Assembly: GCF_001695855.1 (NCBI RefSeq)
Contig: NZ_MBSS01000007.1
Location: forward strand, 62,001 to 126,000
Length of the DNA stretch: 64,000 nucleotides
Source: Ensifer sp. LC163
GTDB taxonomy: Bacteria; Pseudomonadota; Alphaproteobacteria; Rhizobiales; Rhizobiaceae
Direction: 5' to 3'
Shown: positions 1 through 64,000 of the stretch, piece after piece
Layout of the letters: every line of letters begins with the position of its first letter
Numbering within the stretch: the first letter of the stretch is position 1
Notes under the pieces: model-generated
The model's database searches: none
What the model saw: only the letters and a program-made list of their open reading frames with translations
Told to the model about the DNA's origin: nothing
Program-made: the position numbers and the translations under genes

Positions 1-958
1 TCTGCGAGAGATAGATCATCGCCACCAGCGAGGCGGGCGCGCCCAGGCACTTGAAGGTGGCAATCACGCTGCGCTTCTGGTCGAGATAGGCGCGCACGGC
101 ATTGGCGACGCCGACGCCGCCGACGATCAGGGCCGTGAGCCCGACGAGCGTCAGGAACTGCGAGAAGCGGGTGATGTTGGCCGTCAACGACGGAGCGGCG
201 TTGGAACTGGTGCGGATCGACCAGCCGGCCGAAGGAAAGCGCGTCTCGGCGTCGCTGCGGGCAGCAGTGACCCGGGTCGGATCGCTCAGCTTCACCTTGT
301 AGCCGTGCTCGACAAGACTTCCCGTCTGCACGAGCCCCGACGCGGCGAGCGCTTCGGCGGAAACCATCAGGCGCGGCGCGAAGCCAAAACCGTCGGAGAG
401 CGCATCCGGTTCGCGCACGATCGTGCCTGAAATCCTGATGCGGGCATTGCCGAGCAGGATTTCGTCGCCGACGGAAATGCCGAGGCGGTCGAGCAGCAGC
501 GGTGCGGCCACCGCACCGAACACGTCGCCCTGCTGCGCCAGCAGACTGCCAAGCGGCTGATCCGGTTGGCTTTCCAGCCGACCATAGAGCGGATAGGCCG
601 CATCGACGGCCTTCAACTCGACGAGCGCCTGGTTCGAGCCATCGGGCAAACGCGCCATCGAGCGCAGTCCGGCCGAAACCGAGACGGGCCCAAGTCCGTC
701 GAGGAACGCACGTTCCTCTGTCGTCGCCACCCGATTGTTGAGCTCGAAGCGGATGTCGCCGGCAAGCAGATCGCGCCCCTGGGACGCGATCGTCGCGGTG
801 ATGGATTGCGACAGCGAGTTGACGCCGGCGATCGCCGCCGTGCCAAGCGCAATGCAGGCGAGGAAGATGTAGAACCCCCTGAGGCCGCCGCGCATTTCGC
901 GCAGCGCCAGCCGCAGGGCGAGCAGAGGACGCAGACGGATCGAGAGGACCTCGCTCAT
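1..958 (-). CDS. FtsX-family ABC transporter permease (YbbP-like), 3' end outside window
   Basis: This is the first ~319 codons of an inner-membrane permease that reads out of the left edge. The start ATG (958) overlaps the stop of the upstream ATPase gene in an ATGA junction, which fixes the start and shows translational coupling. The N-terminus has a short cytoplasmic stretch, a hydrophobic segment around residues 25-45 (GFYIFLACIALGTAAIAGVN), a long soluble extracytoplasmic region with FtsX/MacB-type character, and then a second membrane segment rich in V, G and L. The family (YbbP/LolC-like) works with a LolD-like ATPase, and ybbA-ybbP beside a TesA-type esterase is a recurring arrangement. 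The substrate is unknown; lipid or lipoprotein handling is inference. Confidence 0.82.
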   Translation of the reverse strand, partial: MSEVLSIRLRPLLALRLALREMRGGLRGFYIFLACIALGTAAIAGVNSLSQSITATIASQGRDLLAGDIRFELNNRVATTEERAFLDGLGPVSVSAGLRSMARLPDGSNQALVELKAVDAAYPLYGRLESQPDQPLGSLLAQQGDVFGAVAAPLLLDRLGISVGDEILLGNARIRISGTIVREPDALSDGFGFAPRLMVSAEALAASGLVQTGSLVEHGYKVKLSDPTRVTAARSDAETRFPSAGWSIRTSSNAAPSLTANITRFSQFLTLVGLTALIVGGVGVANAVRAYLDQKRSVIATFKCLGAPASLVAMIYLSQ

Positions 959-1680
959 GCCGATGCCGCTTCCTGGCGCTGCGTTTCGACGGTCGGTTCG
1001 AGCGCGCCGCTGGAGATGATCTCGCCGGAGCGCACCCGCACCTGCCGCGAGCAGCGCGCCGCCAGCGCCGCGTCGTGGGTCACCAGCACGAGTGTCATGC
1101 CCCGGTCACGCTGTTCGGCGAAAAGCAAATCGGCAATCTGTCGTCCCGTCTCGGCGTCGAGATTGCCGGTCGGTTCATCGGCGATCAGCAACTTTGGCGA
1201 CGGCGCGAGCGCACGCGCGATCGCCACGCGCTGCTGCTCGCCGCCGGAAAGCTGGCCCGGATAGTGGCTGAGCCGCTCGCCGAGGCCGACAGCCACGAGC
1301 TCTTTGCGCGCGATCTCGAAGGCGTCGCGGACATTGGCGAGTTCGAGCGGCACGGCGACATTTTCAAGCGCCGTCATGTTGGGGATGAGGTGGAAGGATT
1401 GGAAGACGATGCCAATGTTGCGGCCGCGAAAATCGGCCACGCGGTCCTCGCTCAGCCGATGCAGCGGCGTGCCGTCGATGACGATTTCGCCGCGATCGAG
1501 CCGTTCGAGACCGGCGAGCACCATCAGCAATGTCGACTTGCCCGAACCGGAGGGCCCGACGATGCCGACGGACTCGCCCGCGTCGATTGTCAGACTCATG
1601 CCTTTCAGCACATGCACCGAGGCCGCAGCTTCGCCGAGGGTGAGGTCAGCATTTTTGAGCTCGATGATGGTACTGGCCAA
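955..1680 (-). CDS. ABC transporter ATP-binding protein (YbbA/LolD-like)
   Basis: The 241-residue ATPase partners the FtsX-type permease downstream, with which it overlaps by four bases. It has Walker A GPSGSGKST (residues 42-50), signature LSGGEQQRVAIARAL, Walker B LLIADEP and a switch histidine in LVTHD. The TTG at 1680 was chosen because similarity to LolD-type proteins begins at ASTIIELKNADLTLG. An in-frame ATG at 1749 would add 23 residues rich in Phe and Leu and would collide with the divergent esterase start, so it is less likely. The ribosome site for the TTG is weak, so the exact start is uncertain. Gene order (ATPase, permease, divergent tesA-like gene) matches ybbA-ybbP-tesA loci. 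Confidence 0.85.
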   Translation of the reverse strand: MASTIIELKNADLTLGEAAASVHVLKGMSLTIDAGESVGIVGPSGSGKSTLLMVLAGLERLDRGEIVIDGTPLHRLSEDRVADFRGRNIGIVFQSFHLIPNMTALENVAVPLELANVRDAFEIARKELVAVGLGERLSHYPGQLSGGEQQRVAIARALAPSPKLLIADEPTGNLDAETGRQIADLLFAEQRDRGMTLVLVTHDAALAARCSRQVRVRSGEIISSGALEPTVETQRQEAASA

Positions 1681-1747
1681 GCGAAATAACCCTATATGAA
1701 ACGGAAAGAGAAAAAGAAAACGGCTCCCGCGATTTAGGAACAGACCC

Positions 1748-2389
1748 ATGGCATTAAAAGGTTTTCAACGGTTTTTCTTGGGGCTCGCAATGACAATTGC
1801 GTTATCGGCGATGGCGCGAGCCGAAACGATCAGTCTCGTCGGCTTCGGCGACAGCCTGATGGCGGGTTATCAGCTGCCACCCGAGGATGCCTTCCCGGCT
1901 CGGCTTGAAAAGGCGCTGAAGGAAAAGGGTCTCGACGTCGCGGTGGCGAACGCCGGCGTTTCCGGCGACACCAGCTCCGGCGGCCTTGCGCGCATCGACT
2001 GGTCGATACCCGACGGCACCAAGGGCGTTATCCTCGAGCTCGGCGCCAACGACGCGCTGCGCGGCATTCCGCCGGAAGAAACCCGCAAGAACATCGAAGC
2101 GATGATTGCGCGCCTCAAGGGGCGCGGCATCGCCGTGCTGCTCGCCGGCATGATGGCTCCGCCGAACATGGGCGCCGACTATGCGGCCCGGTTCAATCCG
2201 ATCTATCCGGAGCTCGCCCAGAAATATGGGCTGGAGCTCTACCCCTTCTTCCTCGACGGCGTGGTCACCGACGCGGCGCTGAAGCTCGAGGACGGCATGC
2301 ACCCGAACGGCAACGGCGTCGGCACGATGGTCGAAAAGGCGTTGCCCGTGGTCGAGCGTTTCATTGCAACATTGGCAAAGGCGGAGTGA
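1748..2389 (+). CDS. tesA: secreted SGNH-family esterase/thioesterase (TesA-like arylesterase)
   Basis: A 213-residue periplasmic hydrolase. Residues 1-25 form a signal peptide ending AMARA. The four SGNH blocks are present: nucleophile Ser36 in GFGDSL, Gly73 in GVSGDTSSGG, Asn101 in GANDALRG, and the Asp172/His175 pair in EDGMHPNG. The family hydrolyses acyl-CoA thioesters, lysophospholipids and aryl esters, and the physiological substrate is often unclear. The gene is divergent from the YbbA/YbbP-like ABC genes. Its ATG lies in a palindromic CCATGG, which also creates an opposite-strand ATG that is probably not used. The family call is strong; the symbol is by similarity only. Confidence 0.88.
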   Translation: MALKGFQRFFLGLAMTIALSAMARAETISLVGFGDSLMAGYQLPPEDAFPARLEKALKEKGLDVAVANAGVSGDTSSGGLARIDWSIPDGTKGVILELGANDALRGIPPEETRKNIEAMIARLKGRGIAVLLAGMMAPPNMGADYAARFNPIYPELAQKYGLELYPFFLDGVVTDAALKLEDGMHPNGNGVGTMVEKALPVVERFIATLAKAE

Positions 2390-2503
2390 ACAAATCATCC
2401 ACAGTTAAGAGAGTGTTAATATTCGCAAGCGTCAAATAGTAGTTGCCTGCAGACTCGATGCGTGATTCGCTGAGACATCTGCAAGAGATTCGGGGAGCTC
2501 GCC

Positions 2504-3094
2504 ATGCCGAGACTATTCACCGCCCTCGAAATTCCGCGCAATGTTGCGATGAGTCTTTCATTGCTGCGCGGAGGTCTTCCCGGAGCTCGCTGGATCGATG
2601 TGGAGAACTACCACATCACCTTGCGCTTCATTGGTGACGTCGACTGGCGCACCGCAGACGAGATCATCGACAAGCTTGACCGGATCGAAAGACCGGAGTT
2701 CCAGCTGCAGCTGACCGGCACCGGCGCCTTCGGCTCGAAGAAACCGCATTCGGTCTGGGCCGGGGTCAGCAACCATCCGGAAATGTACGCGCTGCAGGCC
2801 GAAATCGAACGTATCTGCCAGAGGCTGGGGCTGCCGGCGGATCCACGTAAGTTTACGCCCCATGTCACGCTTGCAAGATTGCGCTCCAGCCGCGTCGAGG
2901 ATGTCGTCGAGTATCTCTCCGGTCGCGGCAACTTCATGGCATCGCTCTTCACGGTGTCACGCTTCGTGTTGCTGTCGTCGCGCGATTCCGTCGGCGGTGG
3001 CCCTTACCTCACCGAAGAGGTATTCCCGCTTCACGAAGCCCGCTCTTCGAGCCTTTCGAGCAACGACGAACATCCGGCTTCCAACATCTGGTAG
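2504..3094 (+). CDS. thpR: RNA 2',3'-cyclic phosphodiesterase
   Basis: A 196-residue member of the 2H phosphoesterase superfamily (ThpR/LigT). The two defining H-x-T motifs are visible: His37-Ile-Thr39 (YHITLRF) and His120-Val-Thr122 (PHVTLAR). The family opens 2',3'-cyclic phosphate ends of RNA to 2'-phosphates; a 2'-5' RNA ligase activity is also reported in vitro. The length is normal. The last 64 bases overlap, tail to tail, the 3' end of the low-molecular-weight phosphatase gene on the other strand. The unit is single-gene, with a GGGGAG ribosome site upstream of the ATG. Confidence 0.88.
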   Translation: MPRLFTALEIPRNVAMSLSLLRGGLPGARWIDVENYHITLRFIGDVDWRTADEIIDKLDRIERPEFQLQLTGTGAFGSKKPHSVWAGVSNHPEMYALQAEIERICQRLGLPADPRKFTPHVTLARLRSSRVEDVVEYLSGRGNFMASLFTVSRFVLLSSRDSVGGGPYLTEEVFPLHEARSSSLSSNDEHPASNIW

Positions 3095-3507
3095 AGGCGC
3101 TCGAACGCTTCGGGTCCGTCATAATAGGGATCAGGCACATCCTGGTCCCGACCCGAGGCGTAGCGCAGGAACAGACCTATCCTGCCTTCAAGACCGGTCG
3201 GCGCGAGCTGGCGAAGGGTCCTGACGTTCTCCCCGTCCATGCCGAGGATCAGGTCGAAGGCCTCGAAGTCAGGCTTGCCGACCTTGCGCCCTCGGAGCGC
3301 TGAAATGTCGATGCCATGCCGGCGCGCCACCTCGATCGACCGCAGATCGGGAGGATCGCCGATGTGCCATGCACCCGTACCGGCCGAATCGACTGTGATC
3401 AGCGACGCCAACCCTCTTCGGGCCGCAAGCTCGCGCAACACGCCTTCGGCAAGCGGTGATCGGCAGATGTTGCCGAGACAAACAAAAAGAAATCGGGCCG
3501 GTTTCAT
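3031..3507 (-). CDS. low molecular weight phosphotyrosine protein phosphatase family protein
   Basis: A 158-residue cytoplasmic phosphatase. The P-loop VCLGNICRS supplies nucleophile Cys10 and Arg16, and the general acid Asp126 lies in the DPYYDG motif, so the active site is complete. Family members dephosphorylate protein tyrosine and, in Gram-negative bacteria, often act on BY-kinases of exopolysaccharide synthesis; no kinase gene is adjacent. The start at 3507 places the P-loop at the usual position. An alternative ATG at 3516 adds three residues (MDS), and much longer upstream extensions have no family support. Neither candidate has a clear ribosome site. The 3' end overlaps thpR by 64 bp in convergent orientation. 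Confidence 0.88.
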   Translation of the reverse strand: MKPARFLFVCLGNICRSPLAEGVLRELAARRGLASLITVDSAGTGAWHIGDPPDLRSIEVARRHGIDISALRGRKVGKPDFEAFDLILGMDGENVRTLRQLAPTGLEGRIGLFLRYASGRDQDVPDPYYDGPEAFERLYQMLEAGCSSLLERLEERAS

Positions 3508-3592
3508 GCTATCCATTTCAAGGAGATAAAAGGCAGGCCGACATATACGCGGCCATGCGGCCTGGGAACAGGGATCGGGTTGGGAGGAACAG

Positions 3593-3910
3593 ATGAGGGC
3601 GGAGAAACTAGACGAGGCGACAATCGCCGAGCATCTGCACAAGATGGAAGGGTGGGTCCGCGCCGAAGACGGCGCCTCGATCTGGAAGGCCTTTCGTTTC
3701 AAGAATTTCGTCGAGGCTTTCGGCTTCATGACCGAAATGGCGATCGTCGCCGAAAAGCTCGACCATCACCCGGAATGGTTCAACGTCTACAACCGCGTCG
3801 ACGTAACGCTGACAACGCACGACGCCAGCGGCCTCACGGAACTGGACTTCAAGCTGGCCGCCAGAATGGACAAGGCAGCGGCCGGCCGCATGCCGGACCA
3901 TTTGAAATAG
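3593..3910 (+). CDS. pterin-4a-carbinolamine dehydratase
   Basis: A 105-residue protein of the PCD/DCoH family (PhhB-like). The active-site motif EKLDHHPEW followed by N-x-Y-N spans residues 54-67 (His58, His59, Pro60, Trp62), and a second conserved His76 follows in TTHDASGLT. The enzyme dehydrates 4a-hydroxytetrahydropterin formed by aromatic amino acid hydroxylases. No phenylalanine hydroxylase gene is present in this window, so the partner is unknown; stand-alone PCDs are common in alpha-proteobacteria. A GGGAGGAACAG stretch directly before the ATG provides the ribosome site. It is followed 48 bp later by the DUF1232 gene, possibly co-transcribed. Confidence 0.9.
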
Positions 3911-3958
3911 ACCAGGCACTTCCCATATTGTGAGCGTTGCAACATCGGAAACGAGGCG

Positions 3959-4336
3959 ATGGACGACGTAAAGATTGGTGAAATTCTCCTGCCCGGTGAA
4001 GAATCCGAACAGGAGCGCAGGGAAAAGCGCGTCAAGCGGCGCTTCTGGCCGACCTTTCGCCGCGCCGCCCGCCAGATACCGTTCAGCCGGGAACTCGTGG
4101 CCGCCTACTATTGCGCCATCGACCCGAAGACGCCGACGCGCACGCGCGGCATCCTGCTGGCGGCACTTGCCTATTTCGTGCTGCCGATCGACTTCCTTCC
4201 CGATTTTCTCGCCGTCGTCGGTTTTTCCGATGACGTTGCGGTTCTGACCGCCGCTTTTGCCGCCATCAGCGGACAAATCAAGGAAGCCCACTACCTCAAG
4301 GCCGACGAGACACTCGCCGATAATGCCGAGGAATGA
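3959..4336 (+). CDS. YkvA/DUF1232 family small membrane-associated protein
   Basis: A 125-residue protein with a charged N-terminal third (EEESEQERREK-type composition) and a single conserved hydrophobic DUF1232 core at about residues 64-98. It carries the family hallmark YFVLPIDFLPDFLA followed by GFSDDVAVL. DUF1232 proteins (YkvA) are widespread and poorly characterised; a membrane-associated role is inferred from the hydrophobic core. It follows the pterin dehydratase by 48 bp on the same strand. No catalytic residues can be assigned. Confidence 0.8.
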   Translation: MDDVKIGEILLPGEESEQERREKRVKRRFWPTFRRAARQIPFSRELVAAYYCAIDPKTPTRTRGILLAALAYFVLPIDFLPDFLAVVGFSDDVAVLTAAFAAISGQIKEAHYLKADETLADNAEE

Positions 4337-4741
4337 CTGCGGCAAATGCGGCCCGTCCGCATGTCCGCCGTATTCCTGCCCAAAAGTCAAACTCTTGCCC
4401 GAATCTTTGTGGCATAGACATTTCGGAATGACACGCATCGAATCGGCTTTGTCGAGGTGGGTGTCGTTAGGAATGGCTTGGGCAGAAAACGATCCGGAAG
4501 AGCGGTCCGAGGCGCCGTACATTCGACGCCGGAAAAGCGCTCGAAACGGCGCGGACGGAAGATCTACTGATGCCGGCGCGAAGGCCACAAATGCTTCGTT
4601 TCGGGGCTGAAACCAGCGGATTTTGGCCCTCGTTGACGGTTTGGTAACCTGAATTAAGTCACAACAAATGAAATCATGACTACGCGTCGCCCGTCTGACC
4701 TGTTTCGGGTGATCGAAAAGCAAGAAAAGCGGCAGGACCTC
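4337..4741. other. 405-bp gene-poor spacer upstream of the ialB-like gene
   Basis: No convincing conserved gene lies here. The only candidate is a short plus-strand reading frame at 4473-4610 (45 codons, ATG preceded by TTAGGA, strongly basic middle RRRKSAR). It has no recognisable family and I do not call it as a gene. The right end should hold the promoter of the IalB-family gene. No strong hairpin was seen. Confidence 0.5.
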
Positions 4742-5245
4742 ATGTTTGTAAGAAAGATCGCAACCGCAATCGCACTCGTTCTGGCAACCGCCAGCATGGC
4801 TGCCGCCCAGTCTCCGACGCGCATCCAGCAGTTCAACGCCTGGGGCGCCTATTCCTACAATTCCGGCGGCGGCAAGGTATGCTATGTCCTGTCGGTCCCG
4901 AAGGAAAAGAGCCCGGCCGGCGTCGACCACGGCGACATCTTCTTCCTCGTTTCCCAGCGCCCCGGTCAGAACATCAGCTACGAGCCGCAGGCGATGATGG
5001 GCTATCCGCTGCAGGAAAACTCGAAGGTCAACGTCGTCATCGACGGCCGCACCTTCGTGATGTTCACCAAGGGCAACTCCGCCTGGGTCGAGAACGCAGC
5101 CGAAGAGCCTGCGCTCGTTGCGGCGATGAAAAACGGCAAGGCAATGTCGGTCAACGCCAAGTCCCGCAAGGGTACCACGACAACCTACGCCTATTCGCTG
5201 TCCGGCATTTCGGCGGCACTGAAGCAGATCGAAGCCTGCAAGTAA
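4742..5245 (+). CDS. invasion-associated locus B (IalB) family secreted protein
   Basis: A 167-residue exported protein with signal peptide at residues 1-22 (cleavage after SMAAA), then an IalB-type domain. Its features are a WGAYSY start, KVCYVLSVPK, a central G-x-D-I-F-F-L-V-S-Q strand, a GRTFVMFTKG segment and a single C-terminal cysteine in IEACK, so two cysteines remain for a disulfide. IalB proteins are periplasmic or surface proteins first described in Bartonella invasion; in free-living rhizobia the role is unknown. The ATG at 4742 is preferred over an upstream in-frame ATG (4676) because it has AGGA seven bases upstream and starts exactly at the signal peptide. A strong terminator follows. 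Confidence 0.82.
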   Translation: MFVRKIATAIALVLATASMAAAQSPTRIQQFNAWGAYSYNSGGGKVCYVLSVPKEKSPAGVDHGDIFFLVSQRPGQNISYEPQAMMGYPLQENSKVNVVIDGRTFVMFTKGNSAWVENAAEEPALVAAMKNGKAMSVNAKSRKGTTTTYAYSLSGISAALKQIEACK

Positions 5246-5269
5246 GCTTTCGCCTCTGTGGCAAAGTGA

Positions 5270-5297
5270 AGGCCGGCGCCTGACGCCGGCCTTTTTG
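5270..5297 (+). terminator. Rho-independent terminator after the IalB-family gene
   Basis: A 9-bp perfect GC-rich stem (AGGCCGGCG with CGCCGGCCT), 5-nt loop and five T residues, 25 bp after the stop codon. Confidence 0.9.
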
Positions 5298-5478
5298 CAT
5301 TCAGGATTGACCCCTGCGCGTGACTCCCAGCCAAAACAATGCTAAAGCCCCGGCAAATTAAGAGCCCCGCGCCCCAATGGCCGCGCTTGAAGGCTCGACC
5401 GATTTCAATTCGAGCATCAGGACAATCTCCGGACCCCTTCTCCGGACGGGCGTTTTCTGTACGACAGGACACCAGAGC

Positions 5479-6714
5479 ATGGCAGCCACTGAAATCTTGA
5501 ACCGGGTGGATACCGTCAAGGCACCGCAGGCGCGCGTCGCACCGCAGGCCGAGAAGCCTTCGCTGATCGGGCTGCTACGCGAGGACATGGCCAAGGCCCT
5601 GGTCGAAAACGGCGTCCCCGAGCGTCAGGTAAAGATGCGCGTCAGCCAGCTCTGGCACTGGCTCTATGTGCGCGGCGTTTCAGACTTCGACGAGATGCTG
5701 AACGTCTCCAAAGACATGCGCGAGATGCTGAAGCAGCATTTCACCATCGCTCGGCCTGAGATCGTCGAGGAACAGACCTCGGGCGACGGCACCCGCAAGT
5801 GGCTGCTGCGCTTTCCCGCCCGCGGCGCCGGCCGCCCGGTCGAGATCGAAACGGTCTACATTCCCGAGGAAGGCCGCGGCACGCTGTGCATTTCCAGCCA
5901 GGTCGGCTGCACCCTGACCTGTTCCTTCTGTCACACCGGCACGCAGAAGCTGGTGCGCAACCTGACGGCCGAGGAAATCCTGGCGCAGCTGCTCTTGGCG
6001 CGTGACCGGCTCGGCGATTTCCCGGAGCGCGACACGCCCCAGGGCGCGATCGTGCCAGCGGAAGGGCGCAAGATCACCAACATCGTCATGATGGGCATGG
6101 GCGAGCCGCTCTACAATTTCGAAGAGGTCAAGACCGCCCTTTTGATCGCCTCCGACGGCGAGGGTCTGTCGCTCTCCAAGCGCCGCATCACGCTTTCAAC
6201 CTCCGGCATCGTGCCTGAGATCTATCGAACCGGCGACGAGATCGGCGTCATGCTGGCAATCTCGCTGCATGCCGTGCGCGACGATCTGCGCGACATGCTG
6301 GTGCCGATCAACAAGAAGTACCCGCTGAAGGAGCTGATGGACGCCTGCCGCGCCTATCCGGGCCTGTCCAATGCGCGCCGCATCACCTTCGAATACGTCA
6401 TGCTGAAGGACGTCAACGACAGTCTCGAGGACGCCAAGGAACTGGTGAAGCTCCTGAAGGGCGTGCCGGCGAAGATCAACCTCATCCCGTTCAATCCCTG
6501 GCCGGGCACCAACTACCAGTGTTCCGATTGGGAGCAGATCGAGAAGTTTGCCGACTTCATCAACCAGGCCGGCTACGCCTCGCCGATCCGCACGCCGCGC
6601 GGCCGCGACATCCTTGCCGCCTGCGGCCAGCTGAAGTCCGAATCCGAGCGCATGCGCAAGGTCGACCGGCTTGCCTTCGAAGCGATGATGATTGCCAATC
6701 ACGGCGAGGACTGA
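5479..6714 (+). CDS. rlmN: dual-specificity 23S rRNA/tRNA adenine C2-methyltransferase RlmN
   Basis: A 411-residue radical SAM enzyme that methylates C2 of A2503 in 23S rRNA and A37 of some tRNAs. The iron-sulfur motif C-x3-C-x2-C is at Cys144, Cys148, Cys151 ([12 protein letters not shown]). The GMGEPL motif follows. The resolving cysteine Cys382 near the C-terminus (ILAACGQL) is the position that forms the transient methyl-cysteine adduct in the family, so both methylation steps look intact. The start at 5479 matches the family N-terminus; an earlier in-frame ATG at 5377 would add 34 non-conserved residues. The gene is separated from the IalB-like gene by a terminator and is probably its own unit. 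Confidence 0.93.
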
Positions 6715-6932
6715 GGCGGCGGCAAGAAACGCGACGCGGCTTCCCGCTCGCGTCTCAAGCTTCATGCATCAAAAGGCGATCATGACGGCCTCGGATTGTG
6801 TCGATCCGCAGCGCTTCAACCGCGGTCATGTCGTGATCGATGAAGAACATTGATGGGTGATGCAGTTCCTATCGATTGATTTCATTGTCCCGGTTTCCTA
6901 AGAAAGCGGGCAATCAATCCAGGAGGACACCC

Positions 6933-7886
6933 ATGCGCTCACTTCTCATCGCCCTTGCCGCCACGGTGGCATTTACCCTGCCTGCACGCGCCGATGAGGT
7001 GACCGTCGCCGTAACCGCGATCGTCGAACACCCGGCTCTCGATGCTGCGCGCGACGGCGTGAAGGACGCGCTGAAAGCGGCCGGCTACAAGGAAGGCGAA
7101 AACCTCAAGTTCCTCTATGAATCGGCCCAGGGTAACCCGGCGACAGCCGCACAGATTGCCCGCCAGTTCGCCGGCGAAGCGCCTGATGTCATCGTTCCGA
7201 TCTCCACCCCGTCGGCCCAGGCCGTCGTTTCCTCGACGCGCGACATTCCCGTGGTCTTCACCGCCGTTTCCGATCCGGTCGGCGCACAGCTGGTCAAGGA
7301 CATGGACAAGCCGGGCGGCAACGTCACCGGTCTTTCCGACATGTCTCCGGTTGCCGAGCACGTCGCGCTGATCAAGGAAATCCTGCCGAACGCCAAGTCG
7401 ATCGGCTACGTCTACAACTCCGGCGAAGCCAACTCCGTATCGCTTTTGGCAGTGCTGAAGGCGGAAGCCGAAAAGGCCGGCCTGACGGTGGTCGAATCCG
7501 CTGCAACGAAGTCGGCCGAAGTTCAGGGTGCTGCCCGCGCACTCGTCGGCCGTGCCGACGCGATCTACGTCCCGACCGACAATACGATCATCTCCGCCCT
7601 CGAAGGTGCCGTTGCCGTGGCTGAGGAAGCCAAGCTGCCGCTGTTCACCGCCGACACGGATTCGGTTGCGCGCGGTTCGCTCGCTGCCCTCGGCTTCAAC
7701 TACTACGACGTCGGCAAGCAGACCGGCGAAGTCGTCGTTCGCATCCTCAAGGGCGAAAACCCGGGTGATATCGCCGTCAAGGTTGCCGCCGGTTCCGACC
7801 TGGTGATCAACAAGAAGGCCGCTGAAAAGATGGGCGTCACCCTTCCGGAAAGCGTCGTCAAGCGCGCCACACGCGTTGTCGAATAA
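6933..7886 (+). CDS. ABC transporter substrate-binding protein (PF04392, TrpX-like)
   Basis: A 317-residue periplasmic binding protein with signal peptide 1-20 (cleavage after ARA) and the typical start DEVTVAVTAIVEHPALD. The type I periplasmic-binding fold of the ABC_sub_bind family is indicated by PTDNTIISALEG and by the NYYDVGKQTG segment near the C-terminus. A perfect AGGAGG seven bases before the ATG at 6933 decides the start over an upstream ATG at 6876. It is the first gene of a three-gene importer (binding protein, permease, ATPase). Relatives in streptococci are called TrpX and linked to tryptophan uptake, but the substrate here cannot be inferred from sequence alone. Confidence 0.88.
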   Translation: MRSLLIALAATVAFTLPARADEVTVAVTAIVEHPALDAARDGVKDALKAAGYKEGENLKFLYESAQGNPATAAQIARQFAGEAPDVIVPISTPSAQAVVSSTRDIPVVFTAVSDPVGAQLVKDMDKPGGNVTGLSDMSPVAEHVALIKEILPNAKSIGYVYNSGEANSVSLLAVLKAEAEKAGLTVVESAATKSAEVQGAARALVGRADAIYVPTDNTIISALEGAVAVAEEAKLPLFTADTDSVARGSLAALGFNYYDVGKQTGEVVVRILKGENPGDIAVKVAAGSDLVINKKAAEKMGVTLPESVVKRATRVVE

Positions 7887-7926
7887 GGCTTTGAGCCTTT
7901 TCAGGTTCAAGTTTGTTGCGTTTTTG

Positions 7927-7951
7927 CCGCCCTCGTTCCATACGAGGGCGG
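7927..7951 (+). terminator. Hairpin between binding-protein and permease genes
   Basis: A perfect 9-bp stem (CCGCCCTCG with CGAGGGCGG), 7-nt loop and weak T tail (TTCGTTATT), 41 bp after the binding-protein stop. It could be a leaky terminator or an mRNA-stabilising hairpin giving more binding protein than membrane components. This reading is inference. Confidence 0.5.
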
Positions 7952-8112
7952 TTCGTTATTGGAGCGTCGCGTTTCCCTTGGGAGCCGCAGGCCCGCTCTG
8001 ACAGTTTGAAGCTGCGCCGACGCCGGATCTCAGGCGTCATGCGCCAACCGGGGATGCCGCGCGGATATAAAAAGTTTAAGGCGCGCGGCAGGACAAAAAG
8101 AGGGTCGGGGGT

Positions 8113-8991
8113 TTGAGTCAAATCGCTTTCTGGGGAGCCGTCGAGCTCGGGCTGGTCTACGCCTTTGTCGCCGTCGGCGTCTTTCTCGCATTCCGGGTTC
8201 TCGATTTTCCTGACCTGACGGTCGACGGTTCGTTCCCGCTGGGCGCCGCGGTGACCGCGGTACTGATCATCGCCGGCGTCAACCCCTGGATCGCCGCCTG
8301 TGTCGCGATGGTGGCCGGTGCTGCCGCCGGCATCGTCACGGCGATGCTCAATGTGCGCTTCAAGATCCTCAACCTTTTGGCCTCGATCCTGACGATGATC
8401 GCGCTGTTCTCGGTCAATCTGCGCGTCATGGGCAAGCCCAACGTCGCGCTGATCAATGCCGACACCATGCTCTCGCCGTTCTTCGGCCTTGGATTGCGCG
8501 AGTTCTACGTCCGTCCGTTGTTCATCGGCATCCTCGTGCTCGTCGCCGTCATCGCCGTCTGGCGCTTCCTCGAAAGCGACGCGGGCCTTGCGATGCGGGC
8601 AACCGGCGCCAATGCGCGCATGGCCCGGGCGCAAGGGGTCGACACCAACCGGCAGATCTATCTCGGCATGGCGATCTCCAACGCGCTGGTCGCCTTCGGC
8701 GGCGCCCTCTTTGCCCAGACCAACGGCTTTGCCGACGTCACCTCGGGCGTCGGCACCATCGTCGTCGGTCTTGCGGCCGTCATTATCGGTGAGACGCTGC
8801 TCGGCGCCCGCGGCATCCTGATCGCACTGATCGGCTGCGTGCTCGGCTCGATCCTCTATCGCATCGCCATCCAGCTGGCACTGTCGACCGACATGCTCGG
8901 GCTGCAGGCCTCCGATCTCAATTTCGTCACCGCCGTGCTTGTCACCTTTGCCCTCATCCTTCCCCGTCTTCGTCGCGGAGGTGCGGCATGA
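8113..8991 (+). CDS. ABC transporter permease (BPD_transp_2 type, TrpY-like)
   Basis: A 292-residue polytopic inner-membrane protein with eight to nine hydrophobic segments. The N-terminus reads GLVYAFVAVGVFLAFRVLDF, and the conserved DLTVDGSFPLGAA loop is typical of permeases that pair with PF04392 binding proteins. The likely start is TTG (8113), preceded by a GGGTCGGGGG stretch; no ATG fits better. The 3' end overlaps the ATPase start in an ATGA junction. It forms the membrane channel of the importer. The 226-bp gap from the binding-protein gene contains a hairpin. Confidence 0.86.
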   Translation: MSQIAFWGAVELGLVYAFVAVGVFLAFRVLDFPDLTVDGSFPLGAAVTAVLIIAGVNPWIAACVAMVAGAAAGIVTAMLNVRFKILNLLASILTMIALFSVNLRVMGKPNVALINADTMLSPFFGLGLREFYVRPLFIGILVLVAVIAVWRFLESDAGLAMRATGANARMARAQGVDTNRQIYLGMAISNALVAFGGALFAQTNGFADVTSGVGTIVVGLAAVIIGETLLGARGILIALIGCVLGSILYRIAIQLALSTDMLGLQASDLNFVTAVLVTFALILPRLRRGGAA

Positions 8992-9782
8992 TCAGCGTCA
9001 AGAACATCCAGGTTATCTTCGGCAAGGGAACGCCGCTGCAGAAGCAGGCGCTGAACGGCGTCGACCTGACGATCGAACAGGGTTCCTTCGTCACCGTCAT
9101 CGGCTCCAACGGCGCCGGCAAGTCGACGCTGCTCGGCGTTCTCGCCGGCGACGTGCTGCCGAGTGCCGGCCAGGTGACCATCGGCAAGACCGATGTGACG
9201 CGCAAGGGCACGGCCGCCCGCGCCGGCCTTGTTGCCCGCGTGTTTCAGGACCCGCTGACCGGGAGCTGCGGCGCCCTGTCGATCGAGGAAAACCTGGCCC
9301 TCGCCGCCAAGCGTGGCGAGAAGCGTGGGCTGATGGCAGCACTTGGCCCGAAGCGCCGCGAGCATTTCCGCGAGCGCATCGCCGAACTCAATCTCGGCCT
9401 CGAAAACCGCATGGGCGACCGCATGGACCTGCTTTCGGGCGGCCAGCGTCAGGCTGTTTCGCTGGTGATGGCGACGCTGGCCGGCTCCGAAGTCCTGCTG
9501 CTCGACGAACATACCGCCGCCCTCGACCCGGGGATGGCCGAGTTCGTCATGAACCTGACGCAGAAGATCGTTTCCGAGCGCAAGCTGACGACGATGATGG
9601 TTACCCACTCGATGCGCCAGGCGCTCGACTACGGCCACCGCACGGTCATGCTGCATGGCGGCGAGATCGTGCTCGACGTTGCCGGCGACAGCCGCAAGGA
9701 ATTGCAGGTCGAGGACCTCATCGCCATGTTCCGCCGTATCCGCGGCCAGACGCTCGACGACGACGCATTGCTGATCGGTTGA
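8988..9782 (+). CDS. ABC transporter ATP-binding protein (TrpZ-like)
   Basis: A 264-residue ATPase completing the importer. Walker A is GSNGAGKST (residues 39-47), the signature is LSGGQRQAVSL, and Walker B is LLLDEHTAALDP. The residue after the catalytic Glu is His rather than the usual Pro; I believe this variant is found in this subfamily. The switch His is in MMVTHSM. Translation is coupled to the permease by a four-base overlap. A RIME-like repeat follows 30 bp downstream and may end or stabilise the transcript. Confidence 0.88.
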   Translation: MISVKNIQVIFGKGTPLQKQALNGVDLTIEQGSFVTVIGSNGAGKSTLLGVLAGDVLPSAGQVTIGKTDVTRKGTAARAGLVARVFQDPLTGSCGALSIEENLALAAKRGEKRGLMAALGPKRREHFRERIAELNLGLENRMGDRMDLLSGGQRQAVSLVMATLAGSEVLLLDEHTAALDPGMAEFVMNLTQKIVSERKLTTMMVTHSMRQALDYGHRTVMLHGGEIVLDVAGDSRKELQVEDLIAMFRRIRGQTLDDDALLIG

Positions 9783-9811
9783 TACTGTCGCTTGCGGGCC
9801 TATCCGAGCTT

Positions 9812-9992
9812 GCCCCTCATCTGCCTGCCGGCATCTTCTCCCCGTTGAAACGGGGAGAAGAGACGAAACGGCACCGCTCGGTCTCTGACAAACCATCATC
9901 TCGTTCAGGAGTTCGCCGTTGTCGCCCAACGGTGCGGCAAGCGTTCTTCTCCCCGCAAGCGGGGAGAAGATGCCGACAGGCAGATGAGGGGC
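9812..9992. repeat. RIME-like intergenic repeat with two nested palindromes
   Basis: A 181-bp unit whose ends are inverted repeats of 32 bp with a single mismatch (9812-9843 and 9961-9992). Each end also contains its own hairpin: CTTCTCCCCG...CGGGGAGAAG. Two large palindromes in an intergenic mosaic are the hallmark of RIME elements described in Rhizobium and Sinorhizobium. It lies between convergent genes (ABC ATPase and LysE-type exporter) and may act as a bidirectional transcript end. The class assignment is by structure only. Confidence 0.78.
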
Positions 9993-10011
9993 TAAACCCT
10001 CCGAAGATGGC

Positions 10012-10653
10012 TTACCGAGCCGTCGTCATGAAGATCTTCACCGCAAAGACAGAGAAGACGCCTGCAAAGCTGTAGTCGAGCGCCCGCATGAAACCCTTGT
10101 TGCGCTGCAGCCAGGAGGACAGCCAGTCGGCGGTAAACACCACCAGCATGTTCACCGGCATGCCGATGACGATGAACAGCCCGCCGAGGAAGAGAAGTTT
10201 GCCCGTCACCAACGCATCGTTGGCGCTGACGAACTGCGGCAGGAAGGTCATGAAGAAGATGATGACCTTGGGGTTGAGCAGGTTCACCCAGAAGCCCGAC
10301 GAGACGTTGGAAAGAGCCGTGCCGCCGGCGCCGTCGACCTTCTTGACCGAGAGCGTCGATCCGTGCCGGATGGCCTGGACGGCAAGCCAGAGCAGATAGG
10401 CCGCCCCACCGGTCTTCAGCACCATGAACGCCGTCGGCGAAGCCGTGATCAGTGCCGAGATGCCGAAGGCGACCAACAGGGTGTGAACGACGATGCCGAA
10501 GCTCGTCCCGAGTACCACGAAGAGGGCGGACTTCTTGCCTTGCGACAGCGCACGGCTGATCGAAAGCGTCATGTCAGGCCCCGGCGTTGCCGCAAGCAGA
10601 AGCGTGGCGGCAGCAAAGCCGAACAGCGTTGGCAGGCCGGGAAGGAAGTCCAT
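10012..10653 (-). CDS. LysE/RhtB family amino acid exporter
   Basis: A 213-residue inner-membrane protein with about six hydrophobic segments. The diagnostic N-terminal motif is ATPGPDM (residues 22-28) followed by [12 protein letters not shown], with a central NPKVIIFF motif. LysE/RhtB proteins export amino acids such as lysine, threonine, homoserine lactones or leucine; the substrate cannot be told. It is divergent from argG with a 171-bp intergenic region that should contain both promoters. No regulator gene is adjacent. Confidence 0.88.
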
Positions 10654-10824
10654 ATGCGCGATCCCTGGGAGACTCGGTCGCCCCCCTCTATTCCGGTGGA
10701 TCGGCTTTTGCTAGCGGATTCGGCCGTTGCAGCGTTCTTCCGCTTGTATCCAAGCGTGTTCTGGATAAAGTGCCGCAGAATTTCCAAGGCGGCACGCCGC
10801 CCCAAGACCAGACGGACGGAAACC

Positions 10825-12042
<1,218 letters not shown>

Positions 12043-12064
12043 ACGACAGGCGCCTGACAAGACA

Positions 12065-12097
12065 AAGCCTCCGCGACCCCGTCGCGGAAGCTTTTTC
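12065..12097 (+). terminator. Rho-independent terminator after argG
   Basis: A GC-rich stem around TCCGCGAC-CCC-GTCGCGGA, extended by AAGC/GCTT with one bulged base, followed by TTTTT. It lies 22 bp after the argG stop. Confidence 0.85.
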
Positions 12098-12108
12098 ATG
12101 CGCCCTAT

Positions 12109-12129
12109 ACCAACCTGCGCTGATATTAT
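12109..12129. repeat. 21-bp intergenic repeat, copy 1
   Basis: Identical over 21 bases to 22713-22733 (it contains AACCTGCGCTGATATTAT). This copy overlaps the last four bases of the MFS gene that ends at 12126. Its function is unknown; exact identity between two distant 3' regions suggests a dispersed repeat. Confidence 0.7.
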
Positions 12130-13364
12130 TCGGCCGCTTCCGGCAGGGGTTGCTTGCCATCGGTGGCAGCGGCCAATGGCTTCAGGCGAACCGTCCGGCG
12201 GTACCAGAGGTAGCTGAGCACGCAGAGAAGGCCGAAGCTCGGAATGATCGTTCCGAGCGCCAGCACCGGCACGCCGACCACCGCCGCCAATGCGCCGCCG
12301 AGAAGACCGGCGCCCATCTGGATGAAACCCATCATCGCCGATGCCGTGCCGGCGATGTGCGGGAAAGGCGCCATGGCCGCCGTCATCATATAGGGCATGA
12401 CGAAGGCGATGCCGAAGGCGTAGACGCCGACCGGCGCCATCACCGACAGGAAGCTCGGCTCGAGCGTGTGCATCGTGTAGGCGAGCGCCACGCTGCCGAT
12501 GGCGATGAAACAGAGACCGGCCGGCACCAGCGCCTGCGGCGTGAACCGCCGCATCAGGAGCCGCACCGTGACCGTGCCCGAGAAGAAGAAGCCGGATTGC
12601 ATCAGCATGCCGACCCCGAATTCGGTCGGCGTCAGCCCGACCGTACCGATCAGAACGAAGGGCAGCATCGTCGCCTGGGCGTAGAGCGCGCCGACGGCAC
12701 CGGCAATCACGATGGTCGACGAGACGAAGCGGCTGTCGGTGAGAAGCTCGCGATAGGCGGCGAGGATCGGGCGCAGGTGGCCCTTGGCCGGATCGGGCGT
12801 CGCGGTTTCGGCCATGAAGAACTGCACGCTGACACAGGCCATCAGTGCAAAGCCGACCATCAGGAAGAAGATCGACTGCCAGCCGAAGAGGCCAAGCGCC
12901 AGGCCGCCGAGCGTCGGCGACACCGCCGGACCGATGGCCAGCATCATGCCGATCATGTTCATGATCCGCGCCGCCTGAAGGCCGGTGAACTGGTCGCGCA
13001 CGATGGCGCGCGCCACCGTCATGCCGACGGAGGCGCCGATGCCCTGCACCAGGCGGCCGGCAAGCAGAACCGCGACCGAAGGGGCAAAGGCGGCCATCAG
13101 GCTGCCGGCCAGATAGATGGCCATGAAGATCAGCGTCGTGCGCCTGCGGCCGATGACATCGGACAATGTACCAGAAACCAGCTGCGCGAAGGCGAAGCCG
13201 GCGAAATAGAGCGACAGCGTCATCTTGATTGCCGCCTCGCTGGAGGAAAAGGCGCGGACAAGTTCCGGCATTGCCGGCGTGTAGAGCGCCATGGAAACGG
13301 GGCCGAGCGCCACCAGGAAGGCGCCGATGATACTGGTGCGCCGTTCGCTCATGCGGCGCGTCAT
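12126..13364 (-). CDS. MFS multidrug efflux transporter, Bcr/CflA family
   Basis: A 412-residue, 12-segment drug:H+ antiporter (DHA1). The N-terminal ALGPVSMALYTPAMPEL segment and the loop 2-3 motif A, SGTLSDVIGRRR, are characteristic of Bcr/CflA exporters. The start overlaps the stop of the upstream marR gene in an ATGA junction, so the pair is one operon and this exporter is probably the main target of that repressor. A second in-frame Met (MSERRTS, four codons later) could also start. Bcr-type pumps export bicyclomycin, chloramphenicol or sulfonamides; the actual substrate is unknown. Confidence 0.88.
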   Translation of the reverse strand: MTRRMSERRTSIIGAFLVALGPVSMALYTPAMPELVRAFSSSEAAIKMTLSLYFAGFAFAQLVSGTLSDVIGRRRTTLIFMAIYLAGSLMAAFAPSVAVLLAGRLVQGIGASVGMTVARAIVRDQFTGLQAARIMNMIGMMLAIGPAVSPTLGGLALGLFGWQSIFFLMVGFALMACVSVQFFMAETATPDPAKGHLRPILAAYRELLTDSRFVSSTIVIAGAVGALYAQATMLPFVLIGTVGLTPTEFGVGMLMQSGFFFSGTVTVRLLMRRFTPQALVPAGLCFIAIGSVALAYTMHTLEPSFLSVMAPVGVYAFGIAFVMPYMMTAAMAPFPHIAGTASAMMGFIQMGAGLLGGALAAVVGVPVLALGTIIPSFGLLCVLSYLWYRRTVRLKPLAAATDGKQPLPEAAE

Positions 13365-13840
13365 TGTCTTGCACCCTTCTCCTTGCCGGCCACGCAGGGG
13401 TCGAGGCGCCGCAGGTTCTCGCGCAGGATGCGCAGGTTGGCGGAGAGCATCTCGCGCGTCGCCTCGTCGAGCCCTTCCGTATAGGCATTCATCATCTCGC
13501 GCAGCCCCGCCATCAGCTCGGCCAGCAGCGGGTCGGCCTTGTCGGTGATGACGACGTTCTTGGCGCGGCGATCGGCCGGATCAGGCAAACGGGCAACCAG
13601 CTCCATCGCCTCCAGCCGGTCGAGATAGGCCGACAGCGTCATCGGCTCGATGCCCATGCGCGTGGCGATTTCCGCCTGTTTGATGCCTTCCGTCAGCGCC
13701 ACCTGGATGAGCGTACGGGCCTCGCCCGGCGTGATGCCGAGATCCATCGCGTTGACCTTGCGGTCGAAGGCGCCGCGCAGCAGGCGGGAGACATCGGTCA
13801 GCAACATGCCGATGGTTTCGGATTCGAGTTTTGTCGGCAT
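13361..13840 (-). CDS. MarR family transcriptional regulator
   Basis: A 159-residue winged-helix regulator. The DNA-binding part spans about residues 35-105: GITPGEARTLIQVALTEG, IKQAEIATRMGIEPMTLSAYLDRLE recognition helix region, and the DPADRRAKNVVIT wing with the conserved D-x-R-[AR]. It is the first gene of a two-gene operon with a Bcr/CflA exporter (four-base overlap), the classic arrangement of a ligand-released repressor and its pump. The upstream region (13841-13918) contains an AT-rich stretch with TATAATAAGC on the plus strand, probably part of the promoter/operator. Confidence 0.88.
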   Translation of the reverse strand: MPTKLESETIGMLLTDVSRLLRGAFDRKVNAMDLGITPGEARTLIQVALTEGIKQAEIATRMGIEPMTLSAYLDRLEAMELVARLPDPADRRAKNVVITDKADPLLAELMAGLREMMNAYTEGLDEATREMLSANLRILRENLRRLDPCVAGKEKGARQ

Positions 13841-13918
13841 CAGGATCGTTCACAAGAGATATAATAAGCTTTCCTTATCATACTCCTTGGTGACTTTCAA
13901 CGCGGGAGCCGCCTAGGC

Positions 13919-15745
13919 TCAGCCCTCGAGCTCCTCGCGCAGCATCTCCAGTTCCAGCCATTCCTCTTCCATGCGTGCGAGATCGCCGCGAAGCTTCTCC
14001 AGCTCCTGCGCCAGTTTCGCAAACGTGTTCGGATCCTTCGCAAAGAGGTTGGGATCGGCCATCCTCTCCTCGCGCATGGCAGCTTCCGCCTCAGCCTTGG
14101 CGATCTCCTTCGGCAGATTCTCGAGCGCGAACTTCTGCTTGTAGGACAGCTTGCCCTTGGCCTTCGGCGTCTCGGCTGCAGGGGCTGCGACGTCAGCAAC
14201 CCTCGCCTTTTCCGCCTTCTCCGACTTGCGCCGCTCTTCAATGGCGCCCTTGCGCTGCGCCATCATGTCGGTGTAGCCGCCGGCATACTCGATCCAGCGG
14301 CCGTCAGGCGCCTCCGGATTGGCAGGCGCGATGGTCGAGCTCACCGTGCGGTCGAGGAAGTCGCGGTCGTGGCTGACAAGGATGACGGTTCCGGCAAAGC
14401 CGGCGACGACCTCCTGAAGCAAGTCCAGCGTCTCGATATCGAGATCGTTGGTCGGCTCGTCGAGGATCAGGAGATTGGTGGCGCGGGCAAGAATGCGCGC
14501 CAGCATCAGCCGGGCACGCTCACCGCCAGACAGCTCACGGATGGGCGTGCGGGCCTGCTCCGGCTGGAACAGGAAGTCCTTCATGTAGCCGGTGACATGA
14601 CGCTGCTCGCCGTTGACGATCAGGCTCTCGCCCCTTCCATCGGTCAGGTAGTGGGCCAGCGTATCCTCGAGATTGAGATCCTCGCGCTTCTGGTCGAGCG
14701 TCGCCATCTCAAGATTGGTGCCGAGCTTCACCGTGCCCGTATCCGGCTCGATCTGCCCGGTCAGCATCTTCAACAGCGTGGTCTTGCCGGCACCGTTCGG
14801 GCCGACAAGGCCGAGCCGGTCGCCGCGGTGCACGCGAATGGAGAACGGCGCGACGATCGTCCGCTCGCCGTAGGCCTTGGTGATCTTCTCCGCCTCGATG
14901 ACCAGCTTGCCCGATTCCTTGGCGTCGGAAGCCGTCGCCTGAACAGAGCCCTGCGGCCCCTTGTGGCCGCGATGACGCGAGCGCATGTCCTGCAATTCGC
15001 CGAGACGGCGCATGTTGCGCTTGCGCCTGGCGGTGACGCCGTAGCGCAGCCAGTGTTCCTCGCGCTCGATCGCCTTGCCGAGCTTGTGCTGTTCCAGTTC
15101 CTCCGCCTCCAGCACCTCGTCGCGCCAAGCCTCGAAATGGCCGAAGCCGCGGTCGAGCCGGCGCGACTGGCCACGATCGAGCCAGACGGTCGCGGTCGAT
15201 ACCTTTTCGAGGAAGCGTCGGTCGTGCGAGATCAGAACCAGGGCGGAGCGGCTCCTGGTCAGCTCGTCTTCGAGCCATTCGATCGTCGGCAGGTCGAGAT
15301 GGTTGGTCGGCTCGTCGAGCAGGAGGATATCCGGCTCCGGCGCCATCACCCGGGCAAGTGCTGCACGGCGCGCCTCGCCGCCGGACAGGCGCGCCGGGTC
15401 TTCTTCGCCGGTCAGGCCCAGATGCTGCAGCAGATAGGCGACCCGGTAAGGGTCGTCGCTCGGGCCAAGGCCCGCCTCGGCATAGGCCTGCACTGTGTCG
15501 TAGGCGTCGAAATCCGGCGCCTGGGGCAGGTAACGAACCGTCGCCGAAGGGTGGCGGAATATTTCGCCGGATTGCGCTTCGGCAAGACCGGCGGCGATCT
15601 TCATCAGCGTCGATTTGCCGGAACCGTTGCGCCCGACAAGGCAGATGCGATCCCCCGGCTCCACCTGCAGGTTGGCGCCGGCCAGAAGCGGCGTGCCACC
15701 GAAGGTCAGGAAGATATCGTCGAGTTTCAGAATGGGAGGCGCCAA
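13919..15745 (-). CDS. ABC-F family ATPase (Uup-like)
   Basis: A 608-residue soluble tandem-ATPase protein without membrane segments. The first nucleotide-binding domain has Walker A GRNGSGKST (38-46) and LSGGEARRAALAR; the second has GPNGAGKTT and LSGGERARLMLAR. Both have DEPTNHLDL / DEPTNDLDI Walker B regions. The two domains are joined by a basic linker (RRKRNMRRLGEL), and the C-terminus (about residues 530-608) is a charged coiled coil, as in Uup. ABC-F proteins act on ribosomes or DNA rather than in transport. It follows thiN by three bases, so the two are co-transcribed. Confidence 0.87.
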   Translation of the reverse strand: MAPPILKLDDIFLTFGGTPLLAGANLQVEPGDRICLVGRNGSGKSTLMKIAAGLAEAQSGEIFRHPSATVRYLPQAPDFDAYDTVQAYAEAGLGPSDDPYRVAYLLQHLGLTGEEDPARLSGGEARRAALARVMAPEPDILLLDEPTNHLDLPTIEWLEDELTRSRSALVLISHDRRFLEKVSTATVWLDRGQSRRLDRGFGHFEAWRDEVLEAEELEQHKLGKAIEREEHWLRYGVTARRKRNMRRLGELQDMRSRHRGHKGPQGSVQATASDAKESGKLVIEAEKITKAYGERTIVAPFSIRVHRGDRLGLVGPNGAGKTTLLKMLTGQIEPDTGTVKLGTNLEMATLDQKREDLNLEDTLAHYLTDGRGESLIVNGEQRHVTGYMKDFLFQPEQARTPIRELSGGERARLMLARILARATNLLILDEPTNDLDIETLDLLQEVVAGFAGTVILVSHDRDFLDRTVSSTIAPANPEAPDGRWIEYAGGYTDMMAQRKGAIEERRKSEKAEKARVADVAAPAAETPKAKGKLSYKQKFALENLPKEIAKAEAEAAMREERMADPNLFAKDPNTFAKLAQELEKLRGDLARMEEEWLELEMLREELEG

Positions 15746-15748
15746 GGC

Positions 15749-16411
15749 TCAGGCTCCGGAAAGGTCATAGGGGCGGGCGAGAACGATCGCCCGGCCAGTG
15801 TCGAGGGAAATGCGAAGGGGACCCTCCGCGACATTGGAAACGGTGCGGGAGGACCCGAACGGCACCGTGAAATCGGTAAGCGGATAGCGCGCACCGACGA
15901 TCGAAAGGCCGAAGAGATCGGTCAACCCGAGGATCGAGAACAGGCTGCCCTTCGGCAGATCGATTTCGATCTCGCCTGCCAGCAGCGGATAGGCCTCCTC
16001 CTCGCCCGAGGTCATGAACACCGGCAACCCACGCTCGGCCAGCGAAATGGCCTGAAGCAGGTGCAGGAATGCATGGTCGCTGCGCGTGCCGCCAAGTGCC
16101 CCGGCAAAGATCAGCGCTTCCGCGCCACGCGAAAGTGCCGCCTCGACGGCGATTTCGCCATCAGTCGCAGCCTTGGCGGCAGGATAGGGCTCACGCGGGA
16201 CGCTGGCAAACTCCGTGAGCAGCGTCTCCTCGGTCGAATCGAAATCGCCCACCCAGACGTCGGGGATCACGGACAGGGTCCGCGCATGCCGCATGCCGCC
16301 ATCGGCGGCAACAAAGCGGCTGCCTGCGAGCTGGCGCGCAACGCGCTCGGTGGGGGTAAGCGCACCGCCGAGCAGAATGGTGAAGGTGGATCGGGCCATG
16401 GCAAAGCCCAT
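15749..16411 (-). CDS. thiN: thiamine pyrophosphokinase
   Basis: A 220-residue enzyme that converts thiamine to thiamine diphosphate with ATP. The conserved motifs are AADGGMRHA, VGDFDS, the K-A-A-T-D-G-E segment and GGTRSDHAFLHL. A start four codons later (MARSTFTILLGG, 16399) is equally plausible because the first three residues after Met1 are not conserved. It is the upstream gene of a pair with the ABC-F ATPase. It lies only about 1 kb from the riboswitch-controlled thiBPQ importer on the opposite strand, so imported thiamine can be activated by this product. No riboswitch precedes thiN itself. Confidence 0.88.
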   Translation of the reverse strand: MGFAMARSTFTILLGGALTPTERVARQLAGSRFVAADGGMRHARTLSVIPDVWVGDFDSTEETLLTEFASVPREPYPAAKAATDGEIAVEAALSRGAEALIFAGALGGTRSDHAFLHLLQAISLAERGLPVFMTSGEEEAYPLLAGEIEIDLPKGSLFSILGLTDLFGLSIVGARYPLTDFTVPFGSSRTVSNVAEGPLRISLDTGRAIVLARPYDLSGA

Positions 16412-16505
16412 AGCGCAAAGGCACGGGCAAGGAAAAGCAAGAAAACCGAACGAAGGGGCGATCCGGCGATTTTGCGCCGCCGTCGCCAGTGATCTTTAGT
16501 CATTT

Positions 16506-17091
16506 TCAGTGTTCGTCGGGCAAGGGATCCGGAAACAGCATCTCCGCATAGATGCCGGGCGTGGAATCGGGGATCTCTATGGCGCCCACCGCGCGCCGGT
16601 AGAATTCGGCAGGGCCGACGCCGCCGATGATGGCGTAACCATACAGCGCCGCGCGTCAAATATGACGCGCAAAGGACGCTGTAACGCTTTATACCTGCTG
16701 CATAATTCCTTAAATCGACTCCGATTTAAGGAATTATGCAGTAGCCCGCATTGCGCATCGCCGTCAGGCTCTCGCGCAAGAGCGCCTCGCCGATCCCTCG
16801 CCCGCGCATGGCCTCATCGACACCGGTCGGCCCGAAGAAGCCGAGCGCGGTGACATCGTGGCAGGCAAAGCCGACGATGCGATCCTGAAACACCGCGATG
16901 TGCATGCGTGTCGGCGTCGAGGCGAAGGCGGCCTCCGCCTCGCCCGCCCAGCCGGAGCCGAACGTCTGCTCGATCCAGGGAACGACGCGCCTGCGTTCGG
17001 GCGCCATCGCGCGGTGAATGCCGATGCCGTCCGCAAGCGGCGATCTGGGCTGTGCCGGCAGGGCATAAAGGCGAACGAGCATGTCTGTCAT
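16506..17091 (-). pseudogene. GNAT family acetyltransferase gene interrupted by a 98-bp palindromic element
   Basis: The N-terminal ~115 codons run from ATG 17091 (MTDMLVRLYALP) through a GNAT core with acetyl-CoA loop MRGRGIGEALL. They then enter the element and hit a stop (TAA, 16726-16728) after AGYCIIP. On the far side of the element, 16506-16641 encodes the missing C-terminus in the GNAT style: YAIIGGVGPAEFYRRAVGA, ending LPDEH-stop. Removing the element (16644-16741) and one TA restores ...NAGYGYAIIGG... in a single frame. The intact gene would encode about 161 residues. The truncated product lacks the last strands of the fold and is probably inactive. Confidence 0.85.
16644..16741 (+). 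mobile_element. TA-flanked palindromic mini-element, copy A (MITE-like, inside GNAT gene)
   Basis: A 98-bp unit with a GC-rich palindromic half (GCGCCGCGCGTC ... GACGCGC AAAGGACGCTGTAACGC) and an AT-rich palindromic half (CTGCATAATTCCTTAAATCG ... CGATTTAAGGAATTATGCAG). It is flanked by TA at 16642-16643 and 16742-16743. It shares length, modules and flanks with four further units in the window. It has no coding capacity, so it would need a transposase supplied elsewhere. Confidence 0.82.
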
Positions 17092-17234
17092 CGCAGACTC
17101 CTTCCGCGTCCGGGTCTCATGTCTCTACGGACGAATTTACCCCATGCGCCGCCGGCGCGAAAACGCGGGGCGCATGCTTTCTCCGTCCCCAAACTTCGCT
17201 TGCCATCAAACCGGCTCGGCGGTAAATCTCTACC

Positions 17235-17338
17235 CGCTCTAACGGGGTGCCTTCCGACCGCATGGCGGCCGAAGGCTGAGAGGCGTTGAACGCCAACCCG
17301 CGGAACCTGATCCGGCTCATACCGGCGGAGGGATTAGA
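17235..17338 (+). promoter_or_regulatory. TPP (thi-box) riboswitch
   Basis: The leader of thiBPQ carries the conserved TPP aptamer blocks in order: ACGGGGTGCC (from 17242), GGCTGAGAGG (17274-17283), ACCCGCGGAACCTGATCCGG (17296-17315) and CATACCGGCGGAGGGATTAG (17318-17337). The aptamer ends ~60 bp before the thiB ATG, leaving room for an expression platform that could mask the AGGGAG ribosome site. Binding of thiamine diphosphate is expected to shut off the importer. Confidence 0.95.
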
Positions 17339-17399
17339 CGCGATCGGATCGATACGCCCTTTTCCCATGCAACATCATTATTAGGGAGAGGTGCCTGCC

Positions 17400-18428
17400 A
17401 TGTCCAGTTCATCGCAACTGAAGTTCCTTAGCCGGCTAGCGCTTGCCGCGACTGCGAGCCTTGTGTTCGCGGCCAATGCCGTCGCTGCGGAAAAGACGCT
17501 GACCGTCTACACCTATGAAAGCTTCATCACCGAATGGGGCCCGGGTGCCAAGGTCGCTGAAGCCTTTGAAAAGACCTGCGAATGCAAGGTCACCTATGTC
17601 GGCGTCGCCGATGGCGTCGAGTTGCTGACCCGCCTCAAGCTCGAAGGCGCGGCCTCCAAGGCCGACATCGTGCTCGGCCTCGACACCAATCTCGTCGCCG
17701 AGGCCAAGGCCACCGGCTTCTTCGCGCCGCACGGTATCGAAGCAGCAGGCGTCAAGGTGCCCGGCAACTTCTCCGACGACACCTTCCTCCCCTATGACTA
17801 CGGCCATTTCGCCGTCGTCTATGATAGCCAGGTTTTGAAGACGCCGCCGAAGAGCCTCAAGGATCTGGTCGAGGGCGACCCGTCGCAGAAGATCGTCATC
17901 GAGGATCCGCGCACCTCGACGCCGGGTCTCGGTCTGCTTCTGTGGGTCAAGGCCGTCTATGGCGATGAGGCGGGTGCCGCCTGGGCCAAGCTCAAGGGCC
18001 GTGTGCTGACCGTGACGCCGGGCTGGTCGGAAGCCTATGGCCTGTTCACCAAGGGCGAGGCGCCGATGGTGCTCTCCTATACGACGTCGCCCGCCTACCA
18101 CATGGTGGCGGAAAACACCGATCGCTACCAGGCAGCCGCCTTTTCGGAAGGTCACTACATCCAGATCGAAGTCGCCGGCATGACCAAGAGCGCCAAGGAG
18201 CCGGAGCTTGCCAAGCAATTTCTCGCCTTCATGACCGGTCCGGAGTTCCAGTCAATCATTCCGACCACCAACTGGATGATGCCGGTCGCAGCGACCAAGG
18301 AACCCCTGCCCGACGCTTTCGGCAAGCTGGTCAATCCGGAGAAGACCTTCCTGCTGCCGTCGGAAGAGGTCGCGGCAAACCGCAAGGCCTGGATCGACGA
18401 ATGGCTCGCCGCCATGAGCAAGAACTGA
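17400..18428 (+). CDS. thiB: thiamine ABC transporter substrate-binding protein
   Basis: A 342-residue periplasmic protein that captures thiamine and its phosphates for ThiPQ. The signal peptide is residues 1-29 (cleavage after AVAA). The mature start [19 protein letters not shown] is typical of ThiB. A Cys pair (KTCECK) probably forms a disulfide. Conserved regions include [10 protein letters not shown] and TTNWMMPV. The ATG at 17400 has AGGGAG eleven bases upstream; the in-frame GTG at 17391 is too close to that site. It is the first gene of thiBPQ, preceded by a TPP riboswitch, with thiP starting 7 bp after its stop. Confidence 0.93.
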
Positions 18429-18435
18429 GACCCGT

Positions 18436-20064
18436 TTGTTCGCGCCGGCCGAAAACAGGATCACCATCACCGCCGGGGCCGTGGGCCTCGGCGGTATCCT
18501 GCTTTTTGTCGGCCTCGCAATTGCAGCGCTTCTGCTCCAGAGCGGAGATTTTGGCAACGGCGTCCTGTTCGATGCCTATATCTGGCGGGTGACGCGCTTC
18601 ACCTTGCTGCAGGCGAGCCTTTCGACGCTGCTTTCGGTTGCTCTGGCCATTCCGGTCGCGCGGGCACTCGCGCGCCGGACCGCCTTTCCCGGCCGCGTCT
18701 GGGTGCTACGGATCATGGCCCTGCCGCTCGGTCTGCCGGTGCTGGTCGGCGCACTCGGGCTGATCGAGATCTGGGGCCGGCAGGGCGTGCTCAACACCGC
18801 CCTTGCAGAGCTCGGGCTGCAGCAGCCCGTGAGCATCTATGGCCTCTTCGGCATCCTGCTTGCCCATGTCTTCTTCAACATGCCGCTTGTCGCGCGCCTT
18901 TTCCTCGCCGGCCTTGAGCGGATACCCTCGGAATATTGGAGAACCGCCGCCAATCTGGGCATGCCGCCCGGCGCACTCTTCCGCTTTGTCGAATGGCCGG
19001 TCCTTCGTGGATTGTTGCCGGGGGCAGCCGGGCTCGTCTTCATGCTCTGCGCCACCAGCTTCACCCTCGTGCTGACGCTCGGCGGCGGGCCTGCCGCCAG
19101 CACCATCGAGGTCGCGATCTACCAGGCGCTGCGCTTCGATTTCGATCCACCCCGGGCGATCGCTCTGTCCGCCCTGCAGATCGTCATGACCGGAGCCCTG
19201 CTCCTGGCACTGGCCCGTGTCGCGACCGAACCCGCGCAAAGCGCGACCACAGGCCGTGCCTCCAGACGCTACGATGCACGAACCGGCCTCTCCCGTGCAT
19301 CCGATGCCGGCTGGATCCTGTTCTCGCTGCTCTTTATCGGGGCGCCGCTGATGGCCGTCCTCGGCTCGGGCCTGCGTGCGGACCTGGTGAAGCTTGCGGG
19401 CGACCCGAGCGTGCATCGTGCCCTCATCACCAGCATCGTCATCGCCGTCCTCTCGGCACTCCTTTGCGTCGGCGTTGCCGCCGCGATGATCCGCGCCGCA
19501 GGTACTGTTGTGGCGCGTCGCCACGCCCCGACCTTGGCCAGGGCTTTTGCCAGCACTGTCACCGCCAGCACCTCGCTGGTGCTGCTAGTGCCGCCGGTCG
19601 TGCTTGGGGCGGGATGGTTCCTGCTTCTGCGCCCCTTTGGCGATGTCGCGCGTTTCGCCCCGGCCATCGTCGTCGCCATCAACGCGCTGATGGCGCTGCC
19701 CTTCGTGCACCGGATCCTGGCCCCGGCGATGGCAACGCATGCCGCCCGCACCGACCGGCTGACCGCGAGCCTTGGCATCCATGGCTTGCATCGCCTGCGA
19801 TGGATCGACCTGCCGCCGCTCAGGAAACCCTTGCTGATGGCGTTCTCCTTCGCCATGGCGCTGTCGCTCGGCGACCTTGGTGCCGTGGCGCTGTTCGGTT
19901 CGCAGGACATGGTCACGCTTCCGTGGCTGCTCTACAGCCGGATGGGCAGTTATCGCACCACGGATGCAGCCGGACTGGCGCTCTTCTTGGGCCTGCTCTG
20001 CCTGATCTTCACCATGCTCGGCACGGCCGGCGACAGGCGCTTGCCGGAAGGACGAAAGACATGA
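18436..20064 (+). CDS. thiP: thiamine ABC transporter permease
   Basis: A 542-residue inner-membrane protein made of two fused permease halves, with about twelve hydrophobic segments, as usual for ThiP. Each half carries the EAA-type cytoplasmic loop that contacts the ATPase: one around YWRTAANLGMPPGALFR (residues ~170-190) and one around RLTASLGIHGLHRLRW (~440-460). The start is TTG (18436), 7 bp after thiB; no ATG fits the conserved N-terminus. The 3' end overlaps thiQ in an ATGA junction. It is controlled with thiB and thiQ by the upstream TPP riboswitch. Confidence 0.92.
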   Translation: MFAPAENRITITAGAVGLGGILLFVGLAIAALLLQSGDFGNGVLFDAYIWRVTRFTLLQASLSTLLSVALAIPVARALARRTAFPGRVWVLRIMALPLGLPVLVGALGLIEIWGRQGVLNTALAELGLQQPVSIYGLFGILLAHVFFNMPLVARLFLAGLERIPSEYWRTAANLGMPPGALFRFVEWPVLRGLLPGAAGLVFMLCATSFTLVLTLGGGPAASTIEVAIYQALRFDFDPPRAIALSALQIVMTGALLLALARVATEPAQSATTGRASRRYDARTGLSRASDAGWILFSLLFIGAPLMAVLGSGLRADLVKLAGDPSVHRALITSIVIAVLSALLCVGVAAAMIRAAGTVVARRHAPTLARAFASTVTASTSLVLLVPPVVLGAGWFLLLRPFGDVARFAPAIVVAINALMALPFVHRILAPAMATHAARTDRLTASLGIHGLHRLRWIDLPPLRKPLLMAFSFAMALSLGDLGAVALFGSQDMVTLPWLLYSRMGSYRTTDAAGLALFLGLLCLIFTMLGTAGDRRLPEGRKT

Positions 20065-20777
20065 ATTCCCAGGCGGCCGTGGAGCTCGTTGGCGTCGATA
20101 TCCGTTACGACACCACGGCGCTTCATTTCGATTGCACCATCGAGCCAGGCGGCATCGTCGCGGTTGCCGGCGCGTCCGGATCCGGAAAGTCGACGCTGTT
20201 TCACGTCATCGCCGGCTTCGAGGAGCCGGACCGGGGAGAGGTTCGCATTCTCGGCAAGACGATGGCAGGCCGGGCGCCGGCAGAACGGCCCGTTTCCGTG
20301 GTCTTTCAGGACAACAACCTGTTTGCGCATCTCGACGTCGCCACCAATGTCGGCTTCGGTATCAGCTCCTCGCTTCGCCTGTCGGTCGCTGATCGCGCAC
20401 GAATAGACGACGCCCTTGACCGCGTAGGGCTCGACGGTTTCGGCACGCGCCTGCCACCGACGTTGTCCGGCGGCGAACGCCAGCGTGTGGCACTGGCGCG
20501 CGCCCTGGTGCGGCACCGCCCACTGCTGCTGCTGGATGAACCTTTTGCCGCACTCGATCCCGGCATGAGGGCCGGCATGCGCGCATTGCTGCAAGACCTG
20601 CATGATGAGGAGAACAACACGATCCTGATGATCACGCACCATCCCGATGACGTGAGGGCACTGGCCGATAGCGTGCTTTTTCTGGACCAGGGGCGTATCA
20701 TCGCCCATGACCCGGTCGAGCGCTTTCTCGAACGACGCGACGTGGCGGCCATCAACCGCTTTCTCGGCAACGAGTGA
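20061..20777 (+). CDS. thiQ: thiamine ABC transporter ATP-binding protein
   Basis: A 238-residue ATPase that powers ThiBP. Walker A is GASGSGKST (37-45), the Q-loop is VFQDNNLFAHL, the signature is LSGGERQRVALARAL, Walker B is LLLDEPFAALDP and the switch is ITHHPDD. The start is fixed by the ATGA overlap with thiP, and the length is typical for ThiQ. No obvious terminator follows; the next 295 bp up to the M48 protease gene show no gene and only a weak hairpin at 20979-20999 (GCCGGAT/ATCCGGC) without a T tract. Confidence 0.93.
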   Translation: MNSQAAVELVGVDIRYDTTALHFDCTIEPGGIVAVAGASGSGKSTLFHVIAGFEEPDRGEVRILGKTMAGRAPAERPVSVVFQDNNLFAHLDVATNVGFGISSSLRLSVADRARIDDALDRVGLDGFGTRLPPTLSGGERQRVALARALVRHRPLLLLDEPFAALDPGMRAGMRALLQDLHDEENNTILMITHHPDDVRALADSVLFLDQGRIIAHDPVERFLERRDVAAINRFLGNE

Positions 20778-21072
20778 TGCGGCGTGGAATCTTACCACCT
20801 GCAGCACTTCGCCACAATTTGACCGCCGCGCCATGCGACGCGCGGATTATCCGGCCGGCGCAACGCGAATATTCGCGCATCCGTTGCTGTGATACCACGG
20901 GGCAACTATTTCTACCGGGGTAAACTAGGCAGGTGGCGCTGAAATCAGATACAGCAAGACTCGGGCTGGAATACTCACGCCGGATCGGACGTATCCGGCT
21001 GAAAAAGTAAGACTTTCAACGCCGCCGCAGCGCCTATGGCTGGCCGGCGTTGGACGGGAAACGGGCTGAGGC

Positions 21073-22584
21073 ATGGAAAGTCATACAGTCAGAAACGACC
21101 GGTTCCCGCCCAAACGCGGACGCATCCGGACACGTGCTGTGGTTGCATTGCTTGCGACGGCGCTGCTTTCCGCCTGCCAGTCGGTGATCGAGCAGACCTA
21201 CGAGCCGACCGTATCACCGTCCTCCAATCCGCAGATCGTCGATGAAGTCCAGAAGAACGACCCCCGTGCCCAGCTCGGCGCGCGCGAACACCCGCGCATC
21301 GTCGCCAGTTACGGTGGCGAGTACAAGGACGCAAAGACGGAGCGGCTGGTGGCGCGCATCGCCGGTGCGCTGACGGCCGTCTCGGAGAACCCGCAGCAGT
21401 CCTACCGCATCACCATCCTCAATTCCCCGGCGATCAACGCCTTTGCGCTGCCCGGCGGCTATCTCTACGTCACCCGCGGCCTGCTGGCGCTTGCCAATGA
21501 CGCGTCCGAGGTTGCGGCCGTGCTGTCGCACGAAATGGCGCACGTCACCGCCAACCATGGCATCGAGCGCCAGCAACGCGAGGAAGCGGAAGTCATCGCC
21601 AGCCGTGTCGTCTCCGAGGTGCTTTCCTCGGATCTCGCCGGCAAGCAGGCACTGGCGCGCGGCAAGCTGCGTCTGGCCGCCTTCTCCCGCAACCAGGAGC
21701 TCCAGGCCGACGTCATCGGCGTGCGCATGCTCGGCGAAGCCGGCTACGACCCCTATGCAGCGGCGCGCTTCCTCGATTCCATGGCCGCCTATAGCCGCTT
21801 CTCGGCGGTTGATCCGGAAGCCGACCAGAGCCTCGACTTCCTGTCGAGCCACCCGAACGCCCCGCAACGCGTCGATCTCGCGCGCCGGCACGCGCGTGCG
21901 TTTGGCGCCGAAGGCACCAGCGGCGACCGCGGTCGCGACTATTATCTCGCCGGCATCGATGGGCTGCTCTATGGCGACAGCCCACAGGAAGGCTATGTCC
22001 GCGGCCAGACCTTCATGCACGGCCAGCTCGGCATCCGGTTCGACGTGCCGACCGGCTTCCAGATCGACAACAAGGCGGAAGCGGTTCTGGCAACGGGGCC
22101 CGGCGACGTGGCGATCCGCTTCGACGGCATCGCCGATACGGCCCGCAAGAGCCTGACGGATTACATCGCCAGCGGCTGGGTGACCGGCCTGCAGCCCGAC
22201 ACCATCCGCCCGACCAGCGTCAACGGCCTTGAGGCCGCGACCGCACGCGCCTCCGCCGATCGCTGGGATTTCGACGTCACCGTCGTGCGCATCGACAACC
22301 GCATCTACCGATTCCTGACCGCCGTTCCAAAGGGATCGCGCACGCTGGAGCCGACGGCCAACCAGCTGCGCGCGTCGTTCCGCAAGATGACACCAGTCGA
22401 AGCACAGTCGCTGAAGCCGCTGCGCATCCGCGTCGCCGTCGTCAAGCCCGGAGAGACGATTGCCACGCTGTCGGCCCGGATGATGGGTACCGACCGCAAG
22501 CTCGATCTGTTCCGGCTGATCAACGCCATGCAGGTCACCTCAACCATCAAGCCGGGCGACCGGGTCAAGATCATTTCCGAGTAA
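21073..22584 (+). CDS. M48 family metalloprotease, lipoprotein
   Basis: A 503-residue exported zinc protease. A basic N-terminus precedes a lipobox LLSAC with Cys35, predicting a lipid-anchored periplasmic protein. The HExxH zinc motif is His153-Glu154-Met-Ala-His157 (LSHEMAHVTANHG), and a downstream NQELQADVIGVRML helix supplies the third ligand Glu. The C-terminal ~55 residues (VAVVKPGETIATLSARM ... INAMQVTSTIKPGDRVKI) look like a LysM-type wall-binding module, suggesting envelope quality control like BepA. An element of the TA-flanked family begins 8 bp after the stop. The activity is predicted; the substrate is unknown. Confidence 0.87.
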   Translation: MESHTVRNDRFPPKRGRIRTRAVVALLATALLSACQSVIEQTYEPTVSPSSNPQIVDEVQKNDPRAQLGAREHPRIVASYGGEYKDAKTERLVARIAGALTAVSENPQQSYRITILNSPAINAFALPGGYLYVTRGLLALANDASEVAAVLSHEMAHVTANHGIERQQREEAEVIASRVVSEVLSSDLAGKQALARGKLRLAAFSRNQELQADVIGVRMLGEAGYDPYAAARFLDSMAAYSRFSAVDPEADQSLDFLSSHPNAPQRVDLARRHARAFGAEGTSGDRGRDYYLAGIDGLLYGDSPQEGYVRGQTFMHGQLGIRFDVPTGFQIDNKAEAVLATGPGDVAIRFDGIADTARKSLTDYIASGWVTGLQPDTIRPTSVNGLEAATARASADRWDFDVTVVRIDNRIYRFLTAVPKGSRTLEPTANQLRASFRKMTPVEAQSLKPLRIRVAVVKPGETIATLSARMMGTDRKLDLFRLINAMQVTSTIKPGDRVKIISE

Positions 22585-22592
22585 ACGCCCAA

Positions 22593-22693
22593 CGGCGCCG
22601 CGCGTCTTATCAGACGCGCAAAGGTCGCTGTAGCACTTTGAATTGCTGCATGTTTTTGTCCATAAATCGGGTAGGACTTAAGGAAACATGCGG
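22593..22693 (+). mobile_element. TA-flanked palindromic mini-element, copy B (degenerate)
   Basis: A 101-bp unit of the same family as 16644-16741, in the same orientation: GCGCCGCGCGTC ... AGACGCGCAAAGG-CGCTGTAGCACTTTG, then the AT-rich half CTGCATG ... CATGCGG. The right flank is TA (22694-22695); the left flank is AA instead of TA. The second palindrome is the most diverged of the five. It lies 8 bp downstream of the M48 protease stop. Confidence 0.75.
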
Positions 22694-22712
22694 TAGTCCG
22701 ATGCCGTCTTGC

Positions 22713-22733
22713 ACCAACCTGCGCTGATATTAT
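22713..22733. repeat. 21-bp intergenic repeat, copy 2
   Basis: Identical to 12109-12129 over 21 bases. This copy lies 19 bp beyond the element at 22593-22693 and 144 bp downstream of the 3' end of rpoH. Confidence 0.7.
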
Positions 22734-22876
22734 GTCTTTGCATCGAAGATGCGAATGCGTTTGCCGTCCATTGAGCACGTTGACGCGTTCCGTCCTCGGC
22801 CCGCTTGCGCAACCACGCCGACGCTTGCTCCCCGTCCGTTGACGGAAGATCGCTTTGCACTTCTCCTGGAAATGCC

Positions 22877-23743
22877 TCAGTGCGCCATGGATGTCAGTGC
22901 CGGGGCCTTGGTGGCGAGTGCAGCCCGCAGCTTTTCGAGCGCGCGCGTCTCGATCTGGCGGACCCGCTCCTTGGAGATGCCGAGGTCGAGCCCCAGCTCC
23001 TCCAGCGTTGCACCTTCCTCCGACAGACGTCGCGCGCGGATAATCCTCATCTCGCGCTCGGTCAGTGCACCCATGGCGTCACGGAGCCAGATGCGGGCAC
23101 GCTCGCCGTCGATCATGTCGCTCACCTGTTCGTCAGGGAGCGGCGCATCGCTTGCGAGGAAGTCGAGCCGCTCTCCACCATCGGAATCCGCGCCGCCCAC
23201 CGGTGCCTGCAGCGAGGTGTCGCTGCCCGACAGGCGCGCATCCATGGTCTGGACGTCGGCAATGCTGACCCCGAGGGCAGCCGCAATTTCCTCATGCATA
23301 GCCTGCGATGTCAGTTGGCGGTCGCCTTGTGCAAGCCGCGCGCGCAGTCGGCGAAGATTGAAGAACAGCGCCTTCTGGGCCGAGCTGGTGCCGCCGCGAA
23401 CGATCGACCAGTTGCGCAGCACATAGTCCTGCATCGAGGCGCGGATCCACCATGTCGCGTAGGTCGAGAAGCGCACCTCACGGCTGGGCTCGAAGCGTGC
23501 GGCGGCCTCAAGCAGGCCTATATGCCCCTCCTGGACGAGATCGCCCATCGGCAGGCCGAAATTGCGGAACTTTGCCGCCATGGAAATGACCAGCCGCATA
23601 TGCGACATGGCGATCTTGTTGCGGGCATCCTGATCGTGATCGTTTCGCCAGGCCTTTGCCAATGCATGCTCTTCTTCACGCTCGAGATAAGGCGCCTCCA
23701 TCGCAATCTTGATCATGCGCCTGTCTGCTGTGAGAGTCCTCAT
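22877..23743 (-). CDS. rpoH2: RNA polymerase sigma-32 type factor (RpoH2-like)
   Basis: A 288-residue sigma factor of the heat-shock group. Region 2 contains the RpoH-typical HMRLVISMAAKF, LVQEGHIGLLEAAARFEP and RFSTYATWWIRASMQDYVLRN-type core. The RpoH-box region QKALFFNLRRLR follows, and region 4 holds the helix-turn-helix TLEELGLDLGISKERVRQIE. The ATG at 23743 (MRTLTADRRMIKIAM) matches rhizobial RpoH2; an ATG four codons upstream (23755) is possible, and a longer extension to 23881 is Pro/Ala-rich and unconserved. Rhizobia carry two RpoH paralogues. The H2 assignment rests on the N-terminal pattern and is moderately sure. Confidence 0.87.
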   Translation of the reverse strand: MRTLTADRRMIKIAMEAPYLEREEEHALAKAWRNDHDQDARNKIAMSHMRLVISMAAKFRNFGLPMGDLVQEGHIGLLEAAARFEPSREVRFSTYATWWIRASMQDYVLRNWSIVRGGTSSAQKALFFNLRRLRARLAQGDRQLTSQAMHEEIAAALGVSIADVQTMDARLSGSDTSLQAPVGGADSDGGERLDFLASDAPLPDEQVSDMIDGERARIWLRDAMGALTEREMRIIRARRLSEEGATLEELGLDLGISKERVRQIETRALEKLRAALATKAPALTSMAH

Positions 23744-24091
23744 CGATCGCTCCATGGCGGGCGCCTGGACGCCGCTAACGGGTGAAGTCCAAGGGCCGGA
23801 CGGAGGAACCCGACCGGCGCCGGCGGCGGCTGGTGCGACGACACCGAAGCTTGAAGAAACGGTGCGGCGCCCTACTTCCAAACTACGAAGCTGAATTCTG
23901 ACAGAAGATCACAGGACCCAGATCGCCCCGGCAGGAAAGCGGCGCATCCCTGCCGGCCTTGATAAATGCGCTTCCGCGCAAAAAGTTCCCTCGCCCGGAC
24001 GAGAAAGCTCAAAACAAGCACGCTCAAAACGAGAAAGCCCGGCGCGATGGCCGGGCTTGGTCTTGTCGTGATGGGGAAGGACTGGCGCTCT
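23744..24091. other. 348-bp spacer between rpoH and carD
   Basis: No gene is seen. The left part should hold the rpoH promoter (minus strand), but no clear sigma motif could be assigned by eye. The right part (24035-24058) holds the carD terminator. Confidence 0.6.
24035..24058 (-). terminator. Rho-independent terminator after carD
   Basis: A 9-bp perfect stem (AAGCCCGGC/GCCGGGCTT) with a short loop. On the minus strand it is followed by TTTCTCGTTTT. It lies 33 bp after the carD stop. Confidence 0.85.
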
Positions 24092-24661
24092 TTAAGCTGC
24101 CTCGTCCTGGGCGTCGTCTTCTTCGATTGCCTTCCCGCGCTTCGGGCCCTTGTTGAGATTGGCTTCGACCAGGCGAACGGCCTCGGTCTCGGACATCTTG
24201 TTCACGGCCGCGATTTCGCGCGCCATGCGGTCGAGGGCAGCTTCATAGAGCTGGCGTTCGGAATAGGACTGTTCCGGCTGGTTTTCTGCGCGGTAGAGGT
24301 CGCGCACCACTTCTGCGATCGAGATCAGATCGCCGGAATTGATCTTGGCATCGTATTCCTGTGCGCGGCGCGACCACATGGTCCGCTTCACGCGAGCCTT
24401 GCCCTGCACAACCTTCAACGCGCGATCGACGAAATCGGTCTCCGAGAGCTTGCGCATGCCGATGCTGACGGCCTTGGCGACCGGCACCTTCAGACGCATC
24501 TTGTCCTTTTCGAAATCGATGACAAAAAGCTCAAGCTTCATGCCGGCAACTTCCTGCTCCTCGATAGCAACGATCTGTCCGACGCCATGGGCCGGATAGA
24601 CAATCGATTCACCGGTCTTGAAGCCGTGGCGTGTCGAAGATTTTTTCTGCTGGGTCGTCAT
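24092..24661 (-). CDS. CarD-family transcriptional regulator
   Basis: A 189-residue protein with an N-terminal CarD/TRCF RNA-polymerase-interacting domain (GFKTGESIVYPAHGVGQI, residues ~13-70) and a helical C-terminal domain (about 75-165). That domain contains the conserved KRTMWSRRAQEYDAKINSGD block used for promoter DNA contact. The tail is acidic (EEDDAQDEAA). CarD stabilises RNA polymerase open complexes; alpha-proteobacterial CdnL/CarD proteins affect rRNA and biosynthetic promoters. The ATG at 24661 was chosen because it starts the conserved MTTQQKK N-terminus and has AGGGAG 13-14 bases upstream. The longer frame to 24892 is unconserved. It ends in a strong terminator. Confidence 0.9.
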   Translation of the reverse strand: MTTQQKKSSTRHGFKTGESIVYPAHGVGQIVAIEEQEVAGMKLELFVIDFEKDKMRLKVPVAKAVSIGMRKLSETDFVDRALKVVQGKARVKRTMWSRRAQEYDAKINSGDLISIAEVVRDLYRAENQPEQSYSERQLYEAALDRMAREIAAVNKMSETEAVRLVEANLNKGPKRGKAIEEDDAQDEAA

Positions 24662-25073
24662 TCGTTTCAAAAACTCCCTGTTTCGCACCCGGCCATTCTT
24701 GGCCGGGGCCGGGTCAGTGAGGCCCGGGATAGACGGGGATACCGCCGGGTGGGTCCATCCTGGTCCGTCCAAAGGAACGCAAACGGTCCCATCAAACGCG
24801 GTCACAATAGAGAAACGCAACGGTGCGTATCTGGAAAAGCCGCGCTGTGGAGATCGTTTGCTTTCGTGAGGTTTTCGGGCGCGCAAAAACACCCTCTGTG
24901 GATCAGTAGAAGGACCCTATCACAAAAAACTGCGGAAATCAATAATTTGCTGCATGGCAGCCATCAAGCCGCCATTCTCGCAGTTGCGAGGGCGGAGCCT
25001 GATTTTCCCCAGATTTGACGCTGGGGTCACTATCGTTTCGTCAGCCTCGGCGAACGGACCGGAACCGAACGCC
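24662..25073. other. 412-bp spacer between carD and fdxA
   Basis: No gene is supported on either strand. The 24662-24950 part is AT-richer than its surroundings and is the likely carD promoter and long leader. I see no clear terminator for fdxA and no recognisable riboswitch. Confidence 0.6.
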
Positions 25074-25412
25074 TCAGTCGCCCTGACCAGGTTCGGCAGA
25101 GAAGTACTTCTCGTACTTGCCTTCGACCCCGTCCATTTCCTTGGCTTCCGGCATCGCGTCGCGCTTGATGGTGACATTCGGCCACTTGGTGGCAAAATCA
25201 GCGTTCACTTTCAACCACATATCAAGGCCCGGCTCGGTATCGGGCTTGATCGCCTCGGCAGGACATTCCGGCTCGCAGACGCCGCAATCGATGCATTCGT
25301 CGGGATGAATGACGAGAAAATTCTCGCCTTCGTAGAAGCAGTCCACCGGGCAGACTTCAACGCAATCCATGTACTTGCAGCGAATGCAATTGTCGGTCAC
25401 GACATACGTCAT
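25074..25412 (-). CDS. fdxA: 7Fe ferredoxin (3Fe-4S/4Fe-4S), FdxA
   Basis: A 112-residue electron carrier. Nine cysteines match the Azotobacter FdI pattern: Cys9, 12, 17, 21, 25 in the first cluster region ([17 protein letters not shown]) and Cys40, 43, 46, 50 in the second ([11 protein letters not shown]). The C-terminal ~55 residues form the typical extension of this ferredoxin type. The ATG at 25412 gives the family start [12 protein letters not shown]; a longer frame reaching 25454 is not conserved. Its redox partner is unknown. The gene order helicase, S4 protein, fdxA, carD on one strand is common in alpha-proteobacteria. Confidence 0.93.
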
Positions 25413-25613
25413 GAGGTACTCCAGCCAAGGCTCACGTTTGATGGCGGACGGCAATCAATGGTGATGCTCATGTCCGCGCATGCTAGGAATGTCCGGCGCG
25501 CATAGCTGCCGAAGCAAGACCGATGCACCCAACGTGGGTTGTCAGGTAAAGGCTTTATGGACCCTTTGCAAGAATATTCAATGCGCGAAACGCCGCGCTG
25601 AAGGCAGAGTTTT

Positions 25614-26027
25614 CTAATCGTCGAGCGGATTGAAACCGGGCTTCAGCCGGTCGGTTTCGCGCCGCTCTTTCTTGGTGGGGCGCCCGGCTCCGGGCTCGCG
25701 CGTCGCCAGGTCGAAGGCCGACAGTTTTTCCCGCGGTTCCGTCGGCGTCAGGTCCTCGTAGAGCAGCCGCGCCTCCTCGTAAGGACCGCGCCGCTCGCCG
25801 GGCAAAAGCACCCGCACGATCACGTCGCGCCGCTCGAGCGACAAGGCGAGCACATCGCCAACCTTCACCTGGAAGGAGGATTGTTTGACCCGCTCGTCAT
25901 TGACAGCGACATGCCCCGCCTCGATCGCCTTTTGGGCGAGCGAGCGGGACTTCAACAGGCGCGTGAAGAACAGCCATTTGTCGAGACGCTGGCGCGATGC
26001 CGGGTTGGACGTTGACTGTTTCTCCAT
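25614..26027 (-). CDS. S4-domain RNA-binding protein (Hsp15/HslR-like)
   Basis: A 137-residue cytoplasmic protein. An S4 domain at about residues 14-60 has the pattern QRLDKWLFFTRLLKSRSLAQKAIEAGHVAVND. The basic C-terminal tail (GRPTKKERRETDRLK) resembles Hsp15. Hsp15 binds the stalled 50S subunit with nascent peptidyl-tRNA under heat stress. The gene begins 7 bp after the helicase stop and is surely co-transcribed with it, which suggests a shared RNA- or ribosome-related role. Family confidence is high; the detailed role is inferred. Confidence 0.87.
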   Translation of the reverse strand: MEKQSTSNPASRQRLDKWLFFTRLLKSRSLAQKAIEAGHVAVNDERVKQSSFQVKVGDVLALSLERRDVIVRVLLPGERRGPYEEARLLYEDLTPTEPREKLSAFDLATREPGAGRPTKKERRETDRLKPGFNPLDD

Positions 26028-26034
26028 GGCGTTC

Positions 26035-29000
26035 CTACTTCTTCATCTGCTCCTTGAGAGCAGCAAGCTTGGCAAAGGGCGAATCCGGATCGATCGGCTT
26101 CTCCTTGCGGGGCGGACGCGCCTCGAACTTGGCCGCGTTGGGCTTGCCGCCGCGATCGTGACGATCATGGCGGTCCTGCCGCTGGCCACCCTCAGGCTTG
26201 CCCTCTTGCCGCTTGCCGCGCGCCGGTGCGCCGCCCTTGCGGCCGCCTTCGCGTCCCTCGCCCTGACCCTGGCCGTGACGCTGGCCACCACGGCGCTGAT
26301 CGCCCTGATGACGACCACCCTGGCGCTGATTGTCCTGGCGGGTGCCCGGACGCCAGAGAAGGACCGGCTTGGCTTCGGCAGCCTCGGCTCCCTCGTCCGC
26401 GGTCACCTGGGAAGCGGCAGCTTCGCCTTCGGCGCTCGCCGGCTCGACGGAGGCAGATGCCTCAGCTTCAGCCGCCGGCTCGCCGTCGCCGCCTGCATCG
26501 GCGTCGTCGTGATCGGCAGCAGCTTCGGCTGAGGCTTCGCTCGGGGCCTCCGGCGCACCGCCCTGGCTTGCCAGGAACGCGGCGGCATCCTCGGCCTTCA
26601 CGCTGTCGGCGCGGTAGCCAAGACCCTTGAGAATTTCTTCCATGTCATCCGGCGTCGCACCGAGAATGGAAAGCATGGAGGTCGTTGCGGTGAATCGACG
26701 GCCGTCATAGGCGCCTTCCGGACGCGGCTGCGCGCCCGGCTTCCACTGCAGCAACGGGCGGATGAGATCCGCCAGACGCTCGAGGATGTCGATGCGAACG
26801 GCACGCTTGCCGAGGAAACGGAAGCCCGCCAGCTTGTAGAAGGTCCGCTCGAACGAGGGATCGGTGACAACAGAGGTGCGGCCGGCAGCCAGCATCGGAA
26901 TGAGATCGCCATAGCCGGGCTTGTCGAGACCGTCGTTCTTCAACGCCCAGAGCAGCGTGATGAGCTCGGCCGGGGCCGGCTTCAACAGCGCGGGCAGGAA
27001 GATATGGTAGGCGCCGAAGCGGACACCGTACTTGCGGATCGAGGCGCGGCCGTCCTGGTCCAGTGATTTCACCTCTTCGGCGACGTCGCGGCGGAACAAC
27101 ACGCCGAGATTTTCGACGAGCTGGAACGCCAGGCCCTTGGCGAGGCCTTCGAGATCCTCGGCGCGCGAGATATCGTCGAGCGGCTTCAAGACGGTGCCGA
27201 TATGATGGTTCACGAAGCGCTCGATGCGGGCGACGACATGCTCGCGCGCATTGGCCTGCAGCTGCTCGTCGGCAAGCAGGATGACGCGCGGACGCATGAC
27301 ATGGTCGCTGGCCGCAAGCCGGGCTACCGGATCGCCGAGCCAACGCACCAGGCCGTCGGATGACAGCGCAAGGTCGCCATTGCCGGAGGCGTGCAGCCGC
27401 GCCGCACGCGCTTCGAACTCAAGCGCCAGCGCTTTCTGCGCAGCACCCTGCACGGCCTTGGCGTCCGGTCCGTCTCCGCCGGTCGCCAGCGTAAACCGGA
27501 AACCGGTTAGTTGTCCTACGTGATGGCCTTCAACGAAGACGTCACCATTCACACTGATTTCAGCTTCCAGCATAGCATTCTCTCTCAGGCGCTTCATGAG
27601 CACAGATGTCCTGCGATCAACAAAGCGTTTCGTCAACCGTTCATGTAGTGCGTCGGACAATCGATCTTCAATTTCCCGCGTCTTTTCTTGCCAGTGTGTC
27701 GGATCGGCAAGCCATCCGGGCCGGTTCGACACATAAGTCCAGGTTCTGATCTGCGCGATTCGCGCCGAAAGTGTGTCGATCTCGCCATCGGTAAAATCCG
27801 CCCGCCGGACCTGTTCGGCCATGAAATCCTCGTTCACGGTACCGCGACGGACGAGGTCGGCATAGATCGTGGAGATCAGATCGGCGTGTTGAGCCGGTGT
27901 AATGCGGCGATAATCCGGCAGAGCACAGGCTTCCCACAATTTCTCGACCCGGTCGGGCGCGGTCGCCAGATCGGCCACTTCGGGATAGCGCGACAAATGT
28001 TCGAACGCCTGCTGATCCACCGCAGGTAGTGCGCGCGCAAGTCCCGGAATCGTCGGCGCAGCATCGAGGCTCCGCTTCAGAGCGGCCAGCGAAGCGTAAT
28101 CGAACGCCTTCGAGCGCCACTGCAGCACCTTGAGCGGATCGAATTCATGCGACTCGATGCGGTGCACGAGTTCGTTGTCGAACGGATCGACCCGGCCGGT
28201 GACGCCGAACGTACCGTCCCGCACATGGCGCCCGGCACGCCCCGCGATCTGCGCCAGTTCGGCCGGATTGAGATTGCGGAACTGGTAGCCGTCGAACTTG
28301 CGGTCCTGGGCAAAGGCAACATGGTCGACATCGAGGTTCAGCCCCATGCCGATCGCATCGGTTGCGACCAGATATTCGACATCGCCTTCCTGATAGAGCG
28401 CGACCTGCGCGTTGCGGGTGCGCGGCGACAGCGCCCCGAGAACGACGGCGGCGCCGCCGCGCTGGCGGCGGATCAACTCGGCAATCGCATAGACCTCGTC
28501 GGCCGAGAAGGCGACGATGGCCGAACGATGCGGCAGGCGGGTGATCTTCTTCGACCCGGCATAGAGCAGCTGCGACATGCGCGGCCGTTCGACGACGGTG
28601 ATGCCCGGCAGCAACTGTTCGAGGAGCGGCCGCATCGTCGCGGCCCCGAGCAACAACGTCTCCCCGCGTCCGCGCAGGTAGAGCAGCCTGTCGGTGAAAA
28701 TGTGCCCACGCTCGAGATCGCCGGCGAGCTGCACCTCGTCGATCGCCACGAAGGATGCCGTCGTCTCGCGCGGCATCGCTTCGACGGTGCAGACCGAATA
28801 GCGGGCGCGGTGTGGGGTGATCTTTTCCTCGCCGGTGATCAGCGCGACGTTGTGGTGGCCGACCTTTTCGACGACACGGGTATAGACCTCGCGCGCCAAA
28901 AGGCGCAGCGGCAGCCCGATGACGCCGCTGTCGTGCGCGACCATACGCTCGATCGCATAATGCGTCTTGCCGGTATTGGTTGGCCCGAGCACCGCGGTTA

Positions 29001-29055
29001 CGCCGCGGCCGCTCAGGATCATGGGGTGAACGGACACGTCATCGATCCCGGGCAT
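26035..29055 (-). CDS. Suv3-like superfamily 2 RNA/DNA helicase
   Basis: A 1,006-residue protein. The helicase core has Walker A GPTNTGKT (residues 24-31), DEVQ motif II (106-109), and motifs V/VI as VATDAIGMGLNLDVD and QIAGRAGRH, all typical of mitochondrial Suv3 and its alpha-proteobacterial relatives (called MgpS in Sinorhizobium). A long middle region follows. The last ~170 residues are low-complexity: Ala/Glu-rich, then Gly/Gln/Arg/His-rich (QRQGGRHQGDQRRGGQ), a likely disordered nucleic-acid-binding tail. It is first in an operon with the S4-domain gene. A role in RNA turnover is inferred from Suv3. Confidence 0.88.
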   Translation of the reverse strand: MPGIDDVSVHPMILSGRGVTAVLGPTNTGKTHYAIERMVAHDSGVIGLPLRLLAREVYTRVVEKVGHHNVALITGEEKITPHRARYSVCTVEAMPRETTASFVAIDEVQLAGDLERGHIFTDRLLYLRGRGETLLLGAATMRPLLEQLLPGITVVERPRMSQLLYAGSKKITRLPHRSAIVAFSADEVYAIAELIRRQRGGAAVVLGALSPRTRNAQVALYQEGDVEYLVATDAIGMGLNLDVDHVAFAQDRKFDGYQFRNLNPAELAQIAGRAGRHVRDGTFGVTGRVDPFDNELVHRIESHEFDPLKVLQWRSKAFDYASLAALKRSLDAAPTIPGLARALPAVDQQAFEHLSRYPEVADLATAPDRVEKLWEACALPDYRRITPAQHADLISTIYADLVRRGTVNEDFMAEQVRRADFTDGEIDTLSARIAQIRTWTYVSNRPGWLADPTHWQEKTREIEDRLSDALHERLTKRFVDRRTSVLMKRLRENAMLEAEISVNGDVFVEGHHVGQLTGFRFTLATGGDGPDAKAVQGAAQKALALEFEARAARLHASGNGDLALSSDGLVRWLGDPVARLAASDHVMRPRVILLADEQLQANAREHVVARIERFVNHHIGTVLKPLDDISRAEDLEGLAKGLAFQLVENLGVLFRRDVAEEVKSLDQDGRASIRKYGVRFGAYHIFLPALLKPAPAELITLLWALKNDGLDKPGYGDLIPMLAAGRTSVVTDPSFERTFYKLAGFRFLGKRAVRIDILERLADLIRPLLQWKPGAQPRPEGAYDGRRFTATTSMLSILGATPDDMEEILKGLGYRADSVKAEDAAAFLASQGGAPEAPSEASAEAAADHDDADAGGDGEPAAEAEASASVEPASAEGEAAASQVTADEGAEAAEAKPVLLWRPGTRQDNQRQGGRHQGDQRRGGQRHGQGQGEGREGGRKGGAPARGKRQEGKPEGGQRQDRHDRHDRGGKPNAAKFEARPPRKEKPIDPDSPFAKLAALKEQMKK

Positions 29056-29216
29056 TCAGAAACATAAGAGGCGCCTTTACGCGCCGGCGGCAAACACATG
29101 CCCACGCACCGCAGCAAACGCAAGGGGCGCCGGCAACTAAAACCATTTCCCGGCAAACCTGAGGCGGTCCGCACCACCATATCTGGATGCGCGAAATTAA
29201 GACTCGGAACAGCCAT

Positions 29217-29280
29217 GGAACGAATCGGCGACGAATCGCTGACTCCACTCGATTCACTGTATGTTCACGGCTACATATAG
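29217..29280. repeat. 64-nt imperfect repeat, copy 1
   Basis: Ungapped alignment with 29499-29562 gives 47 identities in 64. Conservation is strongest in GGAACGAATCGGCGACGAAT at the left and ACATATAG at the right end. Confidence 0.7.
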
Positions 29281-29498
29281 ATTTCAACTGCCAATCTTGC
29301 ACCACATGCTGAATCACGCCGCCGGTACCGAGTGCTGGGCGTACCACGGGCGTTAACCCAGGTTGCCGAAGCGTTAAAAGTGACAAAGGATTCGGAATCC
29401 AAGACTCTGGAAAGTTTAGGAAATTTTAACCGAAGATTCCGGTGGATTCAGCGGAATCAAGGAATGAGAATCGCCACATTAATACAACGATTAAAGCC

Positions 29499-29562
29499 GG
29501 AACGAATCGACGACGAATCGCAGACATCATCACGTTCCATTTTTGTTCTCCACAACATATAG
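29499..29562. repeat. 64-nt imperfect repeat, copy 2
   Basis: Partner of 29217-29280, direct orientation, 282 bp apart start to start, ending in the same ACATATAG. Confidence 0.7.
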
Positions 29563-29676
29563 TGTCTTCGCGCGAGACGAACAACAGATTCGGCAATGGC
29601 TTTCTGCCATTTTTCGGCAGTCCGCACGGCGTCGTTAACCACTTGCGGCCGCGCCAGGCGGGCGATGCAAACGCCA

Positions 29677-29700
29677 ACGGCGCCCCCAAGGGAGCGCCGT
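29677..29700 (-). terminator. GC hairpin after phbB
   Basis: Stem ACGGCGC/GCGCCGT extended by C/G pairs, 23 bp after the phbB stop. The T tail on the minus strand is weak (TGGCGTTTGC), so it may be a 3' stabiliser rather than a full terminator. Confidence 0.5.
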
Positions 29701-29723
29701 CGAATTCGCCGAAGGCTGACGGA

Positions 29724-30449
29724 TCAGACGAAAAACTGCCCGCCATTGGCAGAGATCGTCGAGCCCGTGATGAAGCCGGCATCGTCGGATGCGAGGAAAA
29801 CCACGCAGCGCGCAATCTCCTCCGGCTCGCCCAGGCGGCCGACCGGGATCTGCGGAATGATCCGCTCGTTGAGAACCTTTTCCGGTATCGCCCGCACCAT
29901 TTCAGTGCCGATGTAACCCGGGCAGATTGCATTGACAGTGATGCCCTTGGCAGCCCCTTCCTGCGAGAGCGCCTTGGTGAAGCCAAGGTCACCGGCCTTG
30001 GCGGCCGAATAATTCGCCTGCCCCATCTGGCCCTTCTGGCCGTTGATCGACGAAATGTTGATCACGCGCCCGAAGCTGCGGTCGCGCATGCCCGTCCAGA
30101 CCGGATGGGTCATGTTGAACAGGCCGGTCAGGTTGGTGTTGACCACCTCGCCCCATTGCTCCGGCGTCATCTTGTGGAACATGGCATCGCGGGTGATGCC
30201 GGCGTTGTTGACGAGCACTTCGACCGGCCCGAGGTCGGCTTCGACCTTGGCAATGCCCTCGACGCAGGACTGATAGTTGGAGACATCCCACTTGTAGACC
30301 GGGATGCCGGTTTCTTCCCTGAAGGCCTGAGCCTTCTCGTCATTGCCGGCATAGTTGGCAGCAACCCTGTATCCTGCATTCTTCAGCGCGATGGAAATCG
30401 CAGCGCCAATGCCGCGTGATCCGCCCGTAACCAATGCTACCCTGCTCAT
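29724..30449 (-). CDS. phbB: acetoacetyl-CoA reductase
   Basis: A 241-residue short-chain dehydrogenase that reduces acetoacetyl-CoA to (R)-3-hydroxybutyryl-CoA with NADPH, the second step of polyhydroxybutyrate synthesis. The nucleotide site is TGGSRGIG (8-15), the NNAG motif is at 81-84, and the catalytic Ser134, Tyr147 and Lys151 lie in SSINGQKGQMGQANYSAAK. The C-terminus GGQFFV is typical of PhbB. It lies downstream of phbA on the same strand, with a small secreted-protein gene between them, and probably shares its transcript. A GGGAGGCGAGC stretch precedes the ATG. Confidence 0.95.
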   Translation of the reverse strand: MSRVALVTGGSRGIGAAISIALKNAGYRVAANYAGNDEKAQAFREETGIPVYKWDVSNYQSCVEGIAKVEADLGPVEVLVNNAGITRDAMFHKMTPEQWGEVVNTNLTGLFNMTHPVWTGMRDRSFGRVINISSINGQKGQMGQANYSAAKAGDLGFTKALSQEGAAKGITVNAICPGYIGTEMVRAIPEKVLNERIIPQIPVGRLGEPEEIARCVVFLASDDAGFITGSTISANGGQFFV

Positions 30450-30466
30450 GCTCGCCTCCCACTTGA

Positions 30467-30826
30467 TTAATTCAGTTTATCAAAGGCCTTCTTGATCAGT
30501 TTTTCGCCCAGATGCTGCCCGTAGGTCTTGGCCGCGGCCTGAAACTGCGGATCGGCAAGCATGGACATTCCAACCTCGCACTTCATCAGCGCGAGGTTCA
30601 TCATCAGGCTGCTCACCTGAATGAGATGCGATTTGACGTTGTCGCTGTCGTCGTTGAGCGCAGCGACGATCAGATTCTTGAAGATCGTTTCGTCATCGGA
30701 CGTCGTGTGGTCCAGCATGCACTGAACCACCTTCGCCTGTTCGAACGGCGGGGGACTCGCATGCGCTTGAGCCGCCGACGACGCGACGAACAGGACTGAA
30801 AGGATCAATCCGCTGACATGACGCAT
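30467..30826 (-). CDS. small predicted periplasmic protein of unknown function in the phb operon
   Basis: A 119-residue protein I do not recognise. Residues 1-23 form a clear signal peptide (MRHVSGLILSVLFVASSAAQ, cleavage near AHA-S). The mature part has two cysteines (Cys36, Cys83) that could pair, an acidic segment TTSDDETIF, a helical hydrophobic middle (VSSLMMNLALMKCEVG) and an amphipathic basic end (GEKLIKKAFDKLN). It begins 13 bp after the phbA stop and ends 17 bp before phbB on the same strand, so it is embedded in the operon. The upstream extension to 30913 overlaps phbA and is unlikely. A link to PHB metabolism is suggested only by position. Confidence 0.68.
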   Translation of the reverse strand: MRHVSGLILSVLFVASSAAQAHASPPPFEQAKVVQCMLDHTTSDDETIFKNLIVAALNDDSDNVKSHLIQVSSLMMNLALMKCEVGMSMLADPQFQAAAKTYGQHLGEKLIKKAFDKLN

Positions 30827-30839
30827 GCGGCCGGGCCGG

Positions 30840-32021
30840 TTAGAGACGCTCGACGCACATGGCGACACCCATGCCGCCGCCGATGCACAGCGTCGCAAGG
30901 CCCTTGGAAACACCGCGACGCTTCATTTCGAACAACAGCGTGTTGAGAACACGGGCGCCCGACGCGCCGATCGGGTGACCGATCGCAATCGCACCGCCGT
31001 TGACGTTGACGATCGACGGGTCCCAGCCGAGGTCCTTGTTGACCGCGCAGGCCTGCGCCGCGAAGGCTTCGTTGGCTTCCACCAGTTCGACGTCGCCGAT
31101 AGCCCAGCCGGCCTTCTCCAGCGCCTTGCGCGATGCCGGGATCGGGCCCGTGCCCATCACCTGCGGATCGACACCGGCCGTTGCCCAGGAGACGATGCGC
31201 GCGAGCGGCTGAATGCCGCGCTTGGAGGCCTCTGCCTCGGTCATCAGCAGGGTGGCGGCGGCGCCATCATTGAGGCCCGACGCGTTGCCGGCAGTCACTG
31301 TTCCTTCCTTGTCGAAGGCCGGACGCAGCTTGGTCATCTGGTCGAGCGTGGCGCCGTGACGGATATATTCATCCTGGTCGACGACGACGTCGCCCTTGCG
31401 GCCCTTGACCACGAACGGAACGATCTCGTCGGCGAAGCGGCCAGCCTTCTGCGCGGCCTCGGCCTTGTTCTGCGAGGCGAGCGCGAACTGGTCCTGCTCT
31501 TCACGGGTCAGCTGCCACTGGCGCGCGACATTCTCCGCGGTGATGCCCATGTGGTAGCCGTAGAAGGCGTCCGTCAGGCCATCCTTGATCATCGTGTCGA
31601 TCATCTTGAAGTCGCCCATCTTCACACCGCCACGCAGGTGCGAGCAGTGCGGCGCCATCGACATCGACTCCATGCCGCCGGCAATGATGATGTCGGCATC
31701 GCCGCTGGCGATCTGCTGCATGCCGAGCGCGACGGCGCGCAGGCCGGAGCCGCAGAGCTGGTTCATGCCCCAGGCGGTTTTTTCCGGCGGAATGCCCGCC
31801 TTCATCGCGGCCTGGCGCGCCGGGTTCTGGCCTTCGCCTGCCTGCAGCACCTGCCCGAGGATCACCTCATCGACCTCGCTCGCCTCGACGCCGGCGCGTT
31901 CGAGCACCGCTTTGATGACGGCGGCGCCAAGCTCATGGGCCGGTGTGTTGCCGAAGGCACCGTTGAAGGATCCGACGGCGGTACGGGCCGCGCTGGCGAT
32001 CACGATGGAGGGATTGCTCAT
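30840..32021 (-). CDS. phbA: acetyl-CoA acetyltransferase (beta-ketothiolase)
   Basis: A 393-residue biosynthetic thiolase that condenses two acetyl-CoA into acetoacetyl-CoA, the first step of PHB synthesis. The active site is complete: Cys90 (NQLCGSG), His349 (GHPIGASG) and Cys379 (LCIGGGMG). The length and C-terminus (MCVERL) are standard. The gene is divergent from phaR across a 222-bp region and is followed by the small secreted-protein gene and phbB. GAGGAAACGTCCCC precedes the ATG. Regulation by PhaR from the shared intergenic region is likely but inferred. Confidence 0.95.
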
Positions 32022-32129
32022 GGGGACGTTTCCTCAGATTTTCTTGCGGTACGGCAGCAGACTGGCAAAGCGCGGGGCGCAAGTCAAACACCTTGATGCA
32101 CTGCCGCAAAACCGTCATCCAGCACCGAC

Positions 32130-32143
32130 TGCGAGATTTCGCA
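32130..32143. promoter_or_regulatory. Inverted repeat in the phbA-phaR intergenic region
   Basis: TGCGA-GATT-TCGCA is a perfect 5-4-5 inverted repeat inside a TGC-rich stretch between divergent phbA and phaR. PhaR regulators bind TGC-rich sites, so this is a candidate operator; the assignment is speculative. Confidence 0.3.
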
Positions 32144-32243
32144 CTTGCGTCGCCGCATCGCACAAAGACATTGTCAGCGGCATTCGTTTGCGGATACTCT
32201 GAAAAGTAGAAAAAGACGGACCGCGGGTAATGAGGAGACCCTG

Positions 32244-32822
32244 ATGGCGAAGAACGAAGGCCAGATCGTAATCAAGAAATATGCGAACCGGCGGCTCTAC
32301 AACACCGGGACCAGCACCTACGTCACGCTCGACGACCTGGCCGTGATGGTGAAGAAGGGCGAAGACTTTACCGTGCAGGATGCCAAGTCCGGCGAAGACA
32401 TTACCCATTCGGTTCTGACGCAGATCATCTTCGAGCAGGAATCCAAGACCGGCAACACGCTGCTGCCGATTTCGTTCTTGCGCCAGCTGATTTCATTCTA
32501 CGGCGACCAGATGCAGATGGTCGTGCCGAGCTATCTCGAGCACTCGATGCAGGCCTTTACCGAGCAGCAGGTGCAGATGCGCGAACAGATCAACAAGGCC
32601 TTCGGCGACACGCCGCTCGGCAAGAACCTGCAGGCACCGCTGCAACTGGTCGAGGAGCAGGTTCGCCGCAACACCGAAATGTTCCATCAGGCGATGCAGA
32701 TGTTTTCGCCGTTCATCGCCTCGCCTCCTGTCAAGGAAACCAAGAAGGCGGAAGCCAAGGATATCGACGAGTTGAAGGAGCAATTGCGGGCCCTTCAGAC
32801 CAAGCTCGACAACCTCGGTTGA
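32244..32822 (+). CDS. phaR: polyhydroxyalkanoate synthesis repressor PhaR
   Basis: A 192-residue regulator (also called AniA in Sinorhizobium). The N-terminal DNA-binding domain is recognised by IKKYANRRLYNTGTSTYVTL (residues ~10-29). The accumulation-regulator domain follows with FEQESKTGNTLLPISFLRQL and MQMVVPSYLEHSM. The C-terminal part is coiled coil (IDELKEQLRALQTKLDNL). PhaR senses PHB granules and represses phasin and other genes; in rhizobia it also affects carbon flow and exopolysaccharide. The ATG at 32244 has TGAGGAG nine bases upstream; the longer frame from 32145 is not conserved. It is divergent from phbA. Confidence 0.93.
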   Translation: MAKNEGQIVIKKYANRRLYNTGTSTYVTLDDLAVMVKKGEDFTVQDAKSGEDITHSVLTQIIFEQESKTGNTLLPISFLRQLISFYGDQMQMVVPSYLEHSMQAFTEQQVQMREQINKAFGDTPLGKNLQAPLQLVEEQVRRNTEMFHQAMQMFSPFIASPPVKETKKAEAKDIDELKEQLRALQTKLDNLG

Positions 32823-32832
32823 GCGTTTCGCG

Positions 32833-32876
32833 ACAACGCCGCGGCCCTCATCGACACGCGGCGTTGTGAGATTTCT
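32833..32876 (+). terminator. Terminator-like hairpin after phaR
   Basis: An 11-bp perfect stem (ACAACGCCGCG/CGCGGCGTTGT), 13-nt loop and a weak T-rich tail (ATTTCTTC), 10 bp after the phaR stop. It may serve both convergent genes. Confidence 0.7.
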
Positions 32877-32886
32877 TCAGTCTTCT

Positions 32887-33354
32887 TCAAAGACCGATTG
32901 ATACATCCCGGCCGGCCGATCGCATCGACACGGAGAAGCCGGCGATGACGTCGATGAAGCTGATCGTCATCAGGATGAAGAAGATCTGCGTCGCCGCCGG
33001 GGCGACCAGCAGGAACTCGACCAGGAACGCGATGAACAGCACCATCGACAACAGATGGTCCATCAGCGCCCGCGTGCCGGTCCGGGTCGCCTTGAGAATT
33101 TCCACGAACAGCAGAAGCAGGGCCACGACGATCAGGAGGTCGCCGAAGCTCATCGCCCATGTCGCGCCGGAAAGCATGGACAGCGACATCACGCCGGCAC
33201 CCAGCCCGGCCGTGCCGCCGAAGAGACCGAGCATGGCAAGGTTGTAGATGGCAAAGGGCAGGATCAGCAATGGAATGGCGGCAAGCATGAACAAATGCGC
33301 TCCCTCTTCGATGGGTGATCGCCGCATGCGCCACGTGACGCCAGAGATCACCAC
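32887..33354 (-). CDS. small integral membrane protein of unknown function
   Basis: A 155-residue protein with four predicted membrane segments: LFMLAAIPLLILPFAIYNLA (about 21-40), a Gly/Leu-rich stretch, SFGDLLIVVALLLLFVEIL and LLSMVLFIAFLVEFLLVA. It ends in a fifth hydrophobic part (IFFILMTISFIDVIAGF). The long frame begins with GTG at 33354; an ATG nine codons in (33327, MRRSPIEEG) may be the true start. Neither has a clear ribosome site. I do not recognise a characterised family. The left edge of a TA-flanked mini-element lies about 8 bp upstream of the GTG. Confidence 0.65.
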   Translation of the reverse strand: MVISGVTWRMRRSPIEEGAHLFMLAAIPLLILPFAIYNLAMLGLFGGTAGLGAGVMSLSMLSGATWAMSFGDLLIVVALLLLFVEILKATRTGTRALMDHLLSMVLFIAFLVEFLLVAPAATQIFFILMTISFIDVIAGFSVSMRSAGRDVSIGL

Positions 33355-33363
33355 GCTTACTTA

Positions 33364-33462
33364 CCGCACAATTCCCCAGATCGGATTCGATTTAGGGACA
33401 AAATTGTGCAGCAGATCAAAGTGTTACTGCGACCCTTGCGCGCCTGAACAGGCGCGGCGCTG
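33364..33462 (-). mobile_element. TA-flanked palindromic mini-element, copy C
   Basis: A 99-bp unit, inverted relative to copy A, flanked by TA at 33362-33363 and 33463-33464. The AT-rich half (CCGCACAATTCCCC ... ACAAAATTGTGCAG) comes first, then AAAGTGTTACTGCGACCCTT and the GC-rich half (GCGCGCCTGAACAGGCGCGGCGC). It lies upstream of the small membrane-protein gene. Confidence 0.8.
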
Positions 33463-33520
33463 TAATGCCAACCTGGGTTGGTATTAGCCGTCCTCTCCGT
33501 CGAGAAGATGTCAGGCATGC

Positions 33521-33550
33521 AAAAGAAAAGGGCTGGCAAAGCCAGCCCTT
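33521..33550 (-). terminator. Rho-independent terminator after rpmF
   Basis: A 10-bp perfect stem AAGGGCTGGC/GCCAGCCCTT with 3-nt loop. On the minus strand it is followed by TTCTTTT. It lies 24 bp after the rpmF stop. Confidence 0.92.
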
Positions 33551-33574
33551 AACTCGGTCCGCCAATGTCAGCGC

Positions 33575-33760
33575 TTATGCGCTTTCCTTCGGGGTCAGAA
33601 CCTGGCGACCACGGTACATGCCGGTCTTCAGGTCGATGTGGTGCGGGCGACGCAGTTCACCGGAGTTCTTGTCTTCGATGTAGGTCGGCGTCTTGAGGGC
33701 GTCGGCAGAACGGCGCATGCCACGCTTGGACGGGCTCGTTTTTCTTTTAGGTACAGCCAT
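33575..33760 (-). CDS. rpmF: 50S ribosomal protein L32
   Basis: A 61-residue ribosomal protein with the standard start [18 protein letters not shown] and the [10 protein letters not shown] block. The family's usual four zinc-binding cysteines are absent, as in other cysteine-free (C-minus) L32 proteins. The ATG at 33760 matches the family; an ATG four codons earlier (33772) is possible. A strong terminator follows. It is probably monocistronic: the GST gene is upstream on the same strand but 159 bp away. Confidence 0.95.
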
Positions 33761-33919
33761 TTCATTCTCCACTTATCGGGCAAAACACTGTTCAGCAGCC
33801 GAAATGGCCGGATAAAACAGATGTTAATCACGGAAATTTGGCGCGCTTATACATGGCGAACTGCCGCTTGACCAGTCCCCGAGCGCAATTTTTCGACTCG
33901 CCCTCGCGAAGAGATCAAG

Positions 33920-34567
33920 TCAAACTTCGTCTTCGGCAACGATCCACGGCTCCGCTCGTGCGGCCGCTTCCCATTTGCGGGACGCCGGATGCGCCTTTAC
34001 CCGCTCCATATACTCCAAAGTCACCGGGTCGCTAACGAGATTGTAGACGTCGAAGCGGTTAACCACAGGCGCGTACATCGCGTCCGCCGCGGTAAACGGT
34101 CCGAAGAGGAACGGACCGCCGGAGCGCGCAAGCGCCTCCGCCCAGACCGTCTCGATGCGGGCGACATCGGCGCGCACGTCGTCGGAAACCTCAAGCGCCT
34201 GTTTCTGCCGGCGGATGTTCATCGGGCAGGCACTGCGCAAGGCGCGAAAGCCGGACAGCATCTCGCAGGCATAGCTGCGCGCACGCGCCCGGTCCTGTTG
34301 CTCTTCCGGCCACAGGCCAGCCGCCGGAACCAGCTCGGCGACATATTCGATGATCGCCAGCGACTCCCAGATCTTGACGTCACCGTGCACGAGAAGCGGC
34401 ACCCGTCCGGTTGGCGAGATTTCCCGGAGCTTGGGGTTCCCGGCTGCAAAATCGAAGGGAATGACGATGTCCTCGAAGGCAATGCCTGAGGCTTCGAGCG
34501 CCAACCAGGGCCGCAGCGACCAGGACGAGTAGTTCTTGTTACCGACGTAAAGGACGAGCTTGCTCAC
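33920..34567 (-). CDS. glutathione S-transferase family protein
   Basis: A 215-residue protein. The N-terminal thioredoxin-fold domain (residues 1-85) has LVLYVGNKNYSSWSLRPWLAL and the glutathione-binding TGRVPLLVHGDVKIWESLAI block (cis-Pro before LL, then E-S). The C-terminal all-helical domain includes FLFGPFTAADAMYAPVV with the conserved N-capping Asp. The substrate is unknown; the SSWS segment near the N-terminus suggests a serine-type catalytic residue. It stands alone between rpmF and mtgA. Confidence 0.87.
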   Translation of the reverse strand: MSKLVLYVGNKNYSSWSLRPWLALEASGIAFEDIVIPFDFAAGNPKLREISPTGRVPLLVHGDVKIWESLAIIEYVAELVPAAGLWPEEQQDRARARSYACEMLSGFRALRSACPMNIRRQKQALEVSDDVRADVARIETVWAEALARSGGPFLFGPFTAADAMYAPVVNRFDVYNLVSDPVTLEYMERVKAHPASRKWEAAARAEPWIVAEDEV

Positions 34568-34642
34568 GATTGGATCTCCCTATGCATCCTGCCGTAACCC
34601 TTAGGCCACGGCGAGCATCAGGACCAATGAATAGACGTCATC

Positions 34643-35416
34643 TCAATCATAAAGGCAGGTGATGTATCCGCCCGACCGGCTGGCCCGGCGCTCGATCAGC
34701 GATGCCAGGCGCTTCAGTCCGCGCCCCGGTTTTCCGGCGTTGCGCTCTTTCGGATTGGGCAGCGAAACCGCGAGCAAGGCGGCCTGCCGCCTGGAAAGCT
34801 TGGCGGCGGAAACGCCGAAATGGTGGCGGGCGGCAGCCTCGATGCCGTAGATGCCATCGCCCCATTCGGCGACGTTCAGGTAGATTTCCATCATCCGCCG
34901 TTTGCTCCAGACGAAGTCGGCGACGATGGCGAGCGGCAGTTCCATCGCCTTGCGCACGAAGGAGCGGCCGTTCCAGAGAAAGAGGTTCTTCACCGTCTGC
35001 ATCGGGATGGTGCTGGCGCCGCGCGTCGATTCCCCCTCGAGCGCATCCTCCACCACGCCGCGCATCTGCCCCCAGTCGACGCCGTCGTGGACGCAGAACT
35101 GGCCATCCTCCGACATCATCACCGATTGCACCAGCGCCGGGGCTATTTGGTCGAATTCGACCCACTGCCTGTTATAGCCGCGCAAAAGGACGAGGTCGCG
35201 CAGCATCAGCGTCGAAACCGGGCGAATGAAGTCGATGAGATAGAGCGCGATCAGCGCATAGGGCAGAAGCAACAGGCCGACAACGGCAAGAACGATGCGA
35301 CGGCGATGCAAGCGCCACGTCCGACGGAGGGACGACCAGCGACTGGCGGACATATCGCCCTCCTCACGCGCCTCGGGAACGATGTCCACGGCCTGACTGT
35401 CCACCTCTCTGTCCAT
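34643..35416 (-). CDS. mtgA: monofunctional biosynthetic peptidoglycan transglycosylase
   Basis: A 257-residue inner-membrane GT51 enzyme that polymerises lipid II into glycan strands. One N-terminal membrane anchor ([20 protein letters not shown], ~40-60) is followed by the GT51 motifs: [16 protein letters not shown] with catalytic Glu, [16 protein letters not shown], and [19 protein letters not shown]. The transpeptidase domain of class A PBPs is absent, as expected. A start 21 codons later ([11 protein letters not shown], 35353) would give a more usual length. It is divergent from the FPP-synthase-like gene whose product feeds undecaprenyl carrier synthesis. Confidence 0.9.
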
Positions 35417-35562
35417 CCGTTTCTCTTAGTGCATGGGCTGGCAAAGTTGAACGGGCTTTCTGGCAAAAGGCAAGGCGCTCACAGGTCTGTCCTCGACAAA
35501 GCGCACCGCCGCGACACGAAAGCCCGTTGAAAGCGCCTTTCGCGCATGTCAAAGAGCGCTGC

Positions 35563-36477
35563 ATGAGACAGGAAGCACCGACCTTCGAGACCCAATTGAA
35601 ACGCAACGCGCATGCGATCGAGACGCTGCTCGGACGTCTGCTGGGTTTGAGCATCGAGCCCGACGAGATCGGGCGACCGGAAAACCTGCTCGGCGCGATG
35701 CGCCATGGCGTGCTCAACGGCGGCAAGCGGCTGCGCCCGTTTCTGGTGATCGAATGCGCCAGCCTGCTGGGCGGAAGCTTCGATGCAGCACTTCGTGTTG
35801 GTGCTGCGCTCGAATGCGTCCACTGCTACTCACTGGTCCATGACGACCTGCCGGCGATGGACGACGACGACATCCGGCGCGGCCAGCCGACCGTGCACAA
35901 GGCCTTCGATGAGGCCACGGCCATTCTGGCCGGCGACAGCCTGCTGACCTTCGCCTTCGACATCATCGCATCGCCGGAAACGCCGCTTGCCGACGCACAG
36001 AAGACCGCACTCGTGCTTGCGCTGGCGCGCGCTGCCGGCCATGGCGGCATGGCAGGCGGACAGGCGCTCGACCTTGCGGCAGAAAAATCCACTCCTGATG
36101 AAGCTGGCATCGTCACTCTGCAGGCGATGAAGACCGGCGCGCTTCTGCGCTTTGCCTGCGAGGCGGGCGCCATCGTTGCCGGCGCCGGCGCGATCGACCG
36201 CCAGCGTCTGCGCAGCTTCGGCGAAAAGATCGGCCTGGCCTTCCAACTCGCCGACGACCTGCTCGACCTCACGGCCGACGCCGAGACCATGGGCAAGGCA
36301 ACCGGCAAGGATGCCGCGCGCGGCAAGGGCACGCTCGTCGCCCTCCACGGACAGGCCTGGGCCGAAAGCCGGCTGGAACAGTTGGTGGCAGAGGCCGAAG
36401 CTCTGCTCGAACCCTATGGCGAACGTTCGTCTATCCTTGCCGAAACCGCCCGCTTCATCGCCAATCGCAGGAATTGA
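35563..36477 (+). CDS. ispA: polyprenyl (farnesyl diphosphate) synthase
   Basis: A 304-residue trans-prenyltransferase that elongates DMAPP/IPP to farnesyl diphosphate. The first aspartate-rich motif DDLPAMDDDD lies in a HCYSLVHDDLPAMDDDDIRR-type block and the second is DDLLD, with GGKRLRPFL and GQALDLAAE also present. Short-chain product specificity is suggested by similarity to IspA. The ATG at 35563 (MRQEAPTFE) is chosen; an in-frame TTG at 35527 adds twelve unconserved residues. It is followed by hisC after 3 bp, so the two genes are co-transcribed although their pathways differ. Confidence 0.9.
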   Translation: MRQEAPTFETQLKRNAHAIETLLGRLLGLSIEPDEIGRPENLLGAMRHGVLNGGKRLRPFLVIECASLLGGSFDAALRVGAALECVHCYSLVHDDLPAMDDDDIRRGQPTVHKAFDEATAILAGDSLLTFAFDIIASPETPLADAQKTALVLALARAAGHGGMAGGQALDLAAEKSTPDEAGIVTLQAMKTGALLRFACEAGAIVAGAGAIDRQRLRSFGEKIGLAFQLADDLLDLTADAETMGKATGKDAARGKGTLVALHGQAWAESRLEQLVAEAEALLEPYGERSSILAETARFIANRRN

Positions 36478-36480
36478 ACC

Positions 36481-37536
36481 GTGAGCAAATACTGGTCGCC
36501 CATCGTTTCGACGCTCAAGCCCTATGTGCCGGGCGAGCAGCCGCGCATCGCCAACCTCGTCAAGCTCAACACCAACGAGAGCCCGTACGGCCCGTCGGAC
36601 AAGGTTCTGAGCGCGATCACCGCGGCGGCCAACGGCGATCTCAGGCTCTACCCCGACCCCTTAGCGCTTCGCCTGCGTGAAACGATCGCCGCCCGTCACG
36701 GGGTCACCGCCGGCGAGGTCTTCGTCGGCAATGGTTCGGACGAGGTTCTCGCCCACATCTTTGCCGGGCTCTTGAAGCACGACGCTCCGCTGCTCTACCC
36801 CGACATTTCCTACAGCTTCTACTCGACTTACGCCCGGCTGTTTGCGATCGACGCCGTCGAAGTGCCGCTCGACGCGCAATTCCGCATCGACCTTGCCGAT
36901 TACGACAGGGCGTGCGGTGCCATCATCCTGCCCAATCCGAATGCACCGACCGGCATCGGCTTGCCGCTTGCCGAAATCGAGCGCCTCGTTGCCGCCCATC
37001 CGGAGCAGCCGGTCGTCATCGACGAGGCCTATATCGACTTCGGCGGCCAGTCGGCGATCGCGCTGGTGCCGAAATACGAGAACCTGCTGGTCGTCCAGAC
37101 CTTCTCCAAGTCCCGTGCGCTCGCCGGCCTGCGCGTCGGCTTCGCCATCGGCCAGCGGCCGCTGATCGAGGCGCTGGAGCGGGTGAAGGACAGCTTCAAC
37201 TCCTACCCGCTTGGCCGCCCGGCCCAGGCCGGAGCGATCGCTGCGATTGAAGACGAGGCCTGGTTCGAAACGACGCGCGAGAAGATCATCGCATCGCGTC
37301 AGCGCCTCACCGGTCAGCTCGCCGAGCGCGGCTTCGAGGTCCTGCCGTCTGAGGCGAATTTCGTTTTCGCCCGCCATTCCGGCCAATCCGGCGAGACGCT
37401 GATGCAGGCGCTTCGCGACCGCGCCGTGCTCGTGCGCCATTTCGCCAAGCCGCGGATCTCCGATTTCCTGCGCATCACCGTCGGCACCGATGCCGAATGC
37501 GCGCGGCTGATCGAGGCGCTCGACGACATTCTATGA
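36481..37536 (+). CDS. hisC: histidinol-phosphate aminotransferase
   Basis: A 351-residue PLP-dependent enzyme of histidine synthesis, converting imidazole-acetol phosphate to histidinol phosphate. The PLP lysine is Lys210 ([14 protein letters not shown]), with PNPNAPTG and DEAYIDF contributing cofactor contacts. The start is GTG at 36481, three bases after the prenyl synthase stop, with AGGAATTGAACC as ribosome site. Rhizobia often have several hisC copies, so this may serve histidine or aromatic amino acid transamination. A TA-flanked mini-element follows 41 bp downstream. Confidence 0.92.
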
Positions 37537-37577
37537 TCCGTGGCTCTGCCACTTGGCCGCGAAAGACCCATTCGCTA

Positions 37578-37674
37578 CTGCATAATTCCTTAAATCGGAA
37601 TCGATTCAAGGAATTATGCAGCAACTCAAAGTGTTACAGCGACCTTTGCGCGTCTAAATAGACGCGCGGCGCTG
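37578..37674 (-). mobile_element. TA-flanked palindromic mini-element, copy D
   Basis: A 97-bp unit, inverted relative to copy A, flanked by TA at 37576-37577 and 37675-37676. The first half is a near-perfect palindrome (CTGCATAATTCCTTAAATCG ... CAAGGAATTATGCAG); then AAAGTGTTACAGCGACCTTT and the second palindrome (GCGCGTCTAAATAGACGCGC). It is the cleanest copy together with A. It lies between hisC and a LysE-type gene. Confidence 0.83.
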
Positions 37675-37708
37675 TAAGGATCCAGCGATCCATGCCGGGG
37701 CCCTGTCC

Positions 37709-38350
37709 ATGTTCGACCTTTCGCCTTACCTCTCGCAACTCGCGGTCGCCTGGACCGCCTATCTGATTGTGACCGCATCGCCGGGCCCGGCCGTGCTTGC
37801 GATCATCACCACCTCGATCAGCCAGGGGCGCAAGGCGGGCCTGGCGCTTGCCTTCGGCGTGCTCTCGGGCAGCTACACCTGGGCGATGCTGACGGCATCC
37901 GGCCTTTCCGCGCTCATCAGCGCCTACGGACAGGTGCTCGTCATCCTGAAGATCGCTGGTGCCTGCTATCTGTTCTGGCTCGCCTACAACGCGCTGCGCG
38001 CCGCCATGCGTGGACAGACGCCACGAGCGGCGATGCCGGGTCAGGCACAGGCCTCGCTGAAGAAGCTCTATCTCAAGGGGCTCGGCATCCACCTGACCAA
38101 TCCCAAGGCCATTTTCTCCTGGATCATGCTGGTCTCGCTCGGCATGCCCGCCGGCGCACCGACTACCGTTACCGCAGCCTTCATCGCCGGCTGCATGGTG
38201 CTCGGTCTCGTGACGTTCTGCGGTTTTGCGATCGTGTTCTCGCTGCCGCCGGTGCACCGCGGCTATCTCAAGTCGCGGCGCGTCATCGAGAGCCTGATGG
38301 CGGGCTTCTTCGCTTTCGCAGGATTGAAATTGCTGACGACGCGGCTCTGA
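37709..38350 (+). CDS. LysE family translocator
   Basis: A 213-residue exporter with about six membrane segments. The diagnostic motif TASPGPAVLAI (residues 22-32) is followed by SISQGRKAGLALAFGVLSG, with KGLGIHLTNPKAIFSW in the middle. Its length equals that of the LysE-type protein at 10012-10653 but the two are clearly different family branches. The substrate is unknown (amino acids or small metabolites). It is the only gene of its unit, convergent with ispG. Confidence 0.87.
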   Translation: MFDLSPYLSQLAVAWTAYLIVTASPGPAVLAIITTSISQGRKAGLALAFGVLSGSYTWAMLTASGLSALISAYGQVLVILKIAGACYLFWLAYNALRAAMRGQTPRAAMPGQAQASLKKLYLKGLGIHLTNPKAIFSWIMLVSLGMPAGAPTTVTAAFIAGCMVLGLVTFCGFAIVFSLPPVHRGYLKSRRVIESLMAGFFAFAGLKLLTTRL

Positions 38351-38409
38351 CCTAGAACGCTTCCGGCTCAAGAAGAATCGCTCTATCTCTTTGTTTTTAC
38401 GCATTTCCT

Positions 38410-38445
38410 GGCGGAAAACCGCTTCGCACTTTTCCTGGAAGCGCT
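38410..38445. repeat. 36-nt dispersed sequence abutting the ispG stop
   Basis: Matches 22841-22876 at 28 of 36 positions; both end exactly at the base before a minus-strand stop codon (ispG here, rpoH there). It contains CTTCGCACTTTTCCTGGAA. From memory, similar 3'-flanking sequences are frequent in rhizobial genomes. Confidence 0.55.
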
Positions 38446-39699
<1,254 letters not shown>

Positions 39700-39889
39700 G
39701 AAGGCCTCTTGGTCCCCCAGGTCACGCCTGTGACCTGGTCTCATCGTTTCTGAGCGGGATGCGGACGGAAAACCGCATAAGCTTTTGCCCGCCCCGCTCC
39801 TGCTTTTCGTCCATCAGGTGGATGAGGAAAGCATCATTGTCAACGGCGACATCATGCCCTGACGGCGATTTGATGGCAGGCGCCCGGCC

Positions 39890-41074
39890 TCAATGCCCTT
39901 TTGCGTGGTCCGCATGCACCGCATGATGGGACAGCAGGAGCACCACGATGAACAGCACCGGCACCGAGGCGAAGATGATCGCAAAGCCGGTGTGCTCGGC
40001 AACAAAGCCGATCAGCGACGGTGCGAACAGCATGCCGGAATAGCCCATGAACGTTGCGACCGAGAGCCCGATGCCCGGCTGCAGGCCTGGCATGTTGCCG
40101 GCGGCCGAAAACGCGATCGGCACCATGTTGGAAATGCCGATGCCGGCAATCGCGAAACCGAGGATGGCGAGATAGGCGTTCGGCGCGAGTCCAGCCAGGA
40201 CCATGCCGACAAGCGCCGTCACCGTGCAGATGCGCAGCGTCCGCTTGGCGCCGAAGCGATCGCGGACATGGTCGCCGGCAAAGCGCATCGTCGCCATGGT
40301 CGCCGAGAAGGCGGCAAAGCCGAAACCCGATAGTTCGACGGTGGCGCCGAGTTCGTTGCGCAGGTAAAGCGCACCCCAGTCGAGCACGGTTCCCTCCGGC
40401 ACCATCGAAAACAACGCCATGATGCCGATCAGCCAGGGAAGCGGCGTCATCGGCAGGCGGAGCTTCTCCTTGGTGGCGGTGGGATGCGGCTTGTCGGCCA
40501 GGATCATCGGCCAGGCGATGGCGATGACGGTGAGGCTGAGCAGCGTCACGACCATGACATGCGGCAGGACGCCGAAGCGCGCCATCAGGAAACCGCCGAT
40601 GCCGGCACCGATCAGGCCACCGAGGCTCCAATAGGCATGGCAGGACGACATGATGGCACGGCGCATCGATTTTTCGACCTCGACCGCATTGGCGTTCATT
40701 GCCACGTCCATGGCGCCGACGAAGCCGCCGAGCAGGAACATGCCGACGGCGGCAGCCCAGACGTTCGGCAGCAGCGTCAAGAGCAAAAGCAGCGGCGACA
40801 GCAGGATGGCCGTAACCTTGACGACCTTCTGCGAGCCGACCCGGGCAATGAAGCCACCGGCGATCGGCATCAGCACCAGCGAGCCGATGCCGAACATCAG
40901 GATGAGCAGGCCGAGCACGCTTTCGCTGATGCCCAGCCGATCCTTGAATTCGGGGATCTTCGGCGCCCAGCTTCCGGTGACGAAACCGTTCATCAGGAAC
41001 AGCAGCGACACGGCGAGCCGGTTGCGGGTCATGTAACCCTGCCGGACGGCGGTGGGAGCGGAACGTTGATCCAT
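39890..41074 (-). CDS. MFS transporter (YbjJ/fucose-permease-like)
   Basis: A 394-residue transporter with about twelve membrane segments. The N-terminal MNGFVTGSWAPKIPEFKDRLG and SESVLGLLILMFGIGSL segments, and VGAMDVAMNANAVEVE in segment 4, are characteristic of the YbjJ-like branch. The ligand is unknown. It lies 30 bp downstream of the VOC-domain gene, which itself overlaps a DeoR regulator, so it is the third gene of that operon. A DeoR regulator plus MFS suggests uptake or efflux of a sugar or sugar-derived compound, by inference only. Confidence 0.83.
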   Translation of the reverse strand: MDQRSAPTAVRQGYMTRNRLAVSLLFLMNGFVTGSWAPKIPEFKDRLGISESVLGLLILMFGIGSLVLMPIAGGFIARVGSQKVVKVTAILLSPLLLLLTLLPNVWAAAVGMFLLGGFVGAMDVAMNANAVEVEKSMRRAIMSSCHAYWSLGGLIGAGIGGFLMARFGVLPHVMVVTLLSLTVIAIAWPMILADKPHPTATKEKLRLPMTPLPWLIGIMALFSMVPEGTVLDWGALYLRNELGATVELSGFGFAAFSATMATMRFAGDHVRDRFGAKRTLRICTVTALVGMVLAGLAPNAYLAILGFAIAGIGISNMVPIAFSAAGNMPGLQPGIGLSVATFMGYSGMLFAPSLIGFVAEHTGFAIIFASVPVLFIVVLLLSHHAVHADHAKGH

Positions 41075-41104
41075 GATTTTGCCTCTATGCCGGAAGCCGC
41101 CGGC

Positions 41105-41491
41105 TCAAATTGTGATTTCGATCAGATTGCCGTCGGGGTCGCGAAGCACCGCCTCATAGAAGCCGTCGCCCGTCCACCGCGCTGGCGATACCAGAATGCC
41201 CTCAGCCTCGGCCCGGGCCGCCATGGCGTCGACCGCCGCTTCGCTGCCGAGCGACAGGGCGACATGCGCCAGGCCCGTGCGCTCGACGCCTTCCGGGTCG
41301 GCCGGAGCCACCCAAGGCCCCTCCATGATTTCGATTGCCGGCCCGTCGCCAAGGGTCAGAAAGCGGGAGCGAAAACCCGGGCGGCGCCGGCTCTCATAGA
41401 CGTCGCCGATGCTGGCGCCGAAAAAATTCGACCAGAAGGATGCAACCGCCTCCAGATCCCTGGTCCAAAGGGCCACATGGGCGATGCTCAT
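41105..41491 (-). CDS. VOC family (glyoxalase/bleomycin resistance) protein
   Basis: A 128-residue protein with two beta-alpha-beta-beta-beta modules of the vicinal oxygen chelate superfamily. The first begins IAHVALWTRDLEAVASFWSNFFG with metal-ligand His5-type residue; the second begins GLAHVALSLGSEAAVD, and the last strand is LRDPDGNLIEI with the conserved Asp-Pro-x-Gly-Asn. Members are glyoxalases, dioxygenases or resistance proteins; the reaction here is unknown. The ATG at 41491 overlaps the DeoR stop (ATGA). Confidence 0.83.
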   Translation of the reverse strand: MSIAHVALWTRDLEAVASFWSNFFGASIGDVYESRRRPGFRSRFLTLGDGPAIEIMEGPWVAPADPEGVERTGLAHVALSLGSEAAVDAMAARAEAEGILVSPARWTGDGFYEAVLRDPDGNLIEITI

Positions 41492-42270
41492 CGTTCGCTT
41501 CCTCCCGCCATGACGACGGTCGTCCCCGACGCCTCGAAGGCGGCGACGTGGTGCGCCGGCGCGTCGGCCTCCAGCACCAGCGTCGTCACCTCGTCGATGC
41601 CGACGATCGCATGGGACGCGGCCGTGCCGAGCTTGTCGTTGGTAACAGCGACGAGCAGGGCGCGGCTGCGCGAGGCAATCAGCCGCTTGAACTCGGCATC
41701 CTCGAAATAGATCGCCGTCAGGCCGGCATCGACATCGGCACCACAGGTGCCGAGGATGCAAAGGTCGGGGCGCAGTTGCTCGATATCCCGCTGCGCCCGC
41801 GCGCCGACTGCGGCGCCGACGGCGCGATTGAGCGGGCCGCCGACAAGGATCAGGTCGATGCCCGGCTTCTCCATCAGGGCGGCAGCGATCAGCGGCGTGT
41901 TGGTAACAATAGTGGCCGTCAGATCCGGCTCGATAAGCTCGGCGATGGCGAGATTGGTCGAGCCGGCATCGAGGAACACCGTGCTACCAGGCGCGATGAA
42001 GCCGACCGAGGCGCGCGCAAGCGCTGCCTTGCGCTCCGGCGCCATGGCCACGCGCTGGCTCAATGTCAGCGAACTCGGCGCGAGCGGCAGCGCGCCGCCA
42101 TAGACCCGTTCGCAGAGGCCCGCTGCCGCCATCTCGCGCAGATCACGCCGGATCGTATCTTCCGAAACCCGGAACTCTGCGGCGAGATCAGCGGCCAGCA
42201 CCCGGCCGTCGGCCTTCAGCCGTTCCTGGATGCGTGTCTTTCGTTCGCGAAGGAGGAGTTCCGTGGACAT
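41488..42270 (-). CDS. DeoR/GlpR family transcriptional regulator
   Basis: A 260-residue regulator. The N-terminal helix-turn-helix (residues ~5-57) has the family signature VLAADLAAEFRVSEDTIRRDL. The C-terminal DeoRC sensor domain contains FLDAGSTNLAIAEL, VTNTPLIA and the LILVGGPLNR block that binds phosphosugars in relatives. It heads an operon with a VOC protein (four-base overlap) and an MFS transporter and probably represses it until a sugar phosphate accumulates. The 273-bp upstream region is shared with a divergent amino-acid importer; no operator could be picked out with confidence. Confidence 0.89.
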   Translation of the reverse strand: MSTELLLRERKTRIQERLKADGRVLAADLAAEFRVSEDTIRRDLREMAAAGLCERVYGGALPLAPSSLTLSQRVAMAPERKAALARASVGFIAPGSTVFLDAGSTNLAIAELIEPDLTATIVTNTPLIAAALMEKPGIDLILVGGPLNRAVGAAVGARAQRDIEQLRPDLCILGTCGADVDAGLTAIYFEDAEFKRLIASRSRALLVAVTNDKLGTAASHAIVGIDEVTTLVLEADAPAHHVAAFEASGTTVVMAGGSER

Positions 42271-42543
42271 TTCGCCAATCGTGCATAAACGTGCATGAAT
42301 CGATGAAAATGTGCATATCGAATTTTGAAAGCGATTTCAACCCGCGATCAGGCACCCCGATCGAAAAGGGCCAGATTTAACGACAGGCGCGCCTTCCGGA
42401 TGAAAATTCTGCCGATCCGGGGAAAAATCTTCATCAAAACGCTCAGGAATTGGAGTTTTATGCGCTCAAGCGACGATTTTTTTGTGCGATTGTCCCCTCA
42501 ATCCGGACGACGGGCCGGAACATGAGAAAGATGGAAAGACACG

Positions 42544-43317
42544 ATGAAACTCCTCCCCACGCTTTTCGCCGCCGCCCTCCTGCAGGTTTCCGCCTTCGCC
42601 CCGGCTGAGGCCGGTGAGAACCTCGACCAGGTCAAGTCCGCGGGCGTTCTGAAGATCGGCACCGAAGGCACCTATGCGCCCTTCACCTACCATGACAAGT
42701 CAGGCGCGCTCGTCGGCTTCGACGTCGAGATCGGCGAGGAAGTAGCCAAGAAGCTGGGCGTCAAGGCCGAGTTCCTGGAAGGCAAGTGGGACGGCCTGAT
42801 CGCCGGCCTCGACGCCAACCGCTACGACGCGGTGATCAACCAGGTCGGCATCACCGAGGAGCGCAAGAAGAAGTACGACTTCTCCGAGCCCTATATCGCC
42901 TCCAAGGCCGTGCTGATCGTCAAGGGCGACGATGCCGAGATCAAGGGCTTTGCCGACCTCAAGGGTAAGAAGTCGGCCCAGTCGCTGACGAGCAACTTCG
43001 GCAAGCTGGCTGAGGCTTCCGGCGCCGAGCTCGTCGGCACCGACGGCTTCGACCAGTCGATCCAGCTGGTTCTGACCGGCCGCGCCGATGCGACCATCAA
43101 CGACAGCCTCTCCTTCCTCGACTTCAAGAAGCAGAAGCCGGACGCCAACGTGAAGATCGCCGCCGAGCAGGCCGACGCCGATTATTCCGGCATCATCATC
43201 CGCAAGGGCGAGCCGGAACTTCTCGACGCCATCAACAAGGCGCTCGCCGACATCAAGGCGGACGGTACCTACGAGAAGATTTCGCAGAAGTACTTCGGCG
43301 CCGACGTCTCGAAGTAA
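42544..43317 (+). CDS. polar amino acid ABC transporter substrate-binding protein
   Basis: A 257-residue periplasmic protein of SBP family 3. The signal peptide is residues 1-23 (cleavage after AEA). The conserved mature start reads VLKIGTEGTYAPFTYHDKSG, then VGFDVEIGEEVAKKLG, VINQVGITEERKKKYDFSEPY and the C-terminal ADGTYEKISQKYFG. Such proteins bind cystine, glutamine or basic amino acids; the exact ligand is uncertain (cystine-like from overall pattern). It is followed by a terminator and a mini-element before the permease gene, which may keep binding protein in excess. Confidence 0.9.
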   Translation: MKLLPTLFAAALLQVSAFAPAEAGENLDQVKSAGVLKIGTEGTYAPFTYHDKSGALVGFDVEIGEEVAKKLGVKAEFLEGKWDGLIAGLDANRYDAVINQVGITEERKKKYDFSEPYIASKAVLIVKGDDAEIKGFADLKGKKSAQSLTSNFGKLAEASGAELVGTDGFDQSIQLVLTGRADATINDSLSFLDFKKQKPDANVKIAAEQADADYSGIIIRKGEPELLDAINKALADIKADGTYEKISQKYFGADVSK

Positions 43318-43332
43318 CATCCGCCTGAGATC

Positions 43333-43359
43333 GAGGCCGGTTTCTCTCCCGGCCTTTCT
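43333..43359 (+). terminator. Terminator-like hairpin after the binding-protein gene
   Basis: A 7-bp perfect stem (AGGCCGG/CCGGCCT), 8-nt loop and TTTCTC tail, 16 bp after the stop. Confidence 0.7.
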
Positions 43360-43364
43360 CGCTA

Positions 43365-43466
43365 TAGCGCGACGCGCCAGACATGACGCGCAAAGGATGC
43401 TGTAACGCTTTAAACTTGCTGCATAATCTCTGCCTTAAATCGATTTCGGTTTAGGGCATTATGCAG
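43365..43466 (+). mobile_element. TA-flanked palindromic mini-element, copy E
   Basis: A 102-bp unit in the same orientation as copy A, flanked by TA at 43363-43364 and 43467-43468: GC-rich half (GCGCGACGCGCCAGACATGACGCGC), AAAGGATGCTGTAACGCTTT, then CTGCATAATCTCTGCCTTAA ... GGGCATTATGCAG. It is inserted between an ABC binding-protein gene and its permease gene. Confidence 0.82.
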
Positions 43467-43473
43467 TATGAAT

Positions 43474-43512
43474 CGCGATCCGTTCCGGTCTCCGGAGCGG
43501 ATCGCGCTTTTT
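43474..43512 (+). terminator. Strong hairpin with T tract in the permease leader
   Basis: A 14-bp stem with one G-T pair (CGCGATCCGTTCCG/CGGAGCGGATCGCG), 5-nt loop and TTTTT. It sits 16 bp before the permease start, so read-through from the binding-protein gene must pass it. Confidence 0.85.
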
Positions 43513-43527
43513 CGAAAGGCCTGTCCC

Positions 43528-44208
43528 TTGCCAACCTGGCTCCAACTCATGCTGGATTCGCTGCCGTCCCTGCTTTGGGCCGGGCTGACATTCACCATCC
43601 CGCTGACGCTGCTTTCGTTCATTCTCGGCCTGGCGCTTGGCCTGGTGACGGCGATCGCCCGCCTCTTCGGCCCGGCGCCGGTCGTCGCGGTCGCGCGGTT
43701 CTATGTCTGGGTCATCCGCGGCACGCCGCTGCTCGTCCAACTCTTCGTGATCTTTTACGGCCTGCCGAGCATGGGCATCCTGCTCGACGCCTTCCCGGCC
43801 GCGCTGATCGGCTTCACGCTCAACGTCGGCGCCTACACCTCGGAGATCATCCGCGCGGTGATCTCCTCGGTGCCGCGCGGACAATGGGAAGCGGCCCATT
43901 CGATCGGCATGAGCTGGAGCCAGGCGATGCGGCGCACGATCCTGCCGCAGGCGGCGCGCGTTGCCGTGCCGCCACTGTCCAACACCTTCATCTCGCTGGT
44001 GAAGGATACTTCGCTTGCCGCCGCGATCACGGTTCCTGAGCTCTTCCAGACGGCCCAGCGCATCGTCGCCACCACCTACGAGCCGTTGATCCTCTATATC
44101 GAGGCGGCACTGATCTATCTCGCCATGAGCTCCGTGCTCTCCGCCCTGCAGGTGCGGCTGGAGCGCCGGTTCGCCCGCTATGGCGGCTTCCTGGAGGCAC
44201 GGACATGA
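43528..44208 (+). CDS. polar amino acid ABC transporter permease (HisM type)
   Basis: A 226-residue inner-membrane protein with five membrane segments and the EAA loop AAHSIGMSWSQAMRRTILPQA. A longer frame begins at ATG 43468, but that ATG is the edge of the mini-element and the first ~12 codons would run through a terminator hairpin. The TTG at 43528 (PTWLQLMLDSLPSLLW) with GAAAGG nine bases upstream is therefore preferred; ATG 43549 is a third option. The 3' end overlaps the ATPase gene (ATGA). It is part of an importer with the upstream binding protein. Confidence 0.85.
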   Translation: MPTWLQLMLDSLPSLLWAGLTFTIPLTLLSFILGLALGLVTAIARLFGPAPVVAVARFYVWVIRGTPLLVQLFVIFYGLPSMGILLDAFPAALIGFTLNVGAYTSEIIRAVISSVPRGQWEAAHSIGMSWSQAMRRTILPQAARVAVPPLSNTFISLVKDTSLAAAITVPELFQTAQRIVATTYEPLILYIEAALIYLAMSSVLSALQVRLERRFARYGGFLEART

Positions 44209-44966
44209 TCGAGCTTTCCCACATCGAAAAACGCTTCGGCGACAATCTCGTGCTGAAGGATATCTCCGTGACGCTGGCCGAAGGCACGGTGACGGCGCTG
44301 GTCGGCCCTTCCGGCGGCGGCAAGAGCACGCTTCTGCGCTGCATCAACCTCCTGGAGATCCCGACGTCAGGCTCGATCCGGCTTGGCGACGAGACGCTGG
44401 ACTTCCTGCCGGGGCGCAAGACCGGCTTTCAGGCGATCCAGCGCCTGCGCCGCCAGACCGGCATGGTGTTCCAGAATTTTCAGCTTTTCCCGCACCAGAC
44501 CGCACTCGGCAATGTCATGGAAGGGCTTGTGACCGTCTTGAAATGGCCGGCCGATAGGGCGCGCGCGCGCGCCATGGAACTGCTTGAAAAGGTCGGCATG
44601 GCCCACAAGGCCGATGCCTGGCCGGCAACGCTCTCCGGCGGCCAGCAGCAGCGCGTGGCGATCGCCCGTGCGCTGGCACCGTCGCCGCGCGTCCTTCTCT
44701 GCGACGAGCCGACCTCGGCGCTCGATCCGGAGCTGGCCGAAGAAGTGGTCGAAGTGCTGGGCCGGCTTGCGCGCGAAGGCACGACGATGGTGATGGCAAC
44801 GCATGACCTCAGGCTCGCCTCGCGCGTCGCCGACAAGGTGGTCTTCCTCGACGGCGGCGTGATCGTCGAAAGCGGTGCCCCGAAAACGATCTTCTCGACG
44901 CCGGAGCGCGAGCGCACCAAGAAGTTCATCGCCTCGCTGAGCGCCCCGCACAGCTACGATATCTAA
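44205..44966 (+). CDS. polar amino acid ABC transporter ATP-binding protein
   Basis: A 253-residue ATPase of the HisP/GlnQ type. Walker A is GPSGGGKST (34-42), Q-loop GMVFQNFQLFPHQTALGNVM, signature LSGGQQQRVAIARALAP, Walker B VLLCDEPTSALDP, and switch MATHDLRLA. The start is fixed by the four-base overlap with the permease gene. Its length is typical. The transcript probably ends in the 45.0-45.2 kb region, which holds a 30-bp inverted repeat and a bidirectional terminator. Confidence 0.9.
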   Translation: MIELSHIEKRFGDNLVLKDISVTLAEGTVTALVGPSGGGKSTLLRCINLLEIPTSGSIRLGDETLDFLPGRKTGFQAIQRLRRQTGMVFQNFQLFPHQTALGNVMEGLVTVLKWPADRARARAMELLEKVGMAHKADAWPATLSGGQQQRVAIARALAPSPRVLLCDEPTSALDPELAEEVVEVLGRLAREGTTMVMATHDLRLASRVADKVVFLDGGVIVESGAPKTIFSTPERERTKKFIASLSAPHSYDI

Positions 44967-45027
44967 GCGGCGGATCGCCCGTCAGGATGTTGAAGGGCGG
45001 CGGACAACGTACCCTCTTACTCTCGCT

Positions 45028-45171
45028 CGTCATCCTCGGGCTTGACCCGAGGATCCACGCCCAGGGTTGGGGCCTTCGCAGTATTCTAAGATGCCTTCGA
45101 TGGCGGCCAACCCCTGTCGATGAAGTTCGCTCCGGCCCGAATGGATCCTCGGGTCAAGCCCGAGGATGACG
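45028..45171. repeat. Palindromic intergenic repeat with perfect 30-bp inverted ends
   Basis: The 30-bp ends (45028-45057 and 45142-45171) are perfect inverted repeats separated by 84 bp. Each end is itself a partial palindrome around CCTCGGGCTTGACCCGAGG. The unit lies between convergent genes and has no coding capacity. The arm sequence resembles REP-type repeats common in alpha-proteobacteria. Confidence 0.85.
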
Positions 45172-45203
45172 GAGGGAAAGTTGCACCTCGCGTCCACTCA
45201 CGA

Positions 45204-45231
45204 AAACGGCCGGACTCGCGCCCGGCCGTTT
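45204..45231. terminator. Bidirectional terminator between the ABC ATPase gene and pyc
   Basis: A 10-bp perfect stem AAACGGCCGG/CCGGCCGTTT with an 8-nt loop and a pyrimidine-rich tail (TCTATCTTGTCTT) on the plus strand. It lies 22 bp beyond the pyc stop and can act for both convergent units. Confidence 0.82.
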
Positions 45232-45253
45232 CTATCTTGTCTTACCTGAAGCC

Positions 45254-48200
45254 TCAGGCGCCAAAAACGATCAACAGGTCCTTGGCGTCGATCTGATCGC
45301 CGGCCCGCACCAGAACTTCGGCAACCGTGCCGTCCTTCTCCGCATGCAGAGCGGTTTCCATCTTCATCGCCTCGATCGACAGCAGCACGTCGCCGGCCTT
45401 GACCGCCTGGCCCGCGTGAACCGCGACCGTCGAGATCACGCCCGGCATCGGCGCGCCGAGCTGCGTGGCGTTGCCGGCCTCCGCCTTGCGGCGGATGGCG
45501 CTGGAAGCACCGCGGTTGCGATCGGGAACCTTGATCGGACGCGGCTGGCCGTTGAGTTCGAAGAACACCTTGACCATGCCCTTCTCGTCGATCTCGCCCT
45601 GGGTCTGGTTGAGAATGACGAGCGTCTTGCCCTTTTCCAGGTCGGCGAACAGCTCCTCGCCCGGCGCCATGCCGTAGAAATAGGCGGGCGTCGGCAGCAC
45701 GCTGACGGGCCCATAGGTTTCGGCCGCCAGCGCATAGTCGGTGAAGACCTTGGGATACATGAGGTAGGAGGCGAACTCGTAATCGTTGACCTCGCGCTCG
45801 AGCTTCTCTTCGATCGTCTTGCGCTCGGCATTAAGGTCGGCGGCTTCAAGCAGCGAGCCCGGGCGCACCACATAGGCCTTCTCGCCCTTCAGCGCCTTCT
45901 TCTGCAGGCCTTCCGGCCAGCCGCCCGGGGGCTGACCGAGGTCGCCCTTCAGCATCGACACGACCGATTCCGGGAAGGCGATGTCCTTGGCCGGGTTCTC
46001 GACGTCGGCAACGGTCAGATCCTGGCTGACCATCATCAGCGCCATGTCGCCGACGACCTTCGAGGACGGCGTCACCTTGACGATGTCGCCGAACATCTGG
46101 TTGGCGTCGGCATAGGCCTGCGCCACTTCGTGCCAGCGGGTCTCCAGACCGAGCGAGCGGGCCTGCTCCTTGAGGTTGGTGAACTGGCCACCCGGCATTT
46201 CGTGCAGGTAGACTTCGGAAGCCGGCCCCTTGAGGTCGCTTTCGAAGGCGGCGTACTGGTGGCGCACCGCTTCCCAGTAGAACGAGATACGGCGGATCCA
46301 CTCGGGATCAAGACCCGGATCGCGCTCGGAGCCGCGCAAAGCTTCGACGATCGAGCCGAGGCAGGGCTGCGAGGTGTTGCCGGACAGCGAATCCATCGCC
46401 GCGTCGACGACGTCGACGCCGGCATCGACGGCCGCCAGCACGGTTGCAGCTGCAATGCCCGAGGTGTCGTGGGTGTGGAAGTGGATCGGCAGATCCGTCG
46501 CCTCACGCAACGCCTTGAACAGCACGCGCGCCGCCGCCGGCTTCAACAGGCCGGCCATGTCCTTGACCGCGATGATATGCGCCCCGGCCTTTTCCAGCTC
46601 GGCGGCAAGTGCCGTGTAGTATTTGAGATCATATTTCGGCCGTGCGGCGTTGAGGATATCGCCGGTATAGCAGATCGCCGCTTCGCAGATCTTGTTCTCC
46701 TCGGCGACCGCCTCCATCGAGACGCGCATGTTGTCAACCCAGTTGAGGCAGTCGAACACGCGGAAGACGTCGATGCCGCCCCTTGCCGCCTGGCGCACGA
46801 AGTATTTGACGACGTTGTCGGGGTAGTTCTTGTAACCGACGCCGTTGGCGCCGCGCAAAAGCATCTGCAGCAGCAGGTTCGGCGCGTCCTCGCGGATGCG
46901 TGCCAGCCGGTCCCATGGATCCTCGGTGAGGAAGCGCATTGAAACGTCGAAGGTCGCGCCGCCCCAGCATTCGAGCGAGAACAGATTGGGCAGCGCCCGG
47001 GCATAGGTGCCGGCGACGCGGGCAATATCGTAGGTGCGCATGCGGGTCGCCAGCAGCGACTGGTGGCCGTCGCGCATCGTCGTGTCGGTGACGAGCACTT
47101 GGCGCTGCGCCCGCACCCATTCGGCAAATTTCTTCGGGCCGAGCTGGTCGAGCATCTGCTTGGTGCCCGGCTTGATGTCGCCGCCGATGAACGGCACGAC
47201 GGGAGCGGCGATCTCGTCCGACGGACGCGGACGACCCTTGGCCTCCGGATGACCGTTGACGGTGACGTCGGCGAGATAGGTCAGGAGCTTGGTCGCACGG
47301 TCCTGACGGCGCACCTGCTGGAACAGCTCCGGTGTCGTGTCGATGAAGCGCGTGGTGTAGGTGTTCTCGTGGAATTTCGGGTGGCTGATGATCGCTTCGA
47401 GGAAGGTCAGGTTGGTCGCCACGCCGCGGATGCGGAATTCGCGCAGCGCGCGGATCATCCGCTGGATCGCCTCGTCGGGGTTCGGCGCCCAGGCGGTCAC
47501 CTTTTCCAGCAACGGATCGTAGTAGCGGGTGATGACCGCGCCCGAATAGGCCGTGCCGCCGTCAAGCCGGATGCCGAAGCCGGTGGCGCCGCGATAGGCG
47601 GTGATACGGCCATAGTCCGGAATAAAGTTCTGCTCGGGATCTTCCGTGGTGATACGGCACTGCAGCGCGTGACCGTTGAGGCGGATGTTTTCCTGCGAGG
47701 GAACGCCCGATTCCGGCGTGCCGATGGCATAACCGTCGAGGATGTGGATCTGCGCCTTGACGATGTCGATGCCGGTGACGACTTCGGTCACCGTGTGCTC
47801 GACCTGGATGCGCGGATTGACCTCGATGAAGTAGAATTTGCCGCTGTCGGCATCCATCAGATATTCGACGGTGCCGGCGCCGATATAGTTCGTCGCCTCG
47901 GCAATGCGCTTGGAATAGGCGGCAAGCTCTTCGCGCTGGCTGGCGCTGAGGTAAGGGGCCGGCGCGCGCTCGACGACCTTCTGGTTGCGCCGCTGTATGG
48001 AGCAGTCGCGCTCGAACAGATGCACGACGTTGCCGTGCGTATCGCCGAGCACCTGGCTTTCGACGTGCCGGGCGCGCTCGACCAGCTTTTCAAGATAGAC
48101 CTCGTCCTTGCCGAAGGCAGCCTTGGCCTCGCGCTTGGCTTCCGTCACCTCGCGGGCGAGATCCTTCGGGTCGCGGATCGCGCGCATGCCGCGCCCGCCG

Positions 48201-48712
48201 CCGCCCCAGGAGGCCTTCAGCATCACGGGATAGCCGATCGCCTCGGCCATCTTCGCCACTTCCGCCATATCGTCGGGAAGCGGTTCCGTCGCCGGCACGA
48301 CCGGTACGCCGATCGAGATCGCAAGATTGCGGGCGGCGACCTTGTTGCCGAGCTGGCGCATGGTTTCCGGCTTTGGGCCGATGAAGGTGATGCCGTTTTC
48401 CGCGCAGGCCTCGGCGAATTCCGGGCTTTCCGACAACAGGCCGTAGCCCGGATGGATGGCATCGGCGCCGGAAAGCTTGGCAACGCGGATCACCTCGTCG
48501 ATCGACAGGTAACTCTCGATCGGGCCGAGGTCCCGCGACAGATGCGGGCCGCGGCCGACCTGATAACTTTCGTCCGCCTTGAAGCGGTGCAGCGCCAGTT
48601 TGTCCTCTTCAGCCCATATCGCGACCGTTTTCAGACCTAGTTCATTGGCCGCGCGGAACACGCGGATTGCAATTTCGGAACGGTTGGCAACAAGGATCTT
48701 CGAGATGGGCAA
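45254..48712 (-). CDS. pyc: pyruvate carboxylase
   Basis: A 1,152-residue biotin enzyme converting pyruvate and bicarbonate to oxaloacetate. The N-terminal biotin carboxylase (about 1-455) has ILVANRSEIAIRVFRAA, SWGGGGRGMRAI and EVNPRIQVEHTVTE. The carboxyltransferase domain (about 540-810) has TTMRDGHQSLLATRMRT, ECWGGATFDVSMRFL and HFHTHDTSG. The C-terminal biotin carrier has EAMKMET with biotinyl Lys1117. It is a single polypeptide of alpha4 type. The gene lies directly downstream of expR on the same strand (116 bp gap), as in Sinorhizobium meliloti. It ends at a bidirectional terminator. Confidence 0.96.
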   Translation of the reverse strand: MPISKILVANRSEIAIRVFRAANELGLKTVAIWAEEDKLALHRFKADESYQVGRGPHLSRDLGPIESYLSIDEVIRVAKLSGADAIHPGYGLLSESPEFAEACAENGITFIGPKPETMRQLGNKVAARNLAISIGVPVVPATEPLPDDMAEVAKMAEAIGYPVMLKASWGGGGRGMRAIRDPKDLAREVTEAKREAKAAFGKDEVYLEKLVERARHVESQVLGDTHGNVVHLFERDCSIQRRNQKVVERAPAPYLSASQREELAAYSKRIAEATNYIGAGTVEYLMDADSGKFYFIEVNPRIQVEHTVTEVVTGIDIVKAQIHILDGYAIGTPESGVPSQENIRLNGHALQCRITTEDPEQNFIPDYGRITAYRGATGFGIRLDGGTAYSGAVITRYYDPLLEKVTAWAPNPDEAIQRMIRALREFRIRGVATNLTFLEAIISHPKFHENTYTTRFIDTTPELFQQVRRQDRATKLLTYLADVTVNGHPEAKGRPRPSDEIAAPVVPFIGGDIKPGTKQMLDQLGPKKFAEWVRAQRQVLVTDTTMRDGHQSLLATRMRTYDIARVAGTYARALPNLFSLECWGGATFDVSMRFLTEDPWDRLARIREDAPNLLLQMLLRGANGVGYKNYPDNVVKYFVRQAARGGIDVFRVFDCLNWVDNMRVSMEAVAEENKICEAAICYTGDILNAARPKYDLKYYTALAAELEKAGAHIIAVKDMAGLLKPAAARVLFKALREATDLPIHFHTHDTSGIAAATVLAAVDAGVDVVDAAMDSLSGNTSQPCLGSIVEALRGSERDPGLDPEWIRRISFYWEAVRHQYAAFESDLKGPASEVYLHEMPGGQFTNLKEQARSLGLETRWHEVAQAYADANQMFGDIVKVTPSSKVVGDMALMMVSQDLTVADVENPAKDIAFPESVVSMLKGDLGQPPGGWPEGLQKKALKGEKAYVVRPGSLLEAADLNAERKTIEEKLEREVNDYEFASYLMYPKVFTDYALAAETYGPVSVLPTPAYFYGMAPGEELFADLEKGKTLVILNQTQGEIDEKGMVKVFFELNGQPRPIKVPDRNRGASSAIRRKAEAGNATQLGAPMPGVISTVAVHAGQAVKAGDVLLSIEAMKMETALHAEKDGTVAEVLVRAGDQIDAKDLLIVFGA

Positions 48713-48828
48713 GTCGGACTCCTCAATGACTTGAAACGCGGGAAATGCTGCACCCGCGAAATGAAGTATTAGCGGGTCGCGGAATGAAGCGCAATTTCAG
48801 AGTCGAGCGGAAATCCGAGAGAAAGGGA

Positions 48829-49569
48829 TCAGGAAATGAGCCCCAGCCGGAAGGCGATCGCCACGACGTGATGGCGGTTCTTGCCCTTCAGTTTCTCCTG
48901 GATGCCATTCATGTACCAATCGACCGTGTGACTGGAAATATCGAGCACCTTGCTGATGTCGTTCGAGGTCATGCCTTCGGCGAGATAGTTGAGCGCTTCC
49001 ATTTCGCGGCGCGTCATCTGCACTTCGACACGGGACGCGAGCTCGGCTGAAATCTCCGGATCGGTCAGTTCCAGCAGCTTCCAGAACAGACGCTTGGCAA
49101 TCTGGTCGAACAGGCTGATCTCGACCGGGCTCAGATCGACGACGCGGCCGCCGACCGTCAGGTTGCCGAGCAGGCCGCGGCGGCCGTGCACCGGGAAGAT
49201 GTAACCATCGTGAAGGCCGTGGTTGCGGCCCTCGATCATCATGCTTTCCATACGTTTGCGATGCGGATCGGAGCGGAAGGCAAACAGCGTGTCGCGCCAG
49301 CGGAACCCGCGCTGCGCATGGCCGAGGTAGCGAATGGTCGGGTCAATCACCACATACTTCTTGCGGATGTAGATCTGCGGCCAACCCTCCGGCCAACGGC
49401 CGGCGAGCAGCAGCCTCAGCGGATTCTCGTGAGGCTTCGGCTGCCTGACGACGCCATAGAAGTCGAAGCCGCAGCGATCGAGCAGCCGTTCGAATTCCGG
49501 TACGATTTCTTCGCGCGTCTTCATCTCTTCGATCAGCGCGAGAAATTGCACAAGCAGCGTGATATTCAT
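48829..49569 (-). CDS. expR: LuxR-family quorum-sensing regulator ExpR
   Basis: A 246-residue LuxR solo. The autoinducer-binding domain (~15-165) has every key acyl-homoserine-lactone residue at a constant +6 offset from TraR: Trp63, Tyr67, Asp76, Pro77 and Trp91. The C-terminal DNA-binding domain has MTSNDISKVLDISSHTVDWYMNGIQ. Its place between pyc and ndvA matches ExpR of S. meliloti, which with SinI signals controls exopolysaccharide and motility. The frame is intact, unlike the insertion-disrupted expR of strain Rm1021. No luxI-type synthase is in this window. Confidence 0.87.
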   Translation of the reverse strand: MNITLLVQFLALIEEMKTREEIVPEFERLLDRCGFDFYGVVRQPKPHENPLRLLLAGRWPEGWPQIYIRKKYVVIDPTIRYLGHAQRGFRWRDTLFAFRSDPHRKRMESMMIEGRNHGLHDGYIFPVHGRRGLLGNLTVGGRVVDLSPVEISLFDQIAKRLFWKLLELTDPEISAELASRVEVQMTRREMEALNYLAEGMTSNDISKVLDISSHTVDWYMNGIQEKLKGKNRHHVVAIAFRLGLIS

Positions 49570-49957
49570 GGATCACCTTCCAGGTAGAACACGTGTGCGA
49601 GGGCCGGACACCGGACATGAATAAACCGTTCAGCGGCCATTCATGTTGCACCCGCGATAATTCGACATACCATGCCCGGTCTTGTGCGAAAATCGCAAGA
49701 AATCGGAATTGGACGGAAAAGATAGCAAACTATGAATACCCGCGCCAAGCCCGCCGATGGGCAAACGGGGTTCCGCCGTCAAAACCGTCTGAAACTCCTG
49801 ATTTCCCTAGGATATCGCTATTGACCGTCCCAGAGCCGCCTTGATGGCCGGCAGTACGGAGCTTGTTGCCCGTCTGCCGGAGTGTGTCGGGGCGTGACGC
49901 ATCTGCCGCACGAATGTTGTTGCGGCGCAAAATCCGGTACCCAGAAGGGGTGAGACA
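49570..49957. other. 388-bp divergent promoter region between expR and ndvA
   Basis: No gene is supported. The region must hold the promoters of expR (minus strand) and ndvA (plus strand). I could not pick out a convincing -35/-10 pair or a lux-type box by eye. The middle (49640-49760) is AT-richer. Confidence 0.55.
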
Positions 49958-51715
49958 GTGTCATTGTTCCAAGTGTATGCAAGAGCGCTTCAGTATCTTG
50001 CGGTTCACAAGTTCCGTGTCTCGGCGATCGTGCTCGCCAACGTCGTGCTCGCCGTCATCACGATTGCGGAGCCGATCCTGTTTGGTCGCATCATAGACGC
50101 CATTTCCTCCAAGGGCGAAGTCACGCCGATGCTGCTGATGTGGGCGGGCCTGGGTGTGTTCAACACCGTCGCCTTCGTCCTCGTCGCCCGCGAAGCGGAC
50201 CGGCTCGCCCATGGCCGCCGCGCCACGCTTCTGACGGAAGCCTTCGGTCGCATCGTTTCGATGCCGCTTTCCTGGCACAGCCAGCGCGGCACGTCGAACG
50301 CGCTGCATACGCTGCTTCGCGCCTGCGAAACGCTGTTCGGTCTGTGGCTCGAATTCATGCGCCAGCATCTGGCAACGGCCGTTGCGCTCGTCCTGCTCAT
50401 CCCGACGGCGTTTGCGATGGATGTGCGCCTGTCGCTGGTGCTCGTCGTTCTCGGCGTCTCCTATGTGCTGGTCAGCAAGGCGGTGATGAACCGCACCAAG
50501 GAGGGCCAGGCCTCGGTCGAGAACCACTACCACACGGTTTTCTCCCACGTTTCCGATGCGATCAGCAACGTGTCGGTCGTTCACAGCTACAACCGCATCG
50601 AAGCCGAGACGCGCGAGCTCAAGAAGTTCACCGAACGCCTGATCTCCGCTCAGTTCCCGGTCCTGGACTGGTGGGCGCTGGCAAGCGCGCTCAACCGCGT
50701 CGCCTCGACCATCTCGATGATGACGATCCTCGTCATCGGTACCGTGCTCGTCCAGCGCGGCGAACTCGGCGTCGGCGAGGTCATCGCCTTCATCGGCTTT
50801 GCCAACCTGCTGATCGGTCGCCTCGACCAGATGAAGGCCTTCGTCACGCAGATCTTCGAAGCCCGCGCCAAGCTTGAAGACTTCTTCCAGCTGGAAGATT
50901 CGGTGCGCGAACGCGAAGAGCCGGCCGGCGCGATGGACCTGGCTGCGGTCAAGGGCGAAGTGGAATTCCGCGACGTGTCCTTCGATTTCGCCAACACCAC
51001 GCAGGGCGTGCGCAATGTGTCCTTCACCGCCAAGGCCGGCCAGACGATCGCAATCGTCGGCCCGACCGGCGCCGGCAAGACCACGCTCGTCAACCTGCTG
51101 CAGCGCGTTCACGAGCCGCGTGATGGCCAGATCCTGATCGACGGCGTCGATATCGCCAAGGTGACGCGCAAGTCGCTGCGCCGCTCGATCGCCACCGTCT
51201 TCCAGGACGCTGGCCTGATGAACCGCTCGATCTGCGACAACATCCGGCTTGGCCGTGACGACGCGTCGCTCGACGAAGTGATGGCCGCCGCCGAAGCTGC
51301 TGCCGCCAGCGACTTTATCGAGAGCCGCAACAGCGGCTACGACACCGTCGTCGGCGAGCGCGGCAACCGCCTGTCGGGCGGCGAGCGCCAGCGCGTTGCG
51401 ATCGCCCGCGCCATCCTCAAGAACGCCCCGATCCTGGTGCTCGACGAGGCGACCAGCGCGCTCGACGTTGAGACCGAGGCGCGGGTGAAGGAGGCGATCG
51501 ACGCCCTGCGCAAGGACCGCACCACCTTCATCATCGCCCACCGCCTGTCGACGGTGCGCGAAGCCGATCTGGTGATCTTCATGGATCAGGGCCAGATCGT
51601 CGAAATGGGCGGTTTCAACGAGCTCAGCCAGAGCAACGGCCGCTTCGCCGCCCTGCTTCGCGCCAGCGGCATACTGACGGACGACGACGTCCGCATGAGC
51701 CACACGGCGGCCTGA
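49958..51715 (+). CDS. ndvA: cyclic beta-(1,2)-glucan ABC exporter
   Basis: A 585-residue fused exporter. The N-terminal ~310 residues form an ABC type-1 membrane domain of six segments (starting VSAIVLANVVLAVITIAEP). The ATPase half has Walker A GPTGAGKTT, signature LSGGERQRVAIARAI, Walker B ILVLDEATSALD and the switch IAHRLSTV. The sequence and length match NdvA/ChvA, which move cyclic beta-1,2-glucan from cytoplasm to periplasm; this glucan is needed for osmotic adaptation and nodule invasion. It is divergent from expR and convergent with tag. ndvB lies about 3 kb downstream on the other strand. A terminator follows. Confidence 0.95.
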   Translation: MSLFQVYARALQYLAVHKFRVSAIVLANVVLAVITIAEPILFGRIIDAISSKGEVTPMLLMWAGLGVFNTVAFVLVAREADRLAHGRRATLLTEAFGRIVSMPLSWHSQRGTSNALHTLLRACETLFGLWLEFMRQHLATAVALVLLIPTAFAMDVRLSLVLVVLGVSYVLVSKAVMNRTKEGQASVENHYHTVFSHVSDAISNVSVVHSYNRIEAETRELKKFTERLISAQFPVLDWWALASALNRVASTISMMTILVIGTVLVQRGELGVGEVIAFIGFANLLIGRLDQMKAFVTQIFEARAKLEDFFQLEDSVREREEPAGAMDLAAVKGEVEFRDVSFDFANTTQGVRNVSFTAKAGQTIAIVGPTGAGKTTLVNLLQRVHEPRDGQILIDGVDIAKVTRKSLRRSIATVFQDAGLMNRSICDNIRLGRDDASLDEVMAAAEAAAASDFIESRNSGYDTVVGERGNRLSGGERQRVAIARAILKNAPILVLDEATSALDVETEARVKEAIDALRKDRTTFIIAHRLSTVREADLVIFMDQGQIVEMGGFNELSQSNGRFAALLRASGILTDDDVRMSHTAA

Positions 51716-51741
51716 GCCGCAAGGCGCTTCAAATGATACGA

Positions 51742-51780
51742 AAGCCCTGGGGATCTGTGACCCCGGGGTTTCTGTTTTTT
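51742..51780 (+). terminator. Rho-independent terminator after ndvA
   Basis: An 11-bp stem with two G-T pairs (AAGCCCTGGGG/CCCCGGGGTTT), 8-nt loop, then TCTGTTTTTT, 26 bp after the stop. Confidence 0.87.
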
Positions 51781-51800
51781 ATTGCCTGCTCTTCGGTTGA

Positions 51801-52406
51801 TCACGAAGGACGACGCAGACCCGCGCGCGCCCGATCGACCTCGGATCGCATGATGCAATCCTCGGCATGATCGTTGACCAGACCCATTGCCTGCATGAAA
51901 GCGTAGACGGTCGTGGGGCCGACGAATTTCCAACCGCGCTTGCGCAGCTCCTTCGACAGTGCTTCGGAGGCCGGCGAAGTTGAGCGGCTTTGCGGCCGCG
52001 CCCCGTCATCGACCGGCTCGAAACTCCAGACGAATGCCGCAAGCGAGCCTTCAGCCTCGACCAGCGCGCAGGCACGTCGCGCGTTGTTGATGACAGCCTC
52101 GATCTTGCCGCGATGACGAACAATGCCCGTATCCGCCATCAACCGCGCTACGTCGGCCTCGTCGAACAGCGCCACTTTGCGGAAATCGAATCCGGCGAAA
52201 GCGACCCGGAAATTCTCGCGTTTGGCGAGGATGGTGCGCCAGCTCAGGCCCGATTGGAAGCTTTCGAGGCAGAGCTTTTCGAACAACCTTATGTCGTCCA
52301 CGACCGGGAAGCCCCACTCCTTGTCGTGGTAGTCGAAAAACTCGGGCGCAGCGGCGCACCAGCGGCAGCGCGGACGTCCGTCCTGACCGAGCACACTTGC
52401 GCTCAT
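51801..52406 (-). CDS. tag: DNA-3-methyladenine glycosylase I
   Basis: A 201-residue base-excision repair enzyme removing 3-methyladenine. The zinc ligands match the Tag pattern: Cys14, His27 (CRWC...FDYHDKEWG), His180 and Cys184 (NDHAEDC). The catalytic Glu48 lies in LCLESFQSGLSW. It starts inside the stop codon of the upstream YciI gene (ATGA overlap), so the two are translationally coupled. It is convergent with ndvA. Nothing suggests a role in glucan metabolism; it is probably a housekeeping gene caught between ndvA and ndvB. Confidence 0.93.
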   Translation of the reverse strand: MSASVLGQDGRPRCRWCAAAPEFFDYHDKEWGFPVVDDIRLFEKLCLESFQSGLSWRTILAKRENFRVAFAGFDFRKVALFDEADVARLMADTGIVRHRGKIEAVINNARRACALVEAEGSLAAFVWSFEPVDDGARPQSRSTSPASEALSKELRKRGWKFVGPTTVYAFMQAMGLVNDHAEDCIMRSEVDRARAGLRRPS

Positions 52407-52696
52407 GCCGGCACCTTCAGGAAATCGAGGTTCGGCGCGGTTCGCTTCGGGTCCACTGCGTAGGTTTCGGCGGTCACGATGCCCTGCACGACGAACGGGT
52501 CGGCCGCTATGCGCGCGTCATAGGCCGCGCGGCTTTCCTTATGAGCGAGGATCGCGCCTCCAGCGGCGCCCTGAAGGGAGCCGACGCAGAGGAACACGCC
52601 ATCAGCGAAGCCTTGTGCGATCCAATCGTTATGCGCCGCCATGAACTCGGATGCGGCAGCGCGGTTTTCCGCGAATTTGAGGAAGGTGACGAACAT
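52403..52696 (-). CDS. YciI family protein
   Basis: A 97-residue protein with the ferredoxin-like YciI fold: FVTFLKFAENRAAASEFMAAHNDWI, GSLQGAAGGAILA, and the DPFVVQGIVTAETYAVDP strand-helix end. The conserved His22-Asp pair at AAHNDW corresponds to the putative active site of the family (muconolactone-isomerase-like). The function of YciI proteins is mostly unknown. The stop overlaps the tag start by four bases. The tetR gene lies 13 bp upstream on the same strand, so the three genes may form one operon. Confidence 0.85.
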   Translation of the reverse strand: MFVTFLKFAENRAAASEFMAAHNDWIAQGFADGVFLCVGSLQGAAGGAILAHKESRAAYDARIAADPFVVQGIVTAETYAVDPKRTAPNLDFLKVPA

Positions 52697-52709
52697 CGGC
52701 GCTCCGTGC

Positions 52710-53291
52710 TTATGTAGATCGGGGAAGGTTCGGCAAGTTCGCCAGCCAGTGTTCGATCCCGGCCACCTCGCTGCGGATGAATGCCTCGTCCCGGAAGGCG
52801 GTCGCCATGACGGCTACCCCCTGCGACCATGCTAGAAGATGCAGCGCCAGCGCTTCCGCCTGCTCGTCGGCACCAAGGGCATGGAACTGTGCGGCGAGCC
52901 AGTCGCGGAAGAGGCCGAGGATTTCGGTCGCTCGGCTCTGCGCGGAATGATCCAGTTTGGCGAGTTCGGAGCAAAGCGTCCCGACCGGGCAACCAAAGGC
53001 CATGATCTTCGCTCGGTTGGCAATCAGCATATGGATGAAGGACAGGATACGCGCGCGCGGGCTCACGCCCTCGGCTTGCCAGCCGTCGAGCATTGCGCGT
53101 GTGCGCTCCATGCGGCGGACGATCACGGCATCGAGTATGTCGTCCTTGGTCTTGAAGTGATGATAGAAATTCCCGCGCGAGATGCCCACCGCGGCCGCAA
53201 TGTCGGCAAAGGACGTGACCTCGAACCCACCTTCGTAAAAAAGGGCATCCGCCTTTTCGATGATCAGGCTACGGGTGGATGGAGAAGGCAT
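52710..53291 (-). CDS. TetR family transcriptional regulator
   Basis: A 193-residue regulator. The N-terminal helix-turn-helix spans about residues 8-50 (LIIEKADALFYEGGFEVTSFADIAAAVGISRGNFYHHFKTKDDIL), ending in the FYHHF signature. The C-terminal ligand domain includes FGCPVGTLCSELAKLD, seen in the TetR_C branch of YxaF/AcuR-like regulators. The ligand is unknown. It lies 13 bp upstream of yciI-tag. A perfect 17-bp palindrome 13 bp before the start (53304-53320) is the likely operator, so autoregulation of tetR-yciI-tag is expected. Confidence 0.88.
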   Translation of the reverse strand: MPSPSTRSLIIEKADALFYEGGFEVTSFADIAAAVGISRGNFYHHFKTKDDILDAVIVRRMERTRAMLDGWQAEGVSPRARILSFIHMLIANRAKIMAFGCPVGTLCSELAKLDHSAQSRATEILGLFRDWLAAQFHALGADEQAEALALHLLAWSQGVAVMATAFRDEAFIRSEVAGIEHWLANLPNLPRST

Positions 53292-53303
53292 ATGTTCGAC
53301 GTC

Positions 53304-53320
53304 CTGTTCGGCCCGAACAG
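53304..53320. promoter_or_regulatory. Candidate TetR operator (17-bp perfect palindrome)
   Basis: CTGTTCGG-C-CCGAACAG, 8-bp perfect arms with one central base, 13 bp upstream of the tetR start codon. Confidence 0.6.
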
Positions 53321-53467
53321 AATTAGGACATTTGCCCTAGAACGTCAACGCGGGGACTCTCGAAAAGGTCATGTGTGCAGGGGCCGGATCATTGCCCCGC
53401 TTCGCAAGCCTTCCACATCGCGGCCGACGCCATGAGGCGTCAGCATCGCAAGAACGGCAGTGGGCGA

Positions 53468-54625
53468 TCAGGCTGCCCGGATCGGCTTGGCCGCCGTCAG
53501 GCCCTTCAGCCATTCGAGATAGTAGGCATAGGCGAAATGCAGCCCGATGCCGATGAGCACGAAGAGGCTGCCGATGACAGGGTTTCGCCCGGTGACGAAC
53601 AGCAGCACCTGGCCGGCCATCGCCAGGATCGTGCCAAAAATGAAGATCGGCAGGGAATGGCGACCGACCACGGCAAGGGGATGGTCGCTATCGAGTTTGG
53701 CGAGGCCACTGATGGCAGGCGTCACGGCGATGATGTAAGCGATCGCCAGCACGTGGAGCAGCCGCGGCAGCGACAGGAAGGTCTTGTCGAAACCGGTCAG
53801 CACGGCCGGAAGGCCGAAGGAGAGGTCGATGTTCCACCAGGAAAACAGCACCCAGACACCGGAGATCGCGAGGTAGGCGACCGACAGGGCCACCAGCCAG
53901 GGCCATCGCGGCAACGTACCGCCTTTGCGCACGAAGGTCATGAAGACCACGCCGATCACGAACAGGAACTGCCATGACCAGGGGTTGAGGAACCAATAGC
54001 CTTCGTCGAGGAAGTTCGACGGCACGAACTTGAAGATGCCGGCCACGAGCCACAGGAGGGCAGACAGCAGGAGCAGCAGTTTCTTGCTGATGCCGTTCAG
54101 CCAGAGGATGGCCGGCAGCATCAGGAACAGCACCGCATACATCGACAGGATGTTGTTGTAACCGAGCTGGTGCCCGAGCAGGACCATCGCGACGATACCC
54201 TGTTCGGTCTGCTCGACGAAGGGCCGGATGTTGATCTCGCCGATCAGGTCCTGCCTCCCGAAATAGAGGGCGCCGCCGGCAAAGATCGCCAAAGTGACGA
54301 TGCTGGTCATGATATGGGCGACATAGAGCGCCAGCGCCCGTCGCCAGATCTTCAGCGTCAGCGCCAGACGTGCGCGGGGCACGTACTTGCCGCCATAGGC
54401 AAGCCCGACCGAGAGGCCGGAGATCAAGACGAAGGCCTCGGCCGAATCCGAGAAGCCGTAGTTCTTGTGGGTCAGATATTCGAGATATTGCCCGGGAACG
54501 TGATTGACGAAGATCGTCAGAAGGCAGAGCGCCCTCAACACGTCAAGGCGCGTGTCGCGCTCCTTGGGAACCATGCGGGCGGATATCGTCGGGATCGAAC
54601 CGCCCCCAGATGTCTTTTGCAGCAT
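53468..54625 (-). CDS. opgC: OpgC-family succinyltransferase of periplasmic glucans
   Basis: A 385-residue polytopic membrane protein with about ten segments, of the OpgC/acyltransferase-3-like family. The N-terminal RDTRLDVLRALCLLTIFVNH has the conserved Asp-x-x-R-A and His typical of OpgC (family role: transfer of succinyl groups to osmoregulated periplasmic glucans). Further features are GFSDSAEAFVLISGLSVGLAYG and LGYNNILSMYAVLFLMLPA. The start at 54625 is chosen by length; MVPKERDTRLDV (54574) is a close alternative and neither has a strong ribosome site. It lies between ndvA and ndvB, which supports a role in succinylating cyclic beta-1,2-glucan. Confidence 0.83.
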   Translation of the reverse strand: MLQKTSGGGSIPTISARMVPKERDTRLDVLRALCLLTIFVNHVPGQYLEYLTHKNYGFSDSAEAFVLISGLSVGLAYGGKYVPRARLALTLKIWRRALALYVAHIMTSIVTLAIFAGGALYFGRQDLIGEINIRPFVEQTEQGIVAMVLLGHQLGYNNILSMYAVLFLMLPAILWLNGISKKLLLLLSALLWLVAGIFKFVPSNFLDEGYWFLNPWSWQFLFVIGVVFMTFVRKGGTLPRWPWLVALSVAYLAISGVWVLFSWWNIDLSFGLPAVLTGFDKTFLSLPRLLHVLAIAYIIAVTPAISGLAKLDSDHPLAVVGRHSLPIFIFGTILAMAGQVLLFVTGRNPVIGSLFVLIGIGLHFAYAYYLEWLKGLTAAKPIRAA

Positions 54626-54775
54626 GCGGTCTAGTATCCGGGATCTGGCGCCCCTGCCCCACCCCTGTTGAAACGGGCGCCGGACATTCGCTTGGCCCTG
54701 GAGGGTGCGTATATCCGATGCCGTCGATCGATGCGCAAACCTCTCGAGGGTTCGCGCCGCCGGCAGATCTGCAAG

Positions 54776-54814
54776 AAAAAACCGGCCTTGCCCGTTCGGG
54801 TGCAAAGCCGGTTT
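54776..54814 (-). terminator. Rho-independent terminator after ndvB
   Basis: On the minus strand, stem AAACCGGC/GCCGGTTT with additional pairing inside the loop (CCCG...CGGG), followed by a T run. It lies 23 bp after the ndvB stop and before opgC, so the two genes are not simply co-transcribed. Confidence 0.88.
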
Positions 54815-54837
54815 CAACGTTCATTCAATACCGGCAG

Positions 54838-57800
54838 TTACAGCAAAATGCCTTCATGCGCGTTTTTTGTGACACTATTATTGATGCTGACGATCGGCTC
54901 GCGACTTTTCGCATCGCGCTTGACCGAAATGCGATGCTTCGTGCCGTTCAGCGTCACTTCAGCCGAGTAGCCGTCCCAGGCCTCCGGCAGCACCGGCCGG
55001 ATGACCAGCTTTTCGCCATGCCTGCGGATGCCGAGAATGCCCTCGACGCCGGCGCGGTAGAGCCAGCCGGCCGACCCGGTGTACCAGGTCCAGCCACCGC
55101 GTCCGGCCAGCGCGCCTTCGCCATAGATGTCGGCGGCCACCACATAGGGCTCGACCCGGTAATGGTCGGCGCCCTCGCGGCTTAGGGCATGCGAGACGGG
55201 ATTCAGCATCTGGAAGACGCGCCAGGCTTCCTCGGCCCGACCCTGCTCGGCAAAGGCCAGCGCCACCCACGTCGCCGCGTGGGTATATTGCCCGCCGTTT
55301 TCACGCACACCGGGCGGATAGGCCTTGATGTAGCCCGGGTCCTGCCTGGTTCTTTCGAGCGGCGGCGTAAACAGCCGGACGATGCGTCGATCCGGATCGA
55401 CGAGTTCGGCCATGACCGCATCCATCGCGTGCCGCGACCGCTGCTCGTCGCCCTCGCCCGAAAGCACGCTCCAGGACTGACCGATCGAATCGATCCGGCA
55501 TTCGTCGCTTTCGCTCGAGCCGAGCGGCGCGCCATCGTCGTAGTAGCCACGACGGTAATAGTCGCCATCCCAGCCCGCTTCATCGAGCACCGTCTTCAAG
55601 GCCGCAAGATGCGTCTCCCAATGGCTGACACGGGCCTTGTCCTTGCGCTGGCGGGCAAAGGGCAGGAAGCCGCGCAACGTGCCCGCCAGGAACCAGCCGA
55701 GCCAGACGCTCGTCCCGCGTCCGGCAATGCCGACACGGTTCATGCCGTCGTTCCAGTCGCCACCGAGAATAAGCGGCAGGCCATTTTCGCCGCTGCGCCT
55801 GATCGCCAGATCGAGTGCACGGGCACAATGCTCGTAGACATCGGCGATCTCGTCGGCGATCTCCGGCTTGTAGAAGCTGTCGTGCTGCCCTTCCTCGAGT
55901 GCCGGGCCGGTGATGAAGGCGATCTTCTCGCCGAGAATGTCGGCGGACCCGGTGACCTCGCAATAGTGCGTGACGGCATGAGCGAGCCAGACGACGTCGT
56001 CCGAGATCATCGTGCGGACGCCGGCACCGGTGCCCGGCAGCCACCAATGCTGCACGTCCCCTTCGACGAATTGCCGCGCGGCCGCGTTGAGGATCTGTGC
56101 CCGCGCCAGTTCCGGCCGGTGGATGAGGAACGCCAGCGTGTCCTGCAGCTGGTCGCGGAAGCCGAAGGCGCCGCTCGCCTGGTAGAAAGCCGAGCGTGCC
56201 ATGATCCGGCAACCGAGGCTCTGATAGGGCAGCCAGTTGTTGATCATGGTGTTGAAGGCGGCATCCGGCGTTTCCACCTTTACGATATCGGTGAACTCGC
56301 TCCAGAAGGTCTTCGCCGCATCCATGACCGTGTCGAACGCAGTCTGGCGCAACTCGCCGAGAACCGCGCGCATCTGTTCGTCGTTGTCGGCATCGCCGAG
56401 GATGAACGTCAGCTGCTTTTCGGCACCAGGCTCGATCACCAGATCGGTCGCCAACGCCGCGCAGGCGTCGCCGTCCACATCGACAGAGCCGGAAAGCTCG
56501 GCCCCTGACAAAACGGCCTGCGGCACGAGAATGCCGCCGATCCGCCCGAGGAACTCGCGCCGGCTTGCCGTGTGGCTCACACCGACACCACCCTCGACTG
56601 CAAAGAAGGCCGAGCGACCGGCATAGTCGATGCTGTAGGGGTTGGTCGCAACCAGCGCGTCGGCGGCGTCGTCCCACTTCGACAGAACGAAGGGCGCCAT
56701 GCGGGCCCGGTTGTTGCCGAGCACCCATTCGGCAAAGCCGTAGATCTTGAGTTGGCGGGCAGTGGTGGAGCGGTTGCGGATCGAGATGCGGACCAGCTTG
56801 GCCGGCAAGGTTCGATGCACCGTGTGCGCTGCCTCGATATCGAGATCGTCCTGGGTGCTGCGGAATGTCGAATAACCAAGTCCGTGGCGCGTCTCGAAGA
56901 CGACCGACCGGCTGCGCGACAGGGCCGCGTAGGGGGTCAGCACCGCGCCACTCGCCAAGTCGCGGATGAAGATCGCTTCGCCCGGGCGGTTGACGACCAC
57001 ATCGTTGGCCCACGGCGTCAGCTGGTAGTCGCGCGAATTGCGGCTCCAGGTGAAGGCCGCACCCTCCGCCGAAACGTGGAAGCCGAACTGTTCGTTGGAG
57101 ATGACGTTGATCCAAGGCTGCGGTGTCGCCTCGCCGCCGCGCAGGCGCACGACATATTCGCGCCCGCCGTCGGCAAAGCCGCCGTAGCCGTTCCAGAAAT
57201 CGAGACCGTCGCCGACGATACGAGCATCGACAGCGTCGGCCGGCTGCTGCGGCGCAGCCAGCAAGGGGAAATTGCTTTCGCTGCCCTTCACCGGCGGCGT
57301 CGAATAGAGCGAATTGGCACGGGCGATCTGATCGGAGATCGTGCCGTTGCGGGCATGGAACACGGCGCGGGAGGCCGACAGCAGCGTCGACCAGGTCTCC
57401 GCCTCCATCAGGTCGCGGCGCACCGAGAAGATGTGCTGGCGCGGACCATCGGACAGGCCGCGAAGCCTCAGGTTCTCGCACATCGAATCGAGTGCGTGCT
57501 GCATGTCCTGGGCATAGGACGAGGCACGCTCGTTGATGATCACCAGGTCGGCGGTGATGCCGCGGGCGCGCAGATATTCCTGTGCCCTGAGCGCTTCCCG
57601 GGCGATACCGAGGTCGCCGTCGTCGTTGATGCGCAGGCAGAAGATCGGGAAGTCACCCGAGATCGCCAGCGGCCAGAGCGTCGACTGCGACGCAAGCCCC
57701 GCCTGAACCGTCGCGGTATCGGCGCGCAGGTGCATGTCGGGGTAAACGAGGTAGCGCCCGAGCATCTGGAAGCTGGCGGCCTCCTGCGAGCTGACGCCGA

Positions 57801-60800
57801 CGTGGCGCATCTGCACCTGGCTGCGCGTCCAGGCGTGGATCAGCTCGTGATTGAAGGTTTCCGTATGTCTGTAGCGATCGATGGCGCGATCGACGGCTTC
57901 GCGATTCGGCGCAGCGATCGTCCAGAAGACGACGCTGACCTTCTTGCCGGCCGGAACCCGCACGACACGACGCAGCGACATGATCGGATCGAGCGTGAAA
58001 CCGTCGGTTCCCGAAAGCACCGCGTCGGTGTCGAAGGCGGCGGCCTCCGCAAGGGTACGGCCCTGGCCGATGAAGCGGCGACGGTCGGTCTCGGCTTCGG
58101 TCGGGCGGTCGCTGCCGGCATTGTCGGTGACGAGATGGGCCACTTCCATATCCGGATCGCCGGGGCTGCGCTTGTTGCGGCTGACATGGATGACATCGCC
58201 GCGCCGGCTGATTTCCGTGCGCACGAACATCTTGGAGAAGGCGGGATGCGCGCTGTCGGCCTCGTCGGTCGAAAGCACCGGTTCGGCGTAGGAGGTCACT
58301 TCGATGAAGCGATCCTGCGTTCCCGTGTTGAGCAGGATGACGCGGCGGCCTTCGGCATCGTGCTCGGTGGCAACGATACACTCCACCTCGCTGGTGAGGT
58401 CGCCGACGGTCTTGACGAACTCGGCCTTGTCGTCGCCGAACCGCGTCAGCACCTTCTCGCCGACGGCACGCCGCGGCTCGGCGGTGGCCGACCACCAGTC
58501 GCCCGTCGTCGTGTCGCGCAGGAAGATGAATGTGCCCGTCCTGTCCTCGACCGGGTCCGGCTTCCAGCGGGTGACCGACTGTCCGTTCCAGCGGGCATAA
58601 CCGGCACCGGTTGCCGTCAGCATGACGGCATAATGGCCGTTGGACAGGAACACGGTTTCGCGGTCCTGGGCGAGCGGGTTTTCGATAACACGGACTTCCG
58701 GACGCAACAGGTCGTCCTGGCCCTTGCCGAGCGATTCCGGCTCGCGCTTGGCATTCATGATCGGAATGTCGCGCGGCGCCTTTTCCTGCAGCAGCAATTC
58801 GGCCGCTTCGATCACCGGATCGGCGTGGAACCATTCACGCAGCTTGCCGGTGAAGACGACGTTGGCGACCGCAGCGATCGACATGCCATGGTGGTGGGCA
58901 TAGTAGTTGCGCACCACGGCGCATTTCTGCCCCTCGGGCACGCGCGTCGGCGTGAAGTCGACGGCATCGTGGAAGCCGTAGACACCGAGCGCACCGACTT
59001 CGCGCAGGCGACCGAGATTGGCCAGCGCCGCCTTCGGATCGTACATGCAGGCGAGGATGGAGGCGTAGGGCGCGATGACGGCGTTCTGGCCGAGGCCACG
59101 CTTGAGGCCGAGCGTCGGCACACCGAAGTTGGTGTACTGGTAGGTCAGTTCATGATCGCGCGCATTGAAGGCCGCTTCGGAGATGCCCCATGGCGTGCCG
59201 AGACGGCGGCCATGATTGATCTGCTCCCTGACCACCAGATTGTTGGTCTGGTTGAGGATGCCGCCCTGCCGCTCCTGCATGACCAGCGGCGGCATCAGGT
59301 ATTCGAACATCGAACCGGACCAGGAGATCAACGCGCCGCGCGCGCCGATCGGCACGATCGGACGGCCGAGCTTGTACCAGTGCTCGGTCGGCAGGTCGCC
59401 CTTGGCGATGGCGAACAGGCTCGTCAGGCGCGCCTCGGATGCCAGAAGGTCGTAGCAGGCCTCGTCGAGTTCGTTGGCATTGACGCGGAAGCCGATCGAA
59501 AGCAGCCGACGCTCCGGCCGGAACAGGAAGCCGAAATCCATCGAGAAGGCGATGTCGCGTGCGCGATCCTTCAGCACCGCCAGCCGCTGGCGCAGCGCTT
59601 CGATGGCGCCGAGGTCGAACACGCCGTCGGCAATATGCGCTTCGCAGGTGGCGACGAGCGTGTTCGCCCACTTCGTCACTTCGCTGCTCTGGGCCGTGCG
59701 CACCTCATGGTCGAGATTGACGGTCAGCTTGTGCATGTCGCGCGCCAGCACGGCGAGGTTGATCACACGGATCGATGCGAACTCATGCTCGCGCTTGACG
59801 GCTGCCAGCGCGTTCTGGAAGCCGACGATGCGCTCCTCGATCAGGCGGCGCAGCGGGCGAACGGTCTTGCGGTCGTCAGGCAGGTCCTTCAGCACCTCGG
59901 CAAGGATGGCAACCACGTCGCCGATGCCGTCGAGGCTGCCCTGGACGTGCGCGGATGGGGCTTCCGCCCATTCCCGACACATGGACGACACCGCGATCAG
60001 GTGACCGGCAAGGTTGCCGCTGTCGACCGACGAGATGTAGCGCGGCTCCATCGTTTCGAGCGTATTGGTGCGATACCAGTTGAACAGGTGGCCGCGATAT
60101 TTCGGCATCCGGTCGATGGTGGCGATCGTCTGTTCCAGGCGCGTGATCGTCTCCTCGAAGCCGATCCAGCCGAAGTCGCGTGCCGACATCACCGAGAGAA
60201 GGTAGACGCCGATATTGGTCGGCGACGTGCGCTCGGCAAGCACCGGCTGCGGCGTTTCCTGGAAGTTGTCCGGCGGCAGGAAATTCTGCTCGGCGGTCAC
60301 GAAGGTCTCGAAATAACGCCAGGTGCGCCGCGCGATCAGACGCATTTCCCCGATCGCCTCGTCGGAGACGACCAACTGGTCCTCGGTTTCGGCCGATTGG
60401 CTGACGAACCACGCCACTGCCGGAGAAAGCGCCCAGAGCAGGGCGAAGGGAATGCCGATGAAGGGCAGGCCGGTATCGGAAACCGCAGCGAGCGCCAGTG
60501 ACAGCACAGACAGCGCTGGCGCGATCCACATCGCCCGGTAGTAGTCGCCGATGCTTCCATGGCCAGCACTTTGCACCTGGGCGGCGGTGCGCCATTCCAG
60601 CATCAGCTTGCGGCTGACGAAGGTGCGGTAGAGCGAGCGCACGATCGCGTCGCCCATCATCGCCGCGCCATGGGCGATGAAGACGATGCGAAGCGCGACC
60701 TGGGCGTTGGCGGCGCGAACTTCGGTCAGCACCGCATGGAGGTGGGCGCGCGCGACGATGTCGTTGCGGCGTGGTAAGAGGCCATTGATCAGCGACAGCG

Positions 60801-63453
60801 TCGGCGCGACGAACAAGCTGAAGATCAGCACGATCTGCCAGATCAGCGCTTCCGTCGGCTGCATATAATACCAGCCCATGACCGAGGCGACGAGCCAGGC
60901 ACAGGGGATCAGCGAGCGGCGCAAGTTGTCGTACATCTTCCAGCGGCCGAGCATCGACAAGCCGTTCGACGGATTGAAGATGTAAGGCAGCAGCTGCCAG
61001 TCGCCGCGGGCCCAGCGATGCTGGCGCGACATCTCGACTTCGTAGCGGGTCGGGAAATCCTCGACGAGTTCGACGTCCGTTACCAGCGCACAGCGCACAT
61101 AGGAGCCTTCGAGCAGGTCGTGGCTGAGAACGGCGTTTTCCTCGATCCGGCCCTTGAGCGCCGCCTCGAAGGCGTCAACGTGGTAGAGGCCCTTGCCGGT
61201 GAAGCTGCCTTCGCCGGCGATGTCCTGGTAGACGTCCGACACGGTAAAGACATAGGGGTCAATGCCGCGATTGGCCGAGAAGATGCGTTGGAACGCCGAA
61301 GCCTCGCTGCCGGTGGTCAGCGACGGCGTCACGCGCGGCTGCAGCAGGCTGTAACCGGCAATCACCTTCTGCGTCTCCGGATCGACGATCGGGCGGTTGA
61401 TCGGGTGGGACATCTTGCCGACCAGCTTCGTCACCGCATCGCGCATCAGGCGCGTGTCGGCGTCGAGCGTCATGACGTACTGGACGTTCTCCGGCACGGT
61501 GTTGGCGCCCTGGAGGAACGAGGTGTCGCGATCGCCGCGCAGGAGCAGGTTCAGCTCATGCAGCTTGCCGCGCTTGCGCTCCCAGCCCATCCACACGCCT
61601 TCCGCCTCGTTGAAGAGACGGCGACGGTGCAGGAGGAAGAAGCGTGTCTTGCCGTCATAGGCATACCGCGCCGAAAGCTCGGCAACCTCGCGCCGGGCAT
61701 AGTCGAGGACGTCGGTGTCGGCCGAGGTTTCCTCGGTCTTGCTATCGACCCAGTCGCTGAGCAGCGCGAAGTAGATCTCGCCGCGCGGATTGGCGAGGTA
61801 GTGAACTTCGAGATTGCGCACCAGCTCGTCGACATGGTCGCGCTTGGAGATCAGGCAGGGCACGACGACGAGCGTGCGGGCATATTCCGGAACGCCGTCG
61901 AGGAACTCGTAGCCGACCAGGCGCGACGGTCTGACGAACAGCGTGACGAGGGTGTTGAACAGTCCCATCGCGCCTTCGGACGCCGGCAGCGCAAACAGCA
62001 GCAGCATGATCAGCTTTGCGCCGTTCGGAATATCCATCGGGCTGACGAAGGCATAGACGGCGATCATCGCCAGGATGGTCAGCAGAATGTTCGGTCCGGC
62101 GATGGCGAACCAGTCGAGCTTGCGGCTAAGGCGGATGATGCTCTGCAGTACCGACGGCCGGTAGCCGATCTTCTGCTCGAGCGCCTTGCGCTGCTTGCCG
62201 ACGAGGAAGGAGCCGACGTTCGGCTCCTGAAGCTGCGGTTCGACGGCGGCCGCCGCCTCCGCTTCCTTCACCATCTCGATGGCGATCTGGGTGACTTCAT
62301 ATTCGCTGTGGCCGGAGCGGCGCGCCAGCTTTTCGATCGTATCGCGATACTTGTTGCGCGAGCCGAATTCGAGCGCGGCATAATCGGAGCCGTCGCGCAG
62401 CGCCGCATCGATCTTGCTGACGCTTTCGAACCAGACGGCCCAGTCGGTGTCGTCGATCTCGCGCAGGCTGCGGATGATGTTGCTCATCGTCGCATTGCCA
62501 GACGACAGGCGGTTCTGCTCGGCGACCAGCGCATCCTCGACGTCGCTGCCGCGCTTTTCCAGCTGTTCCTCGATCCAGGCGATCACCGAGCCGGAGGTCT
62601 GCGAGCCGTCGCGCATGCGGTAGAGCAATTGGGCAACGAAGGTATTGTCGGCGGCAAGCGCCTCGGATTCGGTCAGCAGCGACCGGCACTTCTCCGGGTC
62701 GTTGTGACGGATGATCTGATCGGCGATGTCGTTTGCCTTGCGCCGCATGCCGCGCGAACGCTCGACGCGGATGGCGATGCGCCGCAGGTTTTCGATCAGG
62801 ACGAAACGCAGGATCGACGGCAGCGCCCACAATTCACCGATCTTGAACGTGTCGTGCTTCTGAAAGCCCTCGACCATCGCGGTGATGCTCTCCCGCGAGA
62901 CGGTGCTGTGCGTATGGGCGACATAGAGCCAGGCGAGCGCCATCGTGCGCGGAATGACGGTTCCGGAAACCGACAGCGTCGGCAGCTGGCGATAGAACTT
63001 GCGCGGGAAGTCGCGACGAACTTCCTGGATCGCTTCCTCGACCACGTGGTGGTTGTCGAGCAGCCATTCGGCGGCCGGCGTGATCTGCGCCCCCGCTTCG
63101 ACGTCAGCCGCCGTCGCCCGATACACCCTCAGGATTTCGTTTTCATTCTCGCGATGGCGCGGACGGAACTCGAACGGGAAGAAGCCCGGCAGGGACGGGG
63201 CGCCCTTGAGCGCAAGGGCCTCGCCGCATTGCCGCAGATCCTCCATCGAGAAAAAGGTCGAGCGGATCGAATCGTTGTAATCGATCTGTTTCGCTTCCGG
63301 TTCGCGAGAAGAGGAGGACGGCGTGTTATGAAGGGGCATGGGTGCTGGTTCTGAATCCAACCGGGGTTGATCGGCCCGGCTCTCGTTGTTCTGCCGGGTT
63401 GGCTGCGGTCCTGAGGTTCCAGGCTTGGCCGGCGCGTTGCTAGACACGGTCAT
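54838..63453 (-). CDS. ndvB: cyclic beta-(1,2)-glucan synthase
   Basis: A 2,871-residue inner-membrane enzyme that initiates, elongates, cyclises and sizes cyclic beta-1,2-glucan (NdvB/ChvB/Cgs). The N-terminal part has membrane segments (from ~455) and a GT84 glycosyltransferase core with Asp664-Ala-Asp666 (TLDADTR) and the acceptor motif Gln811-His-Arg-Trp814. Further membrane segments follow (~860-1080). The C-terminal GH94 phosphorylase-like domain has GGDWNDGMNRVG with Asp2569 as presumed general acid. The ATG at 63453 has GGGAGG directly upstream; an ATG at 63465 would embed that site. The frame is intact. A terminator follows. Confidence 0.96.
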   Translation of the reverse strand: MTVSSNAPAKPGTSGPQPTRQNNESRADQPRLDSEPAPMPLHNTPSSSSREPEAKQIDYNDSIRSTFFSMEDLRQCGEALALKGAPSLPGFFPFEFRPRHRENENEILRVYRATAADVEAGAQITPAAEWLLDNHHVVEEAIQEVRRDFPRKFYRQLPTLSVSGTVIPRTMALAWLYVAHTHSTVSRESITAMVEGFQKHDTFKIGELWALPSILRFVLIENLRRIAIRVERSRGMRRKANDIADQIIRHNDPEKCRSLLTESEALAADNTFVAQLLYRMRDGSQTSGSVIAWIEEQLEKRGSDVEDALVAEQNRLSSGNATMSNIIRSLREIDDTDWAVWFESVSKIDAALRDGSDYAALEFGSRNKYRDTIEKLARRSGHSEYEVTQIAIEMVKEAEAAAAVEPQLQEPNVGSFLVGKQRKALEQKIGYRPSVLQSIIRLSRKLDWFAIAGPNILLTILAMIAVYAFVSPMDIPNGAKLIMLLLFALPASEGAMGLFNTLVTLFVRPSRLVGYEFLDGVPEYARTLVVVPCLISKRDHVDELVRNLEVHYLANPRGEIYFALLSDWVDSKTEETSADTDVLDYARREVAELSARYAYDGKTRFFLLHRRRLFNEAEGVWMGWERKRGKLHELNLLLRGDRDTSFLQGANTVPENVQYVMTLDADTRLMRDAVTKLVGKMSHPINRPIVDPETQKVIAGYSLLQPRVTPSLTTGSEASAFQRIFSANRGIDPYVFTVSDVYQDIAGEGSFTGKGLYHVDAFEAALKGRIEENAVLSHDLLEGSYVRCALVTDVELVEDFPTRYEVEMSRQHRWARGDWQLLPYIFNPSNGLSMLGRWKMYDNLRRSLIPCAWLVASVMGWYYMQPTEALIWQIVLIFSLFVAPTLSLINGLLPRRNDIVARAHLHAVLTEVRAANAQVALRIVFIAHGAAMMGDAIVRSLYRTFVSRKLMLEWRTAAQVQSAGHGSIGDYYRAMWIAPALSVLSLALAAVSDTGLPFIGIPFALLWALSPAVAWFVSQSAETEDQLVVSDEAIGEMRLIARRTWRYFETFVTAEQNFLPPDNFQETPQPVLAERTSPTNIGVYLLSVMSARDFGWIGFEETITRLEQTIATIDRMPKYRGHLFNWYRTNTLETMEPRYISSVDSGNLAGHLIAVSSMCREWAEAPSAHVQGSLDGIGDVVAILAEVLKDLPDDRKTVRPLRRLIEERIVGFQNALAAVKREHEFASIRVINLAVLARDMHKLTVNLDHEVRTAQSSEVTKWANTLVATCEAHIADGVFDLGAIEALRQRLAVLKDRARDIAFSMDFGFLFRPERRLLSIGFRVNANELDEACYDLLASEARLTSLFAIAKGDLPTEHWYKLGRPIVPIGARGALISWSGSMFEYLMPPLVMQERQGGILNQTNNLVVREQINHGRRLGTPWGISEAAFNARDHELTYQYTNFGVPTLGLKRGLGQNAVIAPYASILACMYDPKAALANLGRLREVGALGVYGFHDAVDFTPTRVPEGQKCAVVRNYYAHHHGMSIAAVANVVFTGKLREWFHADPVIEAAELLLQEKAPRDIPIMNAKREPESLGKGQDDLLRPEVRVIENPLAQDRETVFLSNGHYAVMLTATGAGYARWNGQSVTRWKPDPVEDRTGTFIFLRDTTTGDWWSATAEPRRAVGEKVLTRFGDDKAEFVKTVGDLTSEVECIVATEHDAEGRRVILLNTGTQDRFIEVTSYAEPVLSTDEADSAHPAFSKMFVRTEISRRGDVIHVSRNKRSPGDPDMEVAHLVTDNAGSDRPTEAETDRRRFIGQGRTLAEAAAFDTDAVLSGTDGFTLDPIMSLRRVVRVPAGKKVSVVFWTIAAPNREAVDRAIDRYRHTETFNHELIHAWTRSQVQMRHVGVSSQEAASFQMLGRYLVYPDMHLRADTATVQAGLASQSTLWPLAISGDFPIFCLRINDDGDLGIAREALRAQEYLRARGITADLVIINERASSYAQDMQHALDSMCENLRLRGLSDGPRQHIFSVRRDLMEAETWSTLLSASRAVFHARNGTISDQIARANSLYSTPPVKGSESNFPLLAAPQQPADAVDARIVGDGLDFWNGYGGFADGGREYVVRLRGGEATPQPWINVISNEQFGFHVSAEGAAFTWSRNSRDYQLTPWANDVVVNRPGEAIFIRDLASGAVLTPYAALSRSRSVVFETRHGLGYSTFRSTQDDLDIEAAHTVHRTLPAKLVRISIRNRSTTARQLKIYGFAEWVLGNNRARMAPFVLSKWDDAADALVATNPYSIDYAGRSAFFAVEGGVGVSHTASRREFLGRIGGILVPQAVLSGAELSGSVDVDGDACAALATDLVIEPGAEKQLTFILGDADNDEQMRAVLGELRQTAFDTVMDAAKTFWSEFTDIVKVETPDAAFNTMINNWLPYQSLGCRIMARSAFYQASGAFGFRDQLQDTLAFLIHRPELARAQILNAAARQFVEGDVQHWWLPGTGAGVRTMISDDVVWLAHAVTHYCEVTGSADILGEKIAFITGPALEEGQHDSFYKPEIADEIADVYEHCARALDLAIRRSGENGLPLILGGDWNDGMNRVGIAGRGTSVWLGWFLAGTLRGFLPFARQRKDKARVSHWETHLAALKTVLDEAGWDGDYYRRGYYDDGAPLGSSESDECRIDSIGQSWSVLSGEGDEQRSRHAMDAVMAELVDPDRRIVRLFTPPLERTRQDPGYIKAYPPGVRENGGQYTHAATWVALAFAEQGRAEEAWRVFQMLNPVSHALSREGADHYRVEPYVVAADIYGEGALAGRGGWTWYTGSAGWLYRAGVEGILGIRRHGEKLVIRPVLPEAWDGYSAEVTLNGTKHRISVKRDAKSREPIVSINNSVTKNAHEGILL

Positions 63454-63823
63454 GTGTCCTCCCATCCGCCGTCATTTTCCGGCAAACCGGAAACTGGCGG
63501 AAACTGGCACCGCCCTTGAACTGGGCATCGGAGAAAGCAAAGCCGGCGGCGCATTGGTTTTCAAGGCCGCGTGATGCATGAAAGTGGCATTTTTTAGCCG
63601 TGGTGCCAACAGCTTGCAAGGATCGGCGGCGCAAGTTTGAACGAATTGCGCACACTCTCATCGGGCGAAAACGCAATAGTCCGCGCCCGCCGATGGCACC
63701 CTCAAATCTATGTATCAATTTTGCCCCTTCCCGGCGCATCTCTGGGTAGCAGTCCGTCGCGAAACGCTAAGCGCGTGAAGAAGGTTCCTGCCATCGGTCG
63801 AAACATGTTCGAAGGATGAGAAC
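63454..63823. other. 370-bp region upstream of ndvB
   Basis: No gene is supported on either strand. It must contain the ndvB promoter and the end of the LysR gene's transcript. A tandem 10-bp repeat (CGGAAACTGG twice, 63488-63507) lies about 35 bp upstream of the ndvB start; a run of six T residues (plus strand) lies at 63591-63596. No terminator for the LysR gene was seen. Confidence 0.55.
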
Positions 63824-64000
63824 CTAGCCGACCTGTTCGGTGATCCATTCGCGGAAGGCGAGACTGATCGGGTTTTCGAGTTTGCCTTCCGGAACCGCGA
63901 GATAATAACTGTTCTCCGTTTGCATCGGCCGGTCGAGAACGATGCGCAATGTTCCCGCTGCCAGCTCCTGCTCGATCAGATAGCGGGGCAGCAAGGCGAA
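63824..64000 (-). CDS. LysR-family transcriptional regulator, C-terminal end (5' part outside window)
   Basis: The last 58 codons of a minus-strand gene entering from the right edge. The peptide FALLPRYLIEQELAAGTL ... LDRPMQTENSYYLAVPEG and FREWITEQVG matches the C-terminus of LysR substrate-binding domains (LPRYL, Y-Y-L-x-x-P, F-x-x-W-I). It is tandem with and upstream of ndvB, separated by 370 bp. Whether it regulates ndvB cannot be told from the window. Confidence 0.8.
   Translation of the reverse strand, partial: FALLPRYLIEQELAAGTLRIVLDRPMQTENSYYLAVPEGKLENPISLAFREWITEQVG

Follow-up and report, generated by a model that had tools for sequence, protein, structure and literature searches.

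Five unit copies of one repeat family, u1 to u5, lie in the window (the whole 64-kb stretch of DNA analysed). They measure 101-106 bp with the flanking TA counted, and the first of them interrupts a GNAT acetyltransferase gene towards its 3' end. The features are as follows.

16506-16641, minus strand: 3' end of the GNAT gene, displaced by u1; roughly 44 codons plus stop, its end taken from the reading frame of the joined flanks
16642-16743, plus strand: u1 and its flanking TA, made up of a left hairpin (16642-16683), a linker (16684-16695) and a right hairpin (16696-16743)
16726-17091, minus strand: truncated GNAT acetyltransferase ORF of 121 codons, of which the element supplies the final four
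22591-22695, plus strand: u2, with AA on the left and TA on the right, directly 3' of the stop codon of ORF 21073-22584
33362-33464, minus strand: u3 with flanking TA
37576-37676, minus strand: u4, flanked by TA and lying about 40 bp 3' of the hisC-like ORF 36481-37536
43363-43468, plus strand: u5 with flanking TA, the right-hand TA overlapping the ATG of ORF 43468-44208

Architecture of the repeat units

A sequence-only reading of the window had located five units at these places, and nhmmer matched all of them there (E = 2e-33 to 4e-24, with a model that had those units among its input). Its account of a GC-rich palindrome, a linker and an AT-rich palindrome, occurring in both orientations, agrees with what we see in all five, as does its observation of TA on both sides of four units, u2 with AA on its left being the exception. 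The two modules it described are present, but the left palindrome is longer than it claimed, as it is closed by TACAGCG...CGCTGTA, and the left module is therefore itself bounded by TA. The units end in CAGCGCCGCG and CTGCATAATTCC; the 5' and 3' ends have TAC(A/T)GC alone in common and are otherwise unrelated. Not counting the flanking TA, copies of the family span 97-106 bp; the consensus has 38 predicted base pairs. The hairpins are conserved through paired changes: 159 alignment cells were altered on both sides of a pair, vs. 52 in shuffles (maximum 66), and 36 extra pair types were found, vs. 9 in shuffles (maximum 15).

Copy number and genomic context

Using a model rebuilt from copies in the genome, which gave no matches in a reversed-sequence control, we identified 131 full-length copies in 2.05 Mb, a sample that covers 31% of this Ensifer/Sinorhizobium-like genome (contig C1 whole and parts of C7, C12 and C23); an early scan, in which 40 of 378 candidates were scored, is not taken as a genome total. 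Seven of the 131 copies are identical to another copy elsewhere. The high local density suggested by the sequence-only reading turned out to be the usual density of the genome: because 131 copies per 2.05 Mb predict 4.1 full-length copies per 64 kb, the five units seen are normal (P = 0.39), and the 26.8-kb span that holds them, picked post hoc, gives P = 0.03. Family counts were run over 151 genomes, with the best places of the 151 listed; core matches numbered 316 in the own genome vs. 20 in a near relative. Such a difference suggests that copy number may shift quickly between lineages, through amplification in one, loss in the other, or both, and this pair of genomes is a natural system in which to seek the mobilising enzyme.

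Gene context, assessed with a crude codon-usage gene caller, placed 2 of the 131 copies inside predicted genes. Among the 129 intergenic copies, gaps between convergent genes held 49, vs. 26 expected by length (P = 5e-6), gaps between divergent genes held 14, vs. 27 expected (P = 0.003), and gaps between tandem genes held 66, vs. 76 expected (P = 0.09). The convergent excess and divergent deficit among surviving copies would fit selection against insertions into promoters and genes.

Insertion at TA within YTAR

The flanks were compared in the 96 rows, drawn from 183 non-overlapping matches, that align to both ends of a model from which TA was omitted; these rows exclude decayed or truncated copies. 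TA was present on the left in 88 and on the right in 76 of these complete copies, and on both sides in 69 of the 96; 27 of the 96 are without TA on at least one side. Position -3 is a pyrimidine in 94/96 copies and position +3 a purine in 91/96, with no more than 0.19 bits of preference further out. The target of the repeat is a symmetric YTAR.

Empty orthologous sites, which had been proposed as a check on mobility, were found in relatives at three of the units. At u1, all four relatives carry a single TA, and the reading frame of the GNAT gene is open through the site in each of them; u1 truncates the acetyltransferase gene in the present genome. The u3 site has a single TA in one relative (L033), together with an indel, and cannot be aligned in L034. 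At u5, L033 and L034 have empty sites, both with one extra base beside the TA, and L035 has no element there either, although the alignment does not extend into its upstream DNA. No clean empty site was seen for u2, where the DNA of two relatives (G001 and G002) is too diverged; this is an older copy, seemingly common to Sinorhizobium glycinis (G003), and the same gap in G077 contains a unit at a different distance from the stop codon. For u4, the intergenic DNA of four relatives resists alignment; the unit that L038 carries some 480 bp beyond its hisC-like gene is too distant to be equated with this site. In the Rhizobium leguminosarum complex and near species, two further sites showed the element present in some genomes and absent from others, among the matches listed (40 of 111 records in one search and 40 of 183 in the other). 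Of the empty alleles compared there, 3/3 at one site read TG and 2/2 at the other lacked a base.

These comparisons show insertion at the TA within YTAR, with TA left on both sides. Given the empty sites, the TA flanks and the truncation of a gene by u1, we conclude that the units are mobile and have moved recently.

Search for the mobilising enzyme and alternative explanations

The reading that we favour, with good confidence, is that the units are copies of a short, non-autonomous mobile element that inserts at TA in YTAR; the element is very probably RIME, with the two-arm architecture of CIR. A transposase acting in trans would recognise the hairpin ends and join the element into double-stranded TA; this enzyme would most likely be a TA-duplicating DDE transposase, either IS630/Tc1-like or IS5/IS427-like.

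The sequence-only reading had called the units MITEs of the IS630 type, and part of that call stands: they are small, have TA flanks and empty sites, are non-coding as judged by size, and are distinct from REP sequences of the Y1/RAYT kind. A classical MITE would have arisen from an IS630/Tc1-mariner element by internal deletion, and an IS630 transposase would move it by way of the terminal inverted repeats that the two have in common, an origin that we regard as possible but doubtful. The TA duplication and the CTAG-like target are consistent with it, as are IS630-type matches, of which there are three in the own genome and 43 across five of the six relatives searched. However, MITEs are defined, in the part of the source that bears on them, by terminal inverted repeats of 15-30 bp (PMC3733652), whereas the two ends of the units share TAC(A/T)GC alone. 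In G077, the ends of the IS630 copies are TA-GTGTCCTGAT or TA-GTCATCTG, and these copies occupy CTAG at 7/7 distinct resolved sites, whereas the repeat units accept YTAR. The transposase with matching ends, for which a search had been suggested, did not appear: unit ends bracketed 0/33 of the IS630 loci examined (3/3 own and 30/43 from relatives; each locus being the match ± 1.5 kb, as for all transposase loci scanned, and some cut by contig ends), and the IS630 genes on contig C37 lack inverted repeats matching the units. With two unlike hairpin ends, and no examined IS630 or IS5-type locus carrying them, the units are not classical MITEs.

A second candidate partner, which we entertain tentatively, is an IS5-family (IS427/IS711-like) transposase, a type with a known YTAR target in which TA is duplicated. 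IS711 is a member of the IS5 family. For this element, a YTAR target with duplication of TA, and Bru-RS palindromes as hot spots, are reported in the relevant part of PMC2266754, and an IS5-like element of the own genome sits, as read by eye, in CTA...TAG. That element lies near a partial unit (L247) but has unrelated ends of its own, GGGTCAGGAC, and unit ends bracketed 0/36 of the PF01609 loci (6/6 own and 30/44 from relatives; several, e.g. L321 and L330, are cut by contig ends). Nor did left and right modules occur at IS-sized spacing, as in an autonomous parent, anywhere in the 2.05 Mb, except for one spacing of 1.35 kb, in which the left module is part of a degenerate full copy. Since matches in the draft genome (on C7, C19 and C41) and several transposase loci meet contig ends, the assembly could be concealing an autonomous parent.

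It is very improbable that the units are instead non-mobile, that is, fixed structural or regulatory elements such as terminators or mRNA stabilisers that spread by duplication or recombination. Enrichment between convergent genes and conserved hairpins would suit such elements, and some copies may have a host role, but the single-TA empty sites, the unrelated flanks, the insertion inside a gene and the large differences in copy number refute immobility as the whole explanation.

The ends of IS200/IS605 elements carry subterminal hairpins and are unlike each other. The two subterminal hairpins and unlike ends of the units resemble these, but a REP/RAYT or IS200/IS605-like origin, in which a Y1 tyrosine transposase would act on single-stranded hairpin ends, is highly unlikely and mostly refuted, because Y1 (PF01797) was found in 0/8 genomes, five of them high-copy, by a search positive in 5/14 control genomes, and because the target is symmetric, with a pyrimidine at -3 and a purine at +3; the units are thus not REP sequences of that kind, in line with the sequence-only reading, which had set them apart from generic REPs.

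Relationship to named repeat families

Whether the family had a name was left undecided by that reading; judged from locus position and described architecture, it very probably does, as RIME, with the architecture of CIR. Osteras, Stanley and Finan reportedly introduced RIME (RIME1), Rhizobium-specific intergenic mosaic elements, in 1995, under a title said to name a two-component locus; RIME is said to be 108 bp long with two large palindromes. Compared by description, the units are alike in their Rhizobiaceae host, their length of about 100 bp and their two palindromes. In S. glycinis (L257, 4019-4123), an intact copy lies between chvI and chvG in the chvI-chvG/pckA two-component locus, just after chvI (E = 3e-30), and a degenerate copy is in the chvI-chvG gap of L256 (E = 3e-11); the gap has no copy in the own genome, L255, L253, L254 or L258, so that 2/7 loci are positive. 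Those parts of the RIME literature that were seen make no mention of TA duplication, YTAR or empty sites, unlike what we find for these units.

Identity with the S. meliloti repeats Sm-4 or Sm-5 was rejected, as none of nine pSymB coordinates from PMC2780559 (five Sm-4, one Sm-5 and three unnamed, from a table of 12) overlapped a unit; the 165 kb of pSymB examined do contain five diverged units (E = 2e-18 to 1e-4), at other positions. Among Rfam RNA families, the TPP riboswitch alone matched in the window at gathering threshold.

CIR (Chen and Shapiro 2003), from Caulobacter, Brucella and other alphaproteobacteria, is described in the relevant part of a 2007 review (PMC2229807) as about 110 bp long, with two long hairpin arms and a linker, GANTC in one loop, TA at both termini and no terminal inverted repeat, and as strictly intergenic. 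By description, the units share the two arms with linker, the size, the terminal TA and the lack of a 5'-3' inverted repeat. GANTC occurs at the right-hand loop in 59 of the 131 copies; any GANTC is found in 65 copies, vs. 42 expected from base shuffling, and the elements hold 5.3 such sites per kb, vs. 1.05 per kb across the genome sample. CIR is reported absent inside genes, whereas u1 is inside the GNAT gene, and the same part of the review marks the target duplication of CIR with '?' and its mobility mechanism as needing more information, whereas the duplication is TA in these units. RUP, Correia/NEMIS and ERIC share small size, terminal TA and a target-site duplication with the units, but have terminal inverted repeats (PMC2229807, Table 1); according to the passages seen there, the stem of bacterial repeats other than CIR comes from pairing of the 5' and 3' ends, in place of which the units have two independent arms.

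By description, the units also resemble a further set of palindromes of about 100 bp, tied to the YTAR-targeting IS711. These are the repeats Bru-RS1 and Bru-RS2 of Brucella. RIME repeats have reportedly been catalogued since 1995 and CIR since 2003; the single-TA empty sites, the YTAR target and the gene-breaking insertion make the question of their mobility testable. RIME, CIR and perhaps Bru-RS might, as a tentative proposal, form one alphaproteobacterial transposable class, the ends of which would be two unlike hairpins, and which would be inserted into YTAR, with TA duplication, by a structure-reading transposase, and would still be moving.

Structure, copy number and target of the repeat family

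All five two-hairpin units claimed by the sequence-only reading were found at the places proposed for them, in both orientations (coordinates include the flanking dinucleotides):

u1, 16642-16743, forward strand, two-hairpin repeat unit
u2, 22591-22695, forward strand, two-hairpin repeat unit
u3, 33362-33464, reverse strand, two-hairpin repeat unit
u4, 37576-37676, reverse strand, two-hairpin repeat unit
u5, 43363-43468, forward strand, two-hairpin repeat unit

The source is an Ensifer/Sinorhizobium relative, since the nearest named records, by identity of a hisC-like protein, are 'Rhizobiales bacterium AFS045263' (L033, 93%), Ensifer adhaerens ST2 (L034, 87%) and Sinorhizobium glycinis (L035, 82%). 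In its draft genome (6.52 Mb, 68 contigs), a 19-letter core pattern with at most two mismatches had 316 matches (reversed control, 26). A profile search of 2.05 Mb (31% of the genome) returned 187 non-overlapping matches, of which 131 were full-length, and the same profile had zero matches in the reversed 2.05-Mb sequence; the density, 64 full-length copies per Mb, extrapolates to a total of ~417.

The consensus folds as two independent arms, with the linker left unpaired. On the left, TACAGCG-CC-GCGCGTC...GACGCGC-AAAGG-CGCTGTA forms an arm that is itself bounded by TA; the arm on the right, TGCTGCATAATT...AATTATGCAGTA, frequently contains a 4-base bulge. TAC(A/T)GC is all that the two element ends have in common. 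Among the 131 copies, 91.7% of stem cells were Watson-Crick vs. 86.9% in shuffles (maximum 87.4), and sliding the stem partners by one or two columns lowered this value to 20-22%. Stem cells changed on both sides numbered 159 vs. 52 in shuffles (maximum 66), and further pair types 36 vs. 9 (maximum 15), these changes being counted over related copies and hence not independent events. Several column pairs switched jointly (A-T to T-A at 17/22 and 64/97, and A-T to G-C at 63/98). The hairpin structure is kept across copies, and we infer a role for the hairpins. At contig C1 300045-300147 of the same genome, a left module and a right module are adjacent and oppositely oriented, as would result from inversion of one arm.

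To avoid circularity, TA was removed from both model ends before target analysis, which covered the 96 of 183 profile matches that reach both ends. TA, 1.6% of dinucleotides in the sampled sequence, adjoined 88 of the 96 on the left, 76 on the right and 69 on both sides, the latter falling from 22 of 25 among top-scoring copies to 10 of 21 among the lowest-scoring. C or T preceded the left dinucleotide in 94 of 96 copies and G or A followed the right one in 91; beyond these bases, information was at most 0.19 bits per position. These counts define a symmetric target, YTAR, whose outer base pairs, in the better-scoring half of both-TA copies, were most frequently C-G (13/35), followed by T-A and T-G (7 each).

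Empty sites and genomic context

Empty orthologous sites, the check proposed for mobility, were recovered: the u1 site is uninterrupted with one TA in all four relatives compared (G001, G002, G077 and G003, S. glycinis), for example GATGGCGTAGCCGTAGCCCGCATTGCG, compared with GATGGCGTAACCA-TA-element-TA-GCCCGCATTGCG in the window. At the u5 site, L033 and L034 are without the element, and a single TA with an additional base next to it precedes the ATG; L035 also lacks the element, and its upstream DNA does not align. The u3 unit is absent from L033, where a single TA remains on the left side and the right side carries another indel; L034 is not alignable here. The u4 site was not alignable in relatives, and u2 is an older copy; S. 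glycinis seems to carry one at the matching place. The reverse case seems to exist at an uninterrupted CTAG of the window, where G001 has a copy with a decayed left end and a poorly aligning left flank. Records from the Rhizobium leguminosarum complex and near species differ at two plasmid sites, some carrying a unit and others not (flank identity 87-98%). The empty alleles examined have TG (3/3) at one site and one base missing (2/2) at the other, so that either these targets have since altered or the element ends are less than fully clean. Taken with the target analysis, the empty sites demonstrate that the family is mobile.

The u1 unit interrupts a GNAT acetyltransferase gene, and the window ORF stops four codons inside the unit, losing ~44 of 161 codons. 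In all four relatives the reading frame continues across the site; here it is cut, which argues that the insertion is young. In PMC2229807 and PMC10969869, CIR elements (two-arm repeats of Caulobacter, Brucella and other alphaproteobacteria) are described as strictly intergenic. With a rough gene caller, which scored u1 as intergenic since its gene is already cut, 2 of 131 copies lay inside predicted genes. For the 129 intergenic copies, expectations from intergenic length were 26 in convergent, 76 in tandem and 27 in divergent gaps; the observed numbers were 49 (P = 5e-6), 66 (P = 0.09) and 14 (P = 0.003), respectively. The convergent excess and divergent deficit are consistent with counter-selection of copies in promoters and genes; some copies might conceivably serve as terminators. 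The ATG that starts the ORF at 43468-44208 overlaps the right-hand TA of u5 (T-ATG), and AGGG in the u5 end lies, by eye, ~11 bases upstream of that ATG; given these positions, u5 may be the present source of the ribosome-binding region for this ORF. A TPP riboswitch (RF00059, 17233-17350) lies upstream of ORFs from 17391 on that, by eye, resemble a thiamine ABC transporter.

Candidate mobilising enzyme

The PF01797 (Y1/RAYT) search had zero matches in all eight genomes searched, which is evidence against REP-type mobilisation. Element ends bracketed none of the IS630 (PF13358) loci covered (3/3 own loci and 30 of 43 matches from six relatives), nor any of the PF01609 (IS5-type) loci covered (6/6 own loci and 30 of 44 matches from five relatives), several loci being cut by contig ends. 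Complete or partial units lie near some transposase loci (L247, L289, L293, L299, L302, L304, L311, L319, L321, L329 and L330); in L247 (own contig C23), the IS5-like element at ~1415-2255 has ends GGGTCAGGAC, occupies a CTA...TAG site and neighbours a degenerate partial unit.

The IS630 copies of congener G077, with ends TA-GTGTCCTGAT or TA-GTCATCTG, are inserted in CTAG at seven of seven distinct resolved sites (eight loci, two sharing one site). Within this set (L286-L306), a related repeat with the left end TAGAGCGCC (nhmmer E 5e-4 to 1e-7) adjoins the IS through its terminal TA at three of the seven sites, and at a fourth (L296) the first bases of such a repeat are visible by eye. This IS630 may prefer the ends of these repeats, as is reported for IS711, an IS5-family element, and the Brucella palindromic repeats Bru-RS. 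The reported target of IS711 is YTAR, with TA duplicated (PMC2266754). Because no locus covered is bracketed, the G077 IS630 copies are in CTAG and YTAR is reported for IS711, the mobilising enzyme that we infer could be IS630-like, IS5-like or something else.

Distribution and relation to known repeats

Among 151 Rhizobiaceae genomes, the core count clearly exceeded the reversed control in few, most being at background. Besides the 316 matches in the own genome, counts were high in G077 (150), in G051 (233) and G144 (202) of one other genus, and in G113 (140) of another, with small excesses in a few further genomes (e.g., 28 vs. 6 in G098). S. glycinis had 115 (control 21), G002 39 (control 36), and G001, with 86-91% identity to the window over most aligned blocks, 20 (control 34). 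Of the 306 plasmid records with a match, 298 were from Rhizobium, Sinorhizobium or Agrobacterium. Other genera (G104, G149, G113) repeatedly contain the related cores GCACAAAGGACGCTCTAAC and GCACAAAGGACGCTGTAAC, which look like sister subfamilies.

According to its title, the study of Osteras et al. 1995 located RIMEs (Rhizobium-specific intergenic mosaic elements) in an essential two-component system of Rhizobium species. An intact unit occupies the chvI-chvG gap of S. glycinis, and L256 has a decayed one there (two of seven loci examined). The own chvI-chvG gap is without a unit, and a full unit is present downstream of both pckA and the ORF after it (L032 7987-8092, contig C11). A probable identity with RIME1 is argued from place, size and architecture. 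Identity with Sm-4 or Sm-5 was rejected, as none of nine S. meliloti pSymB repeats tested (Sm-4, Sm-5 or unnamed) overlapped a unit; five diverged units lie elsewhere within 165 kb.

Searches of the open PMC literature, from which subscription papers are mostly absent, turned up no mention of a duplicated target or of empty sites for either RIME or CIR. The CIR plan, as described there, likewise comprises two arms, a linker and TA termini without TIR; the GANTC loop site of CIR is present in only 59 of 131 copies here. The units very probably represent an already known repeat family, for which the target and its duplication, the disruption of a gene by insertion and the contrast in copy number look new.
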